Source of the DNA: Pontiellaceae bacterium B1224
GTDB taxonomy: Bacteria; Verrucomicrobiota; Kiritimatiellia; Kiritimatiellales; Pontiellaceae
Length of the DNA: 64,000 bases
NCBI GenBank assembly: GCA_029432815.1
Contig: JAROBA010000029.1
Coordinates: 1-64,000 of the forward strand
Reading direction: 5' to 3'
The position numbers were made by a program, and so were the translations under genes. The notes beneath the pieces were generated by a model. The model made no database searches. It was not told where the DNA came from and saw only the letters and a list, made by a program, of their open reading frames with translations. Of the stretch, positions 1 to 64,000 are shown one piece after another (within the stretch, counting starts at the first letter, position 1; every line of letters starts with the position of its first letter).

Positions 1-87
1 AAAATCGGAACTGACTATATGGAACAGACATCAAAAACCTTAACAAAAACGGGTGCTTACGCTTTGTTTGCACCCTCTATGGGATGA
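1..87 (+). CDS. C-terminal end of an unknown protein (partial)
   Basis: The reading frame is open from base 1 and stops at TGA 85-87, giving 28 residues that end in ALFAPSMG. The start lies outside the window and no family can be recognised from so little. Two bases separate its stop from the ATG of the next small lipoprotein frame (TGACAATG), so the two were probably cotranscribed. It could be a chance open frame, but the tight spacing to a lipoprotein start supports a real gene end. Confidence 0.45.
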   Translation, partial: KIGTDYMEQTSKTLTKTGAYALFAPSMG

Positions 88-89
88 CA

Positions 90-486
90 ATGAAAATTAT
101 TAATAATTCATATACATCATTAAGTTTGATTCTTCTAGTTTCCTGCGGTTGCTCCCATACACACATATCGGCTTCCCATTAATCAAAACACCACAGTCTA
201 TCCTCCACTAGATCTTTCCACCTTCTTTTCCAACAATGGCTTGAGTCGGGGACAACCAGAAAACTTCCCCAAGCTTCAGGAAAAAGGCCTAACAGGAATA
301 TGGATAAATAATGAGATTAGAGTATTTGAGTTTAAACAAGGTAGTGTCTACAGGGTAGAAATTGAACCGTGGTCTTTTCCCTCAAGCTCAAGTTCTCTCG
401 CTGACAAACTCAGCGAATTACTAAATAACGATCCAAATCACATCACCTTTGAATATGATAAAAATATCAGAATCATGCTGGAATAA
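90..486 (+). pseudogene. Small lipoprotein, probably frameshifted
   Basis: ATG at 90 opens a 30-residue frame with a lysine-containing start, a hydrophobic stretch (SLSLILLVSCGC) and lipobox-like cysteines, but it stops at 180-182. A second frame, shifted by one base, is open from 139 to the stop at 484-486. It continues with NQNTTVYPPLDLSTFF and then a soluble-looking segment rich in serine and charged residues. The frames overlap at 139-182, so one indel there would give a lipoprotein of about 130 residues. The alternative is an independent protein from the TTG at 241. No family recognised. Confidence 0.5.
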
Positions 487-601
487 AAAAAACAGCTATT
501 GGGATAGGACTCCCCATCGGTGAAGAAGGTGTCGGCCCTTTTATTTCGTCATCAGTTAAGAAAGAGTGATTAGCCCAAAGAGCATTCCGTGCGTGAAATA
601 T

Positions 602-666
602 CGTAGACGCGACGCCCTCGTCGCGTTCTCTGCGTGCGGGCAAGCGACGAGGGCGTCGCTTCTACG
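602..666. repeat. Long inverted repeat (23-bp arms)
   Basis: Arms 602-624 and 644-666 are reverse complements with one mismatch, around a 19-base loop. The core is GACGCCCTCGTCGC. It lies between the frameshifted lipoprotein and the end of the CcoI gene, which converge on it. No T-run follows on either side, so it is more like a mobile REP-type hairpin than a textbook terminator, although it may still stop or stabilise transcripts. The rest of 487-701 holds nothing I recognise. Confidence 0.7.
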
Positions 667-701
667 AAACAAATTTGAGTGATCTCTGATTCGCGAACTG
701 A

Positions 702-3026
702 TTAAGCGTTCAACGATCTCTCCAGCTTCTTCGGCAGGTTCATGCCGTACATGGAATTGTAGATCACGGCGAGGTTTGAGAAGACCATTCCGATGGCGCA
801 GTATTTTGGAGATAGCCACCCCATGCCGGCTACTAACATTCCAATCGCATTGTACACGAAAGCCCACACATAGTTCATGCGGATTTTATGGCGGACCTTG
901 CGTTGCATGAACGGCAGGTCGCATAGTTTTCCAATCTCTGGAACCATGAAAACGCCGTCGGCACTCATCTTGGCGGGAATCTGCCCGGAGAAGACCGCGA
1001 GACCAAAGTCGGCGGTGGCCAGCGCCTGCGCATCGTTGATGCCGTCGCCCACCATCATCACGGTTTTTCCCTGCTGCTGTAGCGCACTGATCTCTTTCTG
1101 TTTATCGCCGCTGCCCATTTCGCCGTAGAAATGCTCAATCCCGAGCTCACCGGCCACCAGCTCCACGACCGCTTTCCGGTCGCCGGAAAAGATATACGAA
1201 TCGACGCCGCGTTTTTTCAGATCGGCAATCAGCTGCTTTGATTCATCGCGCACCTGATCCTGCAGTCCCACCATGCAGTAACACTTTTCCGCATCGCCGA
1301 ACATGACGATGGTCGACTCCTTCAGATCGGGCGGAATTCCAATGTTTGGAAAAAGTTCCGCACTGCCGGCCAGCCAGTGCTTACCCTCCACCTGAGCGGA
1401 AACGACCGTTCGGGCAATGGTGCGGCCCTCAACGGGCCGGGGCGTGCCCACCACCGCCAGGGCACGGGCAATTGGATGCTCGATGCCGTTTTCCAGGGAA
1501 GCCAGAATATCCAGATATTTCTGATCTTTATCCTCCAGCCAAACGACTTTATGCACCTCGGGTGCGCCGCGGGTCAGCGTGCCGGTTTTATCGAAAACGG
1601 CGACCGCCGGTTTGAGTGCCAGCACGGCTCCGTTGAAAATCTGAATGCCCAGGCCGCGCACCTTTTCAATGGCGGCGGTCAGCACCAACGGCTCGGCAAT
1701 TCCAAAGGCGCACGGGCAGGCTACAATCAAAACGGCAAGCATCCGGATAATCGCCACATGCCAGTCGCCCCAGTAAAGATTGACAGCCAACGCCAACAAC
1801 GCAAACACGACAACAACCGGAACAAAATACTGGCTGATCTTATCGCCAAACGATAACTGCTTTTTTCGGGTATTGAAGGCTTCGATCGTACTCTCGACAA
1901 TTTTCTGAATCAGGTTGCTCTGCCCGCCGGCCGGCACGGAGAGTCGGGCATCGTCGGTCAGCAGCTTGGCGCCAGCCCCCACATAGTGCCCCTGCTCGAG
2001 CGACACGCCGTGCGACTCCCCGGTGATCAGGCTGAAATCGAATTCGGCCGAACCCATCAGGATTCCATCGGTTGGAACAAACTCGCCGCGCTTGACGAGG
2101 AATTCCTGCCCCGGAACCAAATCCTCAACAGCGGCATAATCCTCCTCCACATCGACACTTTCAACCCGTGCTTTTTTCGGTAGCTGCCAGGAGAGTGAAC
2201 TGACGCGTCGGCTCAGCTTTTTGTAGAAACTTCCCGAAATCAGGTTTCCCGTTTCAATGAGCATTAGCAGCAATGCAACCACATCAAAATAGAGCTCGGC
2301 AAAGTTACCGGTCAGCATTGAATAAAATGAAAAGAGCCAGGCGGCCATCGTTGATATAACCACCAGACTTTCCATCCGGTATTCCCTCATCATGATCTGC
2401 TTGAAGCCATAGATCATCGTGGTCTTCGCCGCATACAACGGAACGAGCGTGCCGAACAGCGCCAACAAAATGGAACAAACCACCTGCATGGCGAACGGCA
2501 CTTCCCACTTTTCAGCAGAAAGTACCACGAAGGAGATCATCATATTGTTCAGCGCGAAAAACCAGCCGGCGCCGAAGCGGAAATAGTCAAAGCCGTCGCG
2601 CTGCGAATCATCGCCTTCGTAATATTTATAGCCCAGCTTTTCGACACTCGCATGAATGTCGTCTTTGCCGATTTGCATGGGGTCGTAGCTGAGCGTGCAG
2701 GTTTCGGCGATGAAGTTGAGGTTCACATTTCCAACCCCTGGAAGTTTGCCGAGGCGGTTATGCACGAGCCAGGAACAGGCCGGACACACCATGCCGCCCA
2801 CCAGGAAACAGAGATCCTGTCCGTTTTCGATTTCGGCCTCCTGCCCGTCGATCTCCTCGCCGCCGGGAAAGACGCCTTCGAGTAGCTGGTTAATTCGTTC
2901 GTCCCGCTCGGAACCTTCGAGCCCCATCTTGCCAATTATGACATGCACCGCCGCACAGCCGGGACAGCAGAAATCGCCCTCCCCGCCGGGAACACTACGA
3001 TTACAAACTATGCAATGGTCGGCCAT
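702..3026 (-). CDS. ccoI: Cu-translocating P-type ATPase, CcoI/FixI type
   Basis: A 774-residue P1B-type ATPase that exports copper needed for cbb3 oxidase assembly. The N-terminus has the cysteine-rich CcoI zinc/copper-binding head (C5, C8, then CCPGC near 20-24), followed by a heavy-metal-associated domain with CPAC at 81-84. Further on are TGES (about 335), the transmembrane CPC ion site in ACPCAFGIA (about 439), the phosphorylated aspartate in DKTGT (about 479) and the hinge MVGDGINDAQ. Eight or so membrane helices are evident. It is the last gene of a long minus-strand respiratory locus, and its neighbour is another copper-handling protein. The cysteine head and the context favour CcoI over a general CopA. 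Four copies of the dispersed TTCCA-N5-TGGAA palindrome lie inside it. Confidence 0.93.
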   Translation of the reverse strand: MADHCIVCNRSVPGGEGDFCCPGCAAVHVIIGKMGLEGSERDERINQLLEGVFPGGEEIDGQEAEIENGQDLCFLVGGMVCPACSWLVHNRLGKLPGVGNVNLNFIAETCTLSYDPMQIGKDDIHASVEKLGYKYYEGDDSQRDGFDYFRFGAGWFFALNNMMISFVVLSAEKWEVPFAMQVVCSILLALFGTLVPLYAAKTTMIYGFKQIMMREYRMESLVVISTMAAWLFSFYSMLTGNFAELYFDVVALLLMLIETGNLISGSFYKKLSRRVSSLSWQLPKKARVESVDVEEDYAAVEDLVPGQEFLVKRGEFVPTDGILMGSAEFDFSLITGESHGVSLEQGHYVGAGAKLLTDDARLSVPAGGQSNLIQKIVESTIEAFNTRKKQLSFGDKISQYFVPVVVVFALLALAVNLYWGDWHVAIIRMLAVLIVACPCAFGIAEPLVLTAAIEKVRGLGIQIFNGAVLALKPAVAVFDKTGTLTRGAPEVHKVVWLEDKDQKYLDILASLENGIEHPIARALAVVGTPRPVEGRTIARTVVSAQVEGKHWLAGSAELFPNIGIPPDLKESTIVMFGDAEKCYCMVGLQDQVRDESKQLIADLKKRGVDSYIFSGDRKAVVELVAGELGIEHFYGEMGSGDKQKEISALQQQGKTVMMVGDGINDAQALATADFGLAVFSGQIPAKMSADGVFMVPEIGKLCDLPFMQRKVRHKIRMNYVWAFVYNAIGMLVAGMGWLSPKYCAIGMVFSNLAVIYNSMYGMNLPKKLERSLNA

Positions 3027-3143
3027 GGGAAAATGAATGGAAGGTTGGATATTGGATGAATGGATTATGGTCTGGAACTTCCAGCGCCCGGAACCGAGGT
3101 TCTAACCAACAATCCGGCAATCCCATAATCCATCAACCCAGCC

Positions 3144-3821
3144 TCAGCCCTCCGCATTTGGAATTAACTTAAAGACAAACATCAGGATGTAGACGGTCCC
3201 TATCAACAGGCAGATCCAGGGGAACGCTTTTTCGAAGCGCGCGCCCCATTTTTTGTCGACCAGACGACCGAGCGAAATACCGAGCTGCATGAAGAAGGTC
3301 TGAGTGACCACAAAGGCAAACATGAAGCCCCCTCCCTTCCACCAGCTTCCGGTTCCAACGGCCATGGCAAACGCGGCGTAAATCATTCCGCATGGAATCA
3401 GAGTGGTGCAGACTCCGCCGACGGTCAACTTGCCCAGCCCGCCGCTGAAGAAACGCGACAACCAGCTGTTTTTCGGAGCGGATAGACCCTTGCGCCGAAA
3501 CGCATAAAGCGCAATGAAAAGCATCATGACGCCGGGAAACAGGAGCGAAAGCAGTGCCCCGCGCAAGGGATGCTCCCCGACCTGACAGCAAAAGTGCGCC
3601 GGACCAATATCAATGAATTCGCCAAACGCGCCAAACAGAAAGCCCGCCAGCGTATAACCGGCGATTCGGCCCAGATTAAACAACGACAGCGCCTTCAGGC
3701 TTTTTTCACGATGCAGGGCACAAACGGAGACATGCAGAGGGCCGCACATGGCATAGCAGTGCGGAATGGCAACCCACCCTAAAGCGGATCCGGCAATGAT
3801 GGCAGTAATAAGCTCTTTCAT
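3144..3821 (-). CDS. TauE/SafE (DsbD_2-like) membrane protein of cbb3 biogenesis
   Basis: A 225-residue integral membrane protein with about six hydrophobic helices. The first helix carries HCYAMCGPLHVS, the signature of the family found beside ccoI/ccoS genes. A second family motif, NLGRIAGYTLAG, follows in the next helix. The His and Cys residues are thought to handle copper or thiols during cbb3 assembly; this is a family-level inference. It lies 117 bases upstream of ccoI on the same strand, and the gap holds no gene. It has sometimes been called a sulfite exporter or UreH-like, but the oxidase context makes copper delivery more likely. Confidence 0.85.
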   Translation of the reverse strand: MKELITAIIAGSALGWVAIPHCYAMCGPLHVSVCALHREKSLKALSLFNLGRIAGYTLAGFLFGAFGEFIDIGPAHFCCQVGEHPLRGALLSLLFPGVMMLFIALYAFRRKGLSAPKNSWLSRFFSGGLGKLTVGGVCTTLIPCGMIYAAFAMAVGTGSWWKGGGFMFAFVVTQTFFMQLGISLGRLVDKKWGARFEKAFPWICLLIGTVYILMFVFKLIPNAEG

Positions 3822-3860
3822 AATTGCGCATTACCCTATCATCATTTCCGATAATGACAA

Positions 3861-3875
3861 TTCCAAGCATTGGAA
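3861..3875. repeat. Dispersed palindrome TTCCAAGCATTGGAA
   Basis: A perfect six-base-arm copy of the window-wide TTCCA-N5-TGGAA element. It lies in the 64-base gap between the TauE-like gene and the coiled-coil protein gene, just downstream of the latter's stop. Confidence 0.85.
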
Positions 3876-3885
3876 AAAGAGCAAC

Positions 3886-4572
3886 TCAGCGGTTGAAGGG
3901 GCCGCGGTTATAAAAAGCTACGCCATCAACAACGATGCAGGAGTTATTTCCGGATCGAATCACGTTGTTTTTGCGACCCTCTGAATTGTTCCCGTGGTTG
4001 TTTCCTGGTTTTGAACCTGGTTTCCTGTGCCCGCGCGGGAGCGTATAGAAGCAGTCCGTTCTGACCGGCGTATAGTAGCCATAGGTCATGACCGTGGCGC
4101 TACGGGTTTCCCTCTCCTGAAGCTTTAGTTTTTCGAGTTCGGCCTTTTCTTTTGCCAACTGAATGCGTTTTCGTTCGAGTTCAACTTTCCGCTCTTCCCG
4201 GGCAATCAGGATGTTCTCCCGTTCCAACGGAGTCACCCACCCACCTTCAAATTCAACCAACCCCTTCTGAAGCTGTTCAGCTTCAAACTCCTCGGTTTCA
4301 AGCCGAATCTTTTCCAGACGTTTACTGCGCTGCGTATAGTAGCGCAGTTCCTCTTCCACTTTGCTCCGCTGTTCCACTGTAAGCGAATCGGGTTTGAGAT
4401 CTTTAAACTCCACCTGGCAGCCGCCGCCATCATGCACAATCAGCATGCGGTCGGGATCGGCAGAGATGATCGTGACATTCTTGAAAACAACACCCGACGA
4501 AGTCTGCAGATCCGCCGCACCGGCATGCAACGCGCTGACCAGAAAAATGATACATAAAATGGTCTTTTTCAT
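3886..4572 (-). CDS. Secreted coiled-coil protein of unknown function
   Basis: A 228-residue protein. The chosen ATG at 4572 has GGAG 8 bases upstream and gives a signal peptide beginning MKKTILCIIFLVSALHAGA; an upstream ATG at 4611 would hide it. After the signal comes a short beta-rich segment (about 20-65), then a long Lys/Glu-rich helix (about 70-165) typical of a coiled coil, interrupted by GGWVTPLE. The tail is Gly/Asn/Arg-rich and of low complexity. It is 76 bases downstream of the giant surface gene on the same strand and might be its partner. No family recognised. Confidence 0.8.
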   Translation of the reverse strand: MKKTILCIIFLVSALHAGAADLQTSSGVVFKNVTIISADPDRMLIVHDGGGCQVEFKDLKPDSLTVEQRSKVEEELRYYTQRSKRLEKIRLETEEFEAEQLQKGLVEFEGGWVTPLERENILIAREERKVELERKRIQLAKEKAELEKLKLQERETRSATVMTYGYYTPVRTDCFYTLPRGHRKPGSKPGNNHGNNSEGRKNNVIRSGNNSCIVVDGVAFYNRGPFNR

Positions 4573-4648
4573 AACAATCTCCGAAGGAAGTAAATCGTTA
4601 ATATCACACAACCTTCTCTACATCAACTCTCTCTCTACCGCTCTCTTT

Positions 4649-7600
4649 CTATTCCGACTCAAATTCCAGTCGGTAAAACCCAGTATCTTCCACCGTATGG
4701 ACCGTATCGGTGTAGCTTTCGATCGGGTAAGGAATGCCATTGGTCAGCGGCACAAATGGGTTGAGCAGATCGTCTGTCCACAAAATGCCGTAGAGCTGGC
4801 CCGAGACGGACACCCAGTTAAGCACATAGCCGCCCGGCGACATATGCCCAAAGATGCTGATACCCGGATGCGAAAGCGGATTCGTGGGATCGGTGCCGGC
4901 AACAAACTCTTCATAGTTGGTGTAGCCGTCACCATCTGAGTCGGCATCGTCGCCGGGATAACCGTCGCCTTCGGAACACAGAACGGTGAGCCGGTAGAAA
5001 CCGGTTTCCTCGACGGCGTGGACCGTGTCGGTGTAGCTGCCCTGCGGGAAGACGATGCCATCAGCGAGTGTCGCGAACGGATCGGCCAGGCTTTCGGCCC
5101 AGAGCACCCCGTAGATGCAACCTGCAAGCGGCGTCCAGTGGATCACGTATCCGGCGGGCGAATCGTTCCAGTTTTCGATCCGGAGTTCTCCGGAATAACC
5201 ACCCGGGAAGTATTGATTCATCCACTCTGGGGTGACGCCCGCGTTTCCACGGTGTCCGGTATCGGGCGCACTGTATCCACCATAACCTCCGTCGCCGCGG
5301 GACCGCACGAAGTAGAAGTACGTGCGATTTTCCTCCCCACTGAGATCGGAGTAGATATTCGAGCTCACATTTCCGCGATAGGACGCACCGGATATCGTGT
5401 TGGTGTGGTTGCGGTAGATATAGTAGGTCGTCGCTCCCGCGAGAGGATCCCACGTGATCTCCGTTCGGTCGGTGTAGTCGCCATCGGTGGCCCGCACATT
5501 CACCGGCACGCCGAGCGGTTGCTGGATGACGGTGAAGGTTTGGCTGGCGACGGTGACGGTTCCGGTACGCGCAACGGTATTGCCGTACGCAGATACGCTG
5601 TAGGCAACGGTACCGTTGTTGGTGCCGGTCAAACCGGAGTCGATGGTTATCCAGTTGAGACTTTCGGCAGCTGTCCAGAGCGTTCCGGCGGGGGCGGTTA
5701 CCTCAATAGTTCCGCTGCCGCCGAGTGACGAAAACGCGCTCATGGCCGGTGAGATGGTGCCGCTGCCGGGGCGCCAGCCGGAATCACTGTCGCTGAACCA
5801 GGCCGTATTGGTTTTGCCGGCCACGCTGGCCCAGTAATAGTAGAGCTGTCCGGGCTCGGCGGTGGTGTCATAGTAATATGAAGAATTGTGACCCACCGCG
5901 ATATGATCTGCGGAGGAAGGATCATCCACTGTGTTTCGCCATACCTCGTAATTGCCCACTCCGGTAATACTGCTCCACGAGACAAGGACATCGTCGGCGC
6001 GGGTCCCATCCGTCGCGCTGAGATTCTGCGGAATTTCGGGCGCACGACTGCCGTTCATAACGAGACTGAATGGCTCGGACGTTCCACCAGGATTGACAAC
6101 CGTGAAGTAGTAGGTCTGGTTCGGTCGCCACGGCCACTGATCATTCTGGCGCAATAAGTAGCGATTGTCCGATCCATTCCCGTTGAACCAGTAGCGATGA
6201 TCCGATGTCGTTTTCGATGGCAGCGTCCCCTGCTCAAGATAGACGTTCAGTGCCGAAGTGTTGGTGGTGCTATGAATCCAGCGCACGGCATCGGGCGGCA
6301 CCTCAACCTGATAGGTAACTTCGGTTCCGGCCGGTATATTGGTGCTGATAAAACCGGTTTCGAAGTCGACCTTTTCATAGGAGGGAATCGTCCCTCCACT
6401 CGTGGCAGAGCTGATGGAGAAGGATGCATCGGAGCGAGCCAGGAAGCCGAGGTAGTAAACGTGTCCGGGTCGCAACGGCGGCACATTGAGGGTGTGCGTG
6501 CCGGTGTCGGGGTACGTTGGCCGCGGGTTACCCGTGTTTTTTTGATCCTTATTCCAATCGCGGATAAAATTGTCAGCAACGGTTGAGCTGTTACCGGGCG
6601 GAACGGTATCGCGCAGATAAAGGTCAACATTGCCGGATTCCTGCGAGTAGGTAATATTCCAGTTGACCGGTGCATTCGTGGGAACTTCGACGCGATAGTG
6701 TCGCCAATCGCCTTCGGCCAGCAACTGGACGGTATAACCGGAATCATTAAGCATCAGTGACTGAACGTTACCTCCTGCATAAACGTTTCCTCCGGAAAGC
6801 TTGAGGCGGTAGCGGGCATTGCTATCGCCATCGGCTTTAACCATGATGTACCACGTTCCGGCCTCAAGCCGATCGGCGTAGCGACCATCGTGGGGCACCC
6901 AGTTTCCATATTCGGTATTGGCATTGCTGTCGAGGCGGTGGTCATACTGGACTTGGTAATTGTAGTAATAGTAGTCCAGCGTCGGGGCATTGCCCACACG
7001 AATATAGAGATTCGGATTTCCGCTGATTGCTTCCAACTGCGTACGCAACAATCCGGCATTATTCTCCGGTACCGTGACTGAATAGAAGTGGTAATAGCCA
7101 TTTTCAAGGTCGATGCCCTGGTCAATCGGCAAGGGATCGCCGGCGGGATCGACCCCACTGTCACCAAAGAGCGGAATGTCAAGACCGGGCGTACTGATGG
7201 CTTCTCCCATGGCGGGCATGGTCCATTCGCGTTCCATCCAGATGGCAGAACTGGTGAGCGTGTAACTCGTAACCCCGCCCCCTTTGACCTCGACGTACCA
7301 TGTGCCGGGCGTCAGGAGGGGAGGAACAACGACTGCGGCCGGAGATGAAAACGGGGATTGCGTTATCCCTCCACCGGCATCATCCGGCGGCAGATCCTTA
7401 CGGACGCGAACCTGCGCAGCACCTTGTGAGGTGGTGGTTGTGAGATACCAGCCGACGATCGGTTCGCCATCGATCATGGCGGGCACATCGACGCGGTAGT
7501 AATCGCGCTGGTTATCGGCGAGTAAACCACCGGACATATTTGAGTTTCCATTGGTATTCAGTAACGCATCGAAATTGAGTTCGGCAGGTACCTTATGCGT

Positions 7601-10600
7601 AATCAGGAAGCGGTATTCCCCGTTCTGCAGGGCCGTTTCTCCATCATGGTCGGCCACTACGACGGACCAGGTGCCCGTCCCCGGATTGGGAACGGTGAAA
7701 ACCGACTCGCTGTAGTGGTTATAGGAATAGCCGGAGTAGAGGCCGTAAGCCGGACCGTAAGGCAGGTTGCCGTCTTTGCGCAGATAGAAGCGAGGATCAC
7801 CAACGGCAATATCCATCAACCGCAGTTCGATGGCACCGGTGGAGTTGGTGACATTGAAGCGGTAGAGATTATCGGCCTCACCCGCCTCGTAAAGATTGGT
7901 CACTGAAAGACTGCCACCCATGGGAATATTTCCAAGGTCTGGAACCGTTTGTTCGCCCAGGCTGTGCAGAGCGAAGCTTGACGAGCCGCTTCCGCTCCGG
8001 TTGTTGACCGGGTTATCCCCGAGGCTGACCACCATCAGATAATAGGTACCGCCCGGAATGGTCGTGGCATCGTTTTCAGGCAGCAGGATATAGTGTTCGT
8101 TGTCCGGTTTGTCCAAACGCACCATGGAGTTAAAGCTGTAGCCGGGCGAATTATTACCATCCTGTCCCTGGCTCCAGGTGGGCACATGCGCCTCCCGGAT
8201 GTATAGCGAAGATTCGCCCTCTATGTTTTCGAGTGCAACCTTCCAGTTGGCCATCCCCTCCGGCACATCGACTGCAAAATACTTAACGTCTCTAGCGGGA
8301 AGATTGCTGACCACAGTGCTGCTGTTGAAATCGACCGACAGCGGACTGTATGTCATACCGGTGCCGATGCCGCTGCTGACGAAACTGAAGTTGCCGGTAA
8401 CGGTGGTCGAATTGTTGTAGAAACCAATATAGTAGGTTCCGGGTTCCAGTGGAGCGCCCATACCCATGGAGAGCAGATACTTCGGGTAGGTAACCGATCC
8501 ATCGGAAGAATAGGTGCGTTGCGACCAATCGCCGTTGGAGGTTCCCCACTGAAAACCGCTGGGCCAGGTGGTATAGGACCAGGGGTAGTACCACCCCGGG
8601 ACGCCCGATGTGGAAGGAAGCTCATCGCGCCGGATATACATGGTGGGCCGGGTTCCGCTCCACTCCGAAGTCCGTAGCTCCCAGCCGACGACATCCTGTC
8701 CCCCGACTTGTTCCGGAACTTCGATCGTATAGTATTTCCATGTTGAAGGAGGCAGCGCTACACCGGACTCACCACCGCCGTCAAAGACAACATCAGTCGT
8801 ACCGGAGAGGTTGATGTTCAATGTATAGCTCCCCTCTTCAATCGAAGCGGCGGATCTTGAGTCATTGACCATCAAAGACCAGGTACCGGCTTCAGGTTCT
8901 GTGATGTTGATTATTGAAAGGTCTGTATCATCATACACGTATCCGGAGTAGACACCGTAGTTTGCTCCATAGGGGAAATTCGTATCGAGACGCAGGCTCA
9001 TTTCGGGACTGCCGACGCGGTCATCGAGCCGGATCTGCATGTTCTGTACGCCTGCGGGCACGGTGAATGAGTAGCGTCGAATCTCGCCCTTTCCATAGCT
9101 GCCCGTTTGTGTTGTCGTGCCGGGACTGTTCAGGATTCCAATATCGATGACATCGGCTTCACCCCAACTGTGCAGAATGGCGGCGGATGTGCCGGTTCCA
9201 ATGGTATTGCCGGAGGGTTGCTGCCCGTCGGAAACGACCATCAGGTAATAGTCCCCGGCCGGAATGTTGATTTCCCCATTTTCGGGAAGGAGAGTGAAGT
9301 GCTCGCCCCCTCCGATTTTCAGGCGGGTCATACTGCTGAAAGAATAGCCCGGCGAGGTGGTATCGCCCGAGCCAGCCTGCCAGGTCGGCACACGTGCTTC
9401 GCGAATGTAAAGCTGTGTTTCACCTTCTGTGTTTTCCAGTTCGACCTGCCAGGACGGTGTATTGGAAGGCACGGTGACTTTAAAATATTCCACCGCGCGG
9501 GCGGCAAGGTTGGTGATGAGTGCGAGACCGCCATCGAAGGCGATCGTCTGCGGTTCATAGGTCATGCCCATGCCAATGGCGCTACTGGCAAAACTGAAAG
9601 TTCCGGTTACGGTCTGGGAACTGTTGTAGAATCCGACATAGTAACTGCCGGGCTCAAGCGGAGCGCCCATTCCCATGGAAAGGAGGGTTTGTGGATAGGC
9701 CTGGCCATCGGGGTCGTAAGTGTAGCTGCTCCAGTCGTTATACTGCGTACCCCACTGCTGTCCGCTCGGCCAGGTGGTATAGGTCCAGGGATAGTACCAA
9801 CCCGAAACGCCGTACGGTGCCGGCAAAAGGTCGCGGCGGATATACATGGTCGGGCGTGCATTGATCCACTCCGTCATCCGCAGTTCCCAGCCGAGCACAT
9901 CCTGTTCGTTGGTTTGCACGGGTATATTGACGTGGTAATAAATCCACTCTTCCGGCGGAAGGATAACGTCTGCATCGCCGCCTCCGTCGAAAATGAAGTC
10001 TGTGTAGTTCAGTGCATGCACTTCCAGCGAATAAGCACCCGATGCCGGATTTCCGGCCTGCCCGACCACCACCGACCAGGTTCCTGTCGACGGACTGGCG
10101 TGCGTCGTGATATGCGTATCAGAAAATTCGGAAGTAGTTCCGGAATACAATCCGTAGCCCGGACCACTCGGGAATGTCCCATCACGTCTCAGATAGTATG
10201 TCGGGGTACCCACGGTGTCTTCGAGGCGCACCTCGATGGCCAATACATCCGGTCCCACATCGAACTGGAACAGATCGGTTTCTCCAGATACGAAAGAGCC
10301 GGAATCAGTCAACATGCCCCCATGGTTAATGGTACCCAAAGAAGTGATCGGCGCTTCGCCGAGACTATGCAGAATGGCGCTGCTGGTTCCGGTTCCAATG
10401 GTGTTTCCGGAGGGCCCTTGCCCCTCACTGACGACCATCATGAAATAGGATCCTGCGGGAATCGTTGCCTGTCCCAGTTCTGGCAGCAGCATGAATCGTT
10501 CATCACCGCTTTTCACCAGGCGGGTCATTCTGGAGAAATTCTGACCGGGCGAGATGGTGTCGCCGGAACCCATCTGCCAGGTAGGCACCAATCCTTCACG

Positions 10601-13600
10601 GATATAGAGTTGGGATTCACCCACGGTGTTTTCGAGTCGGATACTCCATGAGGGGCTGTTGGATGGCACGTTGACCTGAAAATATGCGACCGCACGCGCG
10701 GATAGATTCGTAATAACGGCACTGCCACCGTTGAATGCAATTTCCGGAACGTCGTAGTTCATATTTGATCCGATGGCACTGCTGACAAAACTGTAGCTTC
10801 CGGTGACGGTCGATGAGCTGTTGTAGAACGCGACATAATAGCTGCCAGGCTGTAGCGGCGCGCCCATGGCCATGGAGAGCAGCGTTTGCGGATAGGCTTG
10901 TCCATCAGGATCGTAGGTATAGCCTGTCCAGTCATTGTACTGTGTTCCCCACTGACGTCCGCTTGGCCAGCTTGCAGAGGTCCAGGGGTAATACCAGTAC
11001 GGAACGCCGGACGTTGCCGGAAGCTGGTCGCGGCGGATATACATGGCGGGACGCTCGTCTTCCCACTCCGTCATCCGAAGTTCCCATCCGATGACGTCCT
11101 GACCATTGGTCTGGGCAGGGATGGTGACGCGGTAAAAGTCATAGCTGTTCGGTTCAATCTGAACGGTTAAATTCGTGTAGCCATCAACAGGAAATACGAT
11201 GGGATCATGCGAACCGCTATCCAGAATAAAGGGGCCGATCGGGCCATCTGGATAATATACGCCCACGTACCAGATATCTGCTTCGTGGTCTGGATCCTGC
11301 AGGAATCCCAGCATGCTGGACTGGTCGTTGTAGGAAGTTTGACGGATGGTGGACGTTTCGTTCTGCCGGTAGTTCCAGCGGCCGGGCACATAGTTGCGGC
11401 GGATCGCGATTTCGGTGCCGGGAATATGGTCTTTCAACTGGAGAAGCCACCCCAGCTGGCCGAGCTGCTGGTCAATATCCGAAACCTTGAAGTAGCTCCA
11501 TCCGACATGATCAGGCACGTCGTTGGTGGTGCTGCTGATGAAGTCGATATCCGTCAGAATCGGCTCGCGGTTACGGAGATTGAATTCAAACGAATCATCT
11601 CCGTAGACGGTCACGTAGAACGTTCCGTCCGAAAGCGTGGTCGGCACCAGAGTGGTGCAGTCGTTGATGCTGGAACTGCTGTTTTCTGAAAAGGCATCAT
11701 TATTGAGGGGGTTCGGAACCTGACCAAGCCGCACAGCAACATCCGGATTGGTTCCGCTGTTGGGGGTCACGGTTACTTCCCAGGCAATCTGTTGGGGCGG
11801 AACCGGAATGCGATAGGTCTTAAAGAGGAAGCCGGACTGAGACTGGCCGGAGAGTGTTTCGTTGAAGTTTCCATTTGTTATTTCCTGCTGGCGCGAGTCG
11901 AACCGAAAGGTTTCGTTGGGTGTTCCCGGAACACCGACATAGTAGGAAGTGGCACTTCCTGGCACCAGATACGGGGGCACAAAGAGCCATTGACCGGTAC
12001 GCGTATAGTCATAGTAGCCCGCGTTCGAAGGATGAGGAGCATAGCTTGTCTGGACATAAAACTGTTTATCGAGGGTAGCGCTTCCGGAGCCGTTCTGCAG
12101 CCAGATGCGCCAGGCCTCGGCTTCGGATGGGATGATCGTTTTAAAGTATCGGATGGTTTCCGGCGGGATGGTGGCGACAAGGCCGCGCTCGTCGCCGCCC
12201 GCTGCGGGAAGTGTGCCGAGATCACGGGCGTAGACATCGCCTGAATAGAGATTCCAGATCGCGTTATCATCGGCCGTGACCAGGAAATACCACTCTTGGC
12301 CAGCCCCCGTGGTCGGGGATAAATAACGCGTGAACCCGTCGTCCCCCAAACGGATGGAGCGGTCGCTATAGGCATGAGCCAAATTATTGGTATATGGAAG
12401 ACTGTTCTCCCTGATAAAGAGATCGGCATTCGTCACGCTGGTCAGATCCAAAGCAATGCGCCAGGCTGCGAGATCCGGCAACTCCGTGATAAACCGGTAG
12501 AAGTAGGCTCCTCCATAGGAGTCGGTTTGCGGGTATATCTCCGAACCGCGGTCGGCGGTTCCCGGATCCCAATCCATTTCGGTGAGGAAGATATCCCCGG
12601 CAAACAGGCTCCACTCGGCTCCCTCTTCGGCGTCGACCAACAAGTACCACGTGTCCCCTGCAGTCAGGGGTTGCAGAATGGTATCACTGAGCAGGCTTTC
12701 AGCCAGATATGTGTAGGAATTCGTGGTCACATCGACATTCTGCTTCAGGTAAAGATCCGCCTCGCCACCGTCAACCATCAGTACTGAGCGCCAAAGCCCG
12801 AGCGATCCGGATTGTGTGGTGATTTCAAACAGGTAACTTCCTTCTGCCGTAATCGGATTGTCAAAAACCGTTGTTCCAAGCTGGGCTGTTCCGGGATCCC
12901 ACGCCAGACTTTCCACATGAAGATCGCCGGCAAAAATATTCCAATCCGCGTTATCTTCCATCTCCACCAGAATATACCAGGTTTCTCCGGATTGGAGGGG
13001 TTGTGTGATGGCATCGCTGGCGTTGCTATCGGACTTGAGCGTATAAGAATTGGTAGAGACATTCACATTCTTCTTCATGTAGAGATCGGCTTCTCCGCTT
13101 TCCACCCGGAGTACCGTTCGCCAATGGCCCCACGATCCGGCGGTGGTCTCTGTATCGATCTTAAACAGATAGCTTCCTGCCTCGGTAAATGTATTGGTGA
13201 ACCCCAGCGTCCCCATTTGTTCTGCTCCCGGATCCCATGAAAGATTCACAACATGAAGATCTCCAGCAAATAGACTCCATTGCGTATTTGCATCCGCCTC
13301 CACCAGAATGTACCAGGTTTGCCCGGCCGAAAATGATTGGGTGATCGTGTCATGACCGGGGTCTTCGGATTTTAAAGTATAAGAGCTGTCAGACACATTA
13401 ACGCTCTGCTTCATGTAAAGATCCGCCTCTCCGCTTTCCACCCGTAGCACCGTGCGCCACAGATTGTATGCACCGGCCGGTGTGGTTATTTTATAAAGAT
13501 AACTGCCTGGCTCCGTGATGCTGTTGGTCAATACCTCGGTTCCCAACCGTTCGTTCCCCGGGTCCCATGTCAGATTTTGGACATGAAGGTCACCGGCAAA

Positions 13601-13990
13601 CAGATTCCAGGTGGAATTGGCTTCGGACTCAACGAGGACGTACCAGGTTTCTCCAGCTGTAAGCGGCTGAATGATGGTGTCGTGTCCGGGGTTTTCGGAT
13701 TTTTCCATAAAGTTGCTGGTGGAAATCATGGCATTGGTGCTGATATAGAGATTTGCTTCTCCGCTCGTGACGTTTAGAACCGTTCGCCAGAAGCCAACAT
13801 TGTTGGCTGTGTTCGTTGTGGTTATTGAGAAAAGATAACTGCCCGCGTTTGCGTCGGTGTTAGAGTAGATCTCGGTACCGGACTGTGAGATGCCTTGGTC
13901 CCAAATTAGATTGGTTTGCGCCAGCACTGAATGGCCGGTGAACAGCATAATAAGCTGCACGAATATGACATAAGAAATTAACGTCTTCAT
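4649..13990 (-). CDS. Giant secreted PPC-repeat surface protein
   Basis: About 3113 residues. ATG at 13990 has GGGAGG nearby and gives a signal peptide starting MKTLISYVIFVQL; a start at 14065 would place 25 odd residues before it. The N-terminal part (DNA about 12.2-13.9 kb) has five or more repeats of about 95 residues carrying GDLHV, WDPG and SGEADLY, resembling bacterial pre-peptidase C-terminal (PPC) domains. Next are three large repeats of about 400 residues (7.6-11.1 kb), each with WYYPW, GFYNSS and IREA blocks. Two fibronectin-III-like domains flank a BACON-like domain (5.3-6.05 kb). Two copies of a C-terminal module follow, separated by a calcium-type loop with GTDPTNPLSH. It is probably displayed on the cell surface; its ligand is unknown. 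It interrupts the cbb3 gene cluster. Confidence 0.9.
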   Translation of the reverse strand: MKTLISYVIFVQLIMLFTGHSVLAQTNLIWDQGISQSGTEIYSNTDANAGSYLFSITTTNTANNVGFWRTVLNVTSGEANLYISTNAMISTSNFMEKSENPGHDTIIQPLTAGETWYVLVESEANSTWNLFAGDLHVQNLTWDPGNERLGTEVLTNSITEPGSYLYKITTPAGAYNLWRTVLRVESGEADLYMKQSVNVSDSSYTLKSEDPGHDTITQSFSAGQTWYILVEADANTQWSLFAGDLHVVNLSWDPGAEQMGTLGFTNTFTEAGSYLFKIDTETTAGSWGHWRTVLRVESGEADLYMKKNVNVSTNSYTLKSDSNASDAITQPLQSGETWYILVEMEDNADWNIFAGDLHVESLAWDPGTAQLGTTVFDNPITAEGSYLFEITTQSGSLGLWRSVLMVDGGEADLYLKQNVDVTTNSYTYLAESLLSDTILQPLTAGDTWYLLVDAEEGAEWSLFAGDIFLTEMDWDPGTADRGSEIYPQTDSYGGAYFYRFITELPDLAAWRIALDLTSVTNADLFIRENSLPYTNNLAHAYSDRSIRLGDDGFTRYLSPTTGAGQEWYFLVTADDNAIWNLYSGDVYARDLGTLPAAGGDERGLVATIPPETIRYFKTIIPSEAEAWRIWLQNGSGSATLDKQFYVQTSYAPHPSNAGYYDYTRTGQWLFVPPYLVPGSATSYYVGVPGTPNETFRFDSRQQEITNGNFNETLSGQSQSGFLFKTYRIPVPPQQIAWEVTVTPNSGTNPDVAVRLGQVPNPLNNDAFSENSSSSINDCTTLVPTTLSDGTFYVTVYGDDSFEFNLRNREPILTDIDFISSTTNDVPDHVGWSYFKVSDIDQQLGQLGWLLQLKDHIPGTEIAIRRNYVPGRWNYRQNETSTIRQTSYNDQSSMLGFLQDPDHEADIWYVGVYYPDGPIGPFILDSGSHDPIVFPVDGYTNLTVQIEPNSYDFYRVTIPAQTNGQDVIGWELRMTEWEDERPAMYIRRDQLPATSGVPYWYYPWTSASWPSGRQWGTQYNDWTGYTYDPDGQAYPQTLLSMAMGAPLQPGSYYVAFYNSSSTVTGSYSFVSSAIGSNMNYDVPEIAFNGGSAVITNLSARAVAYFQVNVPSNSPSWSIRLENTVGESQLYIREGLVPTWQMGSGDTISPGQNFSRMTRLVKSGDERFMLLPELGQATIPAGSYFMMVVSEGQGPSGNTIGTGTSSAILHSLGEAPITSLGTINHGGMLTDSGSFVSGETDLFQFDVGPDVLAIEVRLEDTVGTPTYYLRRDGTFPSGPGYGLYSGTTSEFSDTHITTHASPSTGTWSVVVGQAGNPASGAYSLEVHALNYTDFIFDGGGDADVILPPEEWIYYHVNIPVQTNEQDVLGWELRMTEWINARPTMYIRRDLLPAPYGVSGWYYPWTYTTWPSGQQWGTQYNDWSSYTYDPDGQAYPQTLLSMGMGAPLEPGSYYVGFYNSSQTVTGTFSFASSAIGMGMTYEPQTIAFDGGLALITNLAARAVEYFKVTVPSNTPSWQVELENTEGETQLYIREARVPTWQAGSGDTTSPGYSFSSMTRLKIGGGEHFTLLPENGEINIPAGDYYLMVVSDGQQPSGNTIGTGTSAAILHSWGEADVIDIGILNSPGTTTQTGSYGKGEIRRYSFTVPAGVQNMQIRLDDRVGSPEMSLRLDTNFPYGANYGVYSGYVYDDTDLSIINITEPEAGTWSLMVNDSRSAASIEEGSYTLNINLSGTTDVVFDGGGESGVALPPSTWKYYTIEVPEQVGGQDVVGWELRTSEWSGTRPTMYIRRDELPSTSGVPGWYYPWSYTTWPSGFQWGTSNGDWSQRTYSSDGSVTYPKYLLSMGMGAPLEPGTYYIGFYNNSTTVTGNFSFVSSGIGTGMTYSPLSVDFNSSTVVSNLPARDVKYFAVDVPEGMANWKVALENIEGESSLYIREAHVPTWSQGQDGNNSPGYSFNSMVRLDKPDNEHYILLPENDATTIPGGTYYLMVVSLGDNPVNNRSGSGSSSFALHSLGEQTVPDLGNIPMGGSLSVTNLYEAGEADNLYRFNVTNSTGAIELRLMDIAVGDPRFYLRKDGNLPYGPAYGLYSGYSYNHYSESVFTVPNPGTGTWSVVVADHDGETALQNGEYRFLITHKVPAELNFDALLNTNGNSNMSGGLLADNQRDYYRVDVPAMIDGEPIVGWYLTTTTSQGAAQVRVRKDLPPDDAGGGITQSPFSSPAAVVVPPLLTPGTWYVEVKGGGVTSYTLTSSAIWMEREWTMPAMGEAISTPGLDIPLFGDSGVDPAGDPLPIDQGIDLENGYYHFYSVTVPENNAGLLRTQLEAISGNPNLYIRVGNAPTLDYYYYNYQVQYDHRLDSNANTEYGNWVPHDGRYADRLEAGTWYIMVKADGDSNARYRLKLSGGNVYAGGNVQSLMLNDSGYTVQLLAEGDWRHYRVEVPTNAPVNWNITYSQESGNVDLYLRDTVPPGNSSTVADNFIRDWNKDQKNTGNPRPTYPDTGTHTLNVPPLRPGHVYYLGFLARSDASFSISSATSGGTIPSYEKVDFETGFISTNIPAGTEVTYQVEVPPDAVRWIHSTTNTSALNVYLEQGTLPSKTTSDHRYWFNGNGSDNRYLLRQNDQWPWRPNQTYYFTVVNPGGTSEPFSLVMNGSRAPEIPQNLSATDGTRADDVLVSWSSITGVGNYEVWRNTVDDPSSADHIAVGHNSSYYYDTTAEPGQLYYYWASVAGKTNTAWFSDSDSGWRPGSGTISPAMSAFSSLGGSGTIEVTAPAGTLWTAAESLNWITIDSGLTGTNNGTVAYSVSAYGNTVARTGTVTVASQTFTVIQQPLGVPVNVRATDGDYTDRTEITWDPLAGATTYYIYRNHTNTISGASYRGNVSSNIYSDLSGEENRTYFYFVRSRGDGGYGGYSAPDTGHRGNAGVTPEWMNQYFPGGYSGELRIENWNDSPAGYVIHWTPLAGCIYGVLWAESLADPFATLADGIVFPQGSYTDTVHAVEETGFYRLTVLCSEGDGYPGDDADSDGDGYTNYEEFVAGTDPTNPLSHPGISIFGHMSPGGYVLNWVSVSGQLYGILWTDDLLNPFVPLTNGIPYPIESYTDTVHTVEDTGFYRLEFESE

Positions 13991-14152
13991 CGTACCCTCC
14001 CAAGGTGTCGGCCCCTGCCCGAGAGCCGTTGCACTCCTCTTACACCCGCAACGCAACCCGTTCAAGGAATAAATTTTCGATAAAAAAATTTCGATGACAC
14101 GCTCTGTTTAAAACAGAACTAAAACCGGAGAGAGAAGGTCTTTTAGCAATTA

Positions 14153-14896
14153 TTAAGCAGAAGGAGGGTCGATCAAGTGGAAGAGCGTATTGCCCTGCCC
14201 GAGCTCGGTGGTGCAGGCATCCGCGCAGAGATTGCAGTTGGTGCAATCGGGTGTTTTGCTTTCAAAACGCGGGCGCAGGATCATCGGGCAGATTTCATCG
14301 CACCTCCGACAGTTCGTGCAGGTCTTTTCCTGATTCGCAAACTTCATGGTCCGTGTGCCGTCCGACTGAAGCAGCATTTGTATCAAGGCATAGGGGCAGC
14401 CTTTTTTACAGAAGTGTTCCTGGTAATGCACAAACAGGCCGAGGAAACCGAGGAAGAGGGCTGAGAAAATTCCAATGATTGGAAGATGGCCCGAGGCCAT
14501 TAAGCGGACTTGATTATCCAATGGTTGGAAGAAAGAGAGAATGACCTGCGTCAGCAGGAATGAGAACAGGATCGACCATAGCCATACTTTGAAGGGGCGT
14601 GACGCGGATTTGCGGGCTTTCGGGCTGTTCACTTTTTCAAGGAACATATGCATTGGGCAGAGATGCGAACAGAAGAGCCGTCCTTTTTTCATGCCAATCG
14701 CCACCACGAACAGCAAGAGGCCAACGATTGTGAACATCGGATAGAACATGGTGGACAGCCCGAAGTCGGCACCAAAAACACGCAGACTTCCGTTCTCCAG
14801 ATCAAAACAAAAAAAACGCAGGGGAATGCTCAGCAGAACAGCAATGCTGATCCCCTGAATCACTCTCCGGCGCTTCGAATACATCGACATGCCCAT
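14153..14896 (-). CDS. ccoG: CcoG/NapH-like polyferredoxin membrane protein
   Basis: A 247-residue membrane protein with four or five helices, two CxxxCP motifs (CSHLCPMHMF and CKKGCPYALI) and a C-terminal pair of [4Fe-4S] ferredoxin motifs (CTNCRRCDEICP and CTNCNLCADAC). This is the arrangement of CcoG/FixG and NapH/RdxA proteins, which reduce copper or pass electrons during cbb3 maturation. It is shorter than proteobacterial CcoG, which has an added C-terminal domain of about 200 residues. It lies directly after the oxidase subunit genes. Three in-frame ATGs occur in the first five codons, so the exact start is uncertain. An internal palindrome copy (14470-14484) encodes part of LPIIGIF. 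Confidence 0.87.
   Translation of the reverse strand: MGMSMYSKRRRVIQGISIAVLLSIPLRFFCFDLENGSLRVFGADFGLSTMFYPMFTIVGLLLFVVAIGMKKGRLFCSHLCPMHMFLEKVNSPKARKSASRPFKVWLWSILFSFLLTQVILSFFQPLDNQVRLMASGHLPIIGIFSALFLGFLGLFVHYQEHFCKKGCPYALIQMLLQSDGTRTMKFANQEKTCTNCRRCDEICPMILRPRFESKTPDCTNCNLCADACTTELGQGNTLFHLIDPPSA
14470..14484. repeat. Dispersed palindrome TTCCAATGATTGGAA
   Basis: A perfect-arm copy of the window-wide element inside the ccoG-like gene. A second, one-mismatch copy follows at 14516-14530 in the same gene. Confidence 0.8.
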
Positions 14897-14912
14897 GGCT
14901 ACGTACTCAGGT

Positions 14913-15053
14913 TTACCACTGCAGGAACAGATAGACGATGCAGACGATCGTCAATACAATCTCAATTGCAATGTTGAACTTCCCGACGTCGGCATGTCCC
15001 TGCTTAATTTCAGGCGTCGTTTCGAATTCGTACTCTTTATTATTTTCAGACAT
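14913..15053 (-). CDS. 46-residue single-helix membrane protein, possible CcoQ-like subunit
   Basis: A short gene of 46 codons. ATG at 15053 is preceded by GGGAGG and the stop is TAA at 14913-14915. The first half is hydrophilic (MSENNKEYEFETTPEIKQGH); the second half is one hydrophobic helix ending in YLFLQW. It sits between ccoO (17 bases upstream) and ccoG (16 bases downstream), exactly where a small cbb3 subunit (CcoQ or equivalent) would be expected. There is no sequence signature to prove CcoQ identity. The good ribosome-binding site and the tight packing argue for a real gene. Confidence 0.75.
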   Translation of the reverse strand: MSENNKEYEFETTPEIKQGHADVGKFNIAIEIVLTIVCIVYLFLQW

Positions 15054-15070
15054 TGGAAACCTCCCGGAAA

Positions 15071-15655
15071 TTATTTTTCGTAGTCGTTCAGTGGTTGGCC
15101 TTCAGCATTAACGCGCCAGTTTTTATTACGTCCAAGTGTCTGGATGTAGGCGGTTAAATCTTTGATCTCTTCATCGGTCAGGTAGTCGAACGAAGGCATG
15201 ATGGATACTTTTTCGTAGATCCCTTTGCGGTTCGGGAATTTTTCACCCATATTGCGCGGATCCTTGAAATGCGCCCAGTGCCATTCGGAGGAATATTTTC
15301 CGCCCACACGTGCCAGATCGGGCCCGGTACGTTTAGTTCCGAGAAAGTTATAGCGGTCGTTCACATATTCCCAGGACGAAGAAACCGGAGCATTCACCAG
15401 GCGCCAACCGTAGCGGCGTTGATCGGATTCAAGATCGCGAATCTGCTGCGTATGGCAATAGACACATCCCTCGCTCTTATAGATTGCGATACCGCGCTTT
15501 TCCTGCTCGGTATATTCGTGAACGGTATGCTCAGTCGTCCACATTTCCGGGTTAACCATCGGCGGCACAACGGTGGTCAGTACCGCTCCGACAGCGAACA
15601 GGAGGAATGCACCGGTGGCGGTCCAAAGTAAGCTTTTTTCTACATCAATTTTCAT
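15071..15655 (-). CDS. ccoO: cbb3 oxidase subunit II (CcoO), monoheme c
   Basis: A 194-residue subunit with one N-terminal membrane anchor (about 8-30) and one c-type heme motif, GCVYCHTQQIR, near residue 60. A methionine-rich segment, YEKVSIMPSFDYL, probably supplies the axial Met. The TGPDLARVGGKYS and HFKDPR motifs are classic CcoO. It passes electrons from the multiheme subunit to CcoN. It begins 12 bases after the ccoN stop, consistent with translational coupling. The length matches the family. Confidence 0.95.
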   Translation of the reverse strand: MKIDVEKSLLWTATGAFLLFAVGAVLTTVVPPMVNPEMWTTEHTVHEYTEQEKRGIAIYKSEGCVYCHTQQIRDLESDQRRYGWRLVNAPVSSSWEYVNDRYNFLGTKRTGPDLARVGGKYSSEWHWAHFKDPRNMGEKFPNRKGIYEKVSIMPSFDYLTDEEIKDLTAYIQTLGRNKNWRVNAEGQPLNDYEK

Positions 15656-15667
15656 GATTAAATTCCC

Positions 15668-17035
15668 CTACTCAGCAACAACGGCTTCGGCCTCATCTTC
15701 TTCGCGGTATTTCCCGAAGAAGGTCTGCATAATATTATAAAAGAACAGGAAGTAAGCCCCGAAGATGAATGCCCCCGAGAAGAAACGCATCCAATGCGCA
15801 TGCTTGAGCGCTTCCAATGATTGGACAAAAGTGATTTCCGGATTCAGCCAGGCAAAGCCCTGAATAACTCCGCCGATCCAGAGCACAGCAAAGAACGGGA
15901 CGCTCGCCAGCGTCATGATCCAGAAATGCAGATCGCCGAGCTTTTCGGAATAGAGCTTACGACCGGCCAGTTTCGGAGCAACATAGTACACACCCGCCAT
16001 GGCGTAATAGGAGAAGGCTCCGAACAAAGCCATGTGCGCATGCCCTACCACCCAGTCGGTCTTACTGGTAATTTCATTCACCGAACGGATCGCCTGGAAA
16101 GGTCCCTGCAGGCAGGTGAAAATATAATAGACCGTACCCATCATCAGCAGCTTCGGAATCGGTCCGTTCATCCGTGTCCCGCGCGGAGCCGTCGCAAAGG
16201 TTCCGAAGAAGTTCGTGATTACCGCCATCACCGGAATGATCAGGCTGAATGAAAAGATGATGGAAACCGTCTGCAGCCAGTGCGGGCTCGGACCGTGAAT
16301 CATGTGGTGAGCGCCGGTCCAGACATAGACAAAGGAAATCACCCAGAAACCGATCATACTGAGCTTATGTGAATAGATCGGCGTATTGAGCTGTTTCGGA
16401 ATCAGGTAGTAGGCAATGGCCACACCGAGCGGGGTGAAAATGAGCCCCACCGCGTTGTGCACATAGAACCAGATCAGGTTGGCCTGGTTGGTTCCATCCA
16501 CCATCGGCATCTGGCTGAGCATGTTACCCGTGATATATACAAAGGTGGTCCAGATGACCGCTCCCAGCGTATACCAGACGGTCACGTAAAGATATTTCAC
16601 CTTGCGGATGGCCACCGTGCCGACCACGTTGATAAAGAACATGACCCAGCAGACTGCGACAAGATAATCGAACGGGGAAGGGATTTCGCCATATTCCACA
16701 TTCTTAACATGTCCGGTGGCGATACCAATTAAACCGCCGATCATCGTCAGGTTATAAAGAATGCCCATGGCAACTCCGAGCTTTTCAGAGAAGAGCTTTG
16801 TATGGAGAATGCGCGGCAGAATCCAGAACAGGATACCCATATTGGCCTGGAGCAACCAGCCGAACAGGTTAATGTTGGTGTGCAGCATACGTAGGCGCGG
16901 CATGGACAGATATTCAATGTCCCCGACCGTGGGCACCACAAATTTCAGCGCCGTAAGAATCCCCATCGTGAGCGCCAGCCCGAAGAAGGCGCACGCTGAG
17001 ATGATCATCATTTTTGCAGCAGTATCTTGTTTCAT
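15668..17035 (-). CDS. ccoN: cbb3 oxidase catalytic subunit I (CcoN)
   Basis: A 455-residue heme-copper oxidase subunit I with about twelve membrane helices. Visible metal ligands are the low-spin heme histidine in RMLHTNINLFGW, the second heme ligand pair near VVGHAHMALFG, and the copper B histidines including GAHHMIHG. The C-type (cbb3) assignment rests on these motifs and on CcoO and CcoS as neighbours. Its ATG overlaps the stop of the multiheme cytochrome gene (TAATG), so the two are translationally coupled. A one-mismatch palindrome copy at 15812-15826 encodes part of VQSLEAL near the C-terminus. Confidence 0.95.
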   Translation of the reverse strand: MKQDTAAKMMIISACAFFGLALTMGILTALKFVVPTVGDIEYLSMPRLRMLHTNINLFGWLLQANMGILFWILPRILHTKLFSEKLGVAMGILYNLTMIGGLIGIATGHVKNVEYGEIPSPFDYLVAVCWVMFFINVVGTVAIRKVKYLYVTVWYTLGAVIWTTFVYITGNMLSQMPMVDGTNQANLIWFYVHNAVGLIFTPLGVAIAYYLIPKQLNTPIYSHKLSMIGFWVISFVYVWTGAHHMIHGPSPHWLQTVSIIFSFSLIIPVMAVITNFFGTFATAPRGTRMNGPIPKLLMMGTVYYIFTCLQGPFQAIRSVNEITSKTDWVVGHAHMALFGAFSYYAMAGVYYVAPKLAGRKLYSEKLGDLHFWIMTLASVPFFAVLWIGGVIQGFAWLNPEITFVQSLEALKHAHWMRFFSGAFIFGAYFLFFYNIMQTFFGKYREEDEAEAVVAE

Positions 17036-18795
17036 TATTTTGCTTCCTCAGTGGTGTTCATTCGGATCCAGGCAATGATATCCAGAATGGTCTGATCGCT
17101 CAGATGGTCATGGGCCGGCATTGGCGTTCCGGCAACGCCGAGCAGGATCGACTCGTACAAACGTTCGTCCGTCACAGCAGCCTGGCTGATGAACTCTTTA
17201 TTGATCAGGTTACGCGGCAGCGGGTGAACCAGATCGTAGGCATTCGGCCCTTTTCCGTTAGCCAGCTTACCGTGGCAGGAGGTACAGAATTTCTGGAAGG
17301 CGACTTGTCCGTCTTCTGGATTGCCCTCTTCAATCACAATACCCTTACCTTTGTAGTCCATGCGCTCCGGGTCTCCAATCATTGGAAGTTCCACTTCCAT
17401 ACGGGTGAAGGACTGATCTTCGCTCAGACTCTTTCCTTTAATGAACTCAACCAGCGTTGCCGCTTGTTTTTCGGTGAGCACATTCTTCCAGGCCGGCATA
17501 GCCGTTCCCGACACGCCGTTAAGAATGGAATTCTGGAACCGCTCGTCGTACGACGCCACAAACTGATACTTGCTCAGATCGCGCGGCAGCGGATCGAGCA
17601 TGGCCGACACAATGCCGTCGCCCTTGAGATCCGGACCATGACAGGAAACGCAATAGGTGTCGTAGAGTTTCTGTCCTTCTGCAGAGGAGCCCAGTTTATA
17701 ACTGAACGTATTCAGGAACATAACGAGGCTATCCAGTTCGGCTTCATTGTAGTCCTTGAACGTCGGCATAATGGAATCCGGCGAATGCACGCGCGCATTA
17801 ACAATGTGATCCTTCACAAATTCCGGACCGCGGTTGCGCATGGTCCAGGTCAGCTCAGGTCCGATGTGCCCACCGGACAATTCTCCGCCATCCGTGCGGA
17901 ACGCATGACAGTTCACACAACCGCCCTTGGCAATCGACCCTTCAAACTGAACGCCCGCAAACATGGCGCGTCCGGCCGCTACACTTGGTTCACTGATGCG
18001 AAGCACATCCGATGTCGGCTTAATATAACCGATCGGAGCGGTCGATTCAGAACGCAGACGATTTTTCTGCTGCCCTTTGAGATAGGTAGCCAACGCGATG
18101 ACAGGCTCATCATCATGCACCCAGTCGAATTCAGGCATTTTCGAATTTTCGTCGTTTGCTTTTGGATGAACAATCGATTCCACCAGATAGTCAAACTTGA
18201 ATTTTCCACCAGCATCGGTCAGCTCAGGTGCCTGCGACGAGGACGAAATTCCCGCAATTGTATGACAGCCCCAGCACGCTTTTTCGAGGAAGAGTTCGCG
18301 GCCCTGTTCATAGAGTTCAGCGCCAGCCAGATGACCGCTTTCCATGGCATGGCAACGCACGCAGCTCGCCTGTGCCATTGGGCCGACGAGCATGGGTTTG
18401 ATCCATCCGTGAAACTCACCGTGCGCATCATGCATTTCAACGGCCCGGCCATTTCCGTCATGACAGACGACACAGCCGATATCATTAAAGTTGTGGGGAT
18501 CCTCTTCAAGCCCCGGCACAATCGGCGGATGGGTTGCCAATGGCAGCTGGAAATCCATCGCTTCCGGGTTTGAAACACCCACATGGCAGGATTGACAGCG
18601 GTCAATGATGGCTCCTGCCGGAGTTGGCACATTGACCTGCTTTATTTCCGCACCGGGAAACTCAGCACCGAGCTCTGCATAATATTCTTTTTGATATTTT
18701 ACAAAATCCTGATCGGTTGCCTTCTTCATCGACATCGCGAAAAATACAAATCCAGCAAAAGCGAGAATGAGGAGTGTACGATAGTCCTTAATCAT
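17035..18795 (-). CDS. Seven-heme cytochrome c, apparent c1/CcoP hybrid
   Basis: 586 residues from the ATG at 18795 (MIKDYRTLLILAF); a start at 18837 would add 14 residues that overlap cytochrome b. An N-terminal membrane anchor is followed by seven CxxCH motifs: CQSCH (67-71), CVVCH, CVRCH, CWGCH, CVNCH, CVSCH and CTSCH. The first four lie in a tetraheme-like region; the last three are in separate class I cytochrome c domains, and the final two resemble the tandem domains of CcoP. It sits exactly between cytochrome b and ccoN, with a one-base gap and a one-base overlap. It probably replaces both cytochrome c1 and CcoP, wiring the bc complex directly to the oxidase. That role is inferred from position. 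Confidence 0.9.
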   Translation of the reverse strand: MIKDYRTLLILAFAGFVFFAMSMKKATDQDFVKYQKEYYAELGAEFPGAEIKQVNVPTPAGAIIDRCQSCHVGVSNPEAMDFQLPLATHPPIVPGLEEDPHNFNDIGCVVCHDGNGRAVEMHDAHGEFHGWIKPMLVGPMAQASCVRCHAMESGHLAGAELYEQGRELFLEKACWGCHTIAGISSSSQAPELTDAGGKFKFDYLVESIVHPKANDENSKMPEFDWVHDDEPVIALATYLKGQQKNRLRSESTAPIGYIKPTSDVLRISEPSVAAGRAMFAGVQFEGSIAKGGCVNCHAFRTDGGELSGGHIGPELTWTMRNRGPEFVKDHIVNARVHSPDSIMPTFKDYNEAELDSLVMFLNTFSYKLGSSAEGQKLYDTYCVSCHGPDLKGDGIVSAMLDPLPRDLSKYQFVASYDERFQNSILNGVSGTAMPAWKNVLTEKQAATLVEFIKGKSLSEDQSFTRMEVELPMIGDPERMDYKGKGIVIEEGNPEDGQVAFQKFCTSCHGKLANGKGPNAYDLVHPLPRNLINKEFISQAAVTDERLYESILLGVAGTPMPAHDHLSDQTILDIIAWIRMNTTEEAK

Positions 18796-18796
18796 T

Positions 18797-20137
18797 TTAG
18801 TGCCCTCCCCCAACGGTTTCGACCCACGGATAAACAATGGCCCAGTTTTCTCCTCGGAAATAAACCCCGATGATTATCAGCGCGAGCATGAAGAGGTACA
18901 TGCCGATAAACAGGGCATTTTCAAGATTGCGCTCTCTGGCAAACCAGACGCCGGGAATATTTTTCCGGTAGGTCTTCGTGAATGTTTCCAAAAAGATTTC
19001 TATATAAGGAAGGAACATCACACCGCCGGCCATGATGCCGGGAATTACAATGCCGCCAATAAAGCCGTGATAGGAAACGAGCTCCTGCAATCCCAGGAAG
19101 TACCACGGTGCTTTCGACGGATTTGTCGGATGGTTCGGATCGGCCGGACCTTCCAGCGGGGCATCGAACAGAACGGAAATTAAACTGAGGAATGCCACAA
19201 CACCAACCAGTACGATCAGTTCGCGAACAATCAGCTTCGGCCAGGCAAACATCATCTGGTCGGTTTCTTCATTAACCTTGGGCTCATTACCCTTCACGAT
19301 TTCAACCAGCTTATAGCTGCGAGCAGATTTGAATACAGAGTTGTTTTTAACCTCGCCGAATTCTTCATCCGGGATCTGTTTTTCTTTGCTGGTGTCGGCC
19401 GGACGCGCCAGCCCGCCATCCTTGCGGATGCGGAAGAAGTGAACCGCGATCAGGAAGCCCATCACAGCCGGCAATACCGCCACGTGCAGGACATAGAACC
19501 GAATCAGAGCCTCGGACCCCACATCAGAGTCGCCGAGCAGAATGCCGCGAATCAGCGCGCCGCCTGGAGCGATCTTCGCGATTTCCGTTCCCACCTTAAC
19601 ACCCCAGAATGCCAGCTGGTCCCAGGGAAGCAGATAGCCGGTATAAGAAAGGAATACGGTCAGCAGACCGAGGATACAGCCGATGACCCAGTTGAATTCG
19701 CGCCCGCCACGATGCGCGCCGGCGAGATAAACACGCAACATATGCAGTGCCACAAAGGCGACCATGCCGTGCGCCGCCCAGCGGTGCATGTTCCGGAGGA
19801 AACCGCCCCAGAATACATTACTGCGCAGGTTGAGCATGCGGCTGTAGGCGTCCGGCAGTCCATCAGGACCGATGGCGGTCGATGGAACATAATGGAACAT
19901 CAGCAAAATCCCGGTCACGGAAAGCAGCAGGAAGAGATAGAACGTAATCAGTCCCAGCCCCATCGTGGTCTTGAATTTGACCGAGCGCTTGTGAATTTTG
20001 ACCGGTTGAATATGAAGCAGCACATTGCTGAACATAATCTTGGACTTCGTCAGTCCGGTGTTATCCATACGATGCCGAAAGAACGAGTAATATAACCTGT
20101 TCCCGAAATCCTTGGCCTTTTCGATTAATTCATTCAT
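18797..20137 (-). CDS. Cytochrome b of a bc-type quinol oxidase complex
   Basis: A 446-residue, full-length fused cytochrome b. The N-terminal four-helix half carries paired heme histidines (HRWAAHGMVAFVALHMLR and RFYVLHVAVLP). A quinol-site segment, SKAPWYFLGLQELVSY, sits in the C-terminal subunit-IV-like half and replaces the usual PEWY. That APWY form is, from memory, common in menaquinol-using bc complexes. About eight membrane helices are present. It is immediately downstream of the Rieske gene and one base upstream of the multiheme cytochrome start. It would transfer electrons from menaquinol to the Rieske cluster and across the membrane. Confidence 0.95.
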   Translation of the reverse strand: MNELIEKAKDFGNRLYYSFFRHRMDNTGLTKSKIMFSNVLLHIQPVKIHKRSVKFKTTMGLGLITFYLFLLLSVTGILLMFHYVPSTAIGPDGLPDAYSRMLNLRSNVFWGGFLRNMHRWAAHGMVAFVALHMLRVYLAGAHRGGREFNWVIGCILGLLTVFLSYTGYLLPWDQLAFWGVKVGTEIAKIAPGGALIRGILLGDSDVGSEALIRFYVLHVAVLPAVMGFLIAVHFFRIRKDGGLARPADTSKEKQIPDEEFGEVKNNSVFKSARSYKLVEIVKGNEPKVNEETDQMMFAWPKLIVRELIVLVGVVAFLSLISVLFDAPLEGPADPNHPTNPSKAPWYFLGLQELVSYHGFIGGIVIPGIMAGGVMFLPYIEIFLETFTKTYRKNIPGVWFARERNLENALFIGMYLFMLALIIIGVYFRGENWAIVYPWVETVGGGH

Positions 20138-20167
20138 TTAATATCCCCCAAAAACAAGTGCGGGCCG

Positions 20168-20641
20168 TTAGGCAACCGGGAAAAAAGTGCCTTCCGGCAA
20201 TGAGGTCGCGGTGTCGATTTCGACCTGTCCACCGGGGACCGTTTTGATTTCAAGCCACGGTAGCGTTTTGGGTGCAGGGCCGCCGACCACCAGCCCATCG
20301 GTATCGTATTGCGAACCATGGCACGGGCACTGAAACCCGGTTTCAACCCGGTTGACCGTGCAGCCAAGATGCGTACAAACCAGCGAAATAGCAGCAATTT
20401 CCGTTGCGGTCTGCCGGCGCAATACCACCTTCATGTCTTCGAAAATCAGTTCATCACCGACATCCGGGAGGTCGGCCACCGGCACCAGAAATTTCTGGGG
20501 TGTTCCATAGGAAACCACCGGGAACATATATTTAAACAGGGCTCCACCGGTTCCGGCTGCAGCAAGTCCCATCAAGCCGAAAGCCGATCCCATGGTGATC
20601 AGCTCGCGCCGGCTCTTACCTTCTTTTTTTTCTTTCGACAT
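20168..20641 (-). CDS. Rieske [2Fe-2S] protein of the bc complex
   Basis: 157 residues. The N-terminus holds a twin-arginine-type signal anchor ([20 protein letters not shown]). The cluster motifs CTHLGC (about 90) and CPCHGSQY (about 107-114) are intact, with the following GPAPKTLP loop. It is the electron acceptor from menaquinol and passes electrons to the multiheme cytochrome c. Its ATG overlaps the ccoS stop (TAATG), an unusual coupling of an oxidase assembly gene to a bc-complex subunit. Confidence 0.95.
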
Positions 20642-20820
20642 TATTTACTCCCTCCATCAACAGCACCGTTCGCGTGCTTTTCCTCTTCGCGGAAAATTAC
20701 ATACTTCGCTTCTTCAGGATCGTCAAATTGACCGTCCTTAACCGCCCACCGAAATAGTCCGAAAAAGATCAGGCCCAGCAGCGTTGTAGCTATTAAAAGG
20801 ATAATGGTCAGAATTAACAT
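20641..20820 (-). CDS. ccoS: cbb3 oxidase assembly protein CcoS
   Basis: A short gene of 59 codons. ATG is at 20820 and TAA at 20641-20643. One hydrophobic helix ([18 protein letters not shown]) leads into the CcoS signature [15 protein letters not shown]. CcoS is required for cofactor insertion into CcoN. It overlaps the Rieske start by one base and lies 10 bases after the stop of the large flavoprotein gene, so it is well inside the operon. The length matches the family. Confidence 0.9.
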
Positions 20821-20830
20821 GGGTTATCTC

Positions 20831-22618
20831 CTATGCGAAACAATCCTCAAACTCATTCACCGACATCTTGCACGCGCCGGTCGGACACTTCTGTGCACAC
20901 ATACCACAGCGAATGCACTTGAGCGGATCGAACAGCATGACCGATCCCTCCGCTTCAGCCACTTCCATGCTGCCGAATTCTTTTTCAGCCAGCATGACTA
21001 GATCGTTGCCACCATCTACGCGATCCACCGTTTTCATCGAAAGACAGTACGACGGACAGACATCCACGCAACCGCCGCAGAGAATACAGATGTCCCCTTC
21101 GAAGGTTGGGTGAATATGGCATTCCAGACAACGGCTGGACTGTTCCTTTGCATCAAAATCGGGGTATTCCACTGTCGTGTTGAATTCCGGCTCTTCCGCT
21201 GGCTTAACCGGCAGTTCTTCTCGCTCTTCGCGCTCTTCATCCACATACAGCGATTTTCTTCCATACTCAGGAAGATCGGTGAAGGTGATTTTACGCTTCA
21301 GCGATTTCGGTGCATCGCCGGTAATAAAGGAATGAATACCCTGGGCCGCCTTACTGCCCGAAGCCACGGCATCAATAAACAGTTTCGGACCGTGCGCAAT
21401 ATCGCCGCCCACAAACACATTCGGTTTGCTGGTCTGCAGCGTTTCTTCGTTCACCACTTTCACCCAGCCCTGAGGCGTCACTTCCACGCCCGAACCTTCC
21501 AGGAAGTCCAGATCAGAACCCTGCCCGACTGCAAAGAAGACCGCATCGCCTTCAATCAAACGGGTTTCTTCTTCGAGCTGCGGCGAAAACTTGCCGTCCT
21601 CATCAAAAACGCGGATTACTTTACTGACGATCAGCCCCTTGATTTTACCGTCTTCCACGACAATTTCGCGGGGGCCCCAGCCATCGTTGATCGTGACTCC
21701 TTCACGACGACCGCCTTCGCGCTCGTCGACAGAACCGGTCATTTCATTCAGGTGCTCGCGTTCCAGACAGGCCAGCTGAACATCGGGCGATCCGCAACGA
21801 AGCGCGGAACGTGCCACGTCGAACGCCACATCGCCGCCACCGATTACAATCGAACGGGTTGTGGAAAGGTCCCACTTTTCACGCAGATTGAAATCGAACA
21901 GGAAGGCGAGGCCAATGTATGCATCTTTATGATCGGCATTCGGAATCGGAATTTTTTTACCTTTGGCCAAACCCACCGCGATGTAAACGGCATCGTGTTT
22001 TTTCTCCAATTCCTTGAACGAAATATCGCTCCCGACGTCCACGCCGTTTTTCACTTCGATGTTATCGAACTGCTCGATTGAGGCCAGCTCGTCGGCCACC
22101 ACTTTACGCGAGAGTCGGTTGATCGGAACACCCTGTACCAGCTGGCCTCCGGATTTTTCCCAGCGCTCATATATCGTAACGGCATAGCCCAGTCGGGCGA
22201 GGTCGTGTGCAGCCGTATAGCCTGCACACCCGCCGCCAATGATGCCTACAGATTTCCCGTTCAGCTGAGGATCAACGGAACCCGGAGCGATGGAGAAGGT
22301 CAGCGGTTTCCTGAGATCACCCTTTTCAGGACCATGCTTGTCCGTAAGAAAACCTTTAATATTGCGAATAACAACGGCTTCATCCACATCTGAGCGGCGG
22401 CAACCTTTTTCGCAGGGCGCGCCGCAGACTTTTCCGCAAATGGATGCAAATGGGTTGGTGGCGCGGGAGATGGCATACGCCTCTTCATATTTCCCGGCAA
22501 CGGTCGCCATCAGATAGCCGCGCGCGTCCGTGCTTACAGGGCAGGAATTACGGCACTTCACCTCGGCTTCATAATACTCGTCCGTAGGTAGTTCTACCTG
22601 AATTTTTTCAAATGCCAT
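20831..22618 (-). CDS. GltD-like FAD/NAD(P) oxidoreductase with C-terminal ferredoxin
   Basis: 595 residues. An N-terminal Fe-S domain has cysteines in CRNSCPVSTDARGY and CGKVCGAPCEKGC, as in the glutamate synthase small subunit and dihydropyrimidine dehydrogenase. It is followed by an FAD Rossmann motif (GIIGGGCAGYTAAHDLARLG, about 125) and a second nucleotide motif (IVIGGGDVAFDVARS). The C-terminus adds two [4Fe-4S] motifs (CILCGGCVDVCP and CIRCGMCAQKCPTGAC) not found in GltD. It is the first gene of the bc-cbb3 operon, 10 bases before ccoS. No glutamate synthase large subunit lies nearby, so it probably moves electrons between NAD(P)H, ferredoxin and the respiratory chain. The exact reaction is unknown. 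Confidence 0.85.
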   Translation of the reverse strand: MAFEKIQVELPTDEYYEAEVKCRNSCPVSTDARGYLMATVAGKYEEAYAISRATNPFASICGKVCGAPCEKGCRRSDVDEAVVIRNIKGFLTDKHGPEKGDLRKPLTFSIAPGSVDPQLNGKSVGIIGGGCAGYTAAHDLARLGYAVTIYERWEKSGGQLVQGVPINRLSRKVVADELASIEQFDNIEVKNGVDVGSDISFKELEKKHDAVYIAVGLAKGKKIPIPNADHKDAYIGLAFLFDFNLREKWDLSTTRSIVIGGGDVAFDVARSALRCGSPDVQLACLEREHLNEMTGSVDEREGGRREGVTINDGWGPREIVVEDGKIKGLIVSKVIRVFDEDGKFSPQLEEETRLIEGDAVFFAVGQGSDLDFLEGSGVEVTPQGWVKVVNEETLQTSKPNVFVGGDIAHGPKLFIDAVASGSKAAQGIHSFITGDAPKSLKRKITFTDLPEYGRKSLYVDEEREEREELPVKPAEEPEFNTTVEYPDFDAKEQSSRCLECHIHPTFEGDICILCGGCVDVCPSYCLSMKTVDRVDGGNDLVMLAEKEFGSMEVAEAEGSVMLFDPLKCIRCGMCAQKCPTGACKMSVNEFEDCFA

Positions 22619-22723
22619 GTCATGCGCCTCCCTGTGAAAAAACTACAATACAAAACATGTGCGGTTTAATCACGTCTTTAATAATTCAAAATTTATCGCA
22701 CCGCTTCGGCTTGGTTGCAACCC

Positions 22724-22749
22724 TAAATTGGTATTTAAATACCGATTTA
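22724..22749. promoter_or_regulatory. 26-bp palindromic operator candidate
   Basis: A near-perfect palindrome with 13-base arms and one mismatch, centred on GGTATTTAAATACC. It lies 106 bases upstream of the respiratory operon's first codon. The long AT core flanked by GG/CC resembles sites of Rrf2-type (NsrR/RirA-like) dimeric repressors, but the regulator is not in the window and the match is only by eye. Confidence 0.55.
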
Positions 22750-22775
22750 GTCACATTTTACTTTTACGTCACGGA

Positions 22776-22823
22776 TTCCACTATTTGGAAGTCCCGTAAA
22801 GCCCCTTTTTCCAAGCCATGGAA
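22776..22823. repeat. Pair of dispersed palindromes upstream of the respiratory operon
   Basis: Two copies of TTCCA-N5-TGGAA, at 22776-22790 and 22809-22823, 18 bases apart. Both have weaker outer symmetry in the N5 part than the intragenic copies. They sit next to the operator candidate. Confidence 0.7.
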
Positions 22824-23023
22824 CGCCCTTGTTTAGGCTCAAATTCCTAGTAATTTTTGCAAAAACAAGTCTCGCAATTCTTTTTTTCCATCTTTAGCCT
22901 CGCTTCGTGGATTAATTAATAATCCTCCCTTCGGGGAAGTATCATGCGCGACCGGTTCTATAAGGGGATTGGTCAAAGAAGAAAGAATGGCTGGAAACAG
23001 CCCGTTTAGGAGTACAGGTAGTT

Positions 23024-23239
23024 ATGTCAGACCAAATCGAAACCGGCACCGTGAAGTGGTTTAATGATGAAAAGGGCTTTGGATTTATCGCCCGTGAAAC
23101 AGGTGATGATGTGTTTGTGCACTTCACCGCCATCAACATGGAAGGCCGCCGCTCGTTACAGGAAGGACAGAGCGTTACGTTTAACGTCGAAAACGGACAA
23201 AAGGGCCCGCAGGCCACTAACGTCTCACTCGTCGGTTAG
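23024..23239 (+). CDS. Cold-shock protein, CspA family
   Basis: A 71-residue single cold-shock domain. Both RNA-binding motifs are present: [13 protein letters not shown] (about 11-23) and DVFVHFTAI (about 28-36). It binds single-stranded RNA or DNA, acting as an RNA chaperone or antiterminator. Length and motifs fit the family exactly. It stands alone, divergent from the respiratory operon, with a strong hairpin terminator after its stop. A leader of unknown length could give temperature control, as in other csp genes, but no cold-box was identified. Confidence 0.95.
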
Positions 23240-23265
23240 ACCCGCCGATTTCCTGATCCTATATA

Positions 23266-23309
23266 TTCCAAAGGTTGGAAAAACATTTTTCCAGCCTCTG
23301 GATTTTTTT
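23266..23309 (+). terminator. Terminator of cspA built from two dispersed palindromes
   Basis: An exact copy (23266-23280) and a one-mismatch copy (23289-23303) of the TTCCA element pair with each other. AGGTTGGAAAAA at 23272-23283 is complementary, with one G-T wobble, to 23286-23297. Seven Ts follow at 23303-23309. This has the layout of a Rho-independent terminator 26 bases after the cspA stop. Confidence 0.7.
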
Positions 23310-23375
23310 GTATCGCAACAAACGGGAATTCAAAAGGAAGCGAGCTTCCTCGCCACGAATTCAGGACCGTGGCAA

Positions 23376-23774
23376 CTATACGACCGGACGACGGTCAGCG
23401 CATAAATTCATTGCAGCAGCCATCTCCTCATCGGTCAACATTACGACCGTGTTCAGCTTTTCATTAAAGGTTGTATCGGCCGTATAGCGCAGTATTGTTT
23501 TTTCCGCATATCCGGGCTTTGAAAAACACCAGGCCACCGGTTCCCCGATCTGATAAAAAACGGCTGAAGGCTGAATGTAATTCCGGGACTCGGACTCCAG
23601 ATCGCAGCTTCTGCCGCCGAAAACCCATTCCGAATTCCCAACGCGATAACTCACACTAACGTCACCTAACGGTTGTCCCATTCGGTCGAGCACGCGGAAA
23701 ACACCCCGGCATTCGCGGTATCCCGCCATCATGGCTTCGACTCGCATAATCACATTTTTTACGGTCTTCATCAT
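23376..23774 (-). CDS. Unknown protein with a beta-sandwich-like fold
   Basis: 132 residues from the ATG at 23774, which has GGAGAAG about 6 bases upstream; an earlier ATG at 23795 lacks a site. The central part (ECRGVFRVLDRMGQPLGDVSV) looks like a carboxypeptidase-regulatory or transthyretin-type beta-sandwich, with an aromatic-rich strand (PVAWCFSKPGY) later. No export signal is evident. It stands alone between cspA and the kinase gene. The family is not recognised with certainty. Confidence 0.6.
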   Translation of the reverse strand: MMKTVKNVIMRVEAMMAGYRECRGVFRVLDRMGQPLGDVSVSYRVGNSEWVFGGRSCDLESESRNYIQPSAVFYQIGEPVAWCFSKPGYAEKTILRYTADTTFNEKLNTVVMLTDEEMAAAMNLCADRRPVV

Positions 23775-23868
23775 AACGACTTCTCCTGCCTTCATAACAG
23801 AGCACGTCTTTAACCGGAAAATCTTATACGACTTCTGAGAAAATATGTTTGAAAGACCCGCCGTGGAC

Positions 23869-24912
23869 TTATTCTTCGCAGGTCGGCAGCTTCATGCAGT
23901 GGAGCTGTCCGTCGGAGAGCAGGTAGAGCCGGGAGGCATCGGTGTTCAGGACGGCCTGATCGACCTTTAAGTCGATGGCGCGGGGATCGAAAACAGGATA
24001 GAGGTCGGACTTAAGGGCCATCTGAAGACGGCCGCCTTCCATCGGGAAAATGACGCGAGGGTCTTTGCTGATAAATTCCGGATGACCCAGCCCCCTGCGC
24101 TTCCAGTGATTCTGAAATGTTGAAGCATCACCGGTTTCGGCATCATAGAGCTGGAAATCCTGAAACCACAGTTTACACCAGTATTTGCGTTCGCTTGACG
24201 AAGGATCATTGAAAGGAATGATGGCCAAGGGCGAGCTGCTGGTATGACTGATCCAATTTGTGGTCATGACAAGTGTATCAGGATTGATCGAATAAGACTC
24301 AAACATTTTGGGGCCGCCGCGCGTCAGCAGCAATCGGGGAGTTACCCTGCTGGAATCCATCTGCACATCGGTGAAGTGCGCCTGTTTTTCGGTGTGGTAG
24401 GTGAGCGAGACAATATTCGACCAACTGCCGGTTTCGTATACCCGCATATCCGACCGCCAATCACCACCGTAGTAGAGGAATTGGCCTGAATCATCAAAAT
24501 TGATCCAGAAGGAACCCAAACGCTTGCTGTTTTTAAACTCAAGCTCCTGTTCACCGGTTGCAAGATTGAATATCCGTCCGAAGCTATTACAAACCATGGC
24601 GAGATAGCGCCCGCGCGGATCGTATGCAATTGAATTATGGGGAACACTCTTTAACGGCTTCGCAAGGATGGATCCATCGGAATGCAGCTCGGCAAGATAT
24701 ACATCGTTACTCGTGGAGAGTACTGTCTTCTGAGGAAAATCGGCGCGGCTGAGCGTTTTCAGCTCCCGATCAAAGGGAACCGCGCACACCGAATAGTTTT
24801 CCATATCGTAGAAATGCAGACGCCCATCCGCCTCCAGCAGAATAACCTGTCGATCATCCTGCAGGTTGCAATCGATGGGATCATCGATCAACAACGCTAC
24901 GCACCAGTTCAA
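23869..24912 (-). pseudogene. C-terminal beta-propeller part of the kinase, out of frame
   Basis: A 347-residue frame with repeated strand patterns (DGRLHFYDMENYS, DDSGQFLYYGGDWR, DGQLHCMKLPTC) of a WD40-like propeller. It has only a weak TTG as start at 24912 and overlaps the end of the kinase frame by 32 bases. Deleting one G from the five-G tract (complement of 24914-24918) joins the two frames, giving the smooth reading ADSIRGLNWCVALL. It is therefore most likely the continuation of the kinase, separated by a frameshift, a sequencing error or a programmed slip. An independent coupled protein is less likely. Confidence 0.7.
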
Positions 24913-27454
24913 ACCCCCGAATCGAATCCGCCCGGCCTACGTACAAATGACCGTCCTCAGTAAGAGAGCAACAATGCCCGTCGTCAGGAGAGAATGCCGC
25001 ATGTCTTATGTCAGAGTGCGGCAGCCTCGCAACATCGCATCGTTCCCGCCCCCAGCGAATCAGATTTTTCCTATCTTCTCCCATATAAAACTTGGAGAAC
25101 GACAATATGAACTGCTCGTCAGGGGAGAAAAGGAAACCATCCTGCGTGATGCCCATCACGTTTCTTTCACCGGAAGAAAACGCAATCGACTGAATGGGAT
25201 AGTCCCGGTTATAGACATAGCTCTCCCGCCTCATTGAGGGCAGTTCCATGGCAAATAAAAGCGAGCTGTTCATTACAGACGGGTGATATACCAACCGGGT
25301 TTCGTCCGGCGACAGCAACAGCTTGACTGAAGTGTTTTCTCCTCCCTTGAGCAACTGACCAAACCGCGTTCCGTGCCCCGCCGCCAACCAACCGAGGCAC
25401 TGTTTGGTTTCCAGATCAATCCAGCATACCGTTTGCGTGCCCAGTGCGACTGCGACATGGCGTTGCGCCTGATCGAGAAGTATTCCAGAGATTGGAAGCT
25501 TCCGACCCGCGGAAACCATCCATTCTTCGACGGCCGCCCGATCGATGTTGTATTCCTCCGGGAGGGGCGGATATTCCAGTTGACTGACATCGAGAACCGG
25601 CATCCAGCTTTCACCGTCGCGCCGATAAAGAATAGAACTGCTGCCCGCCCAGAACGTACCGTCAATACCTTCATGCACAGATTCAGCACCGATCACCGAA
25701 GCCGGCAGCACGATGGCTTCGACAACCGCTCCGGGAGCCTTCCGCTTCCCAAACGTGAAATCATGAATGGAAACAAGAGTTGCCGAATCGTAGCCGACGG
25801 CGGGATTCAACCGGACTTTTTTCAGCTCACGCTCGCCCACAACCCAGACGCACCTCTCCTCGTTTGCAGGCACAATGCCGAGCGGGTTGCTCAACCCGGT
25901 TGCAACGGAACCACGGTATGGATTCATGGCAGCCGCAACGCGTACATCCAGGAGGGTTTCTTCCTCAAGAGAATCCATGCCGTATTGGTCATGTAGTTTC
26001 CAGAAGCTGGAAACTGCGGCTTCGTAATTCTTCTCGCCATAGTGGGCAGCAATCAGGTGGGTCAGACTTTGCCGATGTTCGGCATGGGTCTTCCGCTGTT
26101 CTGCGCGAACCATGAAAAAAGCGGCGGCAAAAAGAAGCAGGAGAAAAAAGCCGAGCATCCGGGCGATGAAAAGAAGCTGCCGGTTCTGACGCTTGTGAGC
26201 ATCGCGGTCGCGGATCGCTTTCCCAATCAGATCCAACAGTTCGCGCTGGAGCGGGTCGGCGGGATCGACCAGGGACTGCGCAAGCTCGAAATCGTTGTTT
26301 CCGAATGCACAACGGGCATATTCCACTGAAGCTTCGATCCGCAGGCGTTCGGCATCGGGATTCCCGGGCCAAAGGTCGAGTGCCTCGCGAAATCCGAATA
26401 TGGCGCGGTTAAACAGATCGTAGTCCCGCTGCTTTTTTGCGCGCGCAAGATTGAGTTGGGCACTTTCCTGAAGTGCCAGACTTTCAGAATGCGAACGATA
26501 GTCGCGGATGGCCTGCTGAAACTTCCGAACATTGGAAAACCGGTCGGCGGGCGCGGAGGCCATCGCTTTGAAGGCAATACGCAGTAGCTCACCATGTTCT
26601 TCAAGCGGCTCAATAAAGTTTTCCGATGCCAGATTCAGGCACAGGACCGGATCTTTCTCCCGCCGGGGTGGGTGACCCGAAATAATCTGATACAGCATGG
26701 CGCCGAGCAGATAAACATCGCTTGTTTCGCCCTGCCTGCTCATATCACCGCGCGCCATTTCTGGCGGCATATAGGCCGGGGTCCCGCAAAAAGATGTTTC
26801 AGCCGACTGATTATCAACGGGGCCCTCAACCATGCACGAAGCCCCCCAGTCCATCACCATCACTTCCCCGAATTCGCCGAGCATAATGTTATGGGGTTTC
26901 AGATCGCGGTGAAGCACCCCTCGCGAATGGGCGAAGGAGATAGTGTCGGCCACGCGCTGGAGAACACCGAGGTTTTCATCGAGCGTCTTTTCGCCCATGA
27001 CTTTCGACCAAGGGAAACCCTGCACTTCTTTCATGGCGTAGAACAGGTTACCCTCGGCATCGATGCCCAGATCATAAATCGGCACCACATTCGGATGCTC
27101 AAGATGACCCGTCACCACCGCCTCGGCCATCAGCGCATCGGCCGCGCCGGCGGTTGATTTACGGCCAGGCTTGACCATCTTGACCGCTACCTCGCGATTG
27201 AAAGCGGTCTGGTTTGCTGCATAGACAATGCCCATCCCGCCGGAGCCGAGTTCCTGCCCCAACAGGAAATCCGGGGAGGATTCGGGCGCCGGTTCCAAGG
27301 TTCGGAAACGGGGTTTGCTGTTGGCCAGTGTTGCAACACAATGGCTGACAACGCGAATTGAATCTTCAGCAACACTGCCTTCGGCAATAGCATCACGCCA
27401 GAGGGTCTGCGTTGCATCCCACGATTGCTCCCCGCGCTGTTCCAAGTTCCCCAT
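24881..27454 (-). CDS. Membrane Ser/Thr protein kinase with sensor propeller (5' part)
   Basis: 857 residues from ATG at 27454. A cytoplasmic Hanks-type kinase domain (about 75-340) has the glycine loop GQELGSGGMGIVYAAN, ATP lysine VAVKMV, catalytic loop HRDLKPHN, a DWG in place of DFG, and the activation segment GTPAYMPPEMARGD. One membrane helix (FFLLLLFAAAFFMVR, about 430) follows. The C-terminal half looks like propeller blades that would lie outside the cytoplasm and sense something. It ends in a stop at 24881, but the propeller continues in the next frame. Gene order ECF sigma, FHA, kinase suggests one signalling unit. Two palindrome copies (25483 and 25998) lie inside. Confidence 0.9.
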   Translation of the reverse strand: MGNLEQRGEQSWDATQTLWRDAIAEGSVAEDSIRVVSHCVATLANSKPRFRTLEPAPESSPDFLLGQELGSGGMGIVYAANQTAFNREVAVKMVKPGRKSTAGAADALMAEAVVTGHLEHPNVVPIYDLGIDAEGNLFYAMKEVQGFPWSKVMGEKTLDENLGVLQRVADTISFAHSRGVLHRDLKPHNIMLGEFGEVMVMDWGASCMVEGPVDNQSAETSFCGTPAYMPPEMARGDMSRQGETSDVYLLGAMLYQIISGHPPRREKDPVLCLNLASENFIEPLEEHGELLRIAFKAMASAPADRFSNVRKFQQAIRDYRSHSESLALQESAQLNLARAKKQRDYDLFNRAIFGFREALDLWPGNPDAERLRIEASVEYARCAFGNNDFELAQSLVDPADPLQRELLDLIGKAIRDRDAHKRQNRQLLFIARMLGFFLLLLFAAAFFMVRAEQRKTHAEHRQSLTHLIAAHYGEKNYEAAVSSFWKLHDQYGMDSLEEETLLDVRVAAAMNPYRGSVATGLSNPLGIVPANEERCVWVVGERELKKVRLNPAVGYDSATLVSIHDFTFGKRKAPGAVVEAIVLPASVIGAESVHEGIDGTFWAGSSSILYRRDGESWMPVLDVSQLEYPPLPEEYNIDRAAVEEWMVSAGRKLPISGILLDQAQRHVAVALGTQTVCWIDLETKQCLGWLAAGHGTRFGQLLKGGENTSVKLLLSPDETRLVYHPSVMNSSLLFAMELPSMRRESYVYNRDYPIQSIAFSSGERNVMGITQDGFLFSPDEQFILSFSKFYMGEDRKNLIRWGRERCDVARLPHSDIRHAAFSPDDGHCCSLTEDGHLYVGRADSIRGFELVRSVVDR

Positions 27455-27529
27455 CAATTAAGGTTAAAGAAAGAAAGCCTGAAATAAACGACTAATCGTA
27501 TCTGAATAATTGCTTTCACGACTCTCTCC

Positions 27530-27985
27530 CTAAACCCGCCTCACTCGCAGAGAAACAACGCCGAGCTCAAGTTCATCACCATCGCACAGATCTTCGTAGT
27601 CGATGTTTTTCCCATTCAGACGGGTTCCGTTCTTCGAACCCGCATCACATAATCGTATCAGATTACCGACCGATTCAAGGCGACAATGCAGCCGGGAGAT
27701 CCCTTCGAAGTCGAGCCGGCAATCGGCCTTTTCGCCCCGCCCGATCGTCACCGGCAGACTGCACATACAAACGCGCAGCATCTCTTCGCCATCCCGCTCT
27801 AAAACAACGGTACCCTTACGATCGAAATAATCGCCCCGTGAATGAATCGACAGCCGCATCTTTTCAAGGCTCCACTCGCGCGTCGCCGCAAAAACATCCT
27901 CAGCATCGGAGGCCGCCTGCAAACGCTCGATAATCTGATTATCAGACAGTCTGCCCATTTGTTCGTCATCCGTTTGAACTTTCAT
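27530..27985 (-). CDS. FHA-domain phosphothreonine-binding protein
   Basis: 151 residues. An N-terminal helical part is followed by an FHA domain (about 60-150) with the conserved GRGEKADC, SRLHC and SKNGTRLNG motifs that contact phosphothreonine. It probably binds autophosphorylated kinase encoded just downstream, or a phosphorylated form of the sigma factor. Its ATG overlaps the sigma factor stop by four bases (ATGA), indicating coupled translation. It is soluble, with no signal peptide. Confidence 0.9.
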   Translation of the reverse strand: MKVQTDDEQMGRLSDNQIIERLQAASDAEDVFAATREWSLEKMRLSIHSRGDYFDRKGTVVLERDGEEMLRVCMCSLPVTIGRGEKADCRLDFEGISRLHCRLESVGNLIRLCDAGSKNGTRLNGKNIDYEDLCDGDELELGVVSLRVRRV

Positions 27986-28614
27986 GGTTCACCTCGTTCT
28001 CCATCCAGAATTGAAGTAACTTCCTGCCGGATATATTTGAGCATCCGGTTTTTAACGGCATAGATTGCGTTAGCATCAAGCGTGGTTTCCTCCGAAACTT
28101 CAGCCGCCGACTGATCGTCGAGCACATAGCGGTGGAACACACGAAACGTATCCTCGCCCACCCGCTTACGAACCCGGTCCAGCGCGGTTTCATAAACCGC
28201 CTTTTCCCATTCCAGTCGCCAGATCCGGTCGTCCCGATCCAGCTCGGCTTCCAGCCGTTCCTCGAATTGCGTGCGATATTCCTGCGATGTTTTCCGGCGG
28301 GTCTGCTTGCGGCGCAGATAGTCAATCACGGCATTACGGGTAATGGTTTTCAACCAGCCGCGGAAACGGCCGCGCTCGGGTGAATAGTCGAAACGGATGA
28401 TCTGACGGAACACCTTGATGCAGACTTCCTGCACAATGTCTTCCGCCTCAGCATGGCTGATCTCATAATGAAGCGAATACCCGAAAATCAGGCGTCCGTA
28501 GATTTCATGAAACTCCCACCATGCGTCGCAGTCTTCCCCATCCTTTAATCGGATCAGGAGGCTTTCGCGTGTGCAGCAGGCCGATAACAGCTCGTTTGAT
28601 TCCGTCGATTCCAT
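27982..28614 (-). CDS. ECF-type RNA polymerase sigma factor
   Basis: 210 residues with sigma region 2 (EISHAEAEDIVQEVCIKVF, then RFRGWLKTITRNAVIDYLRR) and region 4 (DQSAAEVSEETTLDANAIY). It directs RNA polymerase to a dedicated regulon. There is no anti-sigma gene next to it; instead an FHA protein and a Ser/Thr kinase follow, the type of arrangement in which sigma activity is controlled by phosphorylation. Codon 1 is ATG at 28614. A paired palindrome lies 52 bases upstream. Confidence 0.92.
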   Translation of the reverse strand: MESTESNELLSACCTRESLLIRLKDGEDCDAWWEFHEIYGRLIFGYSLHYEISHAEAEDIVQEVCIKVFRQIIRFDYSPERGRFRGWLKTITRNAVIDYLRRKQTRRKTSQEYRTQFEERLEAELDRDDRIWRLEWEKAVYETALDRVRKRVGEDTFRVFHRYVLDDQSAAEVSEETTLDANAIYAVKNRMLKYIRQEVTSILDGERGEP

Positions 28615-28665
28615 AGCGTATTTAAACCTGAATACGGATATCGAGCGAGAATCTTACACGAAATC

Positions 28666-28703
28666 TTCCAGACTCTGGAAAATTTCTTTTCCAACCTCTG
28701 GAT
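28666..28703 (-). repeat. Paired palindromes after the lipoprotein gene
   Basis: One exact copy (28666-28680) and one one-mismatch copy (28689-28703) of TTCCA-N5-TGGAA. In the minus-strand transcript, GGTTGGAAAA and TTTTCCAG segments can pair to form one long hairpin just after the lipoprotein stop. No T-run follows, so termination is less clear than for cspA. Confidence 0.6.
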
Positions 28704-28717
28704 GTTTTCTGTCTGGA

Positions 28718-29152
28718 TTAACGTGTTGGAGGATCGCCCGGATCTCCGGGATTGTCACCCGGCTCTGTCGGACCGGAAGATCCGCCACTGTCGCCATCAC
28801 TGCCGCCACCGCCGGACATCGCCGCAACTGCAACGCCGCCAACAATAACCGCCTCACCCAGCAGGACACGGCTGGTTCTTCCCGCATCATCGCTCCAGGC
28901 CACCGGATTAACCCACGAAAGGCTTCCGCCGGTTTTCACAGGATTTCTCCAGCGATTGGGATTCACCAGAGCGGTAAAATCACCAACGGTGGAGAATGAA
29001 ACACCCACCTCAGCGTAGCTGCCGCTTTCAGTGGTATAACCGCGAGATACAAGCTCGGGCCCTTTCGGCCCCTGGGCACCATTCATCGATGCACACCCCG
29101 CCAGAAGCGAAGCACTTACACATAAACTCGTTACTTTCAGATATGTTTTCAT
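28718..29152 (-). CDS. Small lipoprotein of unknown function
   Basis: 144 residues with a lipoprotein signal and lipobox (VSASLLAGCASMNG; Cys about 20). The middle is a predicted beta-rich part (YAEVGVSFSTVGDFTALV), followed by a hydrophobic stretch (LGEAVIVGGVAVAAM) and a low-complexity tail of Gly, Ser, Asp and Pro. It lies upstream of the sigma/FHA/kinase genes on the same strand, separated by 103 bases and a paired palindrome, so it may be a separate unit. No family recognised. Confidence 0.8.
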   Translation of the reverse strand: MKTYLKVTSLCVSASLLAGCASMNGAQGPKGPELVSRGYTTESGSYAEVGVSFSTVGDFTALVNPNRWRNPVKTGGSLSWVNPVAWSDDAGRTSRVLLGEAVIVGGVAVAAMSGGGGSDGDSGGSSGPTEPGDNPGDPGDPPTR

Positions 29153-29279
29153 AGTTGTCTCCCAGGGCGAAAGATGCGCACCCTACTTAGGAACCCATCA
29201 AGCGCAACTGAAAATGCTGCGTAATAATGTCACACAGCGCTTTTCATCTGAGTATACAGCAATTCCTGCGCCAAACCTG

Positions 29280-29771
29280 CTAAACGACATCTATCACGTT
29301 ATCGAGCATGCGGTCGTCGTCAAAAATGAACCGACCTGAAAAGCGGCGCCCTTCCAGCATGTGTGGGAACCAGATGTGGTCGTCCTGCCACATATGTTCA
29401 AACGGAAGATCATCGATTGAGCACCAGAGCGGAATGGCCTCGTCTGTTTCGGCCGGCTCGCCTTCATAATCTGTGGCGGTATAGACATAGCCGTGGATGG
29501 AGTTGTTGTCCGTGAACTGAAAATGCAGCTCTCCGGCAAACTTAACTCCGGTTGGTGTGATGCACAGTTCTTCCTGCGTTTCACGGATCGCGCATTGTTC
29601 AGTTGTTTCGCCCGGTTCCAGCTTTCCGCCGGGCCCGTTAATCTTACCTTTTCCGAACCCTCGTTTTTTGTGGATCAGCAGAATCTGCCCGTCTTTAATC
29701 ACAAACATCAGGGTCGCCACGGTTACCGGGTCCCAGTTTTCCCAATCCACATCTTCAACGGTTTTAAACAT
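29280..29771 (-). CDS. MTH1-like Nudix hydrolase
   Basis: 163 residues from ATG at 29771, which has GGGAG upstream; the longer reading to 29831 runs back through a terminator. The Nudix box is complete (GGKLEPGETTEQCAIRETQE, about 55-75). Upstream KKRGFGKGKINGPGG and the later DLPFEHMWQDDHIWFP match the human MTH1 (NUDT1) pattern closely, which suggests hydrolysis of oxidised purine nucleotides such as 8-oxo-dGTP. Substrate is inferred from this similarity. It is a single-gene unit downstream of the mscS terminator. Confidence 0.9.
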   Translation of the reverse strand: MFKTVEDVDWENWDPVTVATLMFVIKDGQILLIHKKRGFGKGKINGPGGKLEPGETTEQCAIRETQEELCITPTGVKFAGELHFQFTDNNSIHGYVYTATDYEGEPAETDEAIPLWCSIDDLPFEHMWQDDHIWFPHMLEGRRFSGRFIFDDDRMLDNVIDVV

Positions 29772-29785
29772 TTCACTGCTCCCAA

Positions 29786-29826
29786 AATAAAAACTGCCGC
29801 GCAGTCTGAACGGCGCGGCAGTTTGA
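29786..29826 (-). terminator. Rho-independent terminator of the mscS gene
   Basis: In the minus-strand transcript, AAACTGCCGCGC pairs with GCGCGGCAGTTT around a short loop and is followed by a U-run. It lies about 40 bases after the mscS stop and just before the Nudix start codon. Confidence 0.85.
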
Positions 29827-29833
29827 AACAAGT

Positions 29834-29865
29834 TTCCAACGGTTGGAATTTTCCAACGCTTGGAA
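29834..29865. repeat. Tandem pair of dispersed palindromes
   Basis: Two perfect-arm copies, TTCCAACGGTTGGAA (29834-29848) and TTCCAACGCTTGGAA (29851-29865), only two bases apart. They follow the mscS stop codon directly. Either copy folds on itself, or the two can pair almost completely with each other. Confidence 0.85.
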
Positions 29866-29866
29866 C

Positions 29867-30730
29867 TCAGCCCTCTTTATGCTCGTAGATATGCACATCG
29901 CGCTGCGGGAACGGAATGCAGATCCCTTCGGCATCGAACTTTTTCTTGATGCCTTCCGTTACACCGAAATAAACGCCCCAATAATCCGCCGGCGCACACC
30001 ATGGACGCACGGCAAAATTGACGCTGCTGTCGGCCATCTCGGATACCAGAATATCGGGAGCCGGTGTTTCAAGAATTCCTGGTACTTCTTTGAGCACCGC
30101 CTCAATGGCAGCGCGGGCCTTATCGATATCATCGGCATAGCTGATGCCTGCCGCCAGATCAACGCGGCGCGTGTTGTTCGCGGAAAAATTGGTAATATTG
30201 TCTGACATCAGCTTTGCATTCGGCACGATGGTTTTTTTGTTATCCAGGGTATCCACGTGGGTCGTAAAAATTCCGATATCCCGTACGGTCCCCAAAACGC
30301 CGCCAGCCTCTACCACGTCGCCCACTTTAAACGGCTTGAAGATAATCATCAGCACTCCGGCCGCAAAGTTTGAAAGCGATCCCTGCAACGCCAGACCAAC
30401 AGCCAGACCGGCCGCACCGAGCACAGCAATGAAGGAGGCCGTTTTTACGTTCAGTTTTTCCAGCGCGGCAATCACGACAAAGGCCTGTAAGCCCACATGA
30501 ATCAGACTGCTCACAAATGAGATCAGGGTATGATCCACCCTGGAACGCTCCATCAATTTAACGATTCCTTTTTTGATGAGCTTAGCCACGAACATACCGA
30601 TCACCAACACCAGCACGGCGGCAATGATTTTCATCCCCCATTCCACGCCGACAGTTTGAACGGTCTCCAGGATATCTCCTGAACTTTGAACGGTTGACTC
30701 AACAGCCTCACTGACTTCGTTAGTTTCCAT
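29867..30730 (-). CDS. mscS: Small-conductance mechanosensitive channel (MscS family)
   Basis: 287 residues: three membrane helices, then the MscS beta and C-terminal domains. The pore helix motif VGLALQGSLSNFAAGVLMI and the following PFKVGDVVE match MscS closely, and the length is like E. coli MscS. It is a homoheptameric channel that opens under membrane tension during osmotic downshock. It has its own terminator. A paralogue of near-identical architecture lies 159 bases upstream; the pair may derive from a tandem duplication. Confidence 0.93.
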   Translation of the reverse strand: METNEVSEAVESTVQSSGDILETVQTVGVEWGMKIIAAVLVLVIGMFVAKLIKKGIVKLMERSRVDHTLISFVSSLIHVGLQAFVVIAALEKLNVKTASFIAVLGAAGLAVGLALQGSLSNFAAGVLMIIFKPFKVGDVVEAGGVLGTVRDIGIFTTHVDTLDNKKTIVPNAKLMSDNITNFSANNTRRVDLAAGISYADDIDKARAAIEAVLKEVPGILETPAPDILVSEMADSSVNFAVRPWCAPADYWGVYFGVTEGIKKKFDAEGICIPFPQRDVHIYEHKEG

Positions 30731-30830
30731 TATTTCAACTCCCTGTGTTTGAATTCAATTCGCAGTAACTGAATCGGTACTGTATTTAGCGTCTAAATGG
30801 TTGGCAAGAACCAAGGTCTTTCAGATCTTA

Positions 30831-30863
30831 AAAAAAGCCGGAACAAAATTGCTCCGGCTTTTT
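30831..30863. terminator. Bidirectional terminator between the two mscS genes
   Basis: AAAGCCGGA pairs with TCCGGCTTT around an eight-base loop, with A-rich and T-rich flanks that serve either strand. It lies 27 bases beyond the stop of the upstream paralogue. Confidence 0.85.
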
Positions 30864-30872
30864 CAATTGGTT

Positions 30873-30887
30873 TTCCAAGGATTGGAA
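30873..30887. repeat. Dispersed palindrome TTCCAAGGATTGGAA
   Basis: An exact copy whose symmetry extends outward to ten-base arms (AATTTTCCAA / TTGGAAAATT). It lies three bases after the stop of the second mscS gene and before its terminator. Confidence 0.85.
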
Positions 30888-30889
30888 AA

Positions 30890-31744
30890 TTAGTCGTTCT
30901 TGTGCTCGTACAAATGCACATCGCGCTGCGGGAACGGAATGGAGATTCCTTCTTCATCAAAACGCTTCTTAATGGCTTCAGTCGTATCGAAGTAGACACC
31001 CCAGTAATCTGCGGAGTTAACCCACGGACGAACCACAAAGTTTACGCTGCTGTCGGCCAGTTCAACCACAGCAATCGTTACCGCCGGATCCTTCAGAATG
31101 CGTTCGTCAGCTGCAATGATATCGTTGAGCACTTTCTTGGCTTTATCGATGTCGTCGCTGTAGCCAATGCCGGCAACCAGATCAACACGACGGGTTCCGA
31201 AGGTATTGATATTGGTGATGGTTCCACCGGTCACAACCGAGTTTGGAACAATCATCTTTTTATTGTCCGGCGATTTCATGATGGTAGTGAAGATTCCGAT
31301 TTCCAGCACGGATCCCACATTTCCACCGGCATCAATCACATCGCCCACTTTGAACGGCTTGAAGATCAGCATCAAAACTCCCGCTGCAAAGTTGGCCAGC
31401 GAACCCTGCAACGCCAAACCAATGGCCAGACCGGCCGCACCGAGAATCGCAATGAACGAGGCCGTCTTGACATCCAGTTTTTCGAGAGCGGCAATAAATA
31501 CAAACGCTTTTAAACCAACTGAAACAAGACTGCTGCAAAACTTGGCGAGCGTGACGTCGACGCCCCGCTTCTCCATCAATTTACTGAGCGCACCCGTGAT
31601 TATTTTGGCGACCCACAACCCGATAATCAGGACGAGCAGCGCAGCCACAATTTTCACTCCGTATACTACTGCAATATCCTGCACTTTTTCCAGCATCGGT
31701 GCGACCCCTTCACTGGTTACTTCAACAACTTCATTCGTTTGCAT
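30890..31744 (-). CDS. Small-conductance mechanosensitive channel paralogue (MscS family)
   Basis: 284 residues with the same plan as its downstream neighbour: three helices, pore motif IGLALQGSLANFAAGVLML, and PFKVGDVID. The two proteins are alike through most of their length but differ in the periplasmic N-terminus and in loops. ATG at 31744 is preceded by GGGAGG. It faces a divergent GumN/TraB gene across 181 bases containing a 12-bp palindrome. Confidence 0.92.
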   Translation of the reverse strand: MQTNEVVEVTSEGVAPMLEKVQDIAVVYGVKIVAALLVLIIGLWVAKIITGALSKLMEKRGVDVTLAKFCSSLVSVGLKAFVFIAALEKLDVKTASFIAILGAAGLAIGLALQGSLANFAAGVLMLIFKPFKVGDVIDAGGNVGSVLEIGIFTTIMKSPDNKKMIVPNSVVTGGTITNINTFGTRRVDLVAGIGYSDDIDKAKKVLNDIIAADERILKDPAVTIAVVELADSSVNFVVRPWVNSADYWGVYFDTTEAIKKRFDEEGISIPFPQRDVHLYEHKND

Positions 31745-31817
31745 TTTTGCCCTCCCGGCTATTTTTTTAAATATAGTACTATTTCAGTACACAGCGCGGA
31801 TTATAGAAAGATGACAA

Positions 31818-31829
31818 ACTTGTACAAGT
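31818..31829. promoter_or_regulatory. Palindrome between divergent promoters
   Basis: ACTTGTACAAGT is a perfect 12-bp palindrome between the divergent mscS and GumN genes. A nearby inverted repeat, GTACT-N5-AGTAC at 31776-31790, is separate. Either may be an operator; no regulator is adjacent. Confidence 0.35.
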
Positions 31830-31925
31830 AGAATGTGAACAGAGTTTGGAAAGTATTTAAGCTCGGGATTATTACTTTTTATGCGCAACAATAACCGGTA
31901 TGTTTTGCACTTTGGAGAAGCCGCC

Positions 31926-32804
31926 ATGCTAAACAAACGACGAGCATTAAAGACCGCTGTTTTCGCTCTTTCTGCGACCATTCTGATTCCTGCCACTCTG
32001 GCAAAAAGTATGCTGTGGAAAGTGTCTTCCCAAAAAGGCACCTTATACATTCAGGGCTCAGCGCATGTACTGAAAGCGGAAAACTATCCCCTCGCTCCGG
32101 CCATCCAACAGGCCTATTCGGATTCCTCTGCTCTGATTCTTGAAGCCGATATGGGCGAAATGATGTCCCCGCAAACCCAGCAGCTTATTTTAAAAAAAGC
32201 CATGCTACAGAAGCCCGAAACCCTCAAAACCCTTCTAAAACCGCAGACCTATGAAAACCTTACAGCCATTGCTGACGAAACCGGCTTACCCATGCCGATG
32301 CTGGATCCTTTCAAACCCTGGTTTGCCACCACCACGATTACGCTCCTTAAACTGAAAAAACTCGGTATGGACGAGCAATACGGGCTGGATAAATATTTTT
32401 ACGGCAAAGCCACCGCCGATCAGAAAAAAATAATAGGCCTCGAATCCATTGATTTCCAGATTTCCTTGTTCGACAGCCTTTCCAACGAAAACCCGGATGA
32501 TTTTGTGAACCGAGCCCTGGCCGATCTCAAGTTTCTGGAGGCCGACCTCGACTCCTTGCTGAAAGCCTGGGAAACGGGCGATGTCCAAACCCTGGAAAAA
32601 CTAATGACCAAGAGTTTTAAGAAATTCCCTGGAATGTATAATAAATTTATTACGGCCCGCAACAAAGCCTGGGCCAAAAGGCTGTCCGGAATGGTTAAAA
32701 ACGATCAAACGTATATGGTCGTCGTCGGGGCCGGTCATCTCCCGGGAAAAGAAGGGGTGATCAACCTGCTGAAAGAAAAAGGGTTCACGGTGGAGCAGTT
32801 GTAA
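31926..32804 (+). CDS. TraB/GumN family secreted protein
   Basis: 292 residues from ATG at 31926, which has GGAG 9 bases upstream; the longer reading to 31881 adds residues before the signal. A signal peptide (LKTAVFALSATILIPATLA) is followed by the GumN/TraB core: LWKVSSQKGTLYIQGSAHVL at the start and VVVGAGHLPGKEGVINLL near the end, with the conserved glutamate in LILEADM. These are probably metal-dependent, tiki-like peptidases, but the function in bacteria is poorly established. It ends beside a heptamer repeat. Confidence 0.88.
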   Translation: MLNKRRALKTAVFALSATILIPATLAKSMLWKVSSQKGTLYIQGSAHVLKAENYPLAPAIQQAYSDSSALILEADMGEMMSPQTQQLILKKAMLQKPETLKTLLKPQTYENLTAIADETGLPMPMLDPFKPWFATTTITLLKLKKLGMDEQYGLDKYFYGKATADQKKIIGLESIDFQISLFDSLSNENPDDFVNRALADLKFLEADLDSLLKAWETGDVQTLEKLMTKSFKKFPGMYNKFITARNKAWAKRLSGMVKNDQTYMVVVGAGHLPGKEGVINLLKEKGFTVEQL

Positions 32805-32852
32805 CGTGAAACGTGAAACGTGAAACGTGAAACGTGAAACGTGAAACGTGAA
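32804..32852. repeat. Seven tandem copies of the heptamer ACGTGAA
   Basis: Seven head-to-tail perfect copies start at the last base of the GumN stop codon and run into a one-mismatch TTCCA palindrome (32857-32871). They sit between convergent genes (GumN and exonuclease III). Confidence 0.95.
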
Positions 32853-32907
32853 AATTTTCCAATCCTCGGAAGTTCCGCAAGGGAAATCACGACTCAATCG
32901 TCACGTA

Positions 32908-33681
32908 TCACGCCCCAAACTCCGCAACCACAAACGTGTGATCCGACGGTTTTTCCTTTTTGCGCGGCGCCAGATCAACATCGCAGCAAATACACTTCTG
33001 CGTCAGCGGATCGGTCGTCAGCACATAGTCAATCCGCCAGCCGATATTCTTTTCAACCGCATTTTTATCGCGGTAATCGAAGAATGAGTAGACCTCCTCA
33101 TCCGGGTGATGCTTGCGAAGCACATCCGTAAAGCCGAAGGAGCAAACGTCCAGAAATGCATTGTGGGCGTCGATGTGATAGCACGGATCGTTTTTCTTGC
33201 CCGCCGGGTTATTCACATCAATCGGCTCCACCGCAATATTAATATCTCCGATCCAGACGAGCGGCTGATCGGCAGCATATTCCTTTTCAAAAAGGCGTTT
33301 CAGCCGCGCATACCAGCCCAGCTTATATTTATACATCACATGATCAATCGCCCGACCCTGCGGAACGTAGGTGTTCACCACAGCAATACCGTCCACCACG
33401 GCCCGAACCAATCGCGTTTCGTCGCGCGGCCCGCCGTCATCAAACCCGAATTTCACATCGGTCGGCTCGCTTTTGCAGATCAGCGCCACGCCGTTGTAGG
33501 ATTTCTCCCCTTTGAACACCACGTGATAGCCGGCGGCTTCGATGGCCTCCCGCGGAAAATCCTCATCCTGCGCCTTGGTTTCCTGAATCCCGAGAATATC
33601 CGGCTCATGATCTTCCAGCCATTGGAGAAGAATCGGCAGGCGGCTCCGTATGGAATTCGCGTTAAACGTTGCAATTTTCAT
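32908..33681 (-). CDS. xth: Exodeoxyribonuclease III / AP endonuclease
   Basis: 257 residues of the ExoIII family. Active-site motifs are FNANSIRSRL (start), IQETKAQ (metal-binding Glu), the WIGDINIA loop (Asp and Asn), the DYRDKNAVEKNIGWRIDYVL block, and SDHTFVVAEF with the terminal catalytic His. It nicks DNA 5' of abasic sites and removes 3'-blocking groups. Length matches the family. It faces the GumN gene tail to tail across the heptamer repeat and diverges from the thioredoxin gene at 33759. Confidence 0.95.
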   Translation of the reverse strand: MKIATFNANSIRSRLPILLQWLEDHEPDILGIQETKAQDEDFPREAIEAAGYHVVFKGEKSYNGVALICKSEPTDVKFGFDDGGPRDETRLVRAVVDGIAVVNTYVPQGRAIDHVMYKYKLGWYARLKRLFEKEYAADQPLVWIGDINIAVEPIDVNNPAGKKNDPCYHIDAHNAFLDVCSFGFTDVLRKHHPDEEVYSFFDYRDKNAVEKNIGWRIDYVLTTDPLTQKCICCDVDLAPRKKEKPSDHTFVVAEFGA

Positions 33682-33758
33682 GATTAGCTTTCGTTATTTA
33701 GATATTGTCCCAACATTAAAATCAAATAAGCTTCAGTAATTCAAGCGAGAGCGCACAT

Positions 33759-34268
33759 ATGATTAATAAATATCGCACATTTTCAGCCATTGGAATCAGT
33801 TTAGCGGCCATACTGCTCGCCTCCTGCAGTCCCTCTGCCCCCGTTGCCACCCCGGCAACTCCGCAGGAGATTCAGCAGCAGATCCAGACCTCTGAGGCTC
33901 CGCTTACCCTCGTTCACGTCTGGGCCACCTGGTGCGATCCCTGCCGCGATGAGTTCCCGGAGCTTGTGAAAATCATGCAAAACTTCCAATCATTGGAAGT
34001 CGTTCTGATTTCCGCCGATGCTCCGGATAAAACCGAAGAGGTTGAAACATTCCTGACGGAATACCAAAGCCCGGTCGGCAGTCTGATTACCACCGAGCTG
34101 AATCAAAAGTTTATCGAAACCCTTTCCCCAAAATGGGGCGGCGCACTGCCGGCCACCTTTTTCTTTCGAGATGGAAAAATCGTAAGCGAGTGGGAAGGAA
34201 AACGAACATATGATGAATATGTTGAAACCATTGAAACGCTAATGAACAACCAAGGAGACCCAAAATGA
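33759..34268 (+). CDS. TlpA-like thioredoxin lipoprotein
   Basis: 169 residues with a lipoprotein signal (ISLAAILLASCSPSAP; lipobox Cys about 23) and a thioredoxin fold containing WATWCDPCRDEFPEL, a WCxPC-type active site. A later PATFFFRDG carries the cis-proline. It is an extracytoplasmic thiol-disulfide reductase of the TlpA/ResA type, perhaps in cytochrome c maturation. Its stop overlaps the ATG of the next redoxin gene (ATGA). A palindrome copy at 33984-33998 encodes FQSLE. Confidence 0.92.
   Translation: MINKYRTFSAIGISLAAILLASCSPSAPVATPATPQEIQQQIQTSEAPLTLVHVWATWCDPCRDEFPELVKIMQNFQSLEVVLISADAPDKTEEVETFLTEYQSPVGSLITTELNQKFIETLSPKWGGALPATFFFRDGKIVSEWEGKRTYDEYVETIETLMNNQGDPK
33984..33998. 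repeat. Dispersed palindrome TTCCAATCATTGGAA (in CDS)
   Basis: An exact copy with symmetry extended to eight-base arms (ACTTCCAA / TTGGAAGT) inside the thioredoxin gene. It is read as FQSLE. Confidence 0.85.
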
Positions 34269-34849
34269 GCAAAAAATATAGTATAGCCGCCCTGATCATT
34301 GCCGGAGCACTGTCCGCATCCGCCGGTCTTAAAATCGGAGATGAAATGGTGGATACGCACGTAAAAATGGAAAGTACCGATGATGCCACCCTTTCGCTCG
34401 CACAGCTGAAAGGCGAGAAGGGAACGTTGGTCATTTTCACCTGTAACAAATGCCCCTTTGTAGAGGCGTGGCAGGACACCATGGTTGAATTGGGCAACAC
34501 CTACATGAAAAAAGGGATCAGCGTCGTATTCATCAACTCCAACGATCCCGCCGCCAAAGGCGATACCCTGGAGAACATGAAAGCCATGGCCAAAAAAGAA
34601 GGCTACAAATTCCCATACCTTCAGGATGCAACCTCAGAAGTTGCCCGTAATTTCGGCGCAAAGAAAACACCGGATGTATTCCTGTTTGATGCCAATGCAA
34701 AACTCGTCTATCAAGGCGCTGTCGGCGACGGCGGCACCACGCCGTCCGACGACGTATGGCTTGCCGATGCCCTCGAGGCCCTCCTGGCCGGCACCGAAAT
34801 TAAACCCGCACAGACCAAAGCCGTCGGTTGCAGTATCAAGTTCCGCTAA
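34265..34849 (+). CDS. Periplasmic redoxin (AhpC/TlpA-like)
   Basis: 194 residues: signal peptide (AALIIAGALSASAG), then an AhpC/TSA-type fold. The motif FTCNKCPFVEAW holds the CxxC pair in the peroxiredoxin-like position, and KKTPDVFLFD carries the conserved cis-proline. It overlaps the preceding thioredoxin by four bases, so the two are probably made together and may be redox partners. The substrate is unknown. A terminator follows. Confidence 0.9.
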   Translation: MSKKYSIAALIIAGALSASAGLKIGDEMVDTHVKMESTDDATLSLAQLKGEKGTLVIFTCNKCPFVEAWQDTMVELGNTYMKKGISVVFINSNDPAAKGDTLENMKAMAKKEGYKFPYLQDATSEVARNFGAKKTPDVFLFDANAKLVYQGAVGDGGTTPSDDVWLADALEALLAGTEIKPAQTKAVGCSIKFR

Positions 34850-34872
34850 CCGTTATTTCAGCCCTTTCATTC

Positions 34873-34910
34873 AACAGCCGGCCGGCCTTTGCCCGTCGGC
34901 TGTTTTTTTT
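34873..34910 (+). terminator. Rho-independent terminator
   Basis: AACAGCCG (34873-34880) pairs with CGGCTGTT (34897-34904), followed by a run of Ts to 34910. It lies just after the redoxin stop and ends the thioredoxin-redoxin operon. Confidence 0.9.
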
Positions 34911-34966
34911 ATCAATTACGAAAGGATTGAACTGATCCGCTGAATCAGGGATAAATGGCGCGGTTT

Positions 34967-34981
34967 TTCCAATGGTTGGAA
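34967..34981. repeat. Dispersed palindrome TTCCAATGGTTGGAA
   Basis: An exact copy in the 5' region of glnS, with symmetry extending outward through the flanking T and A runs (TTTTTCCAA / TTGGAAAAA). Confidence 0.85.
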
Positions 34982-35014
34982 AAAATATGAAATACGCAAT
35001 ACGGACAACGCCTT

Positions 35015-36670
35015 ATGAGCGAAGAAATCAAGACCACCAATTTTATTCACGACATCATCGATGCCGACCTGGCCTCGGGTAAACGTACAGAAATCGTCAC
35101 CCGCTTCCCGCCGGAGCCCAACGGCTACCTCCATATCGGGCACGCCAAAGCCATCACGCTCGATTTCGGCACCGCCGAAAAATACAACGGCAAATGCCAC
35201 CTGCGCTTCGACGACACCAATCCGGAAGCCGAAGACGATGAATATGTTAAAGCCATTCAGGAAGATATCGCATGGCTCGGCTACAACTGGGGCGACCACA
35301 TCTACTGGGCCTCCAACTATTTCGACACGATGTATGAATACGCCGTCCGCCTGATCAAAAAAGGCAAGGCCTACGTCTGCGATCTTTCCTCCGAAGAATT
35401 CAAAGACTATCGCGGTGCCCCCACCGAACCCGGCAAAGAACCGCCCGGGCGCGAGCGCTCTGTGGAAGAAAATCTGGAGCTGTTCGAAAAAATGAAAGAC
35501 GGCGGATTCGAAGACGGGGCCTGCGTACTGCGTGCCCGCATCGACATGACCTCCCCCAACCTGCACCTGCGCGACCCGGCGATCTACCGCATTAAACGCG
35601 CCCACCATCACAACACCGGCGACAAATGGTGCATCTATCCGATGTACGACTTCGCCCACTGTATCGAAGACTCCATCGAAGGCGTCACCCACTCCATGTG
35701 CACACTCGAATTCGCCGTGCACCGCCCGCTCTACGACTGGATTCTCGCAGAACTCGAAATCTTTCAGTCGCAGCAGTATGAGTTTTCTAAACTCAACCTC
35801 ACCTACGTCGTGCTCAGCAAGCGCCGCCTCTTAGAACTCGTTAACGAAGGTCGGGTTTCCGGTTGGGACGACCCCCGCATGCCGACCCTTTGCGGAATGC
35901 GCCGACGCGGCTTCACGGCCAACGCCATTAAAAAACTCTGCGCGATCGTCGGCTGCACCAAGTTTGAAGGCATCACCGAAATCGAGCAGTTCGAAAGCCT
36001 GATCCGCGACGACCTGAACGAAAACTCCCTGCGCGCCATGGGCGTGGTGGATCCGATTAAAGTCGTCATCGAAAACTATCCCGATGACCTCACAGAAGAG
36101 TTCGAAGTAGCCAACCATCCGCAGAAAGAAGAAGAAGGAAAACGCACCGTCCCCTTCAGCCGCGAACTCTGGATTGAGCGCACGGACTACATGGACGATG
36201 CGCCCAACAAATTCAAGGGTTTCACCATCGGCCGCGAAGTACGTATTCGCGGGGCCTATCTGGTCACCTGCAACGCCGTTGAAAAGGATGCCGATGGAAA
36301 CGTCATTTCGCTCTCCTGCACGTACGACCCGGAAACCAAAGGCGGCAACGCCCCCGATGGCCGTAAAGTACGCAGCACCATCCACTGGGTTTCCGCCAAA
36401 CATGCCATCGATGCCGAGGTCCGCCTCTACGACCGCCTCTACACCGTCGAAAATCCGCTCGGTGACAAAGAGAAGGACTTCAAGGACTTCATCAACCCCG
36501 ATTCACTCGAAGTCATCACGGCCAAACTCGAACCGGGCCTCGCCAACGCCGAACCCGGCACCCGCTACCAGTTCGAGCGCGTCGGCTACTTCTGCGCCGA
36601 CAAAGAGCATACACCCGAAAAGCCCGTCTTCAACCGAACCCTAACCCTCCGCGCTCCGCGGAAAAAATAA
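35015..36670 (+). CDS. glnS: Glutaminyl-tRNA synthetase
   Basis: 551 residues of class I synthetase. The nucleotide motif PPEPNGYLHIGHAKAI (HIGH) is near 30-45 and VVLSKRRLLE (KMSKS equivalent) near 270. The GlnRS-specific anticodon-binding beta barrels follow. It charges tRNA-Gln with glutamine; GlnRS in bacteria other than gamma-proteobacteria is patchy and thought to have come from eukaryotes. It is followed 2 bases later by a tyrosine phosphatase gene, so the two may be cotranscribed. Confidence 0.97.
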   Translation: MSEEIKTTNFIHDIIDADLASGKRTEIVTRFPPEPNGYLHIGHAKAITLDFGTAEKYNGKCHLRFDDTNPEAEDDEYVKAIQEDIAWLGYNWGDHIYWASNYFDTMYEYAVRLIKKGKAYVCDLSSEEFKDYRGAPTEPGKEPPGRERSVEENLELFEKMKDGGFEDGACVLRARIDMTSPNLHLRDPAIYRIKRAHHHNTGDKWCIYPMYDFAHCIEDSIEGVTHSMCTLEFAVHRPLYDWILAELEIFQSQQYEFSKLNLTYVVLSKRRLLELVNEGRVSGWDDPRMPTLCGMRRRGFTANAIKKLCAIVGCTKFEGITEIEQFESLIRDDLNENSLRAMGVVDPIKVVIENYPDDLTEEFEVANHPQKEEEGKRTVPFSRELWIERTDYMDDAPNKFKGFTIGREVRIRGAYLVTCNAVEKDADGNVISLSCTYDPETKGGNAPDGRKVRSTIHWVSAKHAIDAEVRLYDRLYTVENPLGDKEKDFKDFINPDSLEVITAKLEPGLANAEPGTRYQFERVGYFCADKEHTPEKPVFNRTLTLRAPRKK

Positions 36671-36672
36671 CC

Positions 36673-37143
36673 ATGAAACCTCTCCGCGAAGTAAAACTCA
36701 ACCTGCCCGGCAAGCTCTACCTGCACAGCATGCCCGGAAAAGAAGAACCGCTTGCCGAATGCTTCCAGGCATTGGAAGACGCATCGGTGGACCACGTCAT
36801 CTGTCTGAGTCCGATAGAAGAGGTTCAGGATAAATCTCCGAAGTATGCGGAAGCGATTCAAAGCAATACCCTGCCCTGCGGCCTCATCCATTTCCCCCTC
36901 GGCATCGGCGGAGTTCCCGAAGATACCGAACCGTTTCTAAACCTTGCACGGGATGTCGCCAAACAATTGGAATCTGGTTCCAGCTTCCTGGTTCACTGTA
37001 AAGGCGGCGTCGGACGAACCGGCACCATGGCCAGCTGTATTGTCGCGGCAGCAAATCAACCCCTCTCCCTCATCACCGACGCCGGCGGCAAAGCCGAAAC
37101 CGAAGAGCAGCAGGCACTCATTGCTTCATTAAAAAGCATGTAG
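36673..37143 (+). CDS. Small protein tyrosine/dual-specificity phosphatase
   Basis: 156 residues. The catalytic P-loop is VHCKGGVGRTGTMAS (about 108-122; nucleophile Cys, invariant Arg), and the acid loop is probably FPLGIGGVP (about 79), though a clear catalytic aspartate is not obvious there. It resembles CDKN3/DUSP-type cysteine phosphatases. It starts 2 bases after glnS. A palindrome copy at 36763-36777 encodes FQALE. Confidence 0.9.
   Translation: MKPLREVKLNLPGKLYLHSMPGKEEPLAECFQALEDASVDHVICLSPIEEVQDKSPKYAEAIQSNTLPCGLIHFPLGIGGVPEDTEPFLNLARDVAKQLESGSSFLVHCKGGVGRTGTMASCIVAAANQPLSLITDAGGKAETEEQQALIASLKSM
36763..36777. repeat. Dispersed palindrome TTCCAGGCATTGGAA (in CDS)
   Basis: An exact TTCCA-N5-TGGAA copy inside the phosphatase gene, read as FQALE. 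Confidence 0.8.
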
Positions 37144-37157
37144 TTCCACAAAAGTGG

Positions 37158-37176
37158 CATGGGCGTCCCGCCCATG
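37158..37176. repeat. Short GC palindrome CATGGGCG-TCC-CGCCCATG
   Basis: A perfect eight-base-arm hairpin in the gap between the phosphatase and the macroglobulin gene. It has no T-run. The rest of the gap (37144-37253) shows nothing else recognisable. Confidence 0.75.
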
Positions 37177-37253
37177 TGTCCAGCGCAGGAACAACAAGCG
37201 CGACGCCCGTTCCACATTGCCCCGCATTTTTATTCTAAAATAATAAAGACCAC

Positions 37254-37323
37254 TCCCCCGCAGAAACGTATCCTCTATAAATATCGGCATCCTCCCTCTC
37301 CTGGATAGGTGCCGACCGGGGGA
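37254..37323 (+). promoter_or_regulatory. Structured leader sequestering the macroglobulin ribosome-binding site
   Basis: TCCCCCG at 37254-37260 is fully complementary to CGGGGGA at 37317-37323, which is the likely Shine-Dalgarno sequence 5 bases before the ATG. Between them a second hairpin (CGGCA 37285-37289 / TGCCG 37310-37314) can form. The pairing would hide the ribosome-binding site. It does not match a riboswitch class I know. Confidence 0.4.
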
Positions 37324-37327
37324 TATT

Positions 37328-40300
37328 ATGGGGCACAAAAACAGACTCGTCATTTTCGGGGCATACTTCGCTCTTGCAGCCGCAGCGGCCTACGGCACTG
37401 AAAAAGAACCCCTGCCCGATTATGTCGGCCGCTTTAATAAACTCGACGCCAAAATCCGAGCCATCAACTCCGACGTCAGCTGTACCAACTATCTGACCTG
37501 GGTTGATGAGGCTGTTGAAGCTAAGCGAAAACTGAAGCTCCACGATGAGATCGCCCCTTGGCTGGATGAATTGGCAAGCACTCACTCCAACAATTGGCGC
37601 ATTCTGCATGCCGTTTCTTGCGGAAGTTTCAGCCATCGCTTCGTCGACGAAATGGACCAAGCCTATCGGCTAGCCATTCTAGAATCCCCACCCGATAAAG
37701 AGATGGGACAATTCTGCTCCGACTATATCGATCTCCTACTTATGGGACTTGGAAGCGAACCCTATTTACTGCAAGCAGGTCCTTCCTATCGGAAAAATCA
37801 AGTCTACGAAGAATCGATCCAGAAAATGGCTGCCACCAATCTTTCCAGCAGGTTGCAATTTTATGCGCTGCCCGACTCTTATGAACAGGCAGCCAATAAC
37901 GGAGAGCTGATCCGCTGGCTGATCGCAACCAAACCGGAAGAAGACTTCACCGCTGAGCTGGACCGGAATCATTGGGATATGCAGGATTTTGCAGTCCTCC
38001 TGGCCGGCTCACATATCAACCTCTCGGACTCAGTAAAATATCCCTTGCATAAACGGGCCTACGTAGCCACCGATGCCGATTGCACCATCCTGTCCGGACT
38101 GAAAGACAACGAAACCGTCATCTGGGGCGATACGCCCGGAGACTATCTCGTCGTTCAGCTGCCCGATGAGTATAACTACATAAACGCGTATGAAAAACGT
38201 GCCGCTCAAGGTGACCGGAAGGCCGCAGAAACACTGGGTCAAATATTTATAAACCGTTGTCAGCTTGACCGGGCTGCGCATTATTTTGAAATGGCGGGTG
38301 AACCCGACCGGGTAAAATCCATTCAGGCAAGACAGGGCGCTTTTTTATCCCATTCGCCAAGGCCGGAGGGCACGCCTATATCGATCGATTATATATTTCG
38401 TAACGGATCAGAAGCCTTCTTCGAAATATCTCCGCTTGAAGCCGGCACCAACCTGCTGGCCCGGCTCATCAACGGGCAGGTTCACGGAACAGAAATCGAG
38501 CTGTTGCAAGGCCAACCCGGCCCGTTTCAAAAAACCGACGCAGCCAATGAGTCCATTCATACGGGAGAAAAAATTGCTGCATGGTCCGTGACTCTATCAC
38601 CACCACCCGACTATCAGGATGCGATCAGAACTATCGATATTCCACCGCTCAAGGCAGGTAACTATCTGTTGCGCGGAACGATAAGAGGCGGGAATACTTC
38701 CGAAACGGTTCTACACATCTATGACACCCTGCTTTACTCCGCAGTCTACTCCAGAGAAGGCTACAGCGATGAAAGCAGGTTCTATCTGTTATGCGATGCC
38801 CGCACCGGGAAACCGCTCTCCGGCACCGACGTTCACTGCTTCAAGCTCGCTGACGGGGGATCCTGGTCCAACTACAACCGGGATGTCTGGAACGATGCCG
38901 TATATCATGTGCGGGATTATCATTACGAATCAACCGATCGAAACGGCCTGTTCACGCTGAATCATGATCAGTACTATTACAACACCCGTCTCGCAAATCT
39001 CCAGCATCCTTTTCCGTTCGCCACCATTGGAACCTCGGCGACCTTTGACATCTCTAAACCCGATACATACCACCATGAAGACTCACAGGACGAAGACTCC
39101 AACTGGTTTATGACCACTGACCGTCCGCTGTACCGCCCGGGCGACACGGGGCACCTGAAACTGTGGCATCCCGATGGAGAGTATCGCGATCCACCGAAAC
39201 TGGAATTAAGCACTCAAACCAACCACCGCTTCCCAACAGCCCTGGAAACCAGCCCCGATGAAGAAGGAGAAATCTATGGAGACATTTTCGGAGGCCTCGA
39301 CTATTCATTCACGATCCCCTCCAACGCTCCGCTCGGGCAATACACGGTCACGGGCAGGTACGAGTCCTTTTACCAGGGGGATTGCCATTTCAGGGTCGAA
39401 GAATACCGAACACCCGAATTTGATATCGCAGCAACATTAACGGATCCGCAAAGTATTAAGATTCAGGCGGACTATACCTACGGGAAGCCCTTGCCCGGCG
39501 GGGAACTGAAACTCCACCTTTACTATACTCAAAGCGACCATGCGCAATGGTTCCCTAACGCACCGTTCGATTTTTTATGGGGCAAAGGCTATTGGTGGAA
39601 CGGCAGCCAGTTTACTCCACCGCTCCAGAAGGAAAACGCCGACTCACTTGAATGCTCTCTCCATCTTTCGACCAATTTGAACTTAACCGGTCAATTCACA
39701 CTCGACCTCTCAACTGTACCCAACGGCCTTGAGGCAAGTACCACTCCGGGATACTTTGAAATCCACGCCAATGTCACCGACACCGCTCACAAGCAGGTAT
39801 CCCGGTGGATTCCCCTGCCGGTAAATCTTAAAGAGCGCAGTCTCTGCTGCTGGACAGACAAAGCATTCTACGCACCCGATCAACCCATACAGTGCCAGGT
39901 GGACTTCGAGCATCAAACCGCCCCGTTGCATCTCGAAGTCAGCACATTGATCGGCTCCAACCGCGTTTCGCGGAAGATCATTCCGATTACCGGGCCCGAC
40001 GAAATTATCGAACTCAAACCGTTGCCCTGCGGGATCCACGAAGCACAGCTCGTCTCGGGAAACGGAAACACTTCACCGCCGTTCCAGTTCGCCATTCTGG
40101 GCGATGAGCTCGCAAATCCTTCGAAAAAGGAACCTCTCCAGCTGATTCTGGAAAAAGGCCAATACATTTCCGGCGATACCGTCAATCTCCTGATTCTTAC
40201 CGATCAACCGGGGCGCTATGTGTATCTGTTCAACCGGATAGATGACTCTGAAACACTTCCGAAGCCTCAGGTTATCTATATGGAGAAAACCAGCAAGGTT

Positions 40301-43090
40301 GTGCCGCTGACTATTGAGAATGATAAAGGGCTGCTCCAATGCGCCGCCATGACACTGCTGGATGGGAAACACCATTTAGTCACGAGGCATATCCCCATCA
40401 TTTCCGCCGATCAGGAAGCCGGCACCTTGCAGCTTTCCCCCTCAAAACAAACATACAACCCCGGCGAAACAGTCACCCTCTCCATCCAATCTCGGAATGC
40501 AGACGAACAGGGAAGACCCGCCTCTGTCACGGTTACGGTTTATAACAAAAGTCTCGATTTGCTGGCAGGCAACGTCCGCTCTCCAAATATTTTTAAAACC
40601 CTCTTTTCATCCTGGGTGAACACACTGCATCAGACCATCGCGTTGTCCGACCCTCACAGAACAGAGATCACTTCCATATACCCTGATTGGGCCATGTGGG
40701 TCATAAATCCAACCGGCACCACCCCGCTGAACAACCTGAGGGGGATGTATGAAAGCATCTCCATATTTGGGAGCGCCCTATCAATTGGTGTTGATGAGCC
40801 CCTCGACACCGACTCGTTGGACCTCAGTTTTAAAACACCCCGGATCCGCGAAGATTTCCGCGATCTGGCCTATTGGAATGGGACGATTGAAACGGATTCA
40901 AATGGATGCGCGCAGGTTTCGTTCCCGATGCCGGACGGACTGGTTGAGTGGAAAATACAGGCCTGGGCTGTGCATACCAACTATGCCGCCAGCGCCACCA
41001 CTTCTATCCGCTGTGCCAAGGATTTTGTGGTTCAGCTCAACACGCCACGCTTTATGACGGAAGGCGATGAAGTGGAAATCTCCGCTTCGCTGCGGAATCA
41101 CACGACCAACGCGCTCGAAGTCATCGCGGCATGCAGCGAGAGCGGCAGCGTGATTCAGGTTGAATCACCGCTCGAAATCAGCATCCCCGATCTCGCCGCC
41201 GATCAGCAGACGCTGCTCTATTGGAACACAAAAGCCGCAACCCCCGGAACCGGCCACATCACTGTTTCGGCCCGAAGCCCTACCTGCGCAGACGGCATGA
41301 AAAAACCGATTCCCGTTCTCCCGCACGGCATGCTTAAACGCGGCGGTCACGGCGGGGTGCTGGCAGGCAACAACGCTCGGCAATCCTTCGGCATCGTCCT
41401 GCCGAAGAATGTCGATCCCGATTCTATCAGCCTGCAGCTTAACAGCTCTACCGACATGCTCGATGCCCTGATCGGCGCCCTGCCCTTTTTGGCCGAATAC
41501 CCGTACGGCTGCACCGAGCAAACGCTCAACCGCTTCCTGCCCGCCGTCATCACACTCCAAACAATGGATCAACTAGGGCTCGATACACTGACCCAAACGA
41601 ACGCAATGCCCGCTGAACGCCAAGCCCTGCTCAACCGCATTGAAATTATCAAACGTACTCGTGCCGGTGTAGCGCGACTGGAAGAAACTAAACAATACCG
41701 CGGCTGGGGCTGGAACATGGATGACTCTTCACCTGTCGATCCGCTCACCACCGCCTGGGTACTCCGAGGTTTATCCATCGCATCAAAAAACGTGTACGTC
41801 GATCAGAACACCATCAACGATCTCATCAGAGATACGCTCTCGCAAATGGATGTTCATGCAACCTCCGCTGTCACGAAAAATAAAAATATCCTTAATAACA
41901 CCGATGCGATGCTGGCCCTTGTCGTCTCGGAAACCGGCACCGAAGGCATATCCCGATACAATCAGAAGCATCACAAACGTCTGACCGATGAAGAGAATCA
42001 AAACAGCCTGCTTGACTACATGGATCTACTGTTTGAACACGCTGATCAACTCTCGCTCTATGGAAAAGTGCTGCTGGCGAATGCCTTTGATCTTCAGGGC
42101 GATACCGTACATCGCGACGAGCTGATCCGCTACATCGAGCAATATCTGGAATCGGATCCAATGCTTGGAACCTATTGGCTCCGCACCAGCTCCAACGATT
42201 GGTGGTATTGGTATAACGATCACATCGAAACGATCGCGTGGTATCTCAAGCTACTCAACCGCACCGAACCGCATAGTGATAAAACAGCCGGTGTAGTGCG
42301 CTACCTCATGCAGAACCGCATCTATGGCAATCACTGGAAATCCACCCGCGACACCGCGATCTGCGTTGAGGCCCTCTGTGAATATTCGATCAACAACCAC
42401 AAGGATGCTCCCGAAAAAGGGGTTACCATAACACTTAACGGACAGCCGTTTAATAATCCCGAAGAAGCTCAGTTGGTGCCCGGCACCAACACACTGGCAA
42501 TTGCATCAGAGAACGGAACGCCCGTTTTCTTTGATGCAACCTGGCACTATTACACCCGGGAAAAACCGATCGCATCCGAACAATGCGATCTGGTTTCGAT
42601 CACACGAAGTTACAGCCGGATCGAAACCGCCTCGTCCGACGAAGCAACCGCTCCCACTTCGGAAGGTTTAACAGCAGATGAACAGCTGTTGTTCGGGATA
42701 GAAGACATGAATTATCGGCCCTTGACTAATGAAAAGCTCACCCCCCTAAATGCCGGCGATATTCTCCAGGCCGGTGATCGCATCGTCGTTAAACTTGAGA
42801 TCAATGCGAGCCAACCGTTGGAATATCTGTTGGCCGAAGACTTCAAACCGGCCGGATTCGAAACCATCGATACCATCAGCGGCTATGCCGACGGAGCGTA
42901 CCGCGAGCTTCACGACGAGCGCGTGTCCTACTATCTCCGCTCCATCCGAAAAGGCACCACCACCATGAGCTACCGGATGCGGGCCGAACATGCCGGAACC
43001 GTCAGTGCCCTGCCCGCCACCGTCGGACTCATGTACGAACCGCGACAGGCCGCCAATACCGAGGAGCGGGAGTTCATCATCGAGCGCTAA
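37328..43090 (+). CDS. Bacterial alpha-2-macroglobulin with thioester motif
   Basis: 1920 residues. An N-terminal signal peptide (VIFGAYFALAAAAAYG) has no lipobox, so it is probably secreted or periplasmic rather than lipid-anchored like E. coli YfhM. Repeated macroglobulin beta-sandwich domains run through the middle; MG2-type motifs are visible (DRPLYRPGDTG, TDKAFYAPDQP). The thioester motif is YPYGCTEQTLNRF (about 1395; Cys and Gln of CxEQ intact) within the alpha/alpha barrel domain, followed by a receptor-binding-like C-terminal domain. It is thought to trap proteases. No PbpC gene, the usual partner, is next to it. It ends 54 bases before the convergent permease gene. Confidence 0.92.
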   Translation: MGHKNRLVIFGAYFALAAAAAYGTEKEPLPDYVGRFNKLDAKIRAINSDVSCTNYLTWVDEAVEAKRKLKLHDEIAPWLDELASTHSNNWRILHAVSCGSFSHRFVDEMDQAYRLAILESPPDKEMGQFCSDYIDLLLMGLGSEPYLLQAGPSYRKNQVYEESIQKMAATNLSSRLQFYALPDSYEQAANNGELIRWLIATKPEEDFTAELDRNHWDMQDFAVLLAGSHINLSDSVKYPLHKRAYVATDADCTILSGLKDNETVIWGDTPGDYLVVQLPDEYNYINAYEKRAAQGDRKAAETLGQIFINRCQLDRAAHYFEMAGEPDRVKSIQARQGAFLSHSPRPEGTPISIDYIFRNGSEAFFEISPLEAGTNLLARLINGQVHGTEIELLQGQPGPFQKTDAANESIHTGEKIAAWSVTLSPPPDYQDAIRTIDIPPLKAGNYLLRGTIRGGNTSETVLHIYDTLLYSAVYSREGYSDESRFYLLCDARTGKPLSGTDVHCFKLADGGSWSNYNRDVWNDAVYHVRDYHYESTDRNGLFTLNHDQYYYNTRLANLQHPFPFATIGTSATFDISKPDTYHHEDSQDEDSNWFMTTDRPLYRPGDTGHLKLWHPDGEYRDPPKLELSTQTNHRFPTALETSPDEEGEIYGDIFGGLDYSFTIPSNAPLGQYTVTGRYESFYQGDCHFRVEEYRTPEFDIAATLTDPQSIKIQADYTYGKPLPGGELKLHLYYTQSDHAQWFPNAPFDFLWGKGYWWNGSQFTPPLQKENADSLECSLHLSTNLNLTGQFTLDLSTVPNGLEASTTPGYFEIHANVTDTAHKQVSRWIPLPVNLKERSLCCWTDKAFYAPDQPIQCQVDFEHQTAPLHLEVSTLIGSNRVSRKIIPITGPDEIIELKPLPCGIHEAQLVSGNGNTSPPFQFAILGDELANPSKKEPLQLILEKGQYISGDTVNLLILTDQPGRYVYLFNRIDDSETLPKPQVIYMEKTSKVVPLTIENDKGLLQCAAMTLLDGKHHLVTRHIPIISADQEAGTLQLSPSKQTYNPGETVTLSIQSRNADEQGRPASVTVTVYNKSLDLLAGNVRSPNIFKTLFSSWVNTLHQTIALSDPHRTEITSIYPDWAMWVINPTGTTPLNNLRGMYESISIFGSALSIGVDEPLDTDSLDLSFKTPRIREDFRDLAYWNGTIETDSNGCAQVSFPMPDGLVEWKIQAWAVHTNYAASATTSIRCAKDFVVQLNTPRFMTEGDEVEISASLRNHTTNALEVIAACSESGSVIQVESPLEISIPDLAADQQTLLYWNTKAATPGTGHITVSARSPTCADGMKKPIPVLPHGMLKRGGHGGVLAGNNARQSFGIVLPKNVDPDSISLQLNSSTDMLDALIGALPFLAEYPYGCTEQTLNRFLPAVITLQTMDQLGLDTLTQTNAMPAERQALLNRIEIIKRTRAGVARLEETKQYRGWGWNMDDSSPVDPLTTAWVLRGLSIASKNVYVDQNTINDLIRDTLSQMDVHATSAVTKNKNILNNTDAMLALVVSETGTEGISRYNQKHHKRLTDEENQNSLLDYMDLLFEHADQLSLYGKVLLANAFDLQGDTVHRDELIRYIEQYLESDPMLGTYWLRTSSNDWWYWYNDHIETIAWYLKLLNRTEPHSDKTAGVVRYLMQNRIYGNHWKSTRDTAICVEALCEYSINNHKDAPEKGVTITLNGQPFNNPEEAQLVPGTNTLAIASENGTPVFFDATWHYYTREKPIASEQCDLVSITRSYSRIETASSDEATAPTSEGLTADEQLLFGIEDMNYRPLTNEKLTPLNAGDILQAGDRIVVKLEINASQPLEYLLAEDFKPAGFETIDTISGYADGAYRELHDERVSYYLRSIRKGTTTMSYRMRAEHAGTVSALPATVGLMYEPRQAANTEEREFIIER

Positions 43091-43113
43091 ACGGCCCGGC
43101 TCTTGCGCAGAGA

Positions 43114-43143
43114 CCGCCTAAAGGCGGAACTACGAACCTTTTT
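43114..43143. terminator. Hairpin CCGCCT-AA-AGGCGG with downstream T-run
   Basis: A perfect six-base-arm hairpin (43114-43127) followed by CTTTTT at 43138-43143, between convergent macroglobulin and permease genes. The T-run begins 11 bases after the stem, so it is an imperfect terminator. It could also be a dispersed GC hairpin repeat. Confidence 0.5.
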
Positions 43144-43144
43144 A

Positions 43145-44356
43145 TTAATCGTTATCCGGATCGTCGGGCAGGAGGATATGCAGGAGGAGGTTGGCAAGCA
43201 TACCAACCAGGGCGGCAAGACCGATTCCTTCAATGGTTACATTCCCGATGACCACTTTGACGCCGCCCAGGCCGCAGACCAGAATCAGCGCCACGATGAT
43301 CAGGTTGCGGCTGCGGTTAAAATTCAGCTGAGCATTGGAGATGGTACGAATGCCGACCGAAGCAATCATGCCGAACAGGATAAAGCTCACCCCGCCCATG
43401 ACCGCCACCGGAATGGTGCGGAGGAAGGCCCCGACCGGGCTGATGACGCCGAGAATAATCGCGAAGCCGGCAGCAATCCGGATGACGCCCGGATTATAGT
43501 TTTTCGTCACCGCCAATACGCCGGTGTTTTCAGAATAGGTGGTATTCGGCGGACCGCCGAACATTCCCGACACCATCGTCGCCAGACCGTCGCCAAGCAG
43601 TGTGCGGTGCAGGCCGGGCTTCTCGAAGAAATCCTTTCCAACGACCGCACCATTGGTCGTAATGTCGCCGATATGCTCCATCACAGAAACAATTGCAATC
43701 GGCATGATGGCTAGAATCGCGGAAATTCCAAACTTTGGAAACGTGAAGTTGTCGGCACCGATAAAGAGTCCGCCCGTATTCTGCATCGCGGCATAATCCA
43801 CCCGACCGAGCGCAGCCGCCACCGCATAACCCGCAAAAATACCGATCAGAATCGGAACCAGTTTAAAGAAGCCTTTCATAAAACAGGAGATGGCAATAAT
43901 CGTGAGCATGGCCACCAGAGCCAACAGCCAATCGGCCGAGGCCATACCGACACCGATCGGTGCCAGCGAAAGACCAATCACCATGATCACCGGACCGGTC
44001 ACGACCGGAGGAAAAAGTCGTTTCATAATGTTGGTTCCACCCAGTTTTACAATCAGCGACATGATCAGATAGACAACTCCGGCGCAGATCACTCCGCCCA
44101 GCGCATAAGGCAAACCGTTTCCATCTTCACCGGCGACAGCTTTGATGGCACCGATAAAGGCAAAACTGGAGCCCAGAAAAACCGGAACCATTCCACCGGT
44201 CACCCCATGAAAAATAAAGGTCCCGATTCCAGCAGCCAACAACGCCACACTCGGATCCATTCCGGTCAGTGTGGGCATCAGTACCGTCGCCCCGAACATA
44301 GCAAATACGTGTTGAACCCCTAACAATAGTTTCTTTGGCACCCCGATCTCATTCAT
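43145..44356 (-). CDS. Uracil/xanthine permease (NCS2 family)
   Basis: 403 residues with about fourteen hydrophobic segments. The N-terminal signature [16 protein letters not shown] and the later SSFAFIGAI are typical of UraA-like members; the conserved glutamate-bearing segment around [15 protein letters not shown] is the substrate site in helix 10. It imports uracil or a related nucleobase with protons. It is monocistronic as far as can be seen. A palindrome copy (43726-43740) encodes FPKFGI. Confidence 0.92.
43726..43740. repeat. Dispersed palindrome TTCCAAACTTTGGAA (in CDS)
   Basis: A perfect-arm copy inside the permease gene, read on the minus strand in the codons for FPKFG. Confidence 0.85.
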
Positions 44357-44508
44357 CCTAATCTCCCTGATAATTTGTGCGCATACTACAGAGCTATGCC
44401 CCTTTTAAAAGCATTCTCAACATGAAATACGAGCCTTCGAGTGCTTGACCTAATCCGCTTGTTTTAAGAACCTTCACCCCCTAATCACAAACAGGAAATA
44501 CCCGTAAT

Positions 44509-46815
44509 ATGACAACTGAGACATCCGCATTCGATCCCGTTCCGTTCGCTTCGAAAGACCTCAACATACCCGCGCGGCAGGTTGCCGCAGTTGCCGCGCT
44601 GTTTGCCGAAGGCAATACCGTCCCGTTCATTGCGCGCTATCGTAAAGAGGCCCACGGTAATCTCGATGAAGTGCAGATTACTGACATTCAGGAAAAGCTG
44701 TCCTATTACAACACGCTCGAATCCCGCCGGGTGACGATTTTAAAATCCATCGAGGAACAGGGCAAGCTGACCGACGAGCTCCGCCTGAAAATTGAAGGGT
44801 GCCTTTCGAAGACCACGCTGGAAGACCTATACCTCCCCTACAAACCCAAGCGCCGCACCCGCGCGATGATCGCCCGCGAAAAAGGACTGGAACCGCTGGC
44901 CGAGCTTATCCTGACGCAAGCGGCCTCCGGTGACCCTGAAGCCGAAGCTGCGAAATATATCAGCGAAGAAAAAGAAGTCCAATCCTTGGAAGACGCACTG
45001 GCAGGTGCCCGCGATATTATTGCCGAACAGATTGCTGAAAAGGCCGAAGTGCGCGCCCTCATCCGCGAAGCCTATTTTAAAACCGGAGAAATCAAATCCT
45101 CGCCTGCGCTTTCAACTCAGGCCGATGAGGAATCAAAATACAAAGACTACTTTGACTTCTCGCAGCCGATCGATGCCATTCCTTCCCACCGATACCTGGC
45201 CATCCGCCGCGGTGAAACCGAGGGCGTGCTGCGCCGCAAACTGGCGATCGACGCCGACCCGCAGATCGAACGCATGAAACAGATGGTTGATGCCAATCCG
45301 GCCTCCCCGTTTTTCCAGGAATTGGAAAAAGCCGTGCTCGATGCCTACAAACGGTTGCTGACCACCAGTGTTGAAATCGACGTTTCCGTGGAAATGAAAA
45401 TGAAGGCCGACCGTTCCGCCGTGGAAATCTTTGCGAAAAATCTGCGCAGCCTATTGCTGGCCGCTCCCTATGGCGAAAAGTCCGTCATCGGGATCGACCC
45501 CGGTCTGCGTACCGGTTGCAAATGCGTGGCGCTCGATGCCACCGGCAAATATCTCGATACCATTACGATCTACCTCGGCCAAGGCGCCGACAAAGAAAAG
45601 CAGGCCAACATCAAGCTCTCGGAATTTATCGAGAAACATCAGCCGATGGCGATTGCGGTCGGCAACGGCACCGCCGGCCGCGAAACAGAAGCGTTTACCA
45701 AAGCCCTGCTGAAAGATATGCGCTCCAAAATCAGCGTCGTATCTGTGAGCGAAGCCGGAGCCTCCGTCTACAGCGCATCGCCCATCGCCCGAGAAGAATT
45801 TCCGGACCTCGATCTCACCATTCGCGGCGCCATTTCCATTGCCCGGCGCCTGCAGGATCCGCTGGCCGAACTGGTGAAGGTCGATCCGAAATCCATCGGC
45901 GTCGGCCAATACCAGCACGATGTCTATCAGCAGCTCCTGAAGGATAAACTTGATGAAGTGGTCGTCAGTTGCGTGAACCGCGTGGGCGTTGAGCTCAACA
46001 CCGCCAGTGCCCCCCTGCTCTCTCGTGTGGCTGGCATCGGCGACAGCCTCGCTAAAAAAATCGTGGACTACCGCAATGAACACGGCGCCTTTAAATCCCG
46101 CGAAGAACTTCAGAAAGTTTCAGGACTCGGACCGCGCGCGTTCGAACAGGCCGCCGGATTCTTACGCGTTCGCGGCGGCGAGCAGCCGCTCGATGCCTCC
46201 TCCGTTCACCCGGAGCGCTATAAACTGGTCGAGCAGATTGCCGCCGACCTCGGGGAACCGCTGAATAAACTGATCGGGAACGTTGAAGTCGTCAGCAAGA
46301 TCAAACTCTCTACCTACCTCAGCGATGAGGTCGGCGAACTGACCCTGAAAGATATTATCGACGAGCTGAAAAAACCGGGTCGTGACCCACGTGAACAATT
46401 CGAGGAAGTCGGCTTCCGCGAAGATGTGATGACGATGAAAGATCTTAAGGAAGACATGGAGCTGAAAGGCATCGTCACCAACGTGACGGCCTTCGGCGCG
46501 TTCGTCGATATCGGTGTGCATCAGGATGGCCTCGTGCACATTTCCCAGCTATCCAATCAGTTTGTGAAAGATCCGGCCGACGTCGTGCAGGCCGGCGACC
46601 GCATCGACGTCCGCGTCCTCGAAGTTGACCTGCAGCGCAAGCGCATTTCTCTTTCCGCCAAGAAGAAGGGCGCGGCCAAACCTTCCAATGATCGGAAGTC
46701 CCCGGAGGGCAATAAAAATCGGGGGAAGCGCCCGAAGAATAATTCGCATAACAACAACCGCAACCGCGCGAATAAGCCGCGCGGTTTCTCCAACAACCCC
46801 TTCGCAGATTTGTAA
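44509..46815 (+). CDS. tex: RNA-binding transcription accessory protein Tex
   Basis: 768 residues. In order: Tex N-terminal helical domain (EGNTVPFIARYRKEAHG near the start), YqgF/RNase H-like domain (VIGIDPGLRTGCKCVALD, about 325), helix-hairpin-helix pair (LNTASAPLLSRVAGIGDSLA), and an S1 RNA-binding domain (GIVTNVTAFGAFVDIGVHQD, about 650). A basic, Asn/Lys-rich tail of about 50 residues follows. Tex binds nucleic acid and RNA polymerase and affects transcription and stress resistance. It converges with the surface-protein operon six bases after its stop. Palindrome copies lie at 45313 and, with one mismatch, at 44977 and 46683. Confidence 0.96.
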   Translation: MTTETSAFDPVPFASKDLNIPARQVAAVAALFAEGNTVPFIARYRKEAHGNLDEVQITDIQEKLSYYNTLESRRVTILKSIEEQGKLTDELRLKIEGCLSKTTLEDLYLPYKPKRRTRAMIAREKGLEPLAELILTQAASGDPEAEAAKYISEEKEVQSLEDALAGARDIIAEQIAEKAEVRALIREAYFKTGEIKSSPALSTQADEESKYKDYFDFSQPIDAIPSHRYLAIRRGETEGVLRRKLAIDADPQIERMKQMVDANPASPFFQELEKAVLDAYKRLLTTSVEIDVSVEMKMKADRSAVEIFAKNLRSLLLAAPYGEKSVIGIDPGLRTGCKCVALDATGKYLDTITIYLGQGADKEKQANIKLSEFIEKHQPMAIAVGNGTAGRETEAFTKALLKDMRSKISVVSVSEAGASVYSASPIAREEFPDLDLTIRGAISIARRLQDPLAELVKVDPKSIGVGQYQHDVYQQLLKDKLDEVVVSCVNRVGVELNTASAPLLSRVAGIGDSLAKKIVDYRNEHGAFKSREELQKVSGLGPRAFEQAAGFLRVRGGEQPLDASSVHPERYKLVEQIAADLGEPLNKLIGNVEVVSKIKLSTYLSDEVGELTLKDIIDELKKPGRDPREQFEEVGFREDVMTMKDLKEDMELKGIVTNVTAFGAFVDIGVHQDGLVHISQLSNQFVKDPADVVQAGDRIDVRVLEVDLQRKRISLSAKKKGAAKPSNDRKSPEGNKNRGKRPKNNSHNNNRNRANKPRGFSNNPFADL
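45313..45327. repeat. Dispersed palindrome TTCCAGGAATTGGAA (in CDS)
   Basis: An exact TTCCA-N5-TGGAA copy inside tex, read as FQELE. Confidence 0.8.
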
Positions 46816-46821
46816 TAAATA

Positions 46822-49002
46822 CTACAACTCTACTCCGTACGGAATTTCGACGCGCATACGGTAGTAGCGGGGAGAGGAGGGGGCTGAACTTTCGAAGTGC
46901 TCTACCTCTCCTGTACCGGCATAACCTCCAAGCAATCTCCAATCAACCGGACTCAGCGAATCGGTATATTCGATAACGTAGATTCGCCCATACGCAGTGG
47001 AGCTGAAGATTTGGACAGTGCCGTTGCCGGAAGCCGACACGGTGAAGTTAAGGTGTGAAGCGGGATTGGTCGGATCGGAGCCCATCCGGAATTCATCCAA
47101 ATTCGTATAGCCGTCGTTGTCTGAATCGAGCGAGGCAACCGCACCTTCCTCCGATGCGAAGTAGGTTTGCTCCCAATCATTCGGCAGCTCATCGCCATCC
47201 GTATCCGCTCTCGTTTTCCAGACAAAAGTCGTCGTGCCGACAGCGGACTGAACCTTAACCCGATAGTAGCGGTTGGTTCCCATCAGATTATCTTCATATT
47301 CCTCGACAAGACCGGTGCCGCTGAAAACCGCCAGCGTAGACCAGTCGGACGGCGTCAGCGAATCGGTGTATTCGATGGTATAGGTACGCCCAACGATCGT
47401 CGAACACGAAACCACCACAGCACCTGTAGTGGACGTTGTGTCGACGGACAGGTTGGGCTGCGACAGCCCATTTGTCGGGTCCGTACCGAGTATAAATTCC
47501 TGCGCGGCGGTATAACCGTCGCCATCCGTATCAGCTGTAGCGATCATGCCGGTTTCAGATCCCGAGAATTTTAATTCCCAGTCGTTCGGTAGGTCGTCCT
47601 GATCGTTATCGGCAATCCAGTTCCAGACAATGCTCGATTCGGGATCGCTCAAAAAAACCAGGCCGGTGGATGCGGAGCTTCCTTCCGCAGGAACAGAGCC
47701 GCTACCCGTCCAGCCCTTCATGACGTAGACCGTGTTGGAAACGATCACAACGGGATCAACCGAACAAGTGACTGTAGATCCCCACGCATATACATGGAAT
47801 CCGGCAGCAGGCGCAGGAGTTCCGGCCTGGGAGATCACGGACAGGGTGTAATCCCTTGCGTCTACATAAGTAACAACTGTCCCGGATACAGAAACCCCCG
47901 CTTTACGCACAGTTCGAAAACCATCGAAGACGGTCGCTCTGTCTGGGAATTGCAGAAAAATGCTGCCACAACGCAAGTATTCGGCACCATCGATCCAACT
48001 TCCGTCATGCATGTAGCGAGAACCGTCGACGACATCCTCATCCCAGCACCATTCAGCAACATTTCCTGAGACATCGTAAAGTCCATATCCATTGGGAGCA
48101 AAGGTACCTGCCGGACTCGTGCCGGGCCAATCCGTGCTGAAGTCTGGATGGAAACCTCGTGTGGAACTCGTATCGTAGTTGTATTCAGAAGAACTGAAAT
48201 AGTTGGCCTCGTTATGGGTAATCTGATTCCCCCAGGCAAAACGGCTTGCTACCCCGCCGCGGGCGGCATATTCCCATTCTTCGCCAGTCGGCAGTCGGTA
48301 GCCGGTTGCCCCGGCATCCACATCGGGAATCAGAACGCCACTTCTGTAGGTTGTCCCGCCAACGCTGTAACACGGTTCAATTCCTTCCATCTCGCTGCGG
48401 GCATTGCACCATTTCACACAGTCGTACCAATTGACGGTTGTTACGGGATGGTTGTTCGAGATCGCGAACCCCTCATGGTTGAAATCGTAACCGTTTGTCA
48501 CGGCCCAAATGTAAACCGAATCCCATACATGTTTCGTAATTTCGGTTTCATCCATGAAGAGGTTATTGGCAAGGGTTAGGCTGAAAGCACCAAAATCCGG
48601 ATCTGTTCCAGCGGTTGTTCCGGCAGGAACAAGTACGGTTCCATCCATTGGAACCGGAGTAATGTCCTGCCCATCGTCAGCCACCACCAGAAACTTGAGC
48701 CCGGCCGTATGCTGCCCGTACCAGTCGGCCCCGGCATCCCAGACGATGCTCTTTCCGGTTCCGGTTACAACCCCCGCTCCGACATCCCCGGAAAGCGCCG
48801 ACAGCGGCACCTCATCTTCACCATCGAACGCTCTCAGCGTGATGGTCACTGCGCCTGCGAAATCGCTTGAAACATCATACCCGACGGTAACGGTTTTAGT
48901 GCCGGTAACCTGAGCCGCCACCGTGTTTTCAACGGTCACCACCGCCTGAACCGACGAACCGAGAACCGGTATCAACCCTATCAGCATCCATTTAATTTTC
49001 AT
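46822..49002 (-). CDS. Secreted SUMF1-fold protein with calcium-loop repeats
   Basis: 726 residues with a signal peptide (KWMLIGLIPVLGSSVQA) and a SUMF1/FGE-type domain (about 140-380; NHPVTTVNWYDCVKWCNARS, GYRLPTGEEWEYAARGG, DGFRTVRKA). Where catalytic FGEs have two cysteines after GGS, this protein has DGSWIDGAEYLRC, so the cofactor cysteines seem absent and enzyme activity is doubtful. Two calcium-binding loops (DTDGDGYTAAQEF and DSDNDGYTNLDEF, each with a G-x-DPTN) follow. Two copies of the C-terminal module occur, the last ending RYYRMRVE. It is the last gene of the surface operon, 11 bases after the subtilase gene. Confidence 0.88.
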   Translation of the reverse strand: MKIKWMLIGLIPVLGSSVQAVVTVENTVAAQVTGTKTVTVGYDVSSDFAGAVTITLRAFDGEDEVPLSALSGDVGAGVVTGTGKSIVWDAGADWYGQHTAGLKFLVVADDGQDITPVPMDGTVLVPAGTTAGTDPDFGAFSLTLANNLFMDETEITKHVWDSVYIWAVTNGYDFNHEGFAISNNHPVTTVNWYDCVKWCNARSEMEGIEPCYSVGGTTYRSGVLIPDVDAGATGYRLPTGEEWEYAARGGVASRFAWGNQITHNEANYFSSSEYNYDTSSTRGFHPDFSTDWPGTSPAGTFAPNGYGLYDVSGNVAEWCWDEDVVDGSRYMHDGSWIDGAEYLRCGSIFLQFPDRATVFDGFRTVRKAGVSVSGTVVTYVDARDYTLSVISQAGTPAPAAGFHVYAWGSTVTCSVDPVVIVSNTVYVMKGWTGSGSVPAEGSSASTGLVFLSDPESSIVWNWIADNDQDDLPNDWELKFSGSETGMIATADTDGDGYTAAQEFILGTDPTNGLSQPNLSVDTTSTTGAVVVSCSTIVGRTYTIEYTDSLTPSDWSTLAVFSGTGLVEEYEDNLMGTNRYYRVKVQSAVGTTTFVWKTRADTDGDELPNDWEQTYFASEEGAVASLDSDNDGYTNLDEFRMGSDPTNPASHLNFTVSASGNGTVQIFSSTAYGRIYVIEYTDSLSPVDWRLLGGYAGTGEVEHFESSAPSSPRYYRMRVEIPYGVEL

Positions 49003-49013
49003 CGCTTTACCTC

Positions 49014-50426
49014 TCAGAATTCCAGTTCTCCTACCACCCTGTAAAATGCGGCACCGTCTCGCGTGTCGATTGCAAACTCAATCATCGGTCCATTGGTGTT
49101 CGATACGCCTGCAACCTTAGTCCAAACCGCCTGGTTCAGATTAGAGGCACTCATCAGTGTATACGCCATGCCCGGATGATAATCCGTCGAAACCTTCAGT
49201 CCGGAATCCGCAGTTTCAAATTTCTGCTGTCCCAGATCGGGCACATTGCCCGCCGCAACCGCAGCCAGCCAAGCCGCCGCCCCGTAATTCACACGTCCCC
49301 AGCCAAAATAAGGATCCCGCCCCAACGGGCCGAGATCAACCGCAGTCGCCTTCAGCACAGCGAGCGCATGTTCCGCTGAAAGCGATGGATCAATCGAAAA
49401 CAGCGAGGCCAGGATCCCGGCCACCAGCGGGGCCGCAAAGCTCGTACCGCTGCCCGTTGCATAGCCCGATGCAGTCGTTGAATAAACCTGATATCCGGGA
49501 GCGGCAAAGTCGATATGCGAGCCGTAATGCGACTGAAGAGTATCGTCGTTATCGGTCATCGATACCGCCACGATATAGGGTTGATTGGTATAATCCAGAT
49601 AGCCGGCACCGTTCACGCCCGCCATCACCACAACACCATCGGTTTCAACGCGGTGGTATTCCGCCGCAAGGTTCAGCGTGGGACTGTCCGCTCCCGCCCA
49701 ACTCAGATTCACCACGCGAATATCGTTATCGGCCGCCCAACGGATCGCGGCATCCATATATATGATATCTGACTCCGAACCGATGGCGTTGTTAACCGGT
49801 ACCAGAGTACAGTTTCCAGCACCGGCAATACCGGTTGCATTATTCACCACCCCTGCCGCCAGACCCGCCGAAATCGAGGCATGATTATCGTCTCCGGAAT
49901 AGACCGCCACTTCATTCACCACATCCCATCCGCTCACGGAATTCGCCGCCAGGTCCGGATGAAAAAGATTAAAGGGCAGATCCACAATAGCCACCTTCAC
50001 GCTTGAAGTACCCGTTCCCCACTCCCATGCATCGGCACTCCCGATCACATCGTGGTGCCACTGGTATCCCAGCAATGGATCGGACGGTATATACTGCCGC
50101 TGCATCCGGCGGTTAGGCTCGGCAAACACCACATCGCTCCGGGCCGCCACCAGCTCAACCGCCTGGACCATATCGTCTGCCGCCACAGTCAACGCCAGCA
50201 CCTGTCCCTGCCCCCGGAACTTAACCAGCACTTCCCCGGTCGTCACATCCGTATCGGCGGCCCGCACCCGGGCGCTCTGGCGCCTGGCACGCCGCAGTTC
50301 CGGAAGCCCTTGCCCCAGCACAGCCAGGTCAGACCGATCCAACTCGGAAAGGCGCAATGCCCCCGCATCGGCCCAGGCCAGCAGGCCGAACAGCACAAAC
50401 ACACAACTGCGATGCCATCGTCTCAT
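49014..50426 (-). CDS. Secreted subtilisin-like serine protease (S8)
   Basis: 470 residues from the ATG at 50426, which overlaps the stop of the upstream gene (TAATG); readings further upstream lie inside that gene. Signal peptide SCVFVLFGLLAWADAGA. The triad is Asp in VAIVDLPFNLFHPDL, His in DDNHASISAGLAAG (an atypical HGTH box) and Ser in GSGTSFAAPLVAG, with the oxyanion Asn in MAGVNGAG. A propeptide-like segment lies before the catalytic domain and a C-terminal module ends AAFYRVVGELEF. It could mature the giant proteins encoded with it; that is inference from the operon. Confidence 0.92.
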   Translation of the reverse strand: MRRWHRSCVFVLFGLLAWADAGALRLSELDRSDLAVLGQGLPELRRARRQSARVRAADTDVTTGEVLVKFRGQGQVLALTVAADDMVQAVELVAARSDVVFAEPNRRMQRQYIPSDPLLGYQWHHDVIGSADAWEWGTGTSSVKVAIVDLPFNLFHPDLAANSVSGWDVVNEVAVYSGDDNHASISAGLAAGVVNNATGIAGAGNCTLVPVNNAIGSESDIIYMDAAIRWAADNDIRVVNLSWAGADSPTLNLAAEYHRVETDGVVVMAGVNGAGYLDYTNQPYIVAVSMTDNDDTLQSHYGSHIDFAAPGYQVYSTTASGYATGSGTSFAAPLVAGILASLFSIDPSLSAEHALAVLKATAVDLGPLGRDPYFGWGRVNYGAAAWLAAVAAGNVPDLGQQKFETADSGLKVSTDYHPGMAYTLMSASNLNQAVWTKVAGVSNTNGPMIEFAIDTRDGAAFYRVVGELEF

Positions 50427-52042
50427 TACCTTTCCACGGATATCCTGTAAAATGCAGGCAAGCCTGCCGGTGCAGTGCGTTCCCGATAGGTGTTGGCCGG
50501 CGGTGTGGCCTGAATTTCCCCGGAAACTTGCCAGAACCCTTCCTGCAGATTGACCGATCTCCAGACCTTGTACGTCCGGTTCGAAACACTCGGCCAGACC
50601 AGTGTGGCCGAACTTCCGATATCGGAGGTGAAACTGACCACAAGCGCATCGACCCTGTTGGTAGGCGACGTGCCGGCCACCCATTCTTCCCATGTGAGCA
50701 TGCCATCGTTGTCGTGATCAATCAGTCCGGCAGTTTCCCAGGCGTTGGTAAAGCCGTTCTCATAGAGCCAGCTTTGCGGCACTCCGTTGCCCGTCGTATT
50801 TTCGGAAAACAGCGCAAAGATCGAACGCGGCTGGGTCATTGGAACATCCAGCTCGTCGCCGTACAGCGTGGTTCCGATCACGTCGCCCGTCCATTGATCG
50901 ATATGATAAAACAGATCCGGCAGTGCCGTCAGAGTGATGACCGATCCGGCATCCACCCATTGATCCGGCTCGTCCACCTGGCCGAAAGCACCAGCGCCCG
51001 TATCCAGCCAGTATTTAGTATTCCACTGCCAGGTCAGCACCATGCTGTTGGTCATCTCAAGCTCAACCATATCCGTTGCGCCCGTTGTGGTACCTTCAAG
51101 CCCCGCCAGCGACCAGCCGGCCAGCGCATGCTGCGTTAATCCGTCGTTGTACAAGCTGTTGGTAACCGAACAACTGACCAGCGTTCCATAGGCGTTCGTG
51201 TACAGTCCCGGCGGCGGAACCGACAGTCCGGCGATTGAACGGATATCCAGAATTATCAGGTTGCCGATGAAACCCGTATCAGCCATCGCCACCTCAGTCA
51301 GGTTTGAAAATACAACATTGAACGAAGCAATCAGCTCCGCCTGATCCGAAGGCCCATAGAGGGTAATATCAAATCCGGTGATGCCGCTCTGATCCATGTT
51401 CACGTGGGTGGCTTCCGAAAAAAGACTGCTCAAATCAAAGTAGACCTCGTTGCCTGAAACGCCGTCGCCAACAAACGAAGCAATCGGCCCGGCGGCACCT
51501 GTGGCCGTCAGTACCCCCACCGCCCCATCGGCCGTCGGGGCGAATATGGAAGGATCCAGCTGAAGCAGCAGCTGCCGCGACTCCAGCACAAAATCATTTT
51601 CCAGTTCCGTGGTCACGGCCAACAAGCCGTTCGTCGGCCAGACCGCTCCACCGTTTTCGTTGGAGGCATGCACCCGGCAATAGTAGGTCGTCAGCGGTTC
51701 GCATCCGCTAATCCGGTGCAGCGCCAGCCCCTTGGCATCCGCTCCGTCCTGAATCGCGCGCATGTCCGCACGCCGGAAATAGTTTGTCGTCTGCGACGGG
51801 TCGCCCGTATAGACCGGCGACACTTCAGTGCCGACCACGCCCATCAGATTCGAAGTTCCCGCCGCATCGGCAAAGATCTCCACCCAGCTCCCGGCAGACT
51901 CTGTGGTCCGCACAAAAAGATCAAACTGCGAAGGCGTTGCATTCACCGCCATGCACTGATCAATTTCCGGTGCCGCCCCGGCACCAGCTGCCAACCATAG
52001 GGCGACCCCGAAAATCGGCAATCTTATTGGCTGCTTATTCAT
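50426..52042 (-). CDS. Exported beta-rich protein of unknown function
   Basis: 538 residues with signal peptide (LPIFGVALWLAAGAGAAP). An N-terminal fibronectin-III-like domain (about 20-145) is followed by a lectin- or cohesin-like beta-rich region with no family I can name. A repeat-type segment (GSVITLTALPDLFYHIDQW) resembles the InlB B-repeat. A calcium-type loop, DHDNDGMLTWEEWVAG, and the C-terminal module ending PAFYRISVER follow. It overlaps the rhodanese gene by eight bases and the subtilase start by one base, so it is translationally tied to both. Confidence 0.82.
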   Translation of the reverse strand: MNKQPIRLPIFGVALWLAAGAGAAPEIDQCMAVNATPSQFDLFVRTTESAGSWVEIFADAAGTSNLMGVVGTEVSPVYTGDPSQTTNYFRRADMRAIQDGADAKGLALHRISGCEPLTTYYCRVHASNENGGAVWPTNGLLAVTTELENDFVLESRQLLLQLDPSIFAPTADGAVGVLTATGAAGPIASFVGDGVSGNEVYFDLSSLFSEATHVNMDQSGITGFDITLYGPSDQAELIASFNVVFSNLTEVAMADTGFIGNLIILDIRSIAGLSVPPPGLYTNAYGTLVSCSVTNSLYNDGLTQHALAGWSLAGLEGTTTGATDMVELEMTNSMVLTWQWNTKYWLDTGAGAFGQVDEPDQWVDAGSVITLTALPDLFYHIDQWTGDVIGTTLYGDELDVPMTQPRSIFALFSENTTGNGVPQSWLYENGFTNAWETAGLIDHDNDGMLTWEEWVAGTSPTNRVDALVVSFTSDIGSSATLVWPSVSNRTYKVWRSVNLQEGFWQVSGEIQATPPANTYRERTAPAGLPAFYRISVER

Positions 52043-52874
52043 CGTCTTCCTCCACCGTCTGCGCCCCCATGCCCATCCGCTTCAGTCCGGGAGCTCCGTC
52101 GCGCTCGATGATCCGTTCACCGCCGGCGAGGATCACCACCCGGCGGAAACCGTTCGCCCGCAGCATGCGCGCGATCTTCTCGGCCTCTCCGTCACCGTTA
52201 TCAATAAGCACCATCACCGGCACCTTTTCCGGCTCAGACGACATGCGGCTTACTCCTTCGCTCCCACCGGTACGTCGGGCCACGGCATCGACCTCGAACG
52301 GCGACTTCACCACCGGTCGTCCCGGAAACTTTTCGTCCAGCGCAGTCAGCGTTGGCGCATCAGTTGTTATCCCCTGCCGGGTCACCCTCCCGGGTGCTGA
52401 TTCTTCCGGCTTACGCAGATCCACCAGCACCACATCATCCGCGCTGAGGTCGGAAATATCCTGATAAGTAATGTAGTCGAGCTGTTCCGGCTTGAAACCG
52501 ACAGGCTCGGTGGTGGTGCCTTTATCCATTTCCCAGGCGGCATAACCCCCGTCGAGCGCCTCGGCATCGATGCCGCCTTTTTCGTTCAGCATCCGCACAG
52601 CGTAGGCAACATCCTCCGTCCCGAAACCTCGGCCATAGACCACCACACGGCCCAGCGCCGGCAGTTTTTTCCGGGCAACCACCCGCTGCGGAATATTGAT
52701 CGCGTTCGGGATGTGCCCAGCCCTGTAAAAGTTCGACTCGCGGATATCCACCACCGTGATCTTTACGCCCTGATCCATCAGCGCATTAAGTTCAGCCGTC
52801 GTGACCGCCCCTGCGCCCGACACAGCACAACATGCCGCCAGGACCATCCATTTTCGCATTCCTGTTTTCATCAT
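52035..52874 (-). CDS. Exported tandem rhodanese-fold protein lacking catalytic cysteines
   Basis: 279 residues from the ATG at 52874, overlapping the upstream stop (ATGA) with GGAG before it. Signal peptide WMVLAACCAVSGAGA. Domain 1 (about 25-125) has the rhodanese folds VVDIRESNFYRAGHIPNAIN and VVVYGRGFGTEDVAYAVRML, where the active loop reads GRGFGT with no Cys. Domain 2 (about 130-270) reads VMVLIDNGDGEAEKIARML, also without Cys. Both domains are thus probably binding modules and not sulfurtransferases. A role in the surface operon is unknown. Confidence 0.85.
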   Translation of the reverse strand: MMKTGMRKWMVLAACCAVSGAGAVTTAELNALMDQGVKITVVDIRESNFYRAGHIPNAINIPQRVVARKKLPALGRVVVYGRGFGTEDVAYAVRMLNEKGGIDAEALDGGYAAWEMDKGTTTEPVGFKPEQLDYITYQDISDLSADDVVLVDLRKPEESAPGRVTRQGITTDAPTLTALDEKFPGRPVVKSPFEVDAVARRTGGSEGVSRMSSEPEKVPVMVLIDNGDGEAEKIARMLRANGFRRVVILAGGERIIERDGAPGLKRMGMGAQTVEEDDE

Positions 52875-55800
52875 TCCGGTCTCCAATCGTTGACAGCCTG
52901 CTGCATGTCGACCAGCAGCACAGCCGAAGCGGGAATCGCAAAGTCATAGCCGAGCAGCTGCCCCTGCCGAACCTCGGCAGCGAACCAGCGCCCTGAAGCG
53001 GGATCGAGCATGCGCAGTGCCCGAACCTTGTCGAGTCCCAGTCCACGCATCAGCCGGTGGGCCGTATACGGTTGCGGAAAATCCGTCAGACTCACCACAT
53101 TCACGCCCACCTGCAGATCCATGGAGTCCAGCGTGGATACCCCTATGTCGGCCACATAGGCATCGCCGAAACGTACCCAGAGGAAATCGCCTTCCACCAG
53201 CGGGAAGTTATCGCCGGTCGCGCCGCCGCTCCAGCTGGCCGTCTCCTGCACAAGGTTCGGCACCACCGAGGTAAAGCGGCTGATTTCCGTTACGCCGACC
53301 GCACTGTTCCAGCGCTCGAGCAACGCGAAGGCGTCGGCGGCCTGATCGGCCACCGATGCGGTCACCGGCACCGCGTTCATGTTGCGGAAGACAGCATGAA
53401 TGGCCGGCAGACGGGCGCTTCTGACTTCACCGGCCTCAAGCCACGACAGCACGCGGCCATTGACCGACTGGTGGCTCTTCACCCCTTCCGAGCGGGTCAA
53501 CGGGATAGCCGCAAGATTCGAGAGATGGATCAGCCGCAAGTTAAAGAGGCCTGTTCCGAGCGAATCCTCCTGACAGCAGACCCAGCCGCCATCGAGGAAT
53601 GGGAACGCCTCATTTTCCGTCGTGTCGGTAATGCGAATTTCACGATCCCGCAGCAGATCATAGCCATAAAGCTCCACCTGCGAGTGTCGGTTGTCCTGCC
53701 AGACGATCCATTGATTCATCAGTGCGGGGTTATACTGCCCGTAGATGTTATCGGTGACACGGAACCAGTTGCCCCGCTCCAGATTCATGTAATAGATCTC
53801 GCCCGGTCCCGAATCGCGCCAGTCTGCCCAGACTACGCGCCCGGCCTCCACGTCGGGATAAAGCTGATCTTCAATCCCCGGAAGCAGTTCAGTATCCACT
53901 CCGCCTTCGGCAAGGTTGATCGCATGCAGCTGCCACGGATCGTCTGGACTGCTGGTCGACTTCGACTGATAGACGATCCACGGCCAGTCGATGTCCGGAT
54001 TGATCTCGTCGTTACCGAGCGACGAAGTGACCTGCACCACCGCACCGGTGTTGTCGAGATCGGCCATATAGAGATCCCAGCTTCCGTCGCTGCGGCGGCC
54101 CTGCCAGACGGCATATTGGCCATCCGTTTTCGGATTCTTCTGTGTGAAGCTGCTTGCAGTCAGCTGACGCGGCACAGTATTGGTCGAAAGAAGGTCGCGG
54201 GCAAAGATTTCCGGCGAACCGTCGCTCTGGTCCTGCCAGACGATCCAGCGTCCACGGGCATGCGGCGTGGCCGGTCCTCGGTCAGCAGCCGCCACCGTTT
54301 CCCCCTCCGCGAAGAGATCTTCCACCTCAACCAGCATCGTAGCGAAGTTCGTCTGCGACAGTTCATTCACGAGTGTCACGCGGACAGTATACCAGCCCGG
54401 AAGCACGTCCGAGCCGCTCTCGTTCTTGCCGTCCCAGACCCAATCCGTGGTGGCCGACGCCACATTGGAGAAAGCGGCCGAACGCACCAGATCGGCTGCG
54501 GTGTAGTTATGGCCATAGAGCGGATCAGCAATCCAGCTGACCGTATGATACTCATTGCTACCTTCCATCGAACCGCCGACCTGTCCGCGCACATCAACCG
54601 AATGCAGACCGGGCACCAGTTTATCAACCGAGAATGGAACCGCGACGGATTCAATGGCGCGGAAATACCCCTCATCGATCCGCCAGCGGTAGTCGGTCAC
54701 ACCGGATCCGCCCACAGACATCGCAGCATAATCGAGCCGTGTCGGGCTGGCCGGCACACCGAACACCTGCACCGGGTAGACCGAAGAATCTACTTCCCAG
54801 GAAACACTGAGCGCATCGGCTTCGACTGGATAACTTCCATAGCGCGGCCGACCGAGAATGTCCACCGTGTGAGAGCCGTTGGCCAGACCGGAGATCGCAA
54901 TCGGGTCCGAAACCATCTGCTGCGACGACCAAGCTCCGCCGTCGACCCGGTATTTGTAATAATCGACATACTCGCCACCTACATAGAGCGTGGCCGAATC
55001 GAGCGCGCTGGGCGAACAGGGGGCATTGCTGACCGTTGTCCAGGGCACAATGCCACGGAAGATATCCACCTGCGCATCGGTTGCGAGTGCACTGCCGGAA
55101 GCCGCGAAGGAGATACGGGTCGAACCGGGACGGATCGACAGCGCATCTCCGGTCAGCAGGACGCTTTCGACATCCTTGCTGAACTCCTGCAGGTTGGGTG
55201 GCTCGCCGTTCACGATGATGCGTACTTCATTGGTATTTTCGACATTACCCTCCGAATCAGAAGCAAAGAAGCGAACCGAGTATTCGCCGGCTTCCCTGAT
55301 CCAGAACGGATAGGCCGGCTGGAATGGCGCGTTCGTGATGGAGTAAACAATACTCACCGGGCTGTCATCGGTCGAAAGGAAGAAGATCTGCGTATCGTCG
55401 GTGATATAGTGGTTGGTGCCGACGCCGGCCTCGATGCCTGCAAATTCGATGGTCGTAATCGGCGGATCGGTGTCTGCCGGGACACCGCTGTAGGTTACGG
55501 TGTAGCTGTTGGTGCCGAGATTGCAAAGGTCGAAGATGTTGAGATAGCTCAACCGCGCGTTGTCTGATTCGCGGTAGCGGACATTCGTCCAATAGTTATT
55601 TTCGTTGATCTCCTTGCCGTCGCTGCGCACCACCGACTCGATCGGCAGCTTGGCCTGCTTCGGATCGTCGAGACGCATGTAGCACCAGTCGGTGCGGTCG
55701 GAATCAACCTCCACGAGAGCCTGCCCCGGCCCCGGCGGTGTTCCCAGCGCCGCGTTCTCAATATGGTTGACCGGCAGGATCTGCCCTTCACTTTCGTAGA

Positions 55801-56830
55801 GCGCATCGGGGATCATGTTTTCGTCCCGATCCGTATCGGCCAGAAAGTCTAAAATTTCGTCACGCCCGGCCTGATCGTTGAGCACCTCTTTCGCTATGAA
55901 ATGCGCCACCAGGTTCGTGATCAGCGAGGTCTCCTCTCCGCCGAATTCGGGTGCGTGCGTGTAGGATGCATTGAATTCGACAAACTCGCCGGAGAGTGTC
56001 GTGATCATATCCCATGACGCCTTGCGGGCGGTACCCGGTTCCAGATCGCCGATGTTGACCGTCAGGCTCGTGCGATCGAGCGGCGAGTCCATTACCCGCA
56101 CGCCTAGCAGACGCGGGACCAGCAGCAGATGCTGAACATTTTCAACAATCCGCGGCTGCTCTGAACGAATCATCACGTTGCGGGCCGGACCATAACCGAC
56201 ATTCCGCACCAGCACGCCGAGAATGAACGGAATCGGAGCTTCAACGGTTTCGGTGAACGGATCGTCGCCCTGAACATCGCGCGGCTGGAAATAGGTGATA
56301 TCCAGCAGCGGTTGCGGCTGCACGGTGATGATGTCCGGCACGGCAAAAAGCACGTCGTCCGGAAAATATTCGCCCTGAAATTTAGCCGAAAGGTTACAGC
56401 CCACACGATAGCGTTTACCAGCGGGGTCCTGCCCGCCCGCTCCGGGTTTCGGCACGATGAACCACCGCACCACCGCCTTCTGGGTCGGAGCAATGATCCC
56501 CTGCCCGTTTACGTTGTTGATATTTTCCATCTCCGGGGCGCGGACAAAGAACCAGTCCGAAGCATTGTTTTCTTCGCTGTCGCCGGCGTTCGGATCGGTA
56601 AATGTGAGCGACGCACTGAAGTCGGTAATTGAATCAACCCCGTCATTGTTGGTCACCTCCAGCGTCGCCAGGAAGCCGATGCGCTCCATCGAAAGTTCCT
56701 GAAGAATTTCAATTTTCACCCGAGAGCAAACGCCCTGAAACTGCTGTTGCGCCATGGCAGATACTGAAAGCAGCAACGCCGCTGCCAGCACACCGCCGCG
56801 CACAAACCCAACCGGATCTTTTGTTTTCAT
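52871..56830 (-). CDS. Large exported CARDB/propeller protein
   Basis: About 1319 residues from ATG at 56830 (GGGA upstream), giving a signal peptide (GGVLAAALLLSVSAMAQQ). The N-terminal third includes CARDB-like beta-sandwich domains (ITDFSASLTFTDPNAGDSEE and VRNVGYGPARNVMIRS). Middle parts resemble Ig-like and CBM-like domains. A six- or seven-bladed beta-propeller (GRWIVWQDQSDGSPEIFARD, GQYAVWQGRRSDGSWDLYMA and similar repeats, DNA about 53.4-54.3 kb) sits before a final domain of about 130 residues. It begins 32 bases after the giant Hint protein. The function is unknown but it is surely extracytoplasmic. Confidence 0.85.
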   Translation of the reverse strand: MKTKDPVGFVRGGVLAAALLLSVSAMAQQQFQGVCSRVKIEILQELSMERIGFLATLEVTNNDGVDSITDFSASLTFTDPNAGDSEENNASDWFFVRAPEMENINNVNGQGIIAPTQKAVVRWFIVPKPGAGGQDPAGKRYRVGCNLSAKFQGEYFPDDVLFAVPDIITVQPQPLLDITYFQPRDVQGDDPFTETVEAPIPFILGVLVRNVGYGPARNVMIRSEQPRIVENVQHLLLVPRLLGVRVMDSPLDRTSLTVNIGDLEPGTARKASWDMITTLSGEFVEFNASYTHAPEFGGEETSLITNLVAHFIAKEVLNDQAGRDEILDFLADTDRDENMIPDALYESEGQILPVNHIENAALGTPPGPGQALVEVDSDRTDWCYMRLDDPKQAKLPIESVVRSDGKEINENNYWTNVRYRESDNARLSYLNIFDLCNLGTNSYTVTYSGVPADTDPPITTIEFAGIEAGVGTNHYITDDTQIFFLSTDDSPVSIVYSITNAPFQPAYPFWIREAGEYSVRFFASDSEGNVENTNEVRIIVNGEPPNLQEFSKDVESVLLTGDALSIRPGSTRISFAASGSALATDAQVDIFRGIVPWTTVSNAPCSPSALDSATLYVGGEYVDYYKYRVDGGAWSSQQMVSDPIAISGLANGSHTVDILGRPRYGSYPVEADALSVSWEVDSSVYPVQVFGVPASPTRLDYAAMSVGGSGVTDYRWRIDEGYFRAIESVAVPFSVDKLVPGLHSVDVRGQVGGSMEGSNEYHTVSWIADPLYGHNYTAADLVRSAAFSNVASATTDWVWDGKNESGSDVLPGWYTVRVTLVNELSQTNFATMLVEVEDLFAEGETVAAADRGPATPHARGRWIVWQDQSDGSPEIFARDLLSTNTVPRQLTASSFTQKNPKTDGQYAVWQGRRSDGSWDLYMADLDNTGAVVQVTSSLGNDEINPDIDWPWIVYQSKSTSSPDDPWQLHAINLAEGGVDTELLPGIEDQLYPDVEAGRVVWADWRDSGPGEIYYMNLERGNWFRVTDNIYGQYNPALMNQWIVWQDNRHSQVELYGYDLLRDREIRITDTTENEAFPFLDGGWVCCQEDSLGTGLFNLRLIHLSNLAAIPLTRSEGVKSHQSVNGRVLSWLEAGEVRSARLPAIHAVFRNMNAVPVTASVADQAADAFALLERWNSAVGVTEISRFTSVVPNLVQETASWSGGATGDNFPLVEGDFLWVRFGDAYVADIGVSTLDSMDLQVGVNVVSLTDFPQPYTAHRLMRGLGLDKVRALRMLDPASGRWFAAEVRQGQLLGYDFAIPASAVLLVDMQQAVNDWRPE

Positions 56831-56862
56831 CGTTCTAGTCCCATGGTTGTCAAAATACCGGA

Positions 56863-59800
56863 TCATGGCGCCACCTCCATGTTCTTCACCTCTTTGTCGG
56901 GCGGTGTCCACCAGCCGCACTGGTCATGTACCAGGATTCCTTCCGCATACATGGCGACATCGCCGCGAAGCCGGATCGAAACCAAAGGCCGTTCGCCTTT
57001 GGAGGCTTCGACGGAAACCACACGGAGCCGCTGATCAGCATCCGTGAGAACCGCATCGCCCGCCCGCACGTTTTGCGCAGCGACCCAGCCCTGGCCATCG
57101 ATCCATATCAGATGCTCGGAGGTAACCGACAGCGTCTGCTCCGGATCGTCCTCGAATCCGAGCGTAATCCAGTTCATTCCATTGCCATGAATCACATCCG
57201 CCACTTCCGCAGTCTCATGATCTTCCACGCCGCTGCGAACCACATCGCCCACGGCGAGTTGACTCGCCTCGAGCTGTCGACCGTCGGCCAGCAGCACCAG
57301 CGTCTCGGGAGCAAGGCAAACCGGGCCGCCGGTGCCGTAGCCCGTTCCGCCGGAGTTGCTCGGCCCGGAATAGTTGCCGCCACCGCCGTCGCCACCGCCC
57401 TCAAAGGCACAGCCAATGAGGACTGCCAGTTCGAGGACGCCCGGAGGCAGGGGTGAACCTTTCCACTCGTGGATCTTCAGTAGCACGCTTACAGCCGCGT
57501 TGGCCGTGGCCGCATCCAGCGAGTTAACGCACTGGTATCCTCCGGCAAACCGATTGATCAGGTTTTCCAGATTCTTGCCGAAGTTATAGATGGCACCCAG
57601 CATGTCGCCGACACAATTGGCATACGCACTCTGCCGCTGCGCCTGACTGCCGCCGCCTGCATCGCCATAGTAGGTGACAAGGACCGGGATCTTCACTTCC
57701 TGGAACGGATCGAGCCGTGGCAGATATTCCACCAGCGGAATCATGGAGCCCCAGCTGAACTCCTGACCATCGATCGTCAGATCGTTGAGGGCGATCAGCC
57801 CATGGTTTTTAACCGTGACCATGAAGCGGACCTGGAAGCCCTCATCCACGTCCTCGAAACTCTGCCAGGCTGGCGTAACCACCATGACCGGTGCCGGCAC
57901 GTGGGTCTCGAACGTCTGCTCGATCACGATTTCATAACGGTCGGTAAACGGTACAGGAACCACTGTGAAGTTGACTGTTACAACATTCTTCGTCAGCCGC
58001 GTATCGAGCTCATTAAGCTGGTCGGCCACAATATCAATCGAGCCCGCCTGCGTAGTATGGCCAGGCGCAGTAACCTGCCAGTACCACAGACCTTCCTGAA
58101 GGTTTTCAACCTCCACAATTCCGTTCGGGCCGGTCGCGACCGGATCGTGCTCCGTACCCAGCAGCTGATTGCGCAGCCGCAGGGTTGCGCCCGGCACCGG
58201 AATGCTGAGCGTATTCTGCACGAAGAGCTGCAGATCGCCTTTGTCGGCCGAGCTGACTGTGGCGTAGAGCGGCACGTTGAAGGTTGCCGGATGGTTGGTT
58301 CCGCTGATGACAAACATATCGCTATAGCGATCCAGATCAATCGCCTCCGGTGGAGCAAAGACCACATCGAAGGTGTTCGAGGCCCCCACCGGCAGATCCG
58401 GCAGACGATACGAACCGTCAGCGTCGGGCACGAGCGACGGGTAGATCCAGTCGTGCCCAGCCGCCGGACTCATAGTAACCCCCTTGAAGTCGCGCACGCC
58501 GCGATTGACCACAGTGACTGTTTTTGTGGCCACATGGCCGCGGTTGACCGTGACGTCCACATAGCCCGATTTCGGAGAGACCACATCAATGATCGGCACC
58601 GCTTCCAGCAGTGTCAGGTATCCCGTGAAGGTATCGGCCGCACCTTCTGTCGCCGAGAAGCGGATTTCGACCACCGCATTATCGGGGGCGTCAATATCTG
58701 CGGCCAGCTCGACAGGGAAGGTGACGCGCTCATCCGCACCAATCGTAATATCCGGCGTCCACTGCGGTGTGGCCGTAACGGTTGCAATGTCGATTTCGTT
58801 CGTACCGTCCAAACGGTAGGCACGCACGGTGGCATTGAGTCCGGTCAGCGGTACCGTGCCCGGATTGAGCAGGTTGAGGCTAAACGTGTACGTGTCGTTC
58901 TTCGACATGCGGATATTACCGATACGCGGCAGTACAAACATCCGGTAGACAGAAACCGTGGTCTGATCCAGGCGATCAACCATATCCGGGTGCGCCGCCC
59001 AGAGGGTCAGCTCCCCGGCCACGCCCTGCGGTACGTCATAGGCAAAGGTGTAGGAACCGGTACCGTCTGTGACCACCTCTTCACTCCACTCGTGACTGCC
59101 CAGTGCAAAGCCGATTCGCAGCGGCGTGTCCGGAAGCGGCGTATTGTCGGACCGGCGCAGGGCCTGTCCGGTAATGATAATCTGCTCGTCGTTGGCATAA
59201 CCGCTCTTATCGGTTGAGGAGGTGCCGTAGTATTCCGTCAGCGCCAGTCCCAGCTGGGCCGTGCCGCTGATGGGGCCGGATACCTGTTCGTCAGCCGAAC
59301 CGATCTGATGATAGAGCACTTCCACGCCGCCCTGGACCTTCAGCGAACCGGCACCGGCCAGCGAGACAGGCACCAGTACATCGTTGATCCACAGATCCAG
59401 AGAAGCTCCGGGAGCAATCGTGTAATATCCACGACCGCCCGAAATGGTCACGCCCGGAACCGTTCCCTGGAAATAACCGCGCGAGATCTCCCCGCCGAGT
59501 TCGTTCTTGAGCGATACGTACACATCGCCGGGGGTCGCACCGCTGTCTTTAAACAGGACTACATCCATATCGGCGAAGCCACGGTTGTGGATGCGCGTCT
59601 TGAAGTCGGCCAGCGTCCCGGCAACCGGAGTATTCGTGGTTGTTACACTGACCGTCTGGACCGGCGCTATTGAATCAACAAAGGTGAACAACCGCTGATA
59701 AGTCACCTGTGCACCTGAGGCATTCGGCGTCTGCAACATACGAACACGGACACTCTGCGATGCCGCACCGGCCATCGAAGCCATCGGAACTTCGGAGGCG

Positions 59801-62800
59801 AGTGTTGTATTGGGGGCCACGAAGTTGGTCACGGAGGCCAGCACCGTGGTGACCGGTGCACCGGCATAGGTACGCCGCAGTTCAATAGTCTCAAGCGGGA
59901 AGGATTCCGCCAGCGTTTTGTTCTTAACCGTCGCATTATAGGCATCGAAGTAGCGCAGGATCGGCAGACCGGCACCGGCGGTGTTCACGCCGAGTCCCAG
60001 TTCGAGGCGGTAGACATTCGCCGTGCGGGCGGGGCCCTCCTGACCCAGATTATCCACGCTCTTGAGCGCATACTGCACCAGCGAACTGCCCGTGTAGCTA
60101 CTGTCGAGGAAACTCGTCCCGGTCAGCGGAGCCGTGTTGAGCTTGATGCCATTGCGGTAAAGGTTGACGCCGGCGATAGAGGGATCGCCGAAGGTCCAGC
60201 TCAGAGCAGGTGCCTGGCCATGCTGCATCAGGATTTCGAAGCTCGAAACCGCGGGAACCAGCATCACAAACGAGTTGCTGGTGCTGTAGGCTTCATTACC
60301 CAGCCAGTCGGCCGAAGCCACCGCGTAAACCGAGGTGCCGCGCGGCGGATAGTCGTTAATCGGCGTCGGCACGTAAGGACTGCCGACCTTGGTGCCGTCG
60401 CGATAGACGTTGTAGCGGATGGGAGCTTCGCCTTCCGTCGGTGCCGTCCAGGTGACCTGTACACCGGAAGCCTGCAGCTGCACCACGACGTTGCTCGGTG
60501 TGCCGGGCGCGGTGCGGTCTGAATATTCCGTGTAAACCTGACTGAAGCCGCTCTCGGCGCCGCGGCGGCTGGCCGTGACCGCATAGCGATAGAAGCCATC
60601 CGCAGGCGGCAGGTCTACGACACCGTTGCTCACGATACCATCGGCCACCACGGTGGTCGGGATGCCCGCATCCCCGGGGATACGGTAAAGGCTGTAAGTT
60701 TCGGCGTTGGAGACCGGATACCAGACGAGGTTCACATAACCGCCCTTCACCGCAACCGGGTTGAGCAGGTTGGGCGCGGCCGGCGGCGTTGGAAATGCCG
60801 TGTTATAGATTTCGACCGACTCGCCGGCCGTGATGGTGGTGCCGATGTTGTCGAGCGCATCGACAACCTCCAGATCAAAGTCGCTGAAGCCGCTGCCCAT
60901 CAATGGATTCAGCGAAAGCGTCCCGCTCCAGTTCAAGCCGGCACCGGACATGCCCACAGCGATGGTTGCCCCCGCGGGCGGATCGAATTCAACCTGCGGA
61001 ACCGTGCCGGGTTTCGGCGGTTCCGTGAGGGTGAGATTGACCTGCATCGTCGTATTGCTCAGCACCTGTACCGGTGCCGCCGGAACCGTTTCGATGGAAC
61101 CCGACGGCGGAGTGGTGTCGATCACCAGATCCACACCGCTCGGTGCGCCACTTGAAACATTGCCGTAGATATCGGACGCCGAAACACCCACCTGAGCCAG
61201 ACCGGAGGGCGTCAGACCGGTAATATTGAAAGAGGCTTCATAGGTATTCGGTGCTGTGTTGGATACAACCAGCAGGATCGGGCCGCTGGCACCGTAGGGC
61301 TGTACCAGCAGATCCGGAAGACCGGACAGCGGTTCGTCGGAAGTGAGCACAATACCCACCGGGCCGGGGCCGACCGGAGACGATTTGTTATAACCGATCG
61401 TGAAGGACGGCGGCGAGGTGTCGTAGTCCCCCTCAACGAGGTTGGATAACAGGCTCGGGTTGCCCGCGCCGTCGTAACCCAGTACGCCGAAATAGTAATG
61501 ACCATCGGCGAGATCCAGAATATGGTATTCCGTCGCGTTCACAACACTTCCGGTGTATGCGGCTTCGGATGCAAGAGCGAAGGGCTGGGTATCCCAGTAC
61601 ACCTTGAAGCTTGTAGGAGCTTCACCGCTTCCGGAGAGGCTCCAGGTCAGGCTCAGGCCCTGAAGCGGATCGAAGGTGACCGGATCCAGCAGCACCGCTT
61701 CCGGTGCACCGGTGTCTCGCACCACCGTCCGCGAAGCCGAGGAGGCGCTGCCCAGGCTGTCGAATGCCACGGCCACGAGCACGTTGTTGCCTTCGAACAA
61801 ATCAACCGACAGTGCAAAATCGCCATTCGCGTCTGCCGTGGTTTCGCCCACCACCGCACCGTTACGCAGGAGGCGGATACCGATGAGCGGCTCGGCCGTT
61901 CCTCCGACCGCAACCGAGGACGCCGCCGTAACGATGCCCGGTGCCGGAGAAGTGATCACCGGTACCGGCGGCGGTTCGGGAGAAATGGTTACGTTGGCTT
62001 CACTGACCGTAAAGGCCCCGTGCGTATCGCGTGCCAGGAACTTGACGCGGTGGATACCGCCGACTTCCTCGCGGACATCCCACAGCACATTCATCGTGCC
62101 GGAGTTGGTAGAGGCCATCAGCACATCATCGACATAAAACTCTACTGCGGCAACACCCAGCGGCGAAGTAGCCGCGCAATGTACGAAGATCGGTCGTTCG
62201 ATCACCTGACCTTCGAACAGATCGAACTGTGTGATGGACGGTCCGTCGGTGATGTAGGTAATCGGCACAGCGATCGGCGCGTTGGTTTCACCGTTGACGT
62301 TGCGGTACTGAACATAAAGCGTTTTGTTTCCGCCGCCTTCGGAGAGCAGTACTGCGTTGCTCGAAACAAAGTCCTGGAAGAAAACGGAGCTGAAGGTCGA
62401 GTCTTCGCTGATGCGCATCGACTCAGCGACACGGCAGGCATACTTCATCGGCACTTCGCGTGAACCGACATCGAGATTGCCGTCGTATGTGTCGGCGGCC
62501 GGCGTCAGCAGCGGTTCGGTGGTGAGGAACGGGGCATAGTCAATGTTGCCGACGAGGCCGTTGAACACTTCCGTATTGCTGATGGAACCCCACCATACGC
62601 CGGGCGCGGACATCGTATTGACACCGTTGGCAACGGCGTTGGAGTCGTTGTTCACCACAATCGAGTTTGCGAGAAGCAGTTGCGAGTCTCCGGACTGCTG
62701 AACTCCGACGACATTGAACTGGGCCAGCAGGTTGGTGGTAACCAGCAAGGCATCGCCATCAAGCATCAGACCGGCCGGGGCATTGAAGAGCACCGAAAGG

Positions 62801-64000
62801 GCATCGGTGGCGGGATTGCAGCCATCGACCTGCAGGCCTTCGCCATACATTGTCCAGACATGGGTCATTTCCGAAGCACCTGCGCCCGGACCGAGATAGA
62901 GCCCCGTCCAGTCGCCCGGAGCCGGTGACGCCTGTGCCGACGTCAGCACAATCGGATTGAAGACCGTGCCCAGCGCAGAGAGCGAGCCCTGCTCCACGTA
63001 CAGGCCGGTGCCGGCATGAAAGCGTAGCGTGACGCCAGGTTCAATGGTCAGTACGGCGTTGGATACGACATTGATATCACGGTAGATGTCGTGCACGGCT
63101 GCAGCGGCACCACCAGTTCCGATCGTCAGGTTTTCGGCGATTGTTCCGGCAAACGGATCTTTCCAAAGCACGGTAGTAACAGCGGAGACATACTGGCCGA
63201 GACGGTTGTAGCCGACGACGGCGAAGTAGTGATCGACACTGCGGTCCAGCTCTTCAATGCGAAGCGACTTCTGGCCGGGTGCCAGCGTCGTGTAAGCCGT
63301 CAGCGCAGAAACATCGGTGTAATCGGTCTGCTGCCAGAAGATGTCGAAGCCTTCGAGGCCAAACAGAGTGCTGGTGTCGTAATCGTCCCACGAAAGATCG
63401 ACGCCATCCGCACCCACAGGAGTTGCGGTGACCGCAACCGGCGGAGGAAGCGCACTGTCGACACGCGACACAAGACCGGTAACCACCGGATCGTAGTTAC
63501 CCGCTTCATCAACCGCCGCAACTGCGAGGTAGTAGTCGGTATCGAGTTGAATTTCGCCGATTTCGCCACTGAGGGAAGCGGCACCGAGATAACTGACCGG
63601 CGCAAGACCGGCAACGCTGTTGAACGGGCTGGTACTGCGGAAGAGACGGAAGCCGGCCAGATCGGATGGCGGCGTATAGCCGGTCCACGAAAGCGTGAAC
63701 GATGTCGCATTCGACGAGGCCACGATGAAGACCGGATTATCCGGCGGCGTGGCGTTGACTTCGACCATAGCGGCATTGGTTTCACCAATGATCGCACCAT
63801 AGAGATCAGCGCCCTGTGAAACGAGTACGCCGTAGTCGCCGTCGTCGCCGGCGGCGAACGTGATCGGTTCAAGACGGTAGGTGTCATTATCGGTATAGGT
63901 GGTTCCCCACGTTCCGTTGCTCGATGCGATAAACGTCATCAGCGGGGCGGCTTCGTTGGTGAAGACCACCAGCGGCGGAGTGCCGGGCTGCATGGAGCGG
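56863..64000 (-). CDS. Giant exported Fn3-type protein with C-terminal Hint domain (partial)
   Basis: At least 2376 residues; the frame is open to the window edge, so the N-terminus is missing. Repeated fibronectin-III-like and bacterial Ig-like domains (e.g. WTGYTPPSDLAGFRLFR, SPAPGIVTAASSVAVGG) fill most of it, with a segment of Hyr/CARDB-like repeats (DNA about 57.9-59.3 kb). The last 145 residues form a Hint (hedgehog/intein) domain: N-terminal Cys in GGPVCLAPETLVLLADG, block B TSEHLIWIDGQGW, and ILVHDQCGWW near the end, where the usual HN is HD-Q-C. Only about 18 residues follow. The domain may self-cleave or attach the protein to a nucleophile. It heads the surface operon as far as seen. 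Confidence 0.87.
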   Translation of the reverse strand, partial: RSMQPGTPPLVVFTNEAAPLMTFIASSNGTWGTTYTDNDTYRLEPITFAAGDDGDYGVLVSQGADLYGAIIGETNAAMVEVNATPPDNPVFIVASSNATSFTLSWTGYTPPSDLAGFRLFRSTSPFNSVAGLAPVSYLGAASLSGEIGEIQLDTDYYLAVAAVDEAGNYDPVVTGLVSRVDSALPPPVAVTATPVGADGVDLSWDDYDTSTLFGLEGFDIFWQQTDYTDVSALTAYTTLAPGQKSLRIEELDRSVDHYFAVVGYNRLGQYVSAVTTVLWKDPFAGTIAENLTIGTGGAAAAVHDIYRDINVVSNAVLTIEPGVTLRFHAGTGLYVEQGSLSALGTVFNPIVLTSAQASPAPGDWTGLYLGPGAGASEMTHVWTMYGEGLQVDGCNPATDALSVLFNAPAGLMLDGDALLVTTNLLAQFNVVGVQQSGDSQLLLANSIVVNNDSNAVANGVNTMSAPGVWWGSISNTEVFNGLVGNIDYAPFLTTEPLLTPAADTYDGNLDVGSREVPMKYACRVAESMRISEDSTFSSVFFQDFVSSNAVLLSEGGGNKTLYVQYRNVNGETNAPIAVPITYITDGPSITQFDLFEGQVIERPIFVHCAATSPLGVAAVEFYVDDVLMASTNSGTMNVLWDVREEVGGIHRVKFLARDTHGAFTVSEANVTISPEPPPVPVITSPAPGIVTAASSVAVGGTAEPLIGIRLLRNGAVVGETTADANGDFALSVDLFEGNNVLVAVAFDSLGSASSASRTVVRDTGAPEAVLLDPVTFDPLQGLSLTWSLSGSGEAPTSFKVYWDTQPFALASEAAYTGSVVNATEYHILDLADGHYYFGVLGYDGAGNPSLLSNLVEGDYDTSPPSFTIGYNKSSPVGPGPVGIVLTSDEPLSGLPDLLVQPYGASGPILLVVSNTAPNTYEASFNITGLTPSGLAQVGVSASDIYGNVSSGAPSGVDLVIDTTPPSGSIETVPAAPVQVLSNTTMQVNLTLTEPPKPGTVPQVEFDPPAGATIAVGMSGAGLNWSGTLSLNPLMGSGFSDFDLEVVDALDNIGTTITAGESVEIYNTAFPTPPAAPNLLNPVAVKGGYVNLVWYPVSNAETYSLYRIPGDAGIPTTVVADGIVSNGVVDLPPADGFYRYAVTASRRGAESGFSQVYTEYSDRTAPGTPSNVVVQLQASGVQVTWTAPTEGEAPIRYNVYRDGTKVGSPYVPTPINDYPPRGTSVYAVASADWLGNEAYSTSNSFVMLVPAVSSFEILMQHGQAPALSWTFGDPSIAGVNLYRNGIKLNTAPLTGTSFLDSSYTGSSLVQYALKSVDNLGQEGPARTANVYRLELGLGVNTAGAGLPILRYFDAYNATVKNKTLAESFPLETIELRRTYAGAPVTTVLASVTNFVAPNTTLASEVPMASMAGAASQSVRVRMLQTPNASGAQVTYQRLFTFVDSIAPVQTVSVTTTNTPVAGTLADFKTRIHNRGFADMDVVLFKDSGATPGDVYVSLKNELGGEISRGYFQGTVPGVTISGGRGYYTIAPGASLDLWINDVLVPVSLAGAGSLKVQGGVEVLYHQIGSADEQVSGPISGTAQLGLALTEYYGTSSTDKSGYANDEQIIITGQALRRSDNTPLPDTPLRIGFALGSHEWSEEVVTDGTGSYTFAYDVPQGVAGELTLWAAHPDMVDRLDQTTVSVYRMFVLPRIGNIRMSKNDTYTFSLNLLNPGTVPLTGLNATVRAYRLDGTNEIDIATVTATPQWTPDITIGADERVTFPVELAADIDAPDNAVVEIRFSATEGAADTFTGYLTLLEAVPIIDVVSPKSGYVDVTVNRGHVATKTVTVVNRGVRDFKGVTMSPAAGHDWIYPSLVPDADGSYRLPDLPVGASNTFDVVFAPPEAIDLDRYSDMFVISGTNHPATFNVPLYATVSSADKGDLQLFVQNTLSIPVPGATLRLRNQLLGTEHDPVATGPNGIVEVENLQEGLWYWQVTAPGHTTQAGSIDIVADQLNELDTRLTKNVVTVNFTVVPVPFTDRYEIVIEQTFETHVPAPVMVVTPAWQSFEDVDEGFQVRFMVTVKNHGLIALNDLTIDGQEFSWGSMIPLVEYLPRLDPFQEVKIPVLVTYYGDAGGGSQAQRQSAYANCVGDMLGAIYNFGKNLENLINRFAGGYQCVNSLDAATANAAVSVLLKIHEWKGSPLPPGVLELAVLIGCAFEGGGDGGGGNYSGPSNSGGTGYGTGGPVCLAPETLVLLADGRQLEASQLAVGDVVRSGVEDHETAEVADVIHGNGMNWITLGFEDDPEQTLSVTSEHLIWIDGQGWVAAQNVRAGDAVLTDADQRLRVVSVEASKGERPLVSIRLRGDVAMYAEGILVHDQCGWWTPPDKEVKNMEVAP

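Follow-up and report, generated by a model that had tools for sequence, protein, structure and literature searches.

The question raised by this stretch of DNA, a window of 64,000 nucleotides from Pontiellaceae bacterium B1224, is why the gapped palindrome TTCCA-N5-TGGAA recurs so often in a bacterial genome, and what kind of molecule may read it. The hyper-abundance of the motif, as first noted, is confirmed: all 22 exact copies reported in the first-pass annotation were found where it had placed them, whereas 100 dinucleotide shuffles of the window contained a mean of 0.05 exact copies, with a maximum of one. The whole genome (5.38 Mb, labelled G000) carries 2237 exact sites, against three for the reversed control pattern. 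In a 584 kb sample of this genome, composed of four contig stretches that cover 11% of its length and are not a random sample, 267 exact copies were counted against 1.7–3.3 expected, and in a scan of gap lengths from 0 to 20, N5 alone was enriched, with every other gap returning 0–4 copies. Site density has no consistent trend across five classes of gene GC content, varying between 0.28 and 0.42 per kb.

The excess falls away steeply with mismatches, from the exact copies to a modest surplus of one-mismatch copies (203 vs. 31–45 expected in the 584 kb) and none of two-mismatch copies (401 vs. 371–416). In the window, all 13 one-mismatch copies listed previously are real, but the list was incomplete, as eight others (starts 4688, 15044, 18340, 21259, 24799, 27293, 33781, and 53192) had been overlooked, giving a total of 21. 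The full form of the motif is TTCCA-R-N-S-N-Y-TGGAA; the assertion that most exact copies have the form TTCCAANNNTTGGAA was too strong, given that only 10 of the 22 do so, while the looser form TTCCARNSNYTGGAA fits 16. The long arms that had been described are present in some copies, but the flanks are hardly conserved across the 267, where only the base adjoining the 15-mer has a clear bias (T in 49%), and C is avoided at the second base outside. The idea that symmetry, and not just sequence, is conserved holds in part, in that there is a dyad, but the bases at positions 6 and 10 are a purine and a pyrimidine (R and Y), without strict complementarity (AT 93, GT 44, AC 28, and GC 9 on coding sense strands). 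The central spacer base is G or C in 92% of the copies.

Among the 203 one-mismatch copies, the altered base is usually the outer T (91) or the fifth base (68), while TCC/GGA remains strict. The deviations of HIP1 in the cyanobacteria also favor the outer positions (PMC4390886, part of the text), and this pattern, together with the gapped palindrome itself, would suit a solitary methyltransferase that marks a bipartite palindrome (core TCC-N7-GGA or CCA-N5-TGG), with methyl-directed repair or conversion creating and maintaining the sites. Like HIP1 and the alternate HIPs, as described in part of the text of PMC4390886, the motif is highly iterated in both coding and non-coding DNA, and is widespread, though patchy, within a single class. 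HIP1, however, is a contiguous, GC-rich octamer, whereas the Kiritimatiellia site spans 15 bp, with a five-base gap and T/A ends. In the one methyltransferase-related family tested, moreover, no link was found: the Type I specificity subunit (HsdS, PF01420) does not track the motif over 44 genomes, with no matches in the site-rich G387, G032, and G065, and 4 and 19 in the site-poor G050 and G394. Methylation would also leave the helical phasing observed in some relatives (see below) unexplained, and this origin is considered unlikely.

The sites are found predominantly in genes, which were defined here as the greedy longest ORFs rather than by a trained gene caller, with 186 coding and 71 intergenic exact copies in the G000 sample. 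The earlier estimate that about two thirds of the window copies are genic is borne out by the 14 of 22 within ORFs of at least 100 aa; no strand is assigned to the sites. The P-type ATPase ORF 702-3026 (−) contains the sites at 929..943 (TTCCAATCTCTGGAA), 1337..1351 (TTCCAATGTTTGGAA; kept in the relatives G245 and G225 with altered spacer letters, not in G035), 2063..2077 (TTCCATCGGTTGGAA), and 2729..2743 (TTCCAACCCCTGGAA), the latter two both kept in G245 and G035, and not in G225. The site at 7930..7944 (TTCCAAGGTCTGGAA) is inside the 3138-aa ORF 4649-14065 (−), that at 14470..14484 (TTCCAATGATTGGAA; retained by G225 and G035, absent from G245 and G380) in the ferredoxin-type ORF 14153-14896 (−), and those at 25483..25497 (TTCCAGAGATTGGAA) and 25998..26012 (TTCCAGAAGCTGGAA) in the Ser/Thr kinase ORF 24881-27457 (−). 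The ORF 33759-34268 (+) contains the site at 33984..33998 (TTCCAATCATTGGAA; not kept in G245, G035, or G380), the ORF 36673-37143 (+) that at 36763..36777 (TTCCAGGCATTGGAA; kept in G225 and G035), and the ORF 43145-44356 (−) that at 43726..43740 (TTCCAAACTTTGGAA; kept in none of five relatives). In the Tex ORF 44509-46815 (+), the site at 45313..45327 (TTCCAGGAATTGGAA) reads F-Q-x-L-E, and is kept in G245, G225, and G035, but not in G388 or G380, while that at 48639..48653 (TTCCATCCATTGGAA), in the FGE-sulfatase-domain ORF 46822-49002 (−), is not kept in G388. One of the 14, at 23266..23280 (TTCCAAAGGTTGGAA), is in a doubtful 113-aa ORF, and has a one-mismatch copy 23 bp further on. Outside the ORFs, the intergenic sites at 22776..22790 (TTCCACTATTTGGAA) and 22809..22823 (TTCCAAGCCATGGAA) are paired at 33 bp, and those at 29834..29848 (TTCCAACGGTTGGAA) and 29851..29865 (TTCCAACGCTTGGAA) at 17 bp. 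The sites at 3861..3875 (TTCCAAGCATTGGAA), 28666..28680 (TTCCAGACTCTGGAA; also with a one-mismatch copy 23 bp further on), and 30873..30887 (TTCCAAGGATTGGAA) lie between ORFs, and that at 34967..34981 (TTCCAATGGTTGGAA) is upstream of the glutamyl/glutaminyl-tRNA synthetase ORF 35015-36670.

All three reading frames are used by the coding sites of the 584 kb sample, and codon usage does not account for them. Under the codon-corrected null, one of the checks named in the first-pass annotation, synonymous-codon shuffles of this sample remained far below the observed numbers, yielding 15, 0.05, and 3.6 sites per frame where 75, 71, and 41 were observed. The motif has, in turn, left an imprint on the proteins, with the pentapeptide FQxLE occurring 73 times in the G000 sample against 1.7 expected, and the same imprint recurring in G225, G245, G035, and G387.

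The sites are nearer to stops than to starts, with a cluster after the stop codon (median 42 bp in G000), which is consistent with an RNA element, that is, an mRNA hairpin involved in stability or processing, or an intrinsic terminator. Among the 44 sites located up to 150 bp after a stop, a T4 run is found on the 3' side of 10 and the 5' side of two, and A4 runs lie 5' of seven and 3' of one. The inverted repeats of the uptake sequences known as DUS double as terminators (PMC2397512, part of the text), and a minority of the post-stop sites may serve in this way. Against a general RNA function, 34 of these 44 sites have no T run, the 14 window copies mentioned above are inside ORFs, the sense-strand counts of GT and AC (44 vs. 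28) reveal only a slight strand bias, and no Rfam match reached the gathering score in the window. The mRNA hairpin proposed in the first-pass annotation is disfavored because the letters are fixed, rather than the stem, the 15-mer alone folds weakly (−3.1 to −3.3 kcal/mol in the seven window sites folded), and the sites of some relatives are helix-phased, so that an RNA element is very improbable as the overall explanation.

High site counts are limited to one class, the Kiritimatiellia, and are patchy within it. Positional conservation, the second check suggested at the outset, was found in the site-rich relatives: in three of them, G000 sites are kept in 13 of 25 comparisons against 2.57 expected, a figure that represents nine distinct sites in a few genes, and comparisons that are not independent. 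In the reverse direction, 13 of 18 sites of the relatives are kept in G000 (1.99 expected). None of seven is kept in G388 and G380, and the motif set of G380 looks to be eroding, with 12 exact, 23 one-mismatch, and 68 two-mismatch copies against 0.7, 4, and 46 expected. No substitute palindrome stood out in samples of the site-poor genomes G087 (120 kb), G050 (100 kb), G392 (38 kb), G026 and G101 (40 kb each), G107 (20 kb), and G015 (9.5 kb), which are short enough for a rare palindrome to escape.

In the orthologue alignments, the sites take the place of aligned codons and open no gaps, except for two in gapped columns, which were set aside. This argues against a mobile element of the REP/RAYT type, in which palindromic repeats multiply by transposition, as do the hardly conserved flanks. 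The genome does contain 11 Y1_Tnp matches, 10 of them above the cut-off, and intergenic palindrome arrays of 2–5 copies, reminiscent of REP/BIME, are found in relatives. The ten Y1_Tnp loci, however, include 16 exact sites in 29.2 kb, where 12.2 would be expected at the genome mean (P = 0.17), and in the absence of any RAYT association, and with most of the G000 copies in coding DNA, an origin through transposition is scarcely credible.

The arrays of the relatives provide a further clue. Among the array loci listed (at least 116, selected for spacers of 14–19 bases), spacings of 31 bp (92) and 32 bp (101) dominate, followed by 21–22 bp (11), 30 bp and 33 bp (five each), and none of 29 or 34 bp. 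Helical phasing was pronounced in G387 (R = 0.87) and in 40 kb of G012 (R = 0.94), with p < 0.001. Of the 22 contigs used from G387, 20 were chosen by number, and the other two, like the G012 stretch, after sites had been noticed on them. The array loci are also phased when distances of 29–34 are left out, although, since the all-pair distances near 62–64 follow from the selected ones, only the 17 neighbor distances (R = 0.92) are free of selection. No such phasing exists in the window's own genome (R = 0.14, p = 0.46). One candidate array, in an rRNA operon of G388, was rejected, given that its inverted copy is most likely an assembly fold-back at a contig end, which inflates the eight triple arrays of this genome; Rfam returned no RNA match at that locus.

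Whole-turn spacing of neighboring sites in these relatives suggests a dimeric protein on double-stranded DNA, and the 15-mer resembles a site at which a paired DNA-binding protein would dock. This would be compatible with an intracellular homodimer, possibly of the Fis helix-turn-helix type, that binds thousands of sites to organize the nucleoid or to mark self DNA, polymerizing or bridging along one face of the helix, with selection keeping enough sites per length of chromosome. A dyad whose half-sites are separated by about one helical turn, and which tolerates no other gap length, fits this scheme, as does the lack of a recurring gene family beside the arrays. Fis- and NtrC-type sites are also odd-length dyads, of about 15–17 bp, with neighbors about 31–32 bp apart at rrnB and glnA. 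The center of the Fis site is A/T, however, rather than G/C, and the Kiritimatiellia sites are not at promoters, number in the thousands, and are mostly in genes. Small stand-alone Fis-like frames (about 74–150 aa) were found in 10 family genomes with a median of 186 sites per Mb, and scored absent in 12 with a median of 20 (p = 0.006 for presence/absence, with G388 and G396 set aside, and a partial 149-aa frame in G394 scored absent); the Fis idea preceded this test, and the frame-size criterion did not. The link is fragile: with the G394 frame and G388 scored as present and G396 as absent, p rises to 0.035, and to 0.11 when the incomplete G297 and G390 are also dropped, kinship being uncorrected. 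In G000, one such frame is located at C127:175715-175831. The small frame was not found in the site-rich G012, G065, and G159, nor in G397, G399, G403, and G404 (201–354 sites), and it is present in G389 and G395 despite their few sites. The unphased G000, and the random spacing of the sites along the genome, also count against this scheme, and thousands of sites with an amino-acid cost exceed those of any nucleoid protein known to us. Overall, a chromosome-organizing role is possible, but doubtful.

The dyad and the phased arrays would also be expected of transcription-factor operators, and in the congener G394, arrays of a dialect-like variant of the motif lie just upstream of ORFs. In G000, a site is present in a slightly larger share of the divergent gaps (21%) than of the other gaps (17% and 19%), but divergent gaps are the densest class in none of four sets, and the excess of coding over intergenic copies counts against operators. 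A regulon was rejected, as no gene family recurs near the array loci, at least 116 in number, the largest protein cluster coming from three loci. Operators are thus a distinctly unlikely source of the motif.

The reading favored here over a chromosome-organizing role is that copies accumulate through an uptake- or conversion-driven process, although we hold this only tentatively, at rather less than an even chance. In this scheme, the full motif would be recognized, in double-stranded DNA, by a predicted homodimeric, sequence-specific protein, its two half-sites being about one helical turn apart, and whole-turn spacing would place the dimers on one face where sites are clustered in some relatives. 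A drive favoring site-bearing DNA would build up and keep the copies genome-wide, with self DNA taken up or recombined in preference to other DNA, in the manner of Haemophilus and Neisseria, except that the signal would be palindromic and read by a dimer. In favor of this scheme, the sites are closer to stops than to starts, and a one-spacer subset of sites is scattered over a whole chromosome in G081. We infer such a drive, rather than site-by-site selection, with loss or erosion of the motif in the site-poor relatives.

The uptake sequences of Haemophilus influenzae and Neisseria gonorrhoeae have a similar mismatch profile, with an excess at load 0 of 183 or 392, which falls to 2.0 or 4.8 at load 1 and to 0.2 or 0.65 at load 2 (PMC1939737, part of the text). 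The USS of the Pasteurellaceae and the DUS of the Neisseriaceae are likewise present in very many exact copies (PMC1939737, in part), many of them inside genes and kept in place (PMC2397512, in part), and the G394 variant recalls a dialect. The likeness to HIP1 and to uptake or architecture motifs drawn in the first-pass annotation is therefore apt, fitting the abundance, the use of all frames, the positional conservation, and the mismatch profile, so that its interpretation, apart from the hairpin, is partly supported. Unlike this gapped palindrome, USS and DUS are directional words, and the known uptake sequences are not palindromic (PMC1939737, in part). In Neisseria, recently acquired genes are devoid of them (PMC2397512, in part), whereas depletion in codon-atypical genes is slight here (from 0.373 sites per kb in the least atypical fifth to 0.328 in the most atypical). 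The Kiritimatiellia also belong to a different phylum, and the sites are phased in the arrays of relatives.

We know of no competence in the Kiritimatiellia, and the uptake receptor ComP is not known to be an intracellular dimer, which counts against uptake, as does the lack of a two-mismatch excess in the 584 kb; the phasing in relatives points, instead, to an intracellular DNA-binding protein. ComEC was found in 76 of 80 genomes, the family genomes without a match, G297 and G390, being both small and incomplete. In favor of uptake, in 50 genomes outside the families f1 and f2, a ComEC frame of at least 750 aa is present in 26 of 27 with at least 25 sites and in six of 23 with fewer, a comparison of open-frame lengths, uncorrected for kinship, in which both cut-offs were chosen after the data had been seen, and G396 was left out. 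As a cause of site abundance, ComEC is not supported within the window's genus, where it is short (521–524 aa) in G050 and G087, with 20 sites each, and equally so in G225, with 2297, and its length does not follow the number of sites.

Searches of the open-access literature returned nothing on the motif, or on any such motif in the Kiritimatiellia, and TTCCA does not occur in the main text of PMC5217627. To our knowledge, few motifs reach 1000 or more copies per bacterial genome—uptake sequences, Chi, and HIP1—and each of these is the hallmark of a fundamental process. The closest analogues are the DNA-uptake sequences and HIP1, to which the Kiritimatiellia motif adds a gapped, dyad-symmetric member, in a class with few cultures. 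Whether it represents a palindromic, dimer-read code for self DNA outside the Proteobacteria, at about one site per 2–4 kb in the site-rich Kiritimatiellia, with a drive that writes FQxLE into proteins and a putative reader serving uptake, self-recognition, or chromosome structure, we regard as evenly poised. The motif reshapes protein sequences, is naturally present or absent inside one genus, and, through the phasing in relatives, indicates the kind of protein to seek. It also bears on the question of whether iterated motifs are spread by drive or by selection. The 15.4 kb without a site at the end of the window is about as long as the largest gap that chance would leave in the 584 kb (14.5 kb on average), where the observed maximum is 15.7 kb.

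The first-pass annotation described the gapped palindrome TTCCA-N5-TGGAA from 22 exact copies in the window, and all of these were recovered in place, compared with a mean of 0.05 and a maximum of 1 in shuffled sequences; 21 other copies carry one mismatch in the ten fixed bases. The whole genome (G000), an assembly of 204 contigs totalling 5.38 Mb with 96.7% completeness, contains 2237 copies, versus 3 of the reversed pattern, and the window is ordinary in this respect, since 0.42 sites per kb predicts about 27. The site-free stretch at 48654-64000 (GC 0.59), a gap comparable in length with random expectation, encodes a subtilase and an InlB-repeat-like domain, and some of its ORFs are very large (1349 and 2378 aa).

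A 584 kb sample of G000 (the window, C11:1-120000, C138:1-200000, and C111:1-200000) contains 267 exact copies, compared with 1.7-3.3 expected under Markov models of orders 2, 3, and 5, as well as 203 one-mismatch copies (31-45 expected) and 401 with two mismatches (371-416 expected). The enrichment is found only at a gap of 5 bases, with 267 copies versus 0-4 for every other gap from 0 to 20. Of the exact copies, 96% have A or G at position 6 and 92% have G or C in the centre; the base directly outside the 15-mer is T in 49%, C is avoided one base further out (11%), and flank biases are slight beyond this second outer base. Most single mismatches affect either the outermost T (91/203) or the fifth base (68/203), so the strict core is TCC-N7-GGA.

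In this sample, 186 copies lie in ORFs (0.35 per kb), 71 are intergenic (1.34 per kb), and 10 cross an ORF edge. The excess holds against a codon-corrected expectation in every frame: the coding copies number 75, 70, and 41 by frame (75, 71, and 41 if counted per ORF), and synonymous-codon shuffles leave 15, 0.05, and 3.6. Frame 0 reads F-Q-x-L-E, a pentapeptide found 73 times in the translated sample (1.7 expected), with few near-variants (FExLQ 2, YQxLE 1, FQxVE 5, and FQxLD 8). This imprint recurs in the site-rich relatives G225 (10 versus 0.2 expected), G245 (12 versus 0.2), G035 (20 versus 0.4), and G387 (29 versus 0.4), is weak in G380 (3 versus 0.2) and G388 (1 versus 0.2), and among the site-poor genomes is missing from G050, G026, and G101, whereas G087 has 3 (versus 0.3) and G392 has 1 (versus 0.1).

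Conservation was assessed for genes of the window whose reciprocal-best partners share at least 50% identity and lie in an 80 kb region surrounding the Tex gene in the relative, with the expectation taken from other positions in the same frame, and two sites in gapped alignment columns excluded. The positional conservation that the first-pass annotation set as a test was found in the site-rich relatives, where the G000 sites are exact in 4/8 (G245), 4/8 (G225), and 5/9 cases (G035), versus 1.01, 0.85, and 0.71 expected, although these counts are not independent because only nine distinct G000 sites enter. In the reverse direction, 4/6, 4/4, and 5/8 are exact in G000 (0.79, 0.47, and 0.73 expected). 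The kept sites retain the ten fixed bases, with spacer letters sometimes altered. No G000 sites are kept in G388 (0/3; 0.27 expected) or G380 (0/4; 0.31 expected), nor G380 sites in G000 (0/2).

Uptake sequences offer the closest comparison, with an excess at mismatch loads of 0, 1, and 2 of 183/392, 2.0/4.8, and 0.22/0.65 in PMC1939737; they are frequent inside genes and conserved in place (PMC1939737, PMC2397512). The mismatch profile of the motif is much alike, and its genic abundance and positional conservation also match, so drive-based accumulation is favoured, and by this analogy the copies may, tentatively, accumulate through uptake- or conversion-linked drive. The main rival, rather unlikely, is that a dimer organising the chromosome reads the sites. 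The motif is set apart by its palindromy, its phasing, and the lack of a clear depletion of sites in codon-atypical genes, and is therefore not classed as an uptake sequence.

Among 387 genomes drawn from the phylum, none outside the class Kiritimatiellia exceeds 30 sites, while counts within it range from 0 to 2297, and from 5 to 2297 in the 29 genomes of the family itself. No substitute palindrome was found in the samples of site-poor members. The site set of G380 looks eroding, with 12 exact copies (0.7 expected), 23 with one mismatch (4 expected), and 68 with two (46 expected). Among candidate readers, ComEC was found in 76/80 genomes, and a match was absent from G297 and G390, both small, incomplete genomes of the family. 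Outside families f1 and f2, a ComEC frame of at least 750 aa is present in 26/27 genomes with at least 25 sites versus 6/23 with fewer (by family, 11/11 versus 2/13), with both cut-offs set after the data were seen and kinship uncorrected. ComEC is short in the genus itself whatever the site count (427-665 aa, plus one 115-aa fragment), and G387, of a sister genus, has a 930-aa frame alongside a short one. A second ComEC-like long frame (734-1369 aa) accompanies the usual one in 23/80 genomes from several Kiritimatiellia families (e.g., G090:C72, G115:C210, and G056:C9). Within the family, members rich in sites more often have a small Fis-like frame (p=0.006, or 0.035 to 0.11 if doubtful genomes are rescored; kinship uncorrected), and such frames are absent from the site-rich G012, G065, and G159. 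HsdS does not track site count, and HIP-like methylation is an improbable third reading.

At the at least 116 array loci (selected for spacers of 14-19 bases), neighbours lie 31 bp (92), 32 bp (101), 30 or 33 bp (5 each), and never 29 or 34 bp apart; 11 more, among the matches listed, are at 21-22 bp. Seventeen neighbour distances outside the selected range, among the matches listed, are also phased (R=0.92), while the R of 0.83 over all 115 pairs, among the matches listed, follows partly from the selection. Phasing is also seen in G387 (R=0.87, 34 pairs; reached by 0/20000 random sets), G012 (R=0.94, 10 pairs in 40 kb), and the pooled G225, G245, and G035 (R=0.49, p=0.008; neighbours alone p=0.056). 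We take this phasing in relatives as evidence for a dimeric protein reading the double helix, and the unphased sites of G000 (R=0.14, p=0.46) as a real limit on it. Spacing along G000 is random (CV 0.95 versus 0.93 at random), with short-range clustering (24 gaps of at most 60 bp versus 7.1 expected). A single spacer form spans the entire chromosome in both G081 (40 sites, evenly spread, p=0.79) and G380 (19 sites, p=0.04).

The sites lie closer to stops than to starts, with medians of 42 versus 103 bp in G000, and 65 versus 102 bp at array loci among the matches listed. Divergent gaps are never the densest class per kb in any of four sets, and in G000 a site is present in 21% of divergent gaps, compared with 17% for tandem and 19% for convergent ones. 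No neighbouring gene family recurs at the at least 116 array loci. At L024 (G159), a pair of similar units (9940-10200 and 11450-11600), spaced by about 1.5 kb, each carry TGTCGGATATGCCGACA followed by a two-site array.

The genome G394 has a variant with C or T at position 6, TTCCA-Y-N-S-N-R-TGGAA, in arrays of about 31-bp period at L315 262-369 (C98), L316 50-179 (C99), and L307 74-263 (C250). Those of L315 and L316 sit immediately upstream of ORFs. One ORF in L315 matches PD-T4-6-type kinases, and ORFs in L316 match Hma/BREX/DISARM-like defence models (helicase, methyltransferase, and PglZ). The sequence IMGVR_UViG_3300035698_006241 (L157, L160), filed as viral, has nine sites, several 31 bp apart, and may be Kiritimatiellia phage or host DNA. 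An inverted repeat of about 5.6 kb at L314 6151-11708 (the end of G388:C4), 96% identical to its own reverse complement, is most likely an assembly fold-back. The control AAGGT-N5-ACCTT, with at most 15 copies in the remaining 386 genomes, has 55 in G061 (2.4 Mb, another class), where the motif is absent, and is perhaps another highly iterated gapped palindrome.

Follow-up and report, generated by a model that had tools for sequence, protein, structure and literature searches.

Supercomplexes of bc1 and cbb3, both native and engineered, have already been described in proteobacteria. The native assemblies (PDB entries 8smr and 8snh hold both complexes) use a true cytochrome c1, a CcoP subunit and a membrane-bound or soluble cytochrome. 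In Rhodobacter capsulatus, an engineered fusion of cytochrome c1 to CcoP yielded a functional bc1-cbb3 supercomplex, and the same fusion extended by a further cytochrome domain showed QH2:O2 activity without added carrier (PMC7876108). The actinobacterial bcc-aa3 complex (QcrCAB-aa3) is a carrier-free III2IV2 assembly whose c subunit has an extra heme (PMC8361435). Alternative complex III (ACIII) operons place a multihaem substitute for complex III next to an oxidase, and in one Kiritimatiellia genome (L136) ACIII lies beside CcoN and a CcoO-c fusion. A further group of described complexes comes from anammox bacteria, in which the clusters Kuste4569-4574 and Kustd1480-1485 each encode a Rieske protein, a b6-like cytochrome b with subunit IV, a multihaem cytochrome c in place of cytochrome f and an Nfn-like NAD(P) oxidoreductase (PMC12954380).

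The locus described here can be compared with each of these systems. Like the proteobacterial supercomplexes it combines a bc complex with a cbb3 oxidase, but its bc part is of the b6/menaquinol type, and one seven-heme cytochrome, here called c7, takes the place of c1, CcoP and the linking cytochrome. In function c7 would correspond to the engineered c1-CcoP fusion. QcrC is a diheme protein that feeds an A-type oxidase, whereas c7 has seven hemes and would feed the CcoO of a C-type oxidase. ACIII includes neither a Rieske protein nor cytochrome b, and both are encoded here. Compared with the anammox complexes, b6 and subunit IV are fused, three rather than five subunit IV helices are predicted, the Cys for a covalent heme is missing, and a cbb3 oxidase with its seven-heme link is attached. 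From these comparisons and the analyses below, we consider it probable that the locus encodes a hard-wired respiratory unit, in which a menaquinol-oxidizing Rieske/cytochrome b6-type complex is joined to a cbb3 oxidase by the membrane-anchored c7.

The window analyzed, a stretch of 64,000 nucleotides, comes from the draft genome (5.4 Mb) of a Kiritimatiellia bacterium in the Pontiella lineage. Among the relatives found, Pontiellaceae bacterium B12219 is the closest, and its c7 shares 90% identity. The genes form a nine-gene block, all on the minus strand, listed here in the order of transcription:

20831..22618, (-): NAD(P) oxidoreductase, 595 aa; Fer4_20, FAD/NAD(P) domain (Nfn/GltD-like) and two C-terminal 4Fe-4S motifs; matches in Pfam, NCBIfam (PRK12771) and PDB
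20641..20820, (-): ccoS, cbb3 assembly protein, 59 aa, ATG at 20820; PF03597, 45.6 bits; TIGR00847, 32.3 bits against a cut-off of 28.35
20168..20641, (-): Rieske iron-sulfur protein, 157 aa; PF00355; best PDB match 9rk4
18797..20137, (-): cytochrome b, b6 and subunit IV fused, 446 aa; ExtP/ExtQ-like
17035..18795, (-): heptaheme cytochrome c (c7), 586 aa; TM helix 5-25, triheme part ~60-155, class I domains ~160-245, 270-365, 370-455 and 490-582
15668..17035, (-): ccoN, C-family heme-copper oxidase subunit I, 455 aa; PF00115
15071..15655, (-): ccoO, monohaem subunit, 194 aa; PF02433, 118 bits; PDB match 3mk7_B
14913..15053, (-): 46-aa protein with one C-terminal TM helix, CcoQ/CcoH-like in size only
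14153..14896, (-): CcoG/NapH-like polyferredoxin, 247 aa; TIGR02745, 46.7 bits, under the cut-off of 316.7

The genes are tightly packed. The NAD(P) oxidoreductase gene ends 10 bp before ccoS. The initial annotation had placed c7 one base from each neighbor; the c7 start does lie 1 bp past the cytochrome b stop (TAA-A-ATG), but on the other side the c7 stop and the ccoN ATG overlap by 1 bp (TAATG). The 46-aa protein has no family match among Pfam and NCBIfam profiles and is kept in nearly all intact operons. The CcoG/NapH-like gene also adjoins the operon in Pontiella relatives, and its product is probably an assembly factor.

CcoN and CcoO are parts of a C-family (cbb3) oxidase that is predicted to reduce O2, and CcoN retains the active-site residues. 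CcoN aligned with Pseudomonas stutzeri CcoN (3mk7) at 218 bits, and residues H52, H193, Y237, H243, H244, H332 and H334, which align to 3mk7, are invariant. We take their roles (CuB and heme His ligands, helix VII Tyr) to be those seen in the 3mk7 structure. The score against the CcoN equivalog TIGR00780 was 278 bits, under the cut-off of 583, so this is a divergent CcoN. On the bc side, cytochrome b has the heme ligands H118, H132, H218 and H233 and the Qo motif APWY; it lacks the b6-type Cys that would attach an n-side heme covalently, and its subunit IV part ends in three predicted C-terminal helices. A His near the N-terminus of cytochrome b was considered as an extra heme ligand by analogy with anammox; it was uninformative, as it is also kept in an operon with no detected flavoprotein. 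The Rieske protein has its 2Fe-2S motif together with a Ser/Tyr pair of the kind associated with high potential (PMC12954380).

The seven-heme reading frame between cytochrome b and ccoN was confirmed, with CxxCH motifs at residues 67, 108, 145, 174, 293, 382 and 504. All seven are invariant among 12 orthologs, and the heme ligands and CxxCH motifs are also kept in two proteins of a different family that are 49% identical. Pfam identified a C7/MtrC-like stretch at the N-terminus followed by four class I cytochrome stretches. The layout is thus a TM helix, three hemes and four class I domains, which replaces the four-heme N-terminal part and three class I domains proposed at first. Each class I domain has one invariant Met (220, 343, 433 and 559), so that its heme is likely His/Met. 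Outside the CxxCH motifs, four His residues of the triheme part are invariant (89, 101, 125 and 129), which suggests bis-His ligation there.

Neither the cytochrome c1 profile (PF02167) nor the FixP_N anchor (PF14715) matched c7, and its score against the CcoP equivalog TIGR00782 was 68.9 bits, under the cut-off of 179.95. What c7 shares with CcoP is a pair of class I domains (6 and 7) and a gene that abuts ccoN. By position and domain content, c7 appears to replace both c1/f and CcoP while belonging to neither family. The idea that c7 merges c1 and CcoP therefore holds for their roles, as judged by position, and fails for the families, since c7 is homologous to neither c1 nor a full CcoP.

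No alternative parts were detected elsewhere. As the initial annotation had it, the operon has no separate c1 or ccoP, and the same is true of the rest of the searched genome, where the best PF02167 match had an E value of 0.24 and was outside c7. FixP_N had no match over its cut-off in any of 28 genomes of the genus. The genome has a single cytochrome b (PF00033), one cbb3 subunit I and no second bc complex. The only other PF00115 gene was considered as another oxidase and rejected, as it encodes a quinol NO reductase. Other class I cytochromes in the genome are a sugar-dehydrogenase fusion, large mosaic protein(s) and a 126-aa protein among degradation genes, while the remaining class I matches are weak or lie in long ORFs; no clear gene for a soluble cytochrome carrier was found in the genome. 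Cytochrome bd is also encoded, so the cbb3 unit is not the sole route to O2.

The genes for c7, cytochrome b and cbb3 subunit I occurred together in 20 of the 28 genus genomes and were all missing from the other 8, single parts being absent only at contig ends; in one genome (G017) the cytochrome b in this tally is that of a second bc operon. This all-or-none pattern argues against chance as the explanation of the gene block (c7 against oxidase, Fisher p ~3e-6, uncorrected for shared ancestry). Some operons in metagenome-assembled genomes are broken by contig ends, and one assembly (G024) has frameshifts in ccoN and cytochrome b. Beyond the genus, among 346 Kiritimatiellia genomes the matching CcoN type was found in two genomes of one distant family, and no further case of the block was seen in 388 genomes sampled evenly across the phylum. 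With the exception of two basal lineages described below, all intact copies keep the c7 layout, including those of the distant family (49% identity). The next nearest CcoN genes (G436 and G554) lack adjoining bc genes over the stretch examined. Other Kiritimatiellia usually have an oxidase in which CcoN and CcoO are fused; it is accompanied by a separate monohaem cytochrome, and bc genes are not found next to it. A plasmid search returned only matches resembling cbb3 subunit II and diheme cytochromes. The operon is present in a cultured species, Pontiella sulfatireligans F21. No published account of the system was found in the open-access literature, which is weak evidence of absence.

The two halves of c7 appear to be of modular origin. 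In a domain-by-domain comparison, domains 4 and 5 were closest to class I domains of multihaem cytochromes from bc operons that have no oxidase; these assignments, like those for the other c7 domains, concern short domains with modest bit scores. Domain 6 was closest to the class I domain fused to CcoO in a Kiritimatiellia ACIII-cbb3 operon (45 bits). Domain 7 was less specific, matching both kinds, with a small cytochrome as its best match. Of the last two domains, both of which had been called CcoP-like, domain 6 thus resembles an oxidase-linked c domain and domain 7 is less clear. In one lineage (G019) c7 is encoded as two genes, for a five-heme and a two-heme protein, which overlap by 1 base and lie between cytochrome b and ccoN; in a second (G015) this two-heme gene lies at the end of a contig. 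The split corresponds to the boundary of domains 5 and 6, and the diheme gene adjoins ccoN. The separate diheme protein has a signal-peptide-like N-terminus. Covalent linkage is not essential, given that two lineages make the five-heme and two-heme parts as individual proteins.

A different origin for c7 would be a bc-complex multihaem cytochrome lengthened by duplication of class I repeats, with no part taken from an oxidase subunit. The ten-heme relatives do contain class I repeats in series, and domain 7 scores comparably against such repeats and small cytochromes. Duplication nevertheless seems distinctly improbable to us, because the best match of domain 6 is the oxidase-fused domain in both families and also in the split protein, and because the split occurs exactly at the boundary of domains 5 and 6, with the diheme gene beside ccoN. 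As for the history of the modular protein, the split genes were considered as a sign of recent fusion, and this was unsupported: both split lineages are basal in Pontiella (with modest support and their order unresolved), and the fused proteins of the other family (G320 and G322) align through the 5/6 junction without gaps. The gap-free junction between families makes the fusion look old, and its later fission is no less likely than repeated fusion events.

In the proposed hard-wired unit, c7 would do three jobs: that of c1/f as acceptor from the Rieske protein, that of a mobile cytochrome c, and that of CcoP as donor to CcoO. Menaquinol would be oxidized at the Qo site, and menaquinones have been measured in cultured Pontiella (PMC7356697). 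One electron would pass to the Rieske protein, then to the triheme part of c7 (likely bis-His), to class I domains 4 and 5 and on to domains 6 and 7 (His/Met). From domain 7 it would reach CcoO, then heme b of CcoN, the b3-CuB center and O2. The second electron would take the b hemes to menaquinone and/or the NAD(P) oxidoreductase. Several observations argue for this unit, namely the seven heme sites with invariant ligands, the absence of c1, FixP-type CcoP and a second cytochrome b, the intact block in Pontiella and a distant family, the different affinities of domains 4-5 and domain 6, and the separate five-heme and two-heme genes of basal lineages, which meet at the 5/6 boundary. In addition, because the c1-CcoP fusion works in Rhodobacter, a link of the c7 type can work.

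The physical bc:cbb3 supercomplex and the heme-to-heme order given above are suggested by gene content and sequence. The bc complex and the oxidase might instead be separate, co-transcribed complexes, with c7 residing in the bc complex and delivering electrons transiently to CcoO or other acceptors, in which case no obligate supercomplex would form. Related bc operons that lack an adjoining oxidase do encode six- or ten-heme cytochromes built in the same way, and the two split lineages make the oxidase-side diheme as its own protein, with what resembles a signal peptide. AlphaFold models, which might have borne on this, were too low in confidence to use, both for c7 (pLDDT 44) and for its C-terminal half (53), and so leave room for separate complexes. 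We nevertheless regard such an arrangement as unlikely, given that CcoO is left without any separate donor subunit, that domain 6 is like an oxidase-linked domain, and that the fusion and tight gene order are kept in two families.

The NAD(P) oxidoreductase at the start of the operon was overlooked in the initial annotation. This flavoprotein is directly upstream of ccoS or the Rieske gene in every intact operon examined. It also heads at least seven oxidase-free bc operons with six- or ten-heme cytochromes, two of them from another family of the phylum, and 17 Cys residues are invariant across six divergent copies. Its best solved homologs are the NfnABC entries 9bov/9bp5, and also NfnA; 9bp5 is likewise among the nearest solved homologs of the anammox flavoprotein Kuste4570. 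The best solved match of the Rieske protein is 9rk4, Kuste4569 of Kuenenia stuttgartiensis. The operon thus appears to unite a cbb3 oxidase with a Rieske/cytochrome b complex of the anammox NAD(P)-oxidoreductase type.

The unit may possibly be coupled to NAD(P), in a direction that is itself conjectural. The flavoprotein could be a mere neighbor, an Nfn/GltD-like enzyme of another pathway that stands outside the complex, as its sequence is that of a soluble protein and enzymes like GltD are common. This is doubtful, because all intact operons have it immediately upstream of ccoS or the Rieske gene, both in the two families that possess the oxidase and in at least seven oxidase-free bc operons, and because the same pairing is reported for two anammox complexes (PMC12954380). 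If the flavoprotein does belong to the unit, it might run forwards, taking in NAD(P)H and reducing menaquinone on the n-side, with bc:cbb3 passing the electrons to O2; the whole would be an NAD(P)H:O2 oxidoreductase for oxygen removal. This tentative possibility fits the first position of the flavoprotein in the operon, the need of the fermenting hosts to dispose of NADH, and the larger reduced zone seen in oxygen-gradient cultures, a result that its authors called inconclusive. It is at odds with the anammox work, whose authors argue from the high Rieske potentials that this set of genes operates in the opposite direction (PMC12954380). The reverse scheme, an oxygen-powered version of that proposed for anammox, is in our estimate rather unlikely; here O2 reduction through c7 and a high-potential Rieske protein would drive quinone bifurcation, and the low-potential electron of menaquinol would reduce NAD(P)+ via the flavoprotein, so that the nine genes would make up one respirasome-like enzyme.

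Cultured Pontiella are described as obligate anaerobes that do not tolerate oxygen, and two of three are oxidase-negative, so the oxidase activity is a prediction. The 2020 description of Pontiella listed 'ccoNOP' and left oxygen reduction open (PMC7356697). If the hard-wired unit is real, it would be a natural counterpart of the engineered c1-CcoP fusion of Rhodobacter. It would also add, beyond the actinobacteria, a III-IV unit that needs no mobile carrier and is assembled from very different components. A Rieske/cytochrome b complex of the NAD(P)-oxidoreductase type would here be linked with a C-type oxidase. The purpose of such complexes in anammox bacteria is still unsettled, and one of them has no proposed partner that yields energy; in the present operon O2 reduction is a candidate for that role. 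For these marine hosts, including a cultured species with the operon (P. sulfatireligans F21), the unit would provide a concrete enzyme for how described anaerobes handle traces of oxygen.

Genome G063 contains an ACIII-cbb3 operon, in which the alternative complex III (ACIII) genes, ActB and an ActC-ActD fusion, and with them a pentaheme gene, directly adjoin CcoN and a CcoO that is fused to a class I c domain. A cassette of NAD(P) oxidoreductase, Rieske, cytochrome b and multihaem c genes, from which the oxidase is absent, recurs across several of the phylum's families; the multihaem c has 6 or 10 hemes. In the single-contig genome G024, ccoN and cytochrome b have apparent frameshifts, which reflect either assembly error or decay. 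A quinol-type NO reductase gene is found beside a seeming Rrf2-type regulator and a seeming iron-cluster repair gene. The loci outside the window are:

L136:5331-15681 (G063), ACIII-cbb3 operon
L091, L193, L194, L195, oxidase-less cassette, hexaheme version
L089, L093, L196, oxidase-less cassette, decaheme version
L103:6290-9747 (G024), apparently frameshifted ccoN and cytochrome b
L094:4611-6866 (G000 C117), quinol-type NO reductase

Three further features were located in the window:

4649-14065 (-), 3138-aa ORF
24881-28614 (-), sigma factor/FHA/kinase-like cluster
14913-15053 (-), 46-aa tail-anchored protein

The ORF is very long and is composed of many similar beta-rich repeats, and its product is apparently secreted. 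The cluster seems to comprise genes for an ECF sigma factor, for a protein of the FHA type and for a Ser/Thr kinase whose C-terminus is WD-like. A search for a family match to the 46-aa protein found none; its position after ccoO is conserved, and it is possibly a small oxidase subunit.

Follow-up and report, generated by a model that had tools for sequence, protein, structure and literature searches.

The window, the whole 64,000-nucleotide stretch of DNA that was analysed, comprises positions 1-64000 of a contig of 80081 bases from the 5.4 Mb genome of Pontiellaceae bacterium B1224. The original prediction had placed a coupled operon of exported proteins at 46822-64000, and direct reading of the joints confirmed six adjacent minus-strand genes there (Table 1), with overlapping or close joints and, as read by eye, a signal-peptide-like stretch opening all six proteins. 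The ATGA overlap between the propeller and rhodanese genes, the 8-base overlap between the rhodanese and companion genes, the TAATG joining companion to subtilase and the 11-base gap ahead of the SUMF1-fold gene all stood as predicted. The predicted 32-base gap between giant and propeller gene corresponds to a later, alternative ATG; an ATGA overlap is preferred at this joint because two genomes of the same genus (G003 and G004) share that start. By consensus matches only, the joints carry no terminator-like pattern, the minus-strand matches fall within coding sequence, and the next terminator-like patterns lie just past the last gene (46719-46771). Pfam recognised Rhodanese (PF00581, E 1e-16), Peptidase_S8 (1e-26) and FGE-sulfatase (1e-29), and a PHROGs search gave no match. 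Outside the window, a DUF1573-like gene (contig 76391-77356; L025:1629-2627) is divergent from the giant in this genus and sits inside the operon in other families; a second SUMF1-fold gene lies near the start of the giant (contig 78831-79790), and G004 has one as well.

Table 1. Genes and features of the locus (window positions, unless marked as contig positions).
Feature	Position	Strand	Length	Remarks
Giant, C-terminal part in window	56863-64000	-		stop at 56863
Giant, full gene	contig 56863-76197	-	6444 aa	start outside window, at 76197
Hint domain of giant	56923-57318	-		Cys1 is giant residue 6294; block-B T-x-x-H; block G is VHD, not VHN
Tail after Hint block G	56866-56922	-	19 residues	QCGWWTPPDKEVKNMEVAP; invariant Cys at +2
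Propeller protein	52871-56866	-	1331 aa	N-terminal propN, TolB-like propeller, C-terminal module propC
Exported tandem pseudo-rhodanese	52035-52874	-	279 aa	active-loop Cys missing in both domains
Companion protein	50426-52042	-	538 aa	conserved N-terminal region of ~250 aa, InlB-like repeat, TSP3-like end
Subtilase	49014-50426	-		Asp/His/Ser/Asn retained; lineage-specific addition
SUMF1-fold protein	46822-49002	-		TSP3 repeats; no FGE cysteines; lineage-specific addition

The giant is composed of FG-GAP, LamG, Big_5 and fn3-type domains, followed by a conserved C-terminal stalk of ~2450 residues and the Hint domain. From one family to the next its first ~4000 residues are for the most part exchanged for others, and the last ~2450 are retained. 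We infer that the giant is a surface or secreted protein whose N-terminal half varies and whose C-terminal stalk is conserved and processed by Hint.

The hallmark of the propeller protein is propN, an N-terminal domain of tandem beta-sandwiches that belongs to no Pfam family; the propeller repeats score over the NCBIfam cut-off for TIGR04275. Although the propN model is good (pLDDT 87.6), nothing in the PDB matched it globally (the best TM, by query length, was about 0.17), and for this reason no function is drawn from its fold; a sequence search of the PDB with propN likewise gave nothing significant. In three loci (L106, L113 and L114) the companion protein ends in a further copy of propC, the C-terminal module of the propeller protein. 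The rhodanese fold is present in the third protein and its catalytic loop cysteine is absent, in agreement with the predicted Cys-less double rhodanese. The loop is altered in both domains of nearly all relatives, including those of the RHS type described below, with L108 and L152 keeping a Cys, and most Hint-type members share a conserved D-x-GDG-x-A motif in the second domain. Loss of the Cys loop together with retention of this motif looks like a kept, non-enzymatic role, and a rhodanese that is enzyme-dead yet carries a new conserved motif offers a further handle on the system.

We measured how far this arrangement is conserved by running the propN profile (A1) alone against 84,980 species genomes. 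The scan yielded 258 relatives, and HMM maps of the best 80 of these 258 identified 39 loci with both propN and propC, a few pairs of which come from the same genome or are near-copies and are not independent. These loci are spread over Kiritimatiellota, Verrucomicrobiota and the delta- and gammaproteobacteria. A Hint-ended giant lies upstream of the propeller gene in 37/37 loci with sequence to judge, the rhodanese follows the propeller gene in 34/34, and the companion is present in order in 30/30. Since propN alone served to find the loci, the neighbouring genes are independent evidence, and a gene order kept across families and phyla is beyond chance; the conserved adjacency that the original prediction had offered as its own check was thus found. 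Pairwise distances among giant stalk, Hint, propN, propC, rhodanese and companion are correlated (r 0.64-0.93), and none of 499 permutations was as high. The family is nonetheless patchy, since the profile matches only 30 of the 346 genomes of the class. Several delta-type loci carry an extra ~700-850 bases between rhodanese and companion, which in L106 and L119 form an ORF of ~200-250 residues. Two cassettes (L087 and L098) occur in a metagenome-assembled genome titled Akkermansia muciniphila, a name that may be wrong.

The six-gene system as originally drawn did not survive this comparison. All six genes and the divergent DUF1573-like gene are found in G003 and G004, and G014 has five, SUMF1 being absent. 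In another family, G034 has the four genes from giant to companion, after which come a DUF1573 gene and a repeat protein, and G162, G163 and G173 share this arrangement; all four lack both the subtilase and SUMF1. A six-gene unit was therefore rejected: genes 1-4 are a strictly conserved cassette, and the subtilase and SUMF1-fold genes were added in particular lineages. The subtilase has an intact S8 Asp/His/Ser triad in all four genomes for which full alignments were made. The predicted Cys-less SUMF1 fold was borne out in three genomes, where GSW[IL]xGA stands at the putative position of the FGE Cys motif and both active-site cysteines are absent. A protease or folding helper recurs after the companion, encoded by different genes: S8 in L098 (and in L095, just below cut-off), trypsin in L089 and cyclophilin in L088. 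We found no description of the cassette in the open literature, and on that footing this four-gene unit, in the same order across several bacterial phyla, is undescribed. For the study of giant exported proteins in Verrucomicrobiota-like bacteria it provides a system that is defined, conserved and open to test.

We next considered the Hint domain. The giant alone gave a weak Hint match in Pfam, which the family alignment made strong. The family profile matched Hint and BIL chains in the PDB with E values of 3e-19 to 1e-17 (including 8w20, BIL 2lwy and BUBL BIL2), and the Pfam families PT-HINT, Vint, Hint and Hint_2 match 29-33 of the 35 Hint members, with PT-HINT matching 32. The confident AlphaFold model (pLDDT 89.5) was matched by Foldseek to inteins, among them gp41-1, to BILs and to Hedgehog. 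Profile, model and Foldseek thus agree on the Hint-ended giant of the original prediction. Across the alignment, Cys1 and the block-B His are invariant (both 35/35), the block-B Thr is present in 33/35, and one Trp and the Cys two residues past block G (35/35) are also invariant. The terminal Asn, by contrast, occurs in none of the 35, its position being taken by D, Q, H or E. For comparison, 36 further Hint segments from the phylum, several of them tandem copies from one protein, were checked by text pattern, and 32 have His-Asn at the end. Cys1 and block-B T-x-x-H of canonical inteins and type-A BILs are present and their C-terminal His-Asn is missing, and the Hint fold is devoid of intein block G, as in type-B BIL and Hog-like domains. 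A splicing intein was rejected on the basis of this block G. That the members have all lost specifically the Asn and retained the rest suggests selection to keep only the first half-reaction, and these residues predict that the domain should form a thioester and cut or activate, not splice. The self-processing giant that had been suggested is in this sense upheld, in narrower form. In ~900-residue proteins of the same class (L182, L175, L176 and L180), 2-3 Hint domains stand back to back, joined at VHNKG-C, and the proteins end in Gly/Ser-rich tails.

In a tree of propN, the Hint type falls on one side of a single branch (39 rows; SH-aLRT support 100, quick method), flanked by two sister groups. 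One consists of RHS/transglutaminase loci: in G052 and G082 transglutaminase and rhodanese genes lie next door, and in G052 the homologous stalk continues into RHS repeats. In the two loci checked from Luteimonas (L139) and Eleftheria (L163), type II secretion system (T2SS) genes follow propN, the RHS giant, a small ORF, propN and the T2SS gene set standing side by side; in L163 a rhodanese and a transglutaminase close the array. No T2SS genes were found beside the Hint-type loci inspected, and the window's own genome has seven secretins. The second sister group (C1 and C4 of G004, and G021) holds stalk and propN in one chain of 3.9-5.3 thousand residues, which argues that the two work together.

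Taken together, these findings lead us to a model that we consider somewhat better than an even bet, in which the cassette would be one of the subfamilies of a secretion-linked system that serves exported giants in many phyla. The giant would cross the inner membrane by Sec, its lineage-variable N-terminal half serving as the displayed or active part and its stalk handling export and attachment. Using Cys1 and the block-B Thr/His, Hint would convert the peptide bond on the N-terminal side of Cys6294 to a thioester; since there is no Asn that could cyclise, splicing would not follow. An outside nucleophile (a surface acceptor, amine, thiol or water) would resolve the thioester, so that the giant is cut from Hint and either freed or attached to an acceptor, in the manner of Hedgehog or type-B intein-like domains. 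We guess from fold and conservation that the stalk has three non-catalytic partners in the envelope, namely the propeller protein, the pseudo-rhodanese and the companion. The subtilase and SUMF1-fold protein would be local additions, the former perhaps trimming the giant further. The operon may in this way build and mature a surface structure, as originally proposed. A bolder version, which we hold only tentatively, would make this a bacterial equivalent of Hedgehog processing. The thioester would transfer the C-terminus of the giant to an envelope acceptor, giving sortase-free covalent anchoring, and the docking complex would consist of the propeller protein, the pseudo-rhodanese and the companion.

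The cassette could instead be the leftover of an RHS/Hint toxin, the giant being a toxin-less relative of Hint-type polymorphic toxins whose Hint cuts off only its own C-terminal remnant. Hint is the usual releasing domain ahead of the toxin in such proteins (PMC3482391), Hint members match PT-HINT, and the sister clade has RHS repeats, with T2SS genes in the two checked loci. However, the sequence past block G is a short tail in which no toxin domain was recognised by eye (19 residues in the window, up to ~60 elsewhere), variability is N-terminal rather than C-terminal, and none of the 35 members departs from the residues of one half-reaction, which argues that Hint is not in decay; we regard this origin as possible but rather unlikely. 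The same invariance, together with a Hint giant in 37/37 loci, makes it improbable that the locus is an ordinary large adhesin operon with Hint as idle decoration, even though common adhesin modules make up most of the giant's domains.

Equally hard to sustain is split-protein assembly, whereby the Hint thioester would join giant to propeller protein and restore the single chain of the fused sister group. The fused giants do hold the same two domains in the same order, and the two genes overlap by ATGA. One locus (L111:2-13924) even reads giant, Hint and propeller protein in one frame, either because a stop codon was lost or because the sequence contains an error; it was discarded as proof of a functional fusion because a signal peptide lies mid-frame. 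The propeller protein thus has its own signal peptide even there, and its mature form would begin with Gln (QQQF), not Cys, making ligation through an N-terminal Cys unlikely.

Our preferred reading, a giant cut or activated by Hint without splicing, can be set beside several known systems. The RHS/transglutaminase/rhodanese loci (G052, L139 and L163), for which no paper naming them was found in the open literature, share with the cassette a homologous giant stalk, a propN protein and a Cys-less rhodanese. They differ in that RHS repeats replace Hint, transglutaminase replaces the companion and propC is absent; L139 and L163 further differ from the Hint-type loci inspected in their adjacent T2SS genes. 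The cassette thereby ties Verrucomicrobiota-like giants to RHS-repeat loci of Proteobacteria. Like PT-HINT polymorphic toxins (PF07591; PMC3482391), the giant has a long exported stalk and then a Hint of the PT-HINT kind, but it lacks the Asn and any recognised toxin domain past Hint, and its variable part is N-terminal whereas in the toxins the C-terminus varies (PMC3482391). With type-B BILs and the Hedgehog Hog/Hint domain it shares the Hint fold, Cys1 and the block-B His, and loss of intein block G. Type-B BILs have no block-G similarity and cleave without splicing (PMC4031507), and Hedgehog performs the N-S acyl shift only (PMC7664689). The cassette Hint is set apart from both by its x-x-x-C-G terminus with an invariant Cys at +2 and by its fixed four-gene context, and from Hog in that no sterol-recognition region was identified in it. 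As in Hedgehog, the domain stands at the C-terminus of a secreted protein, and if it transfers its giant, this would be Hedgehog-like ligation at the bacterial surface.
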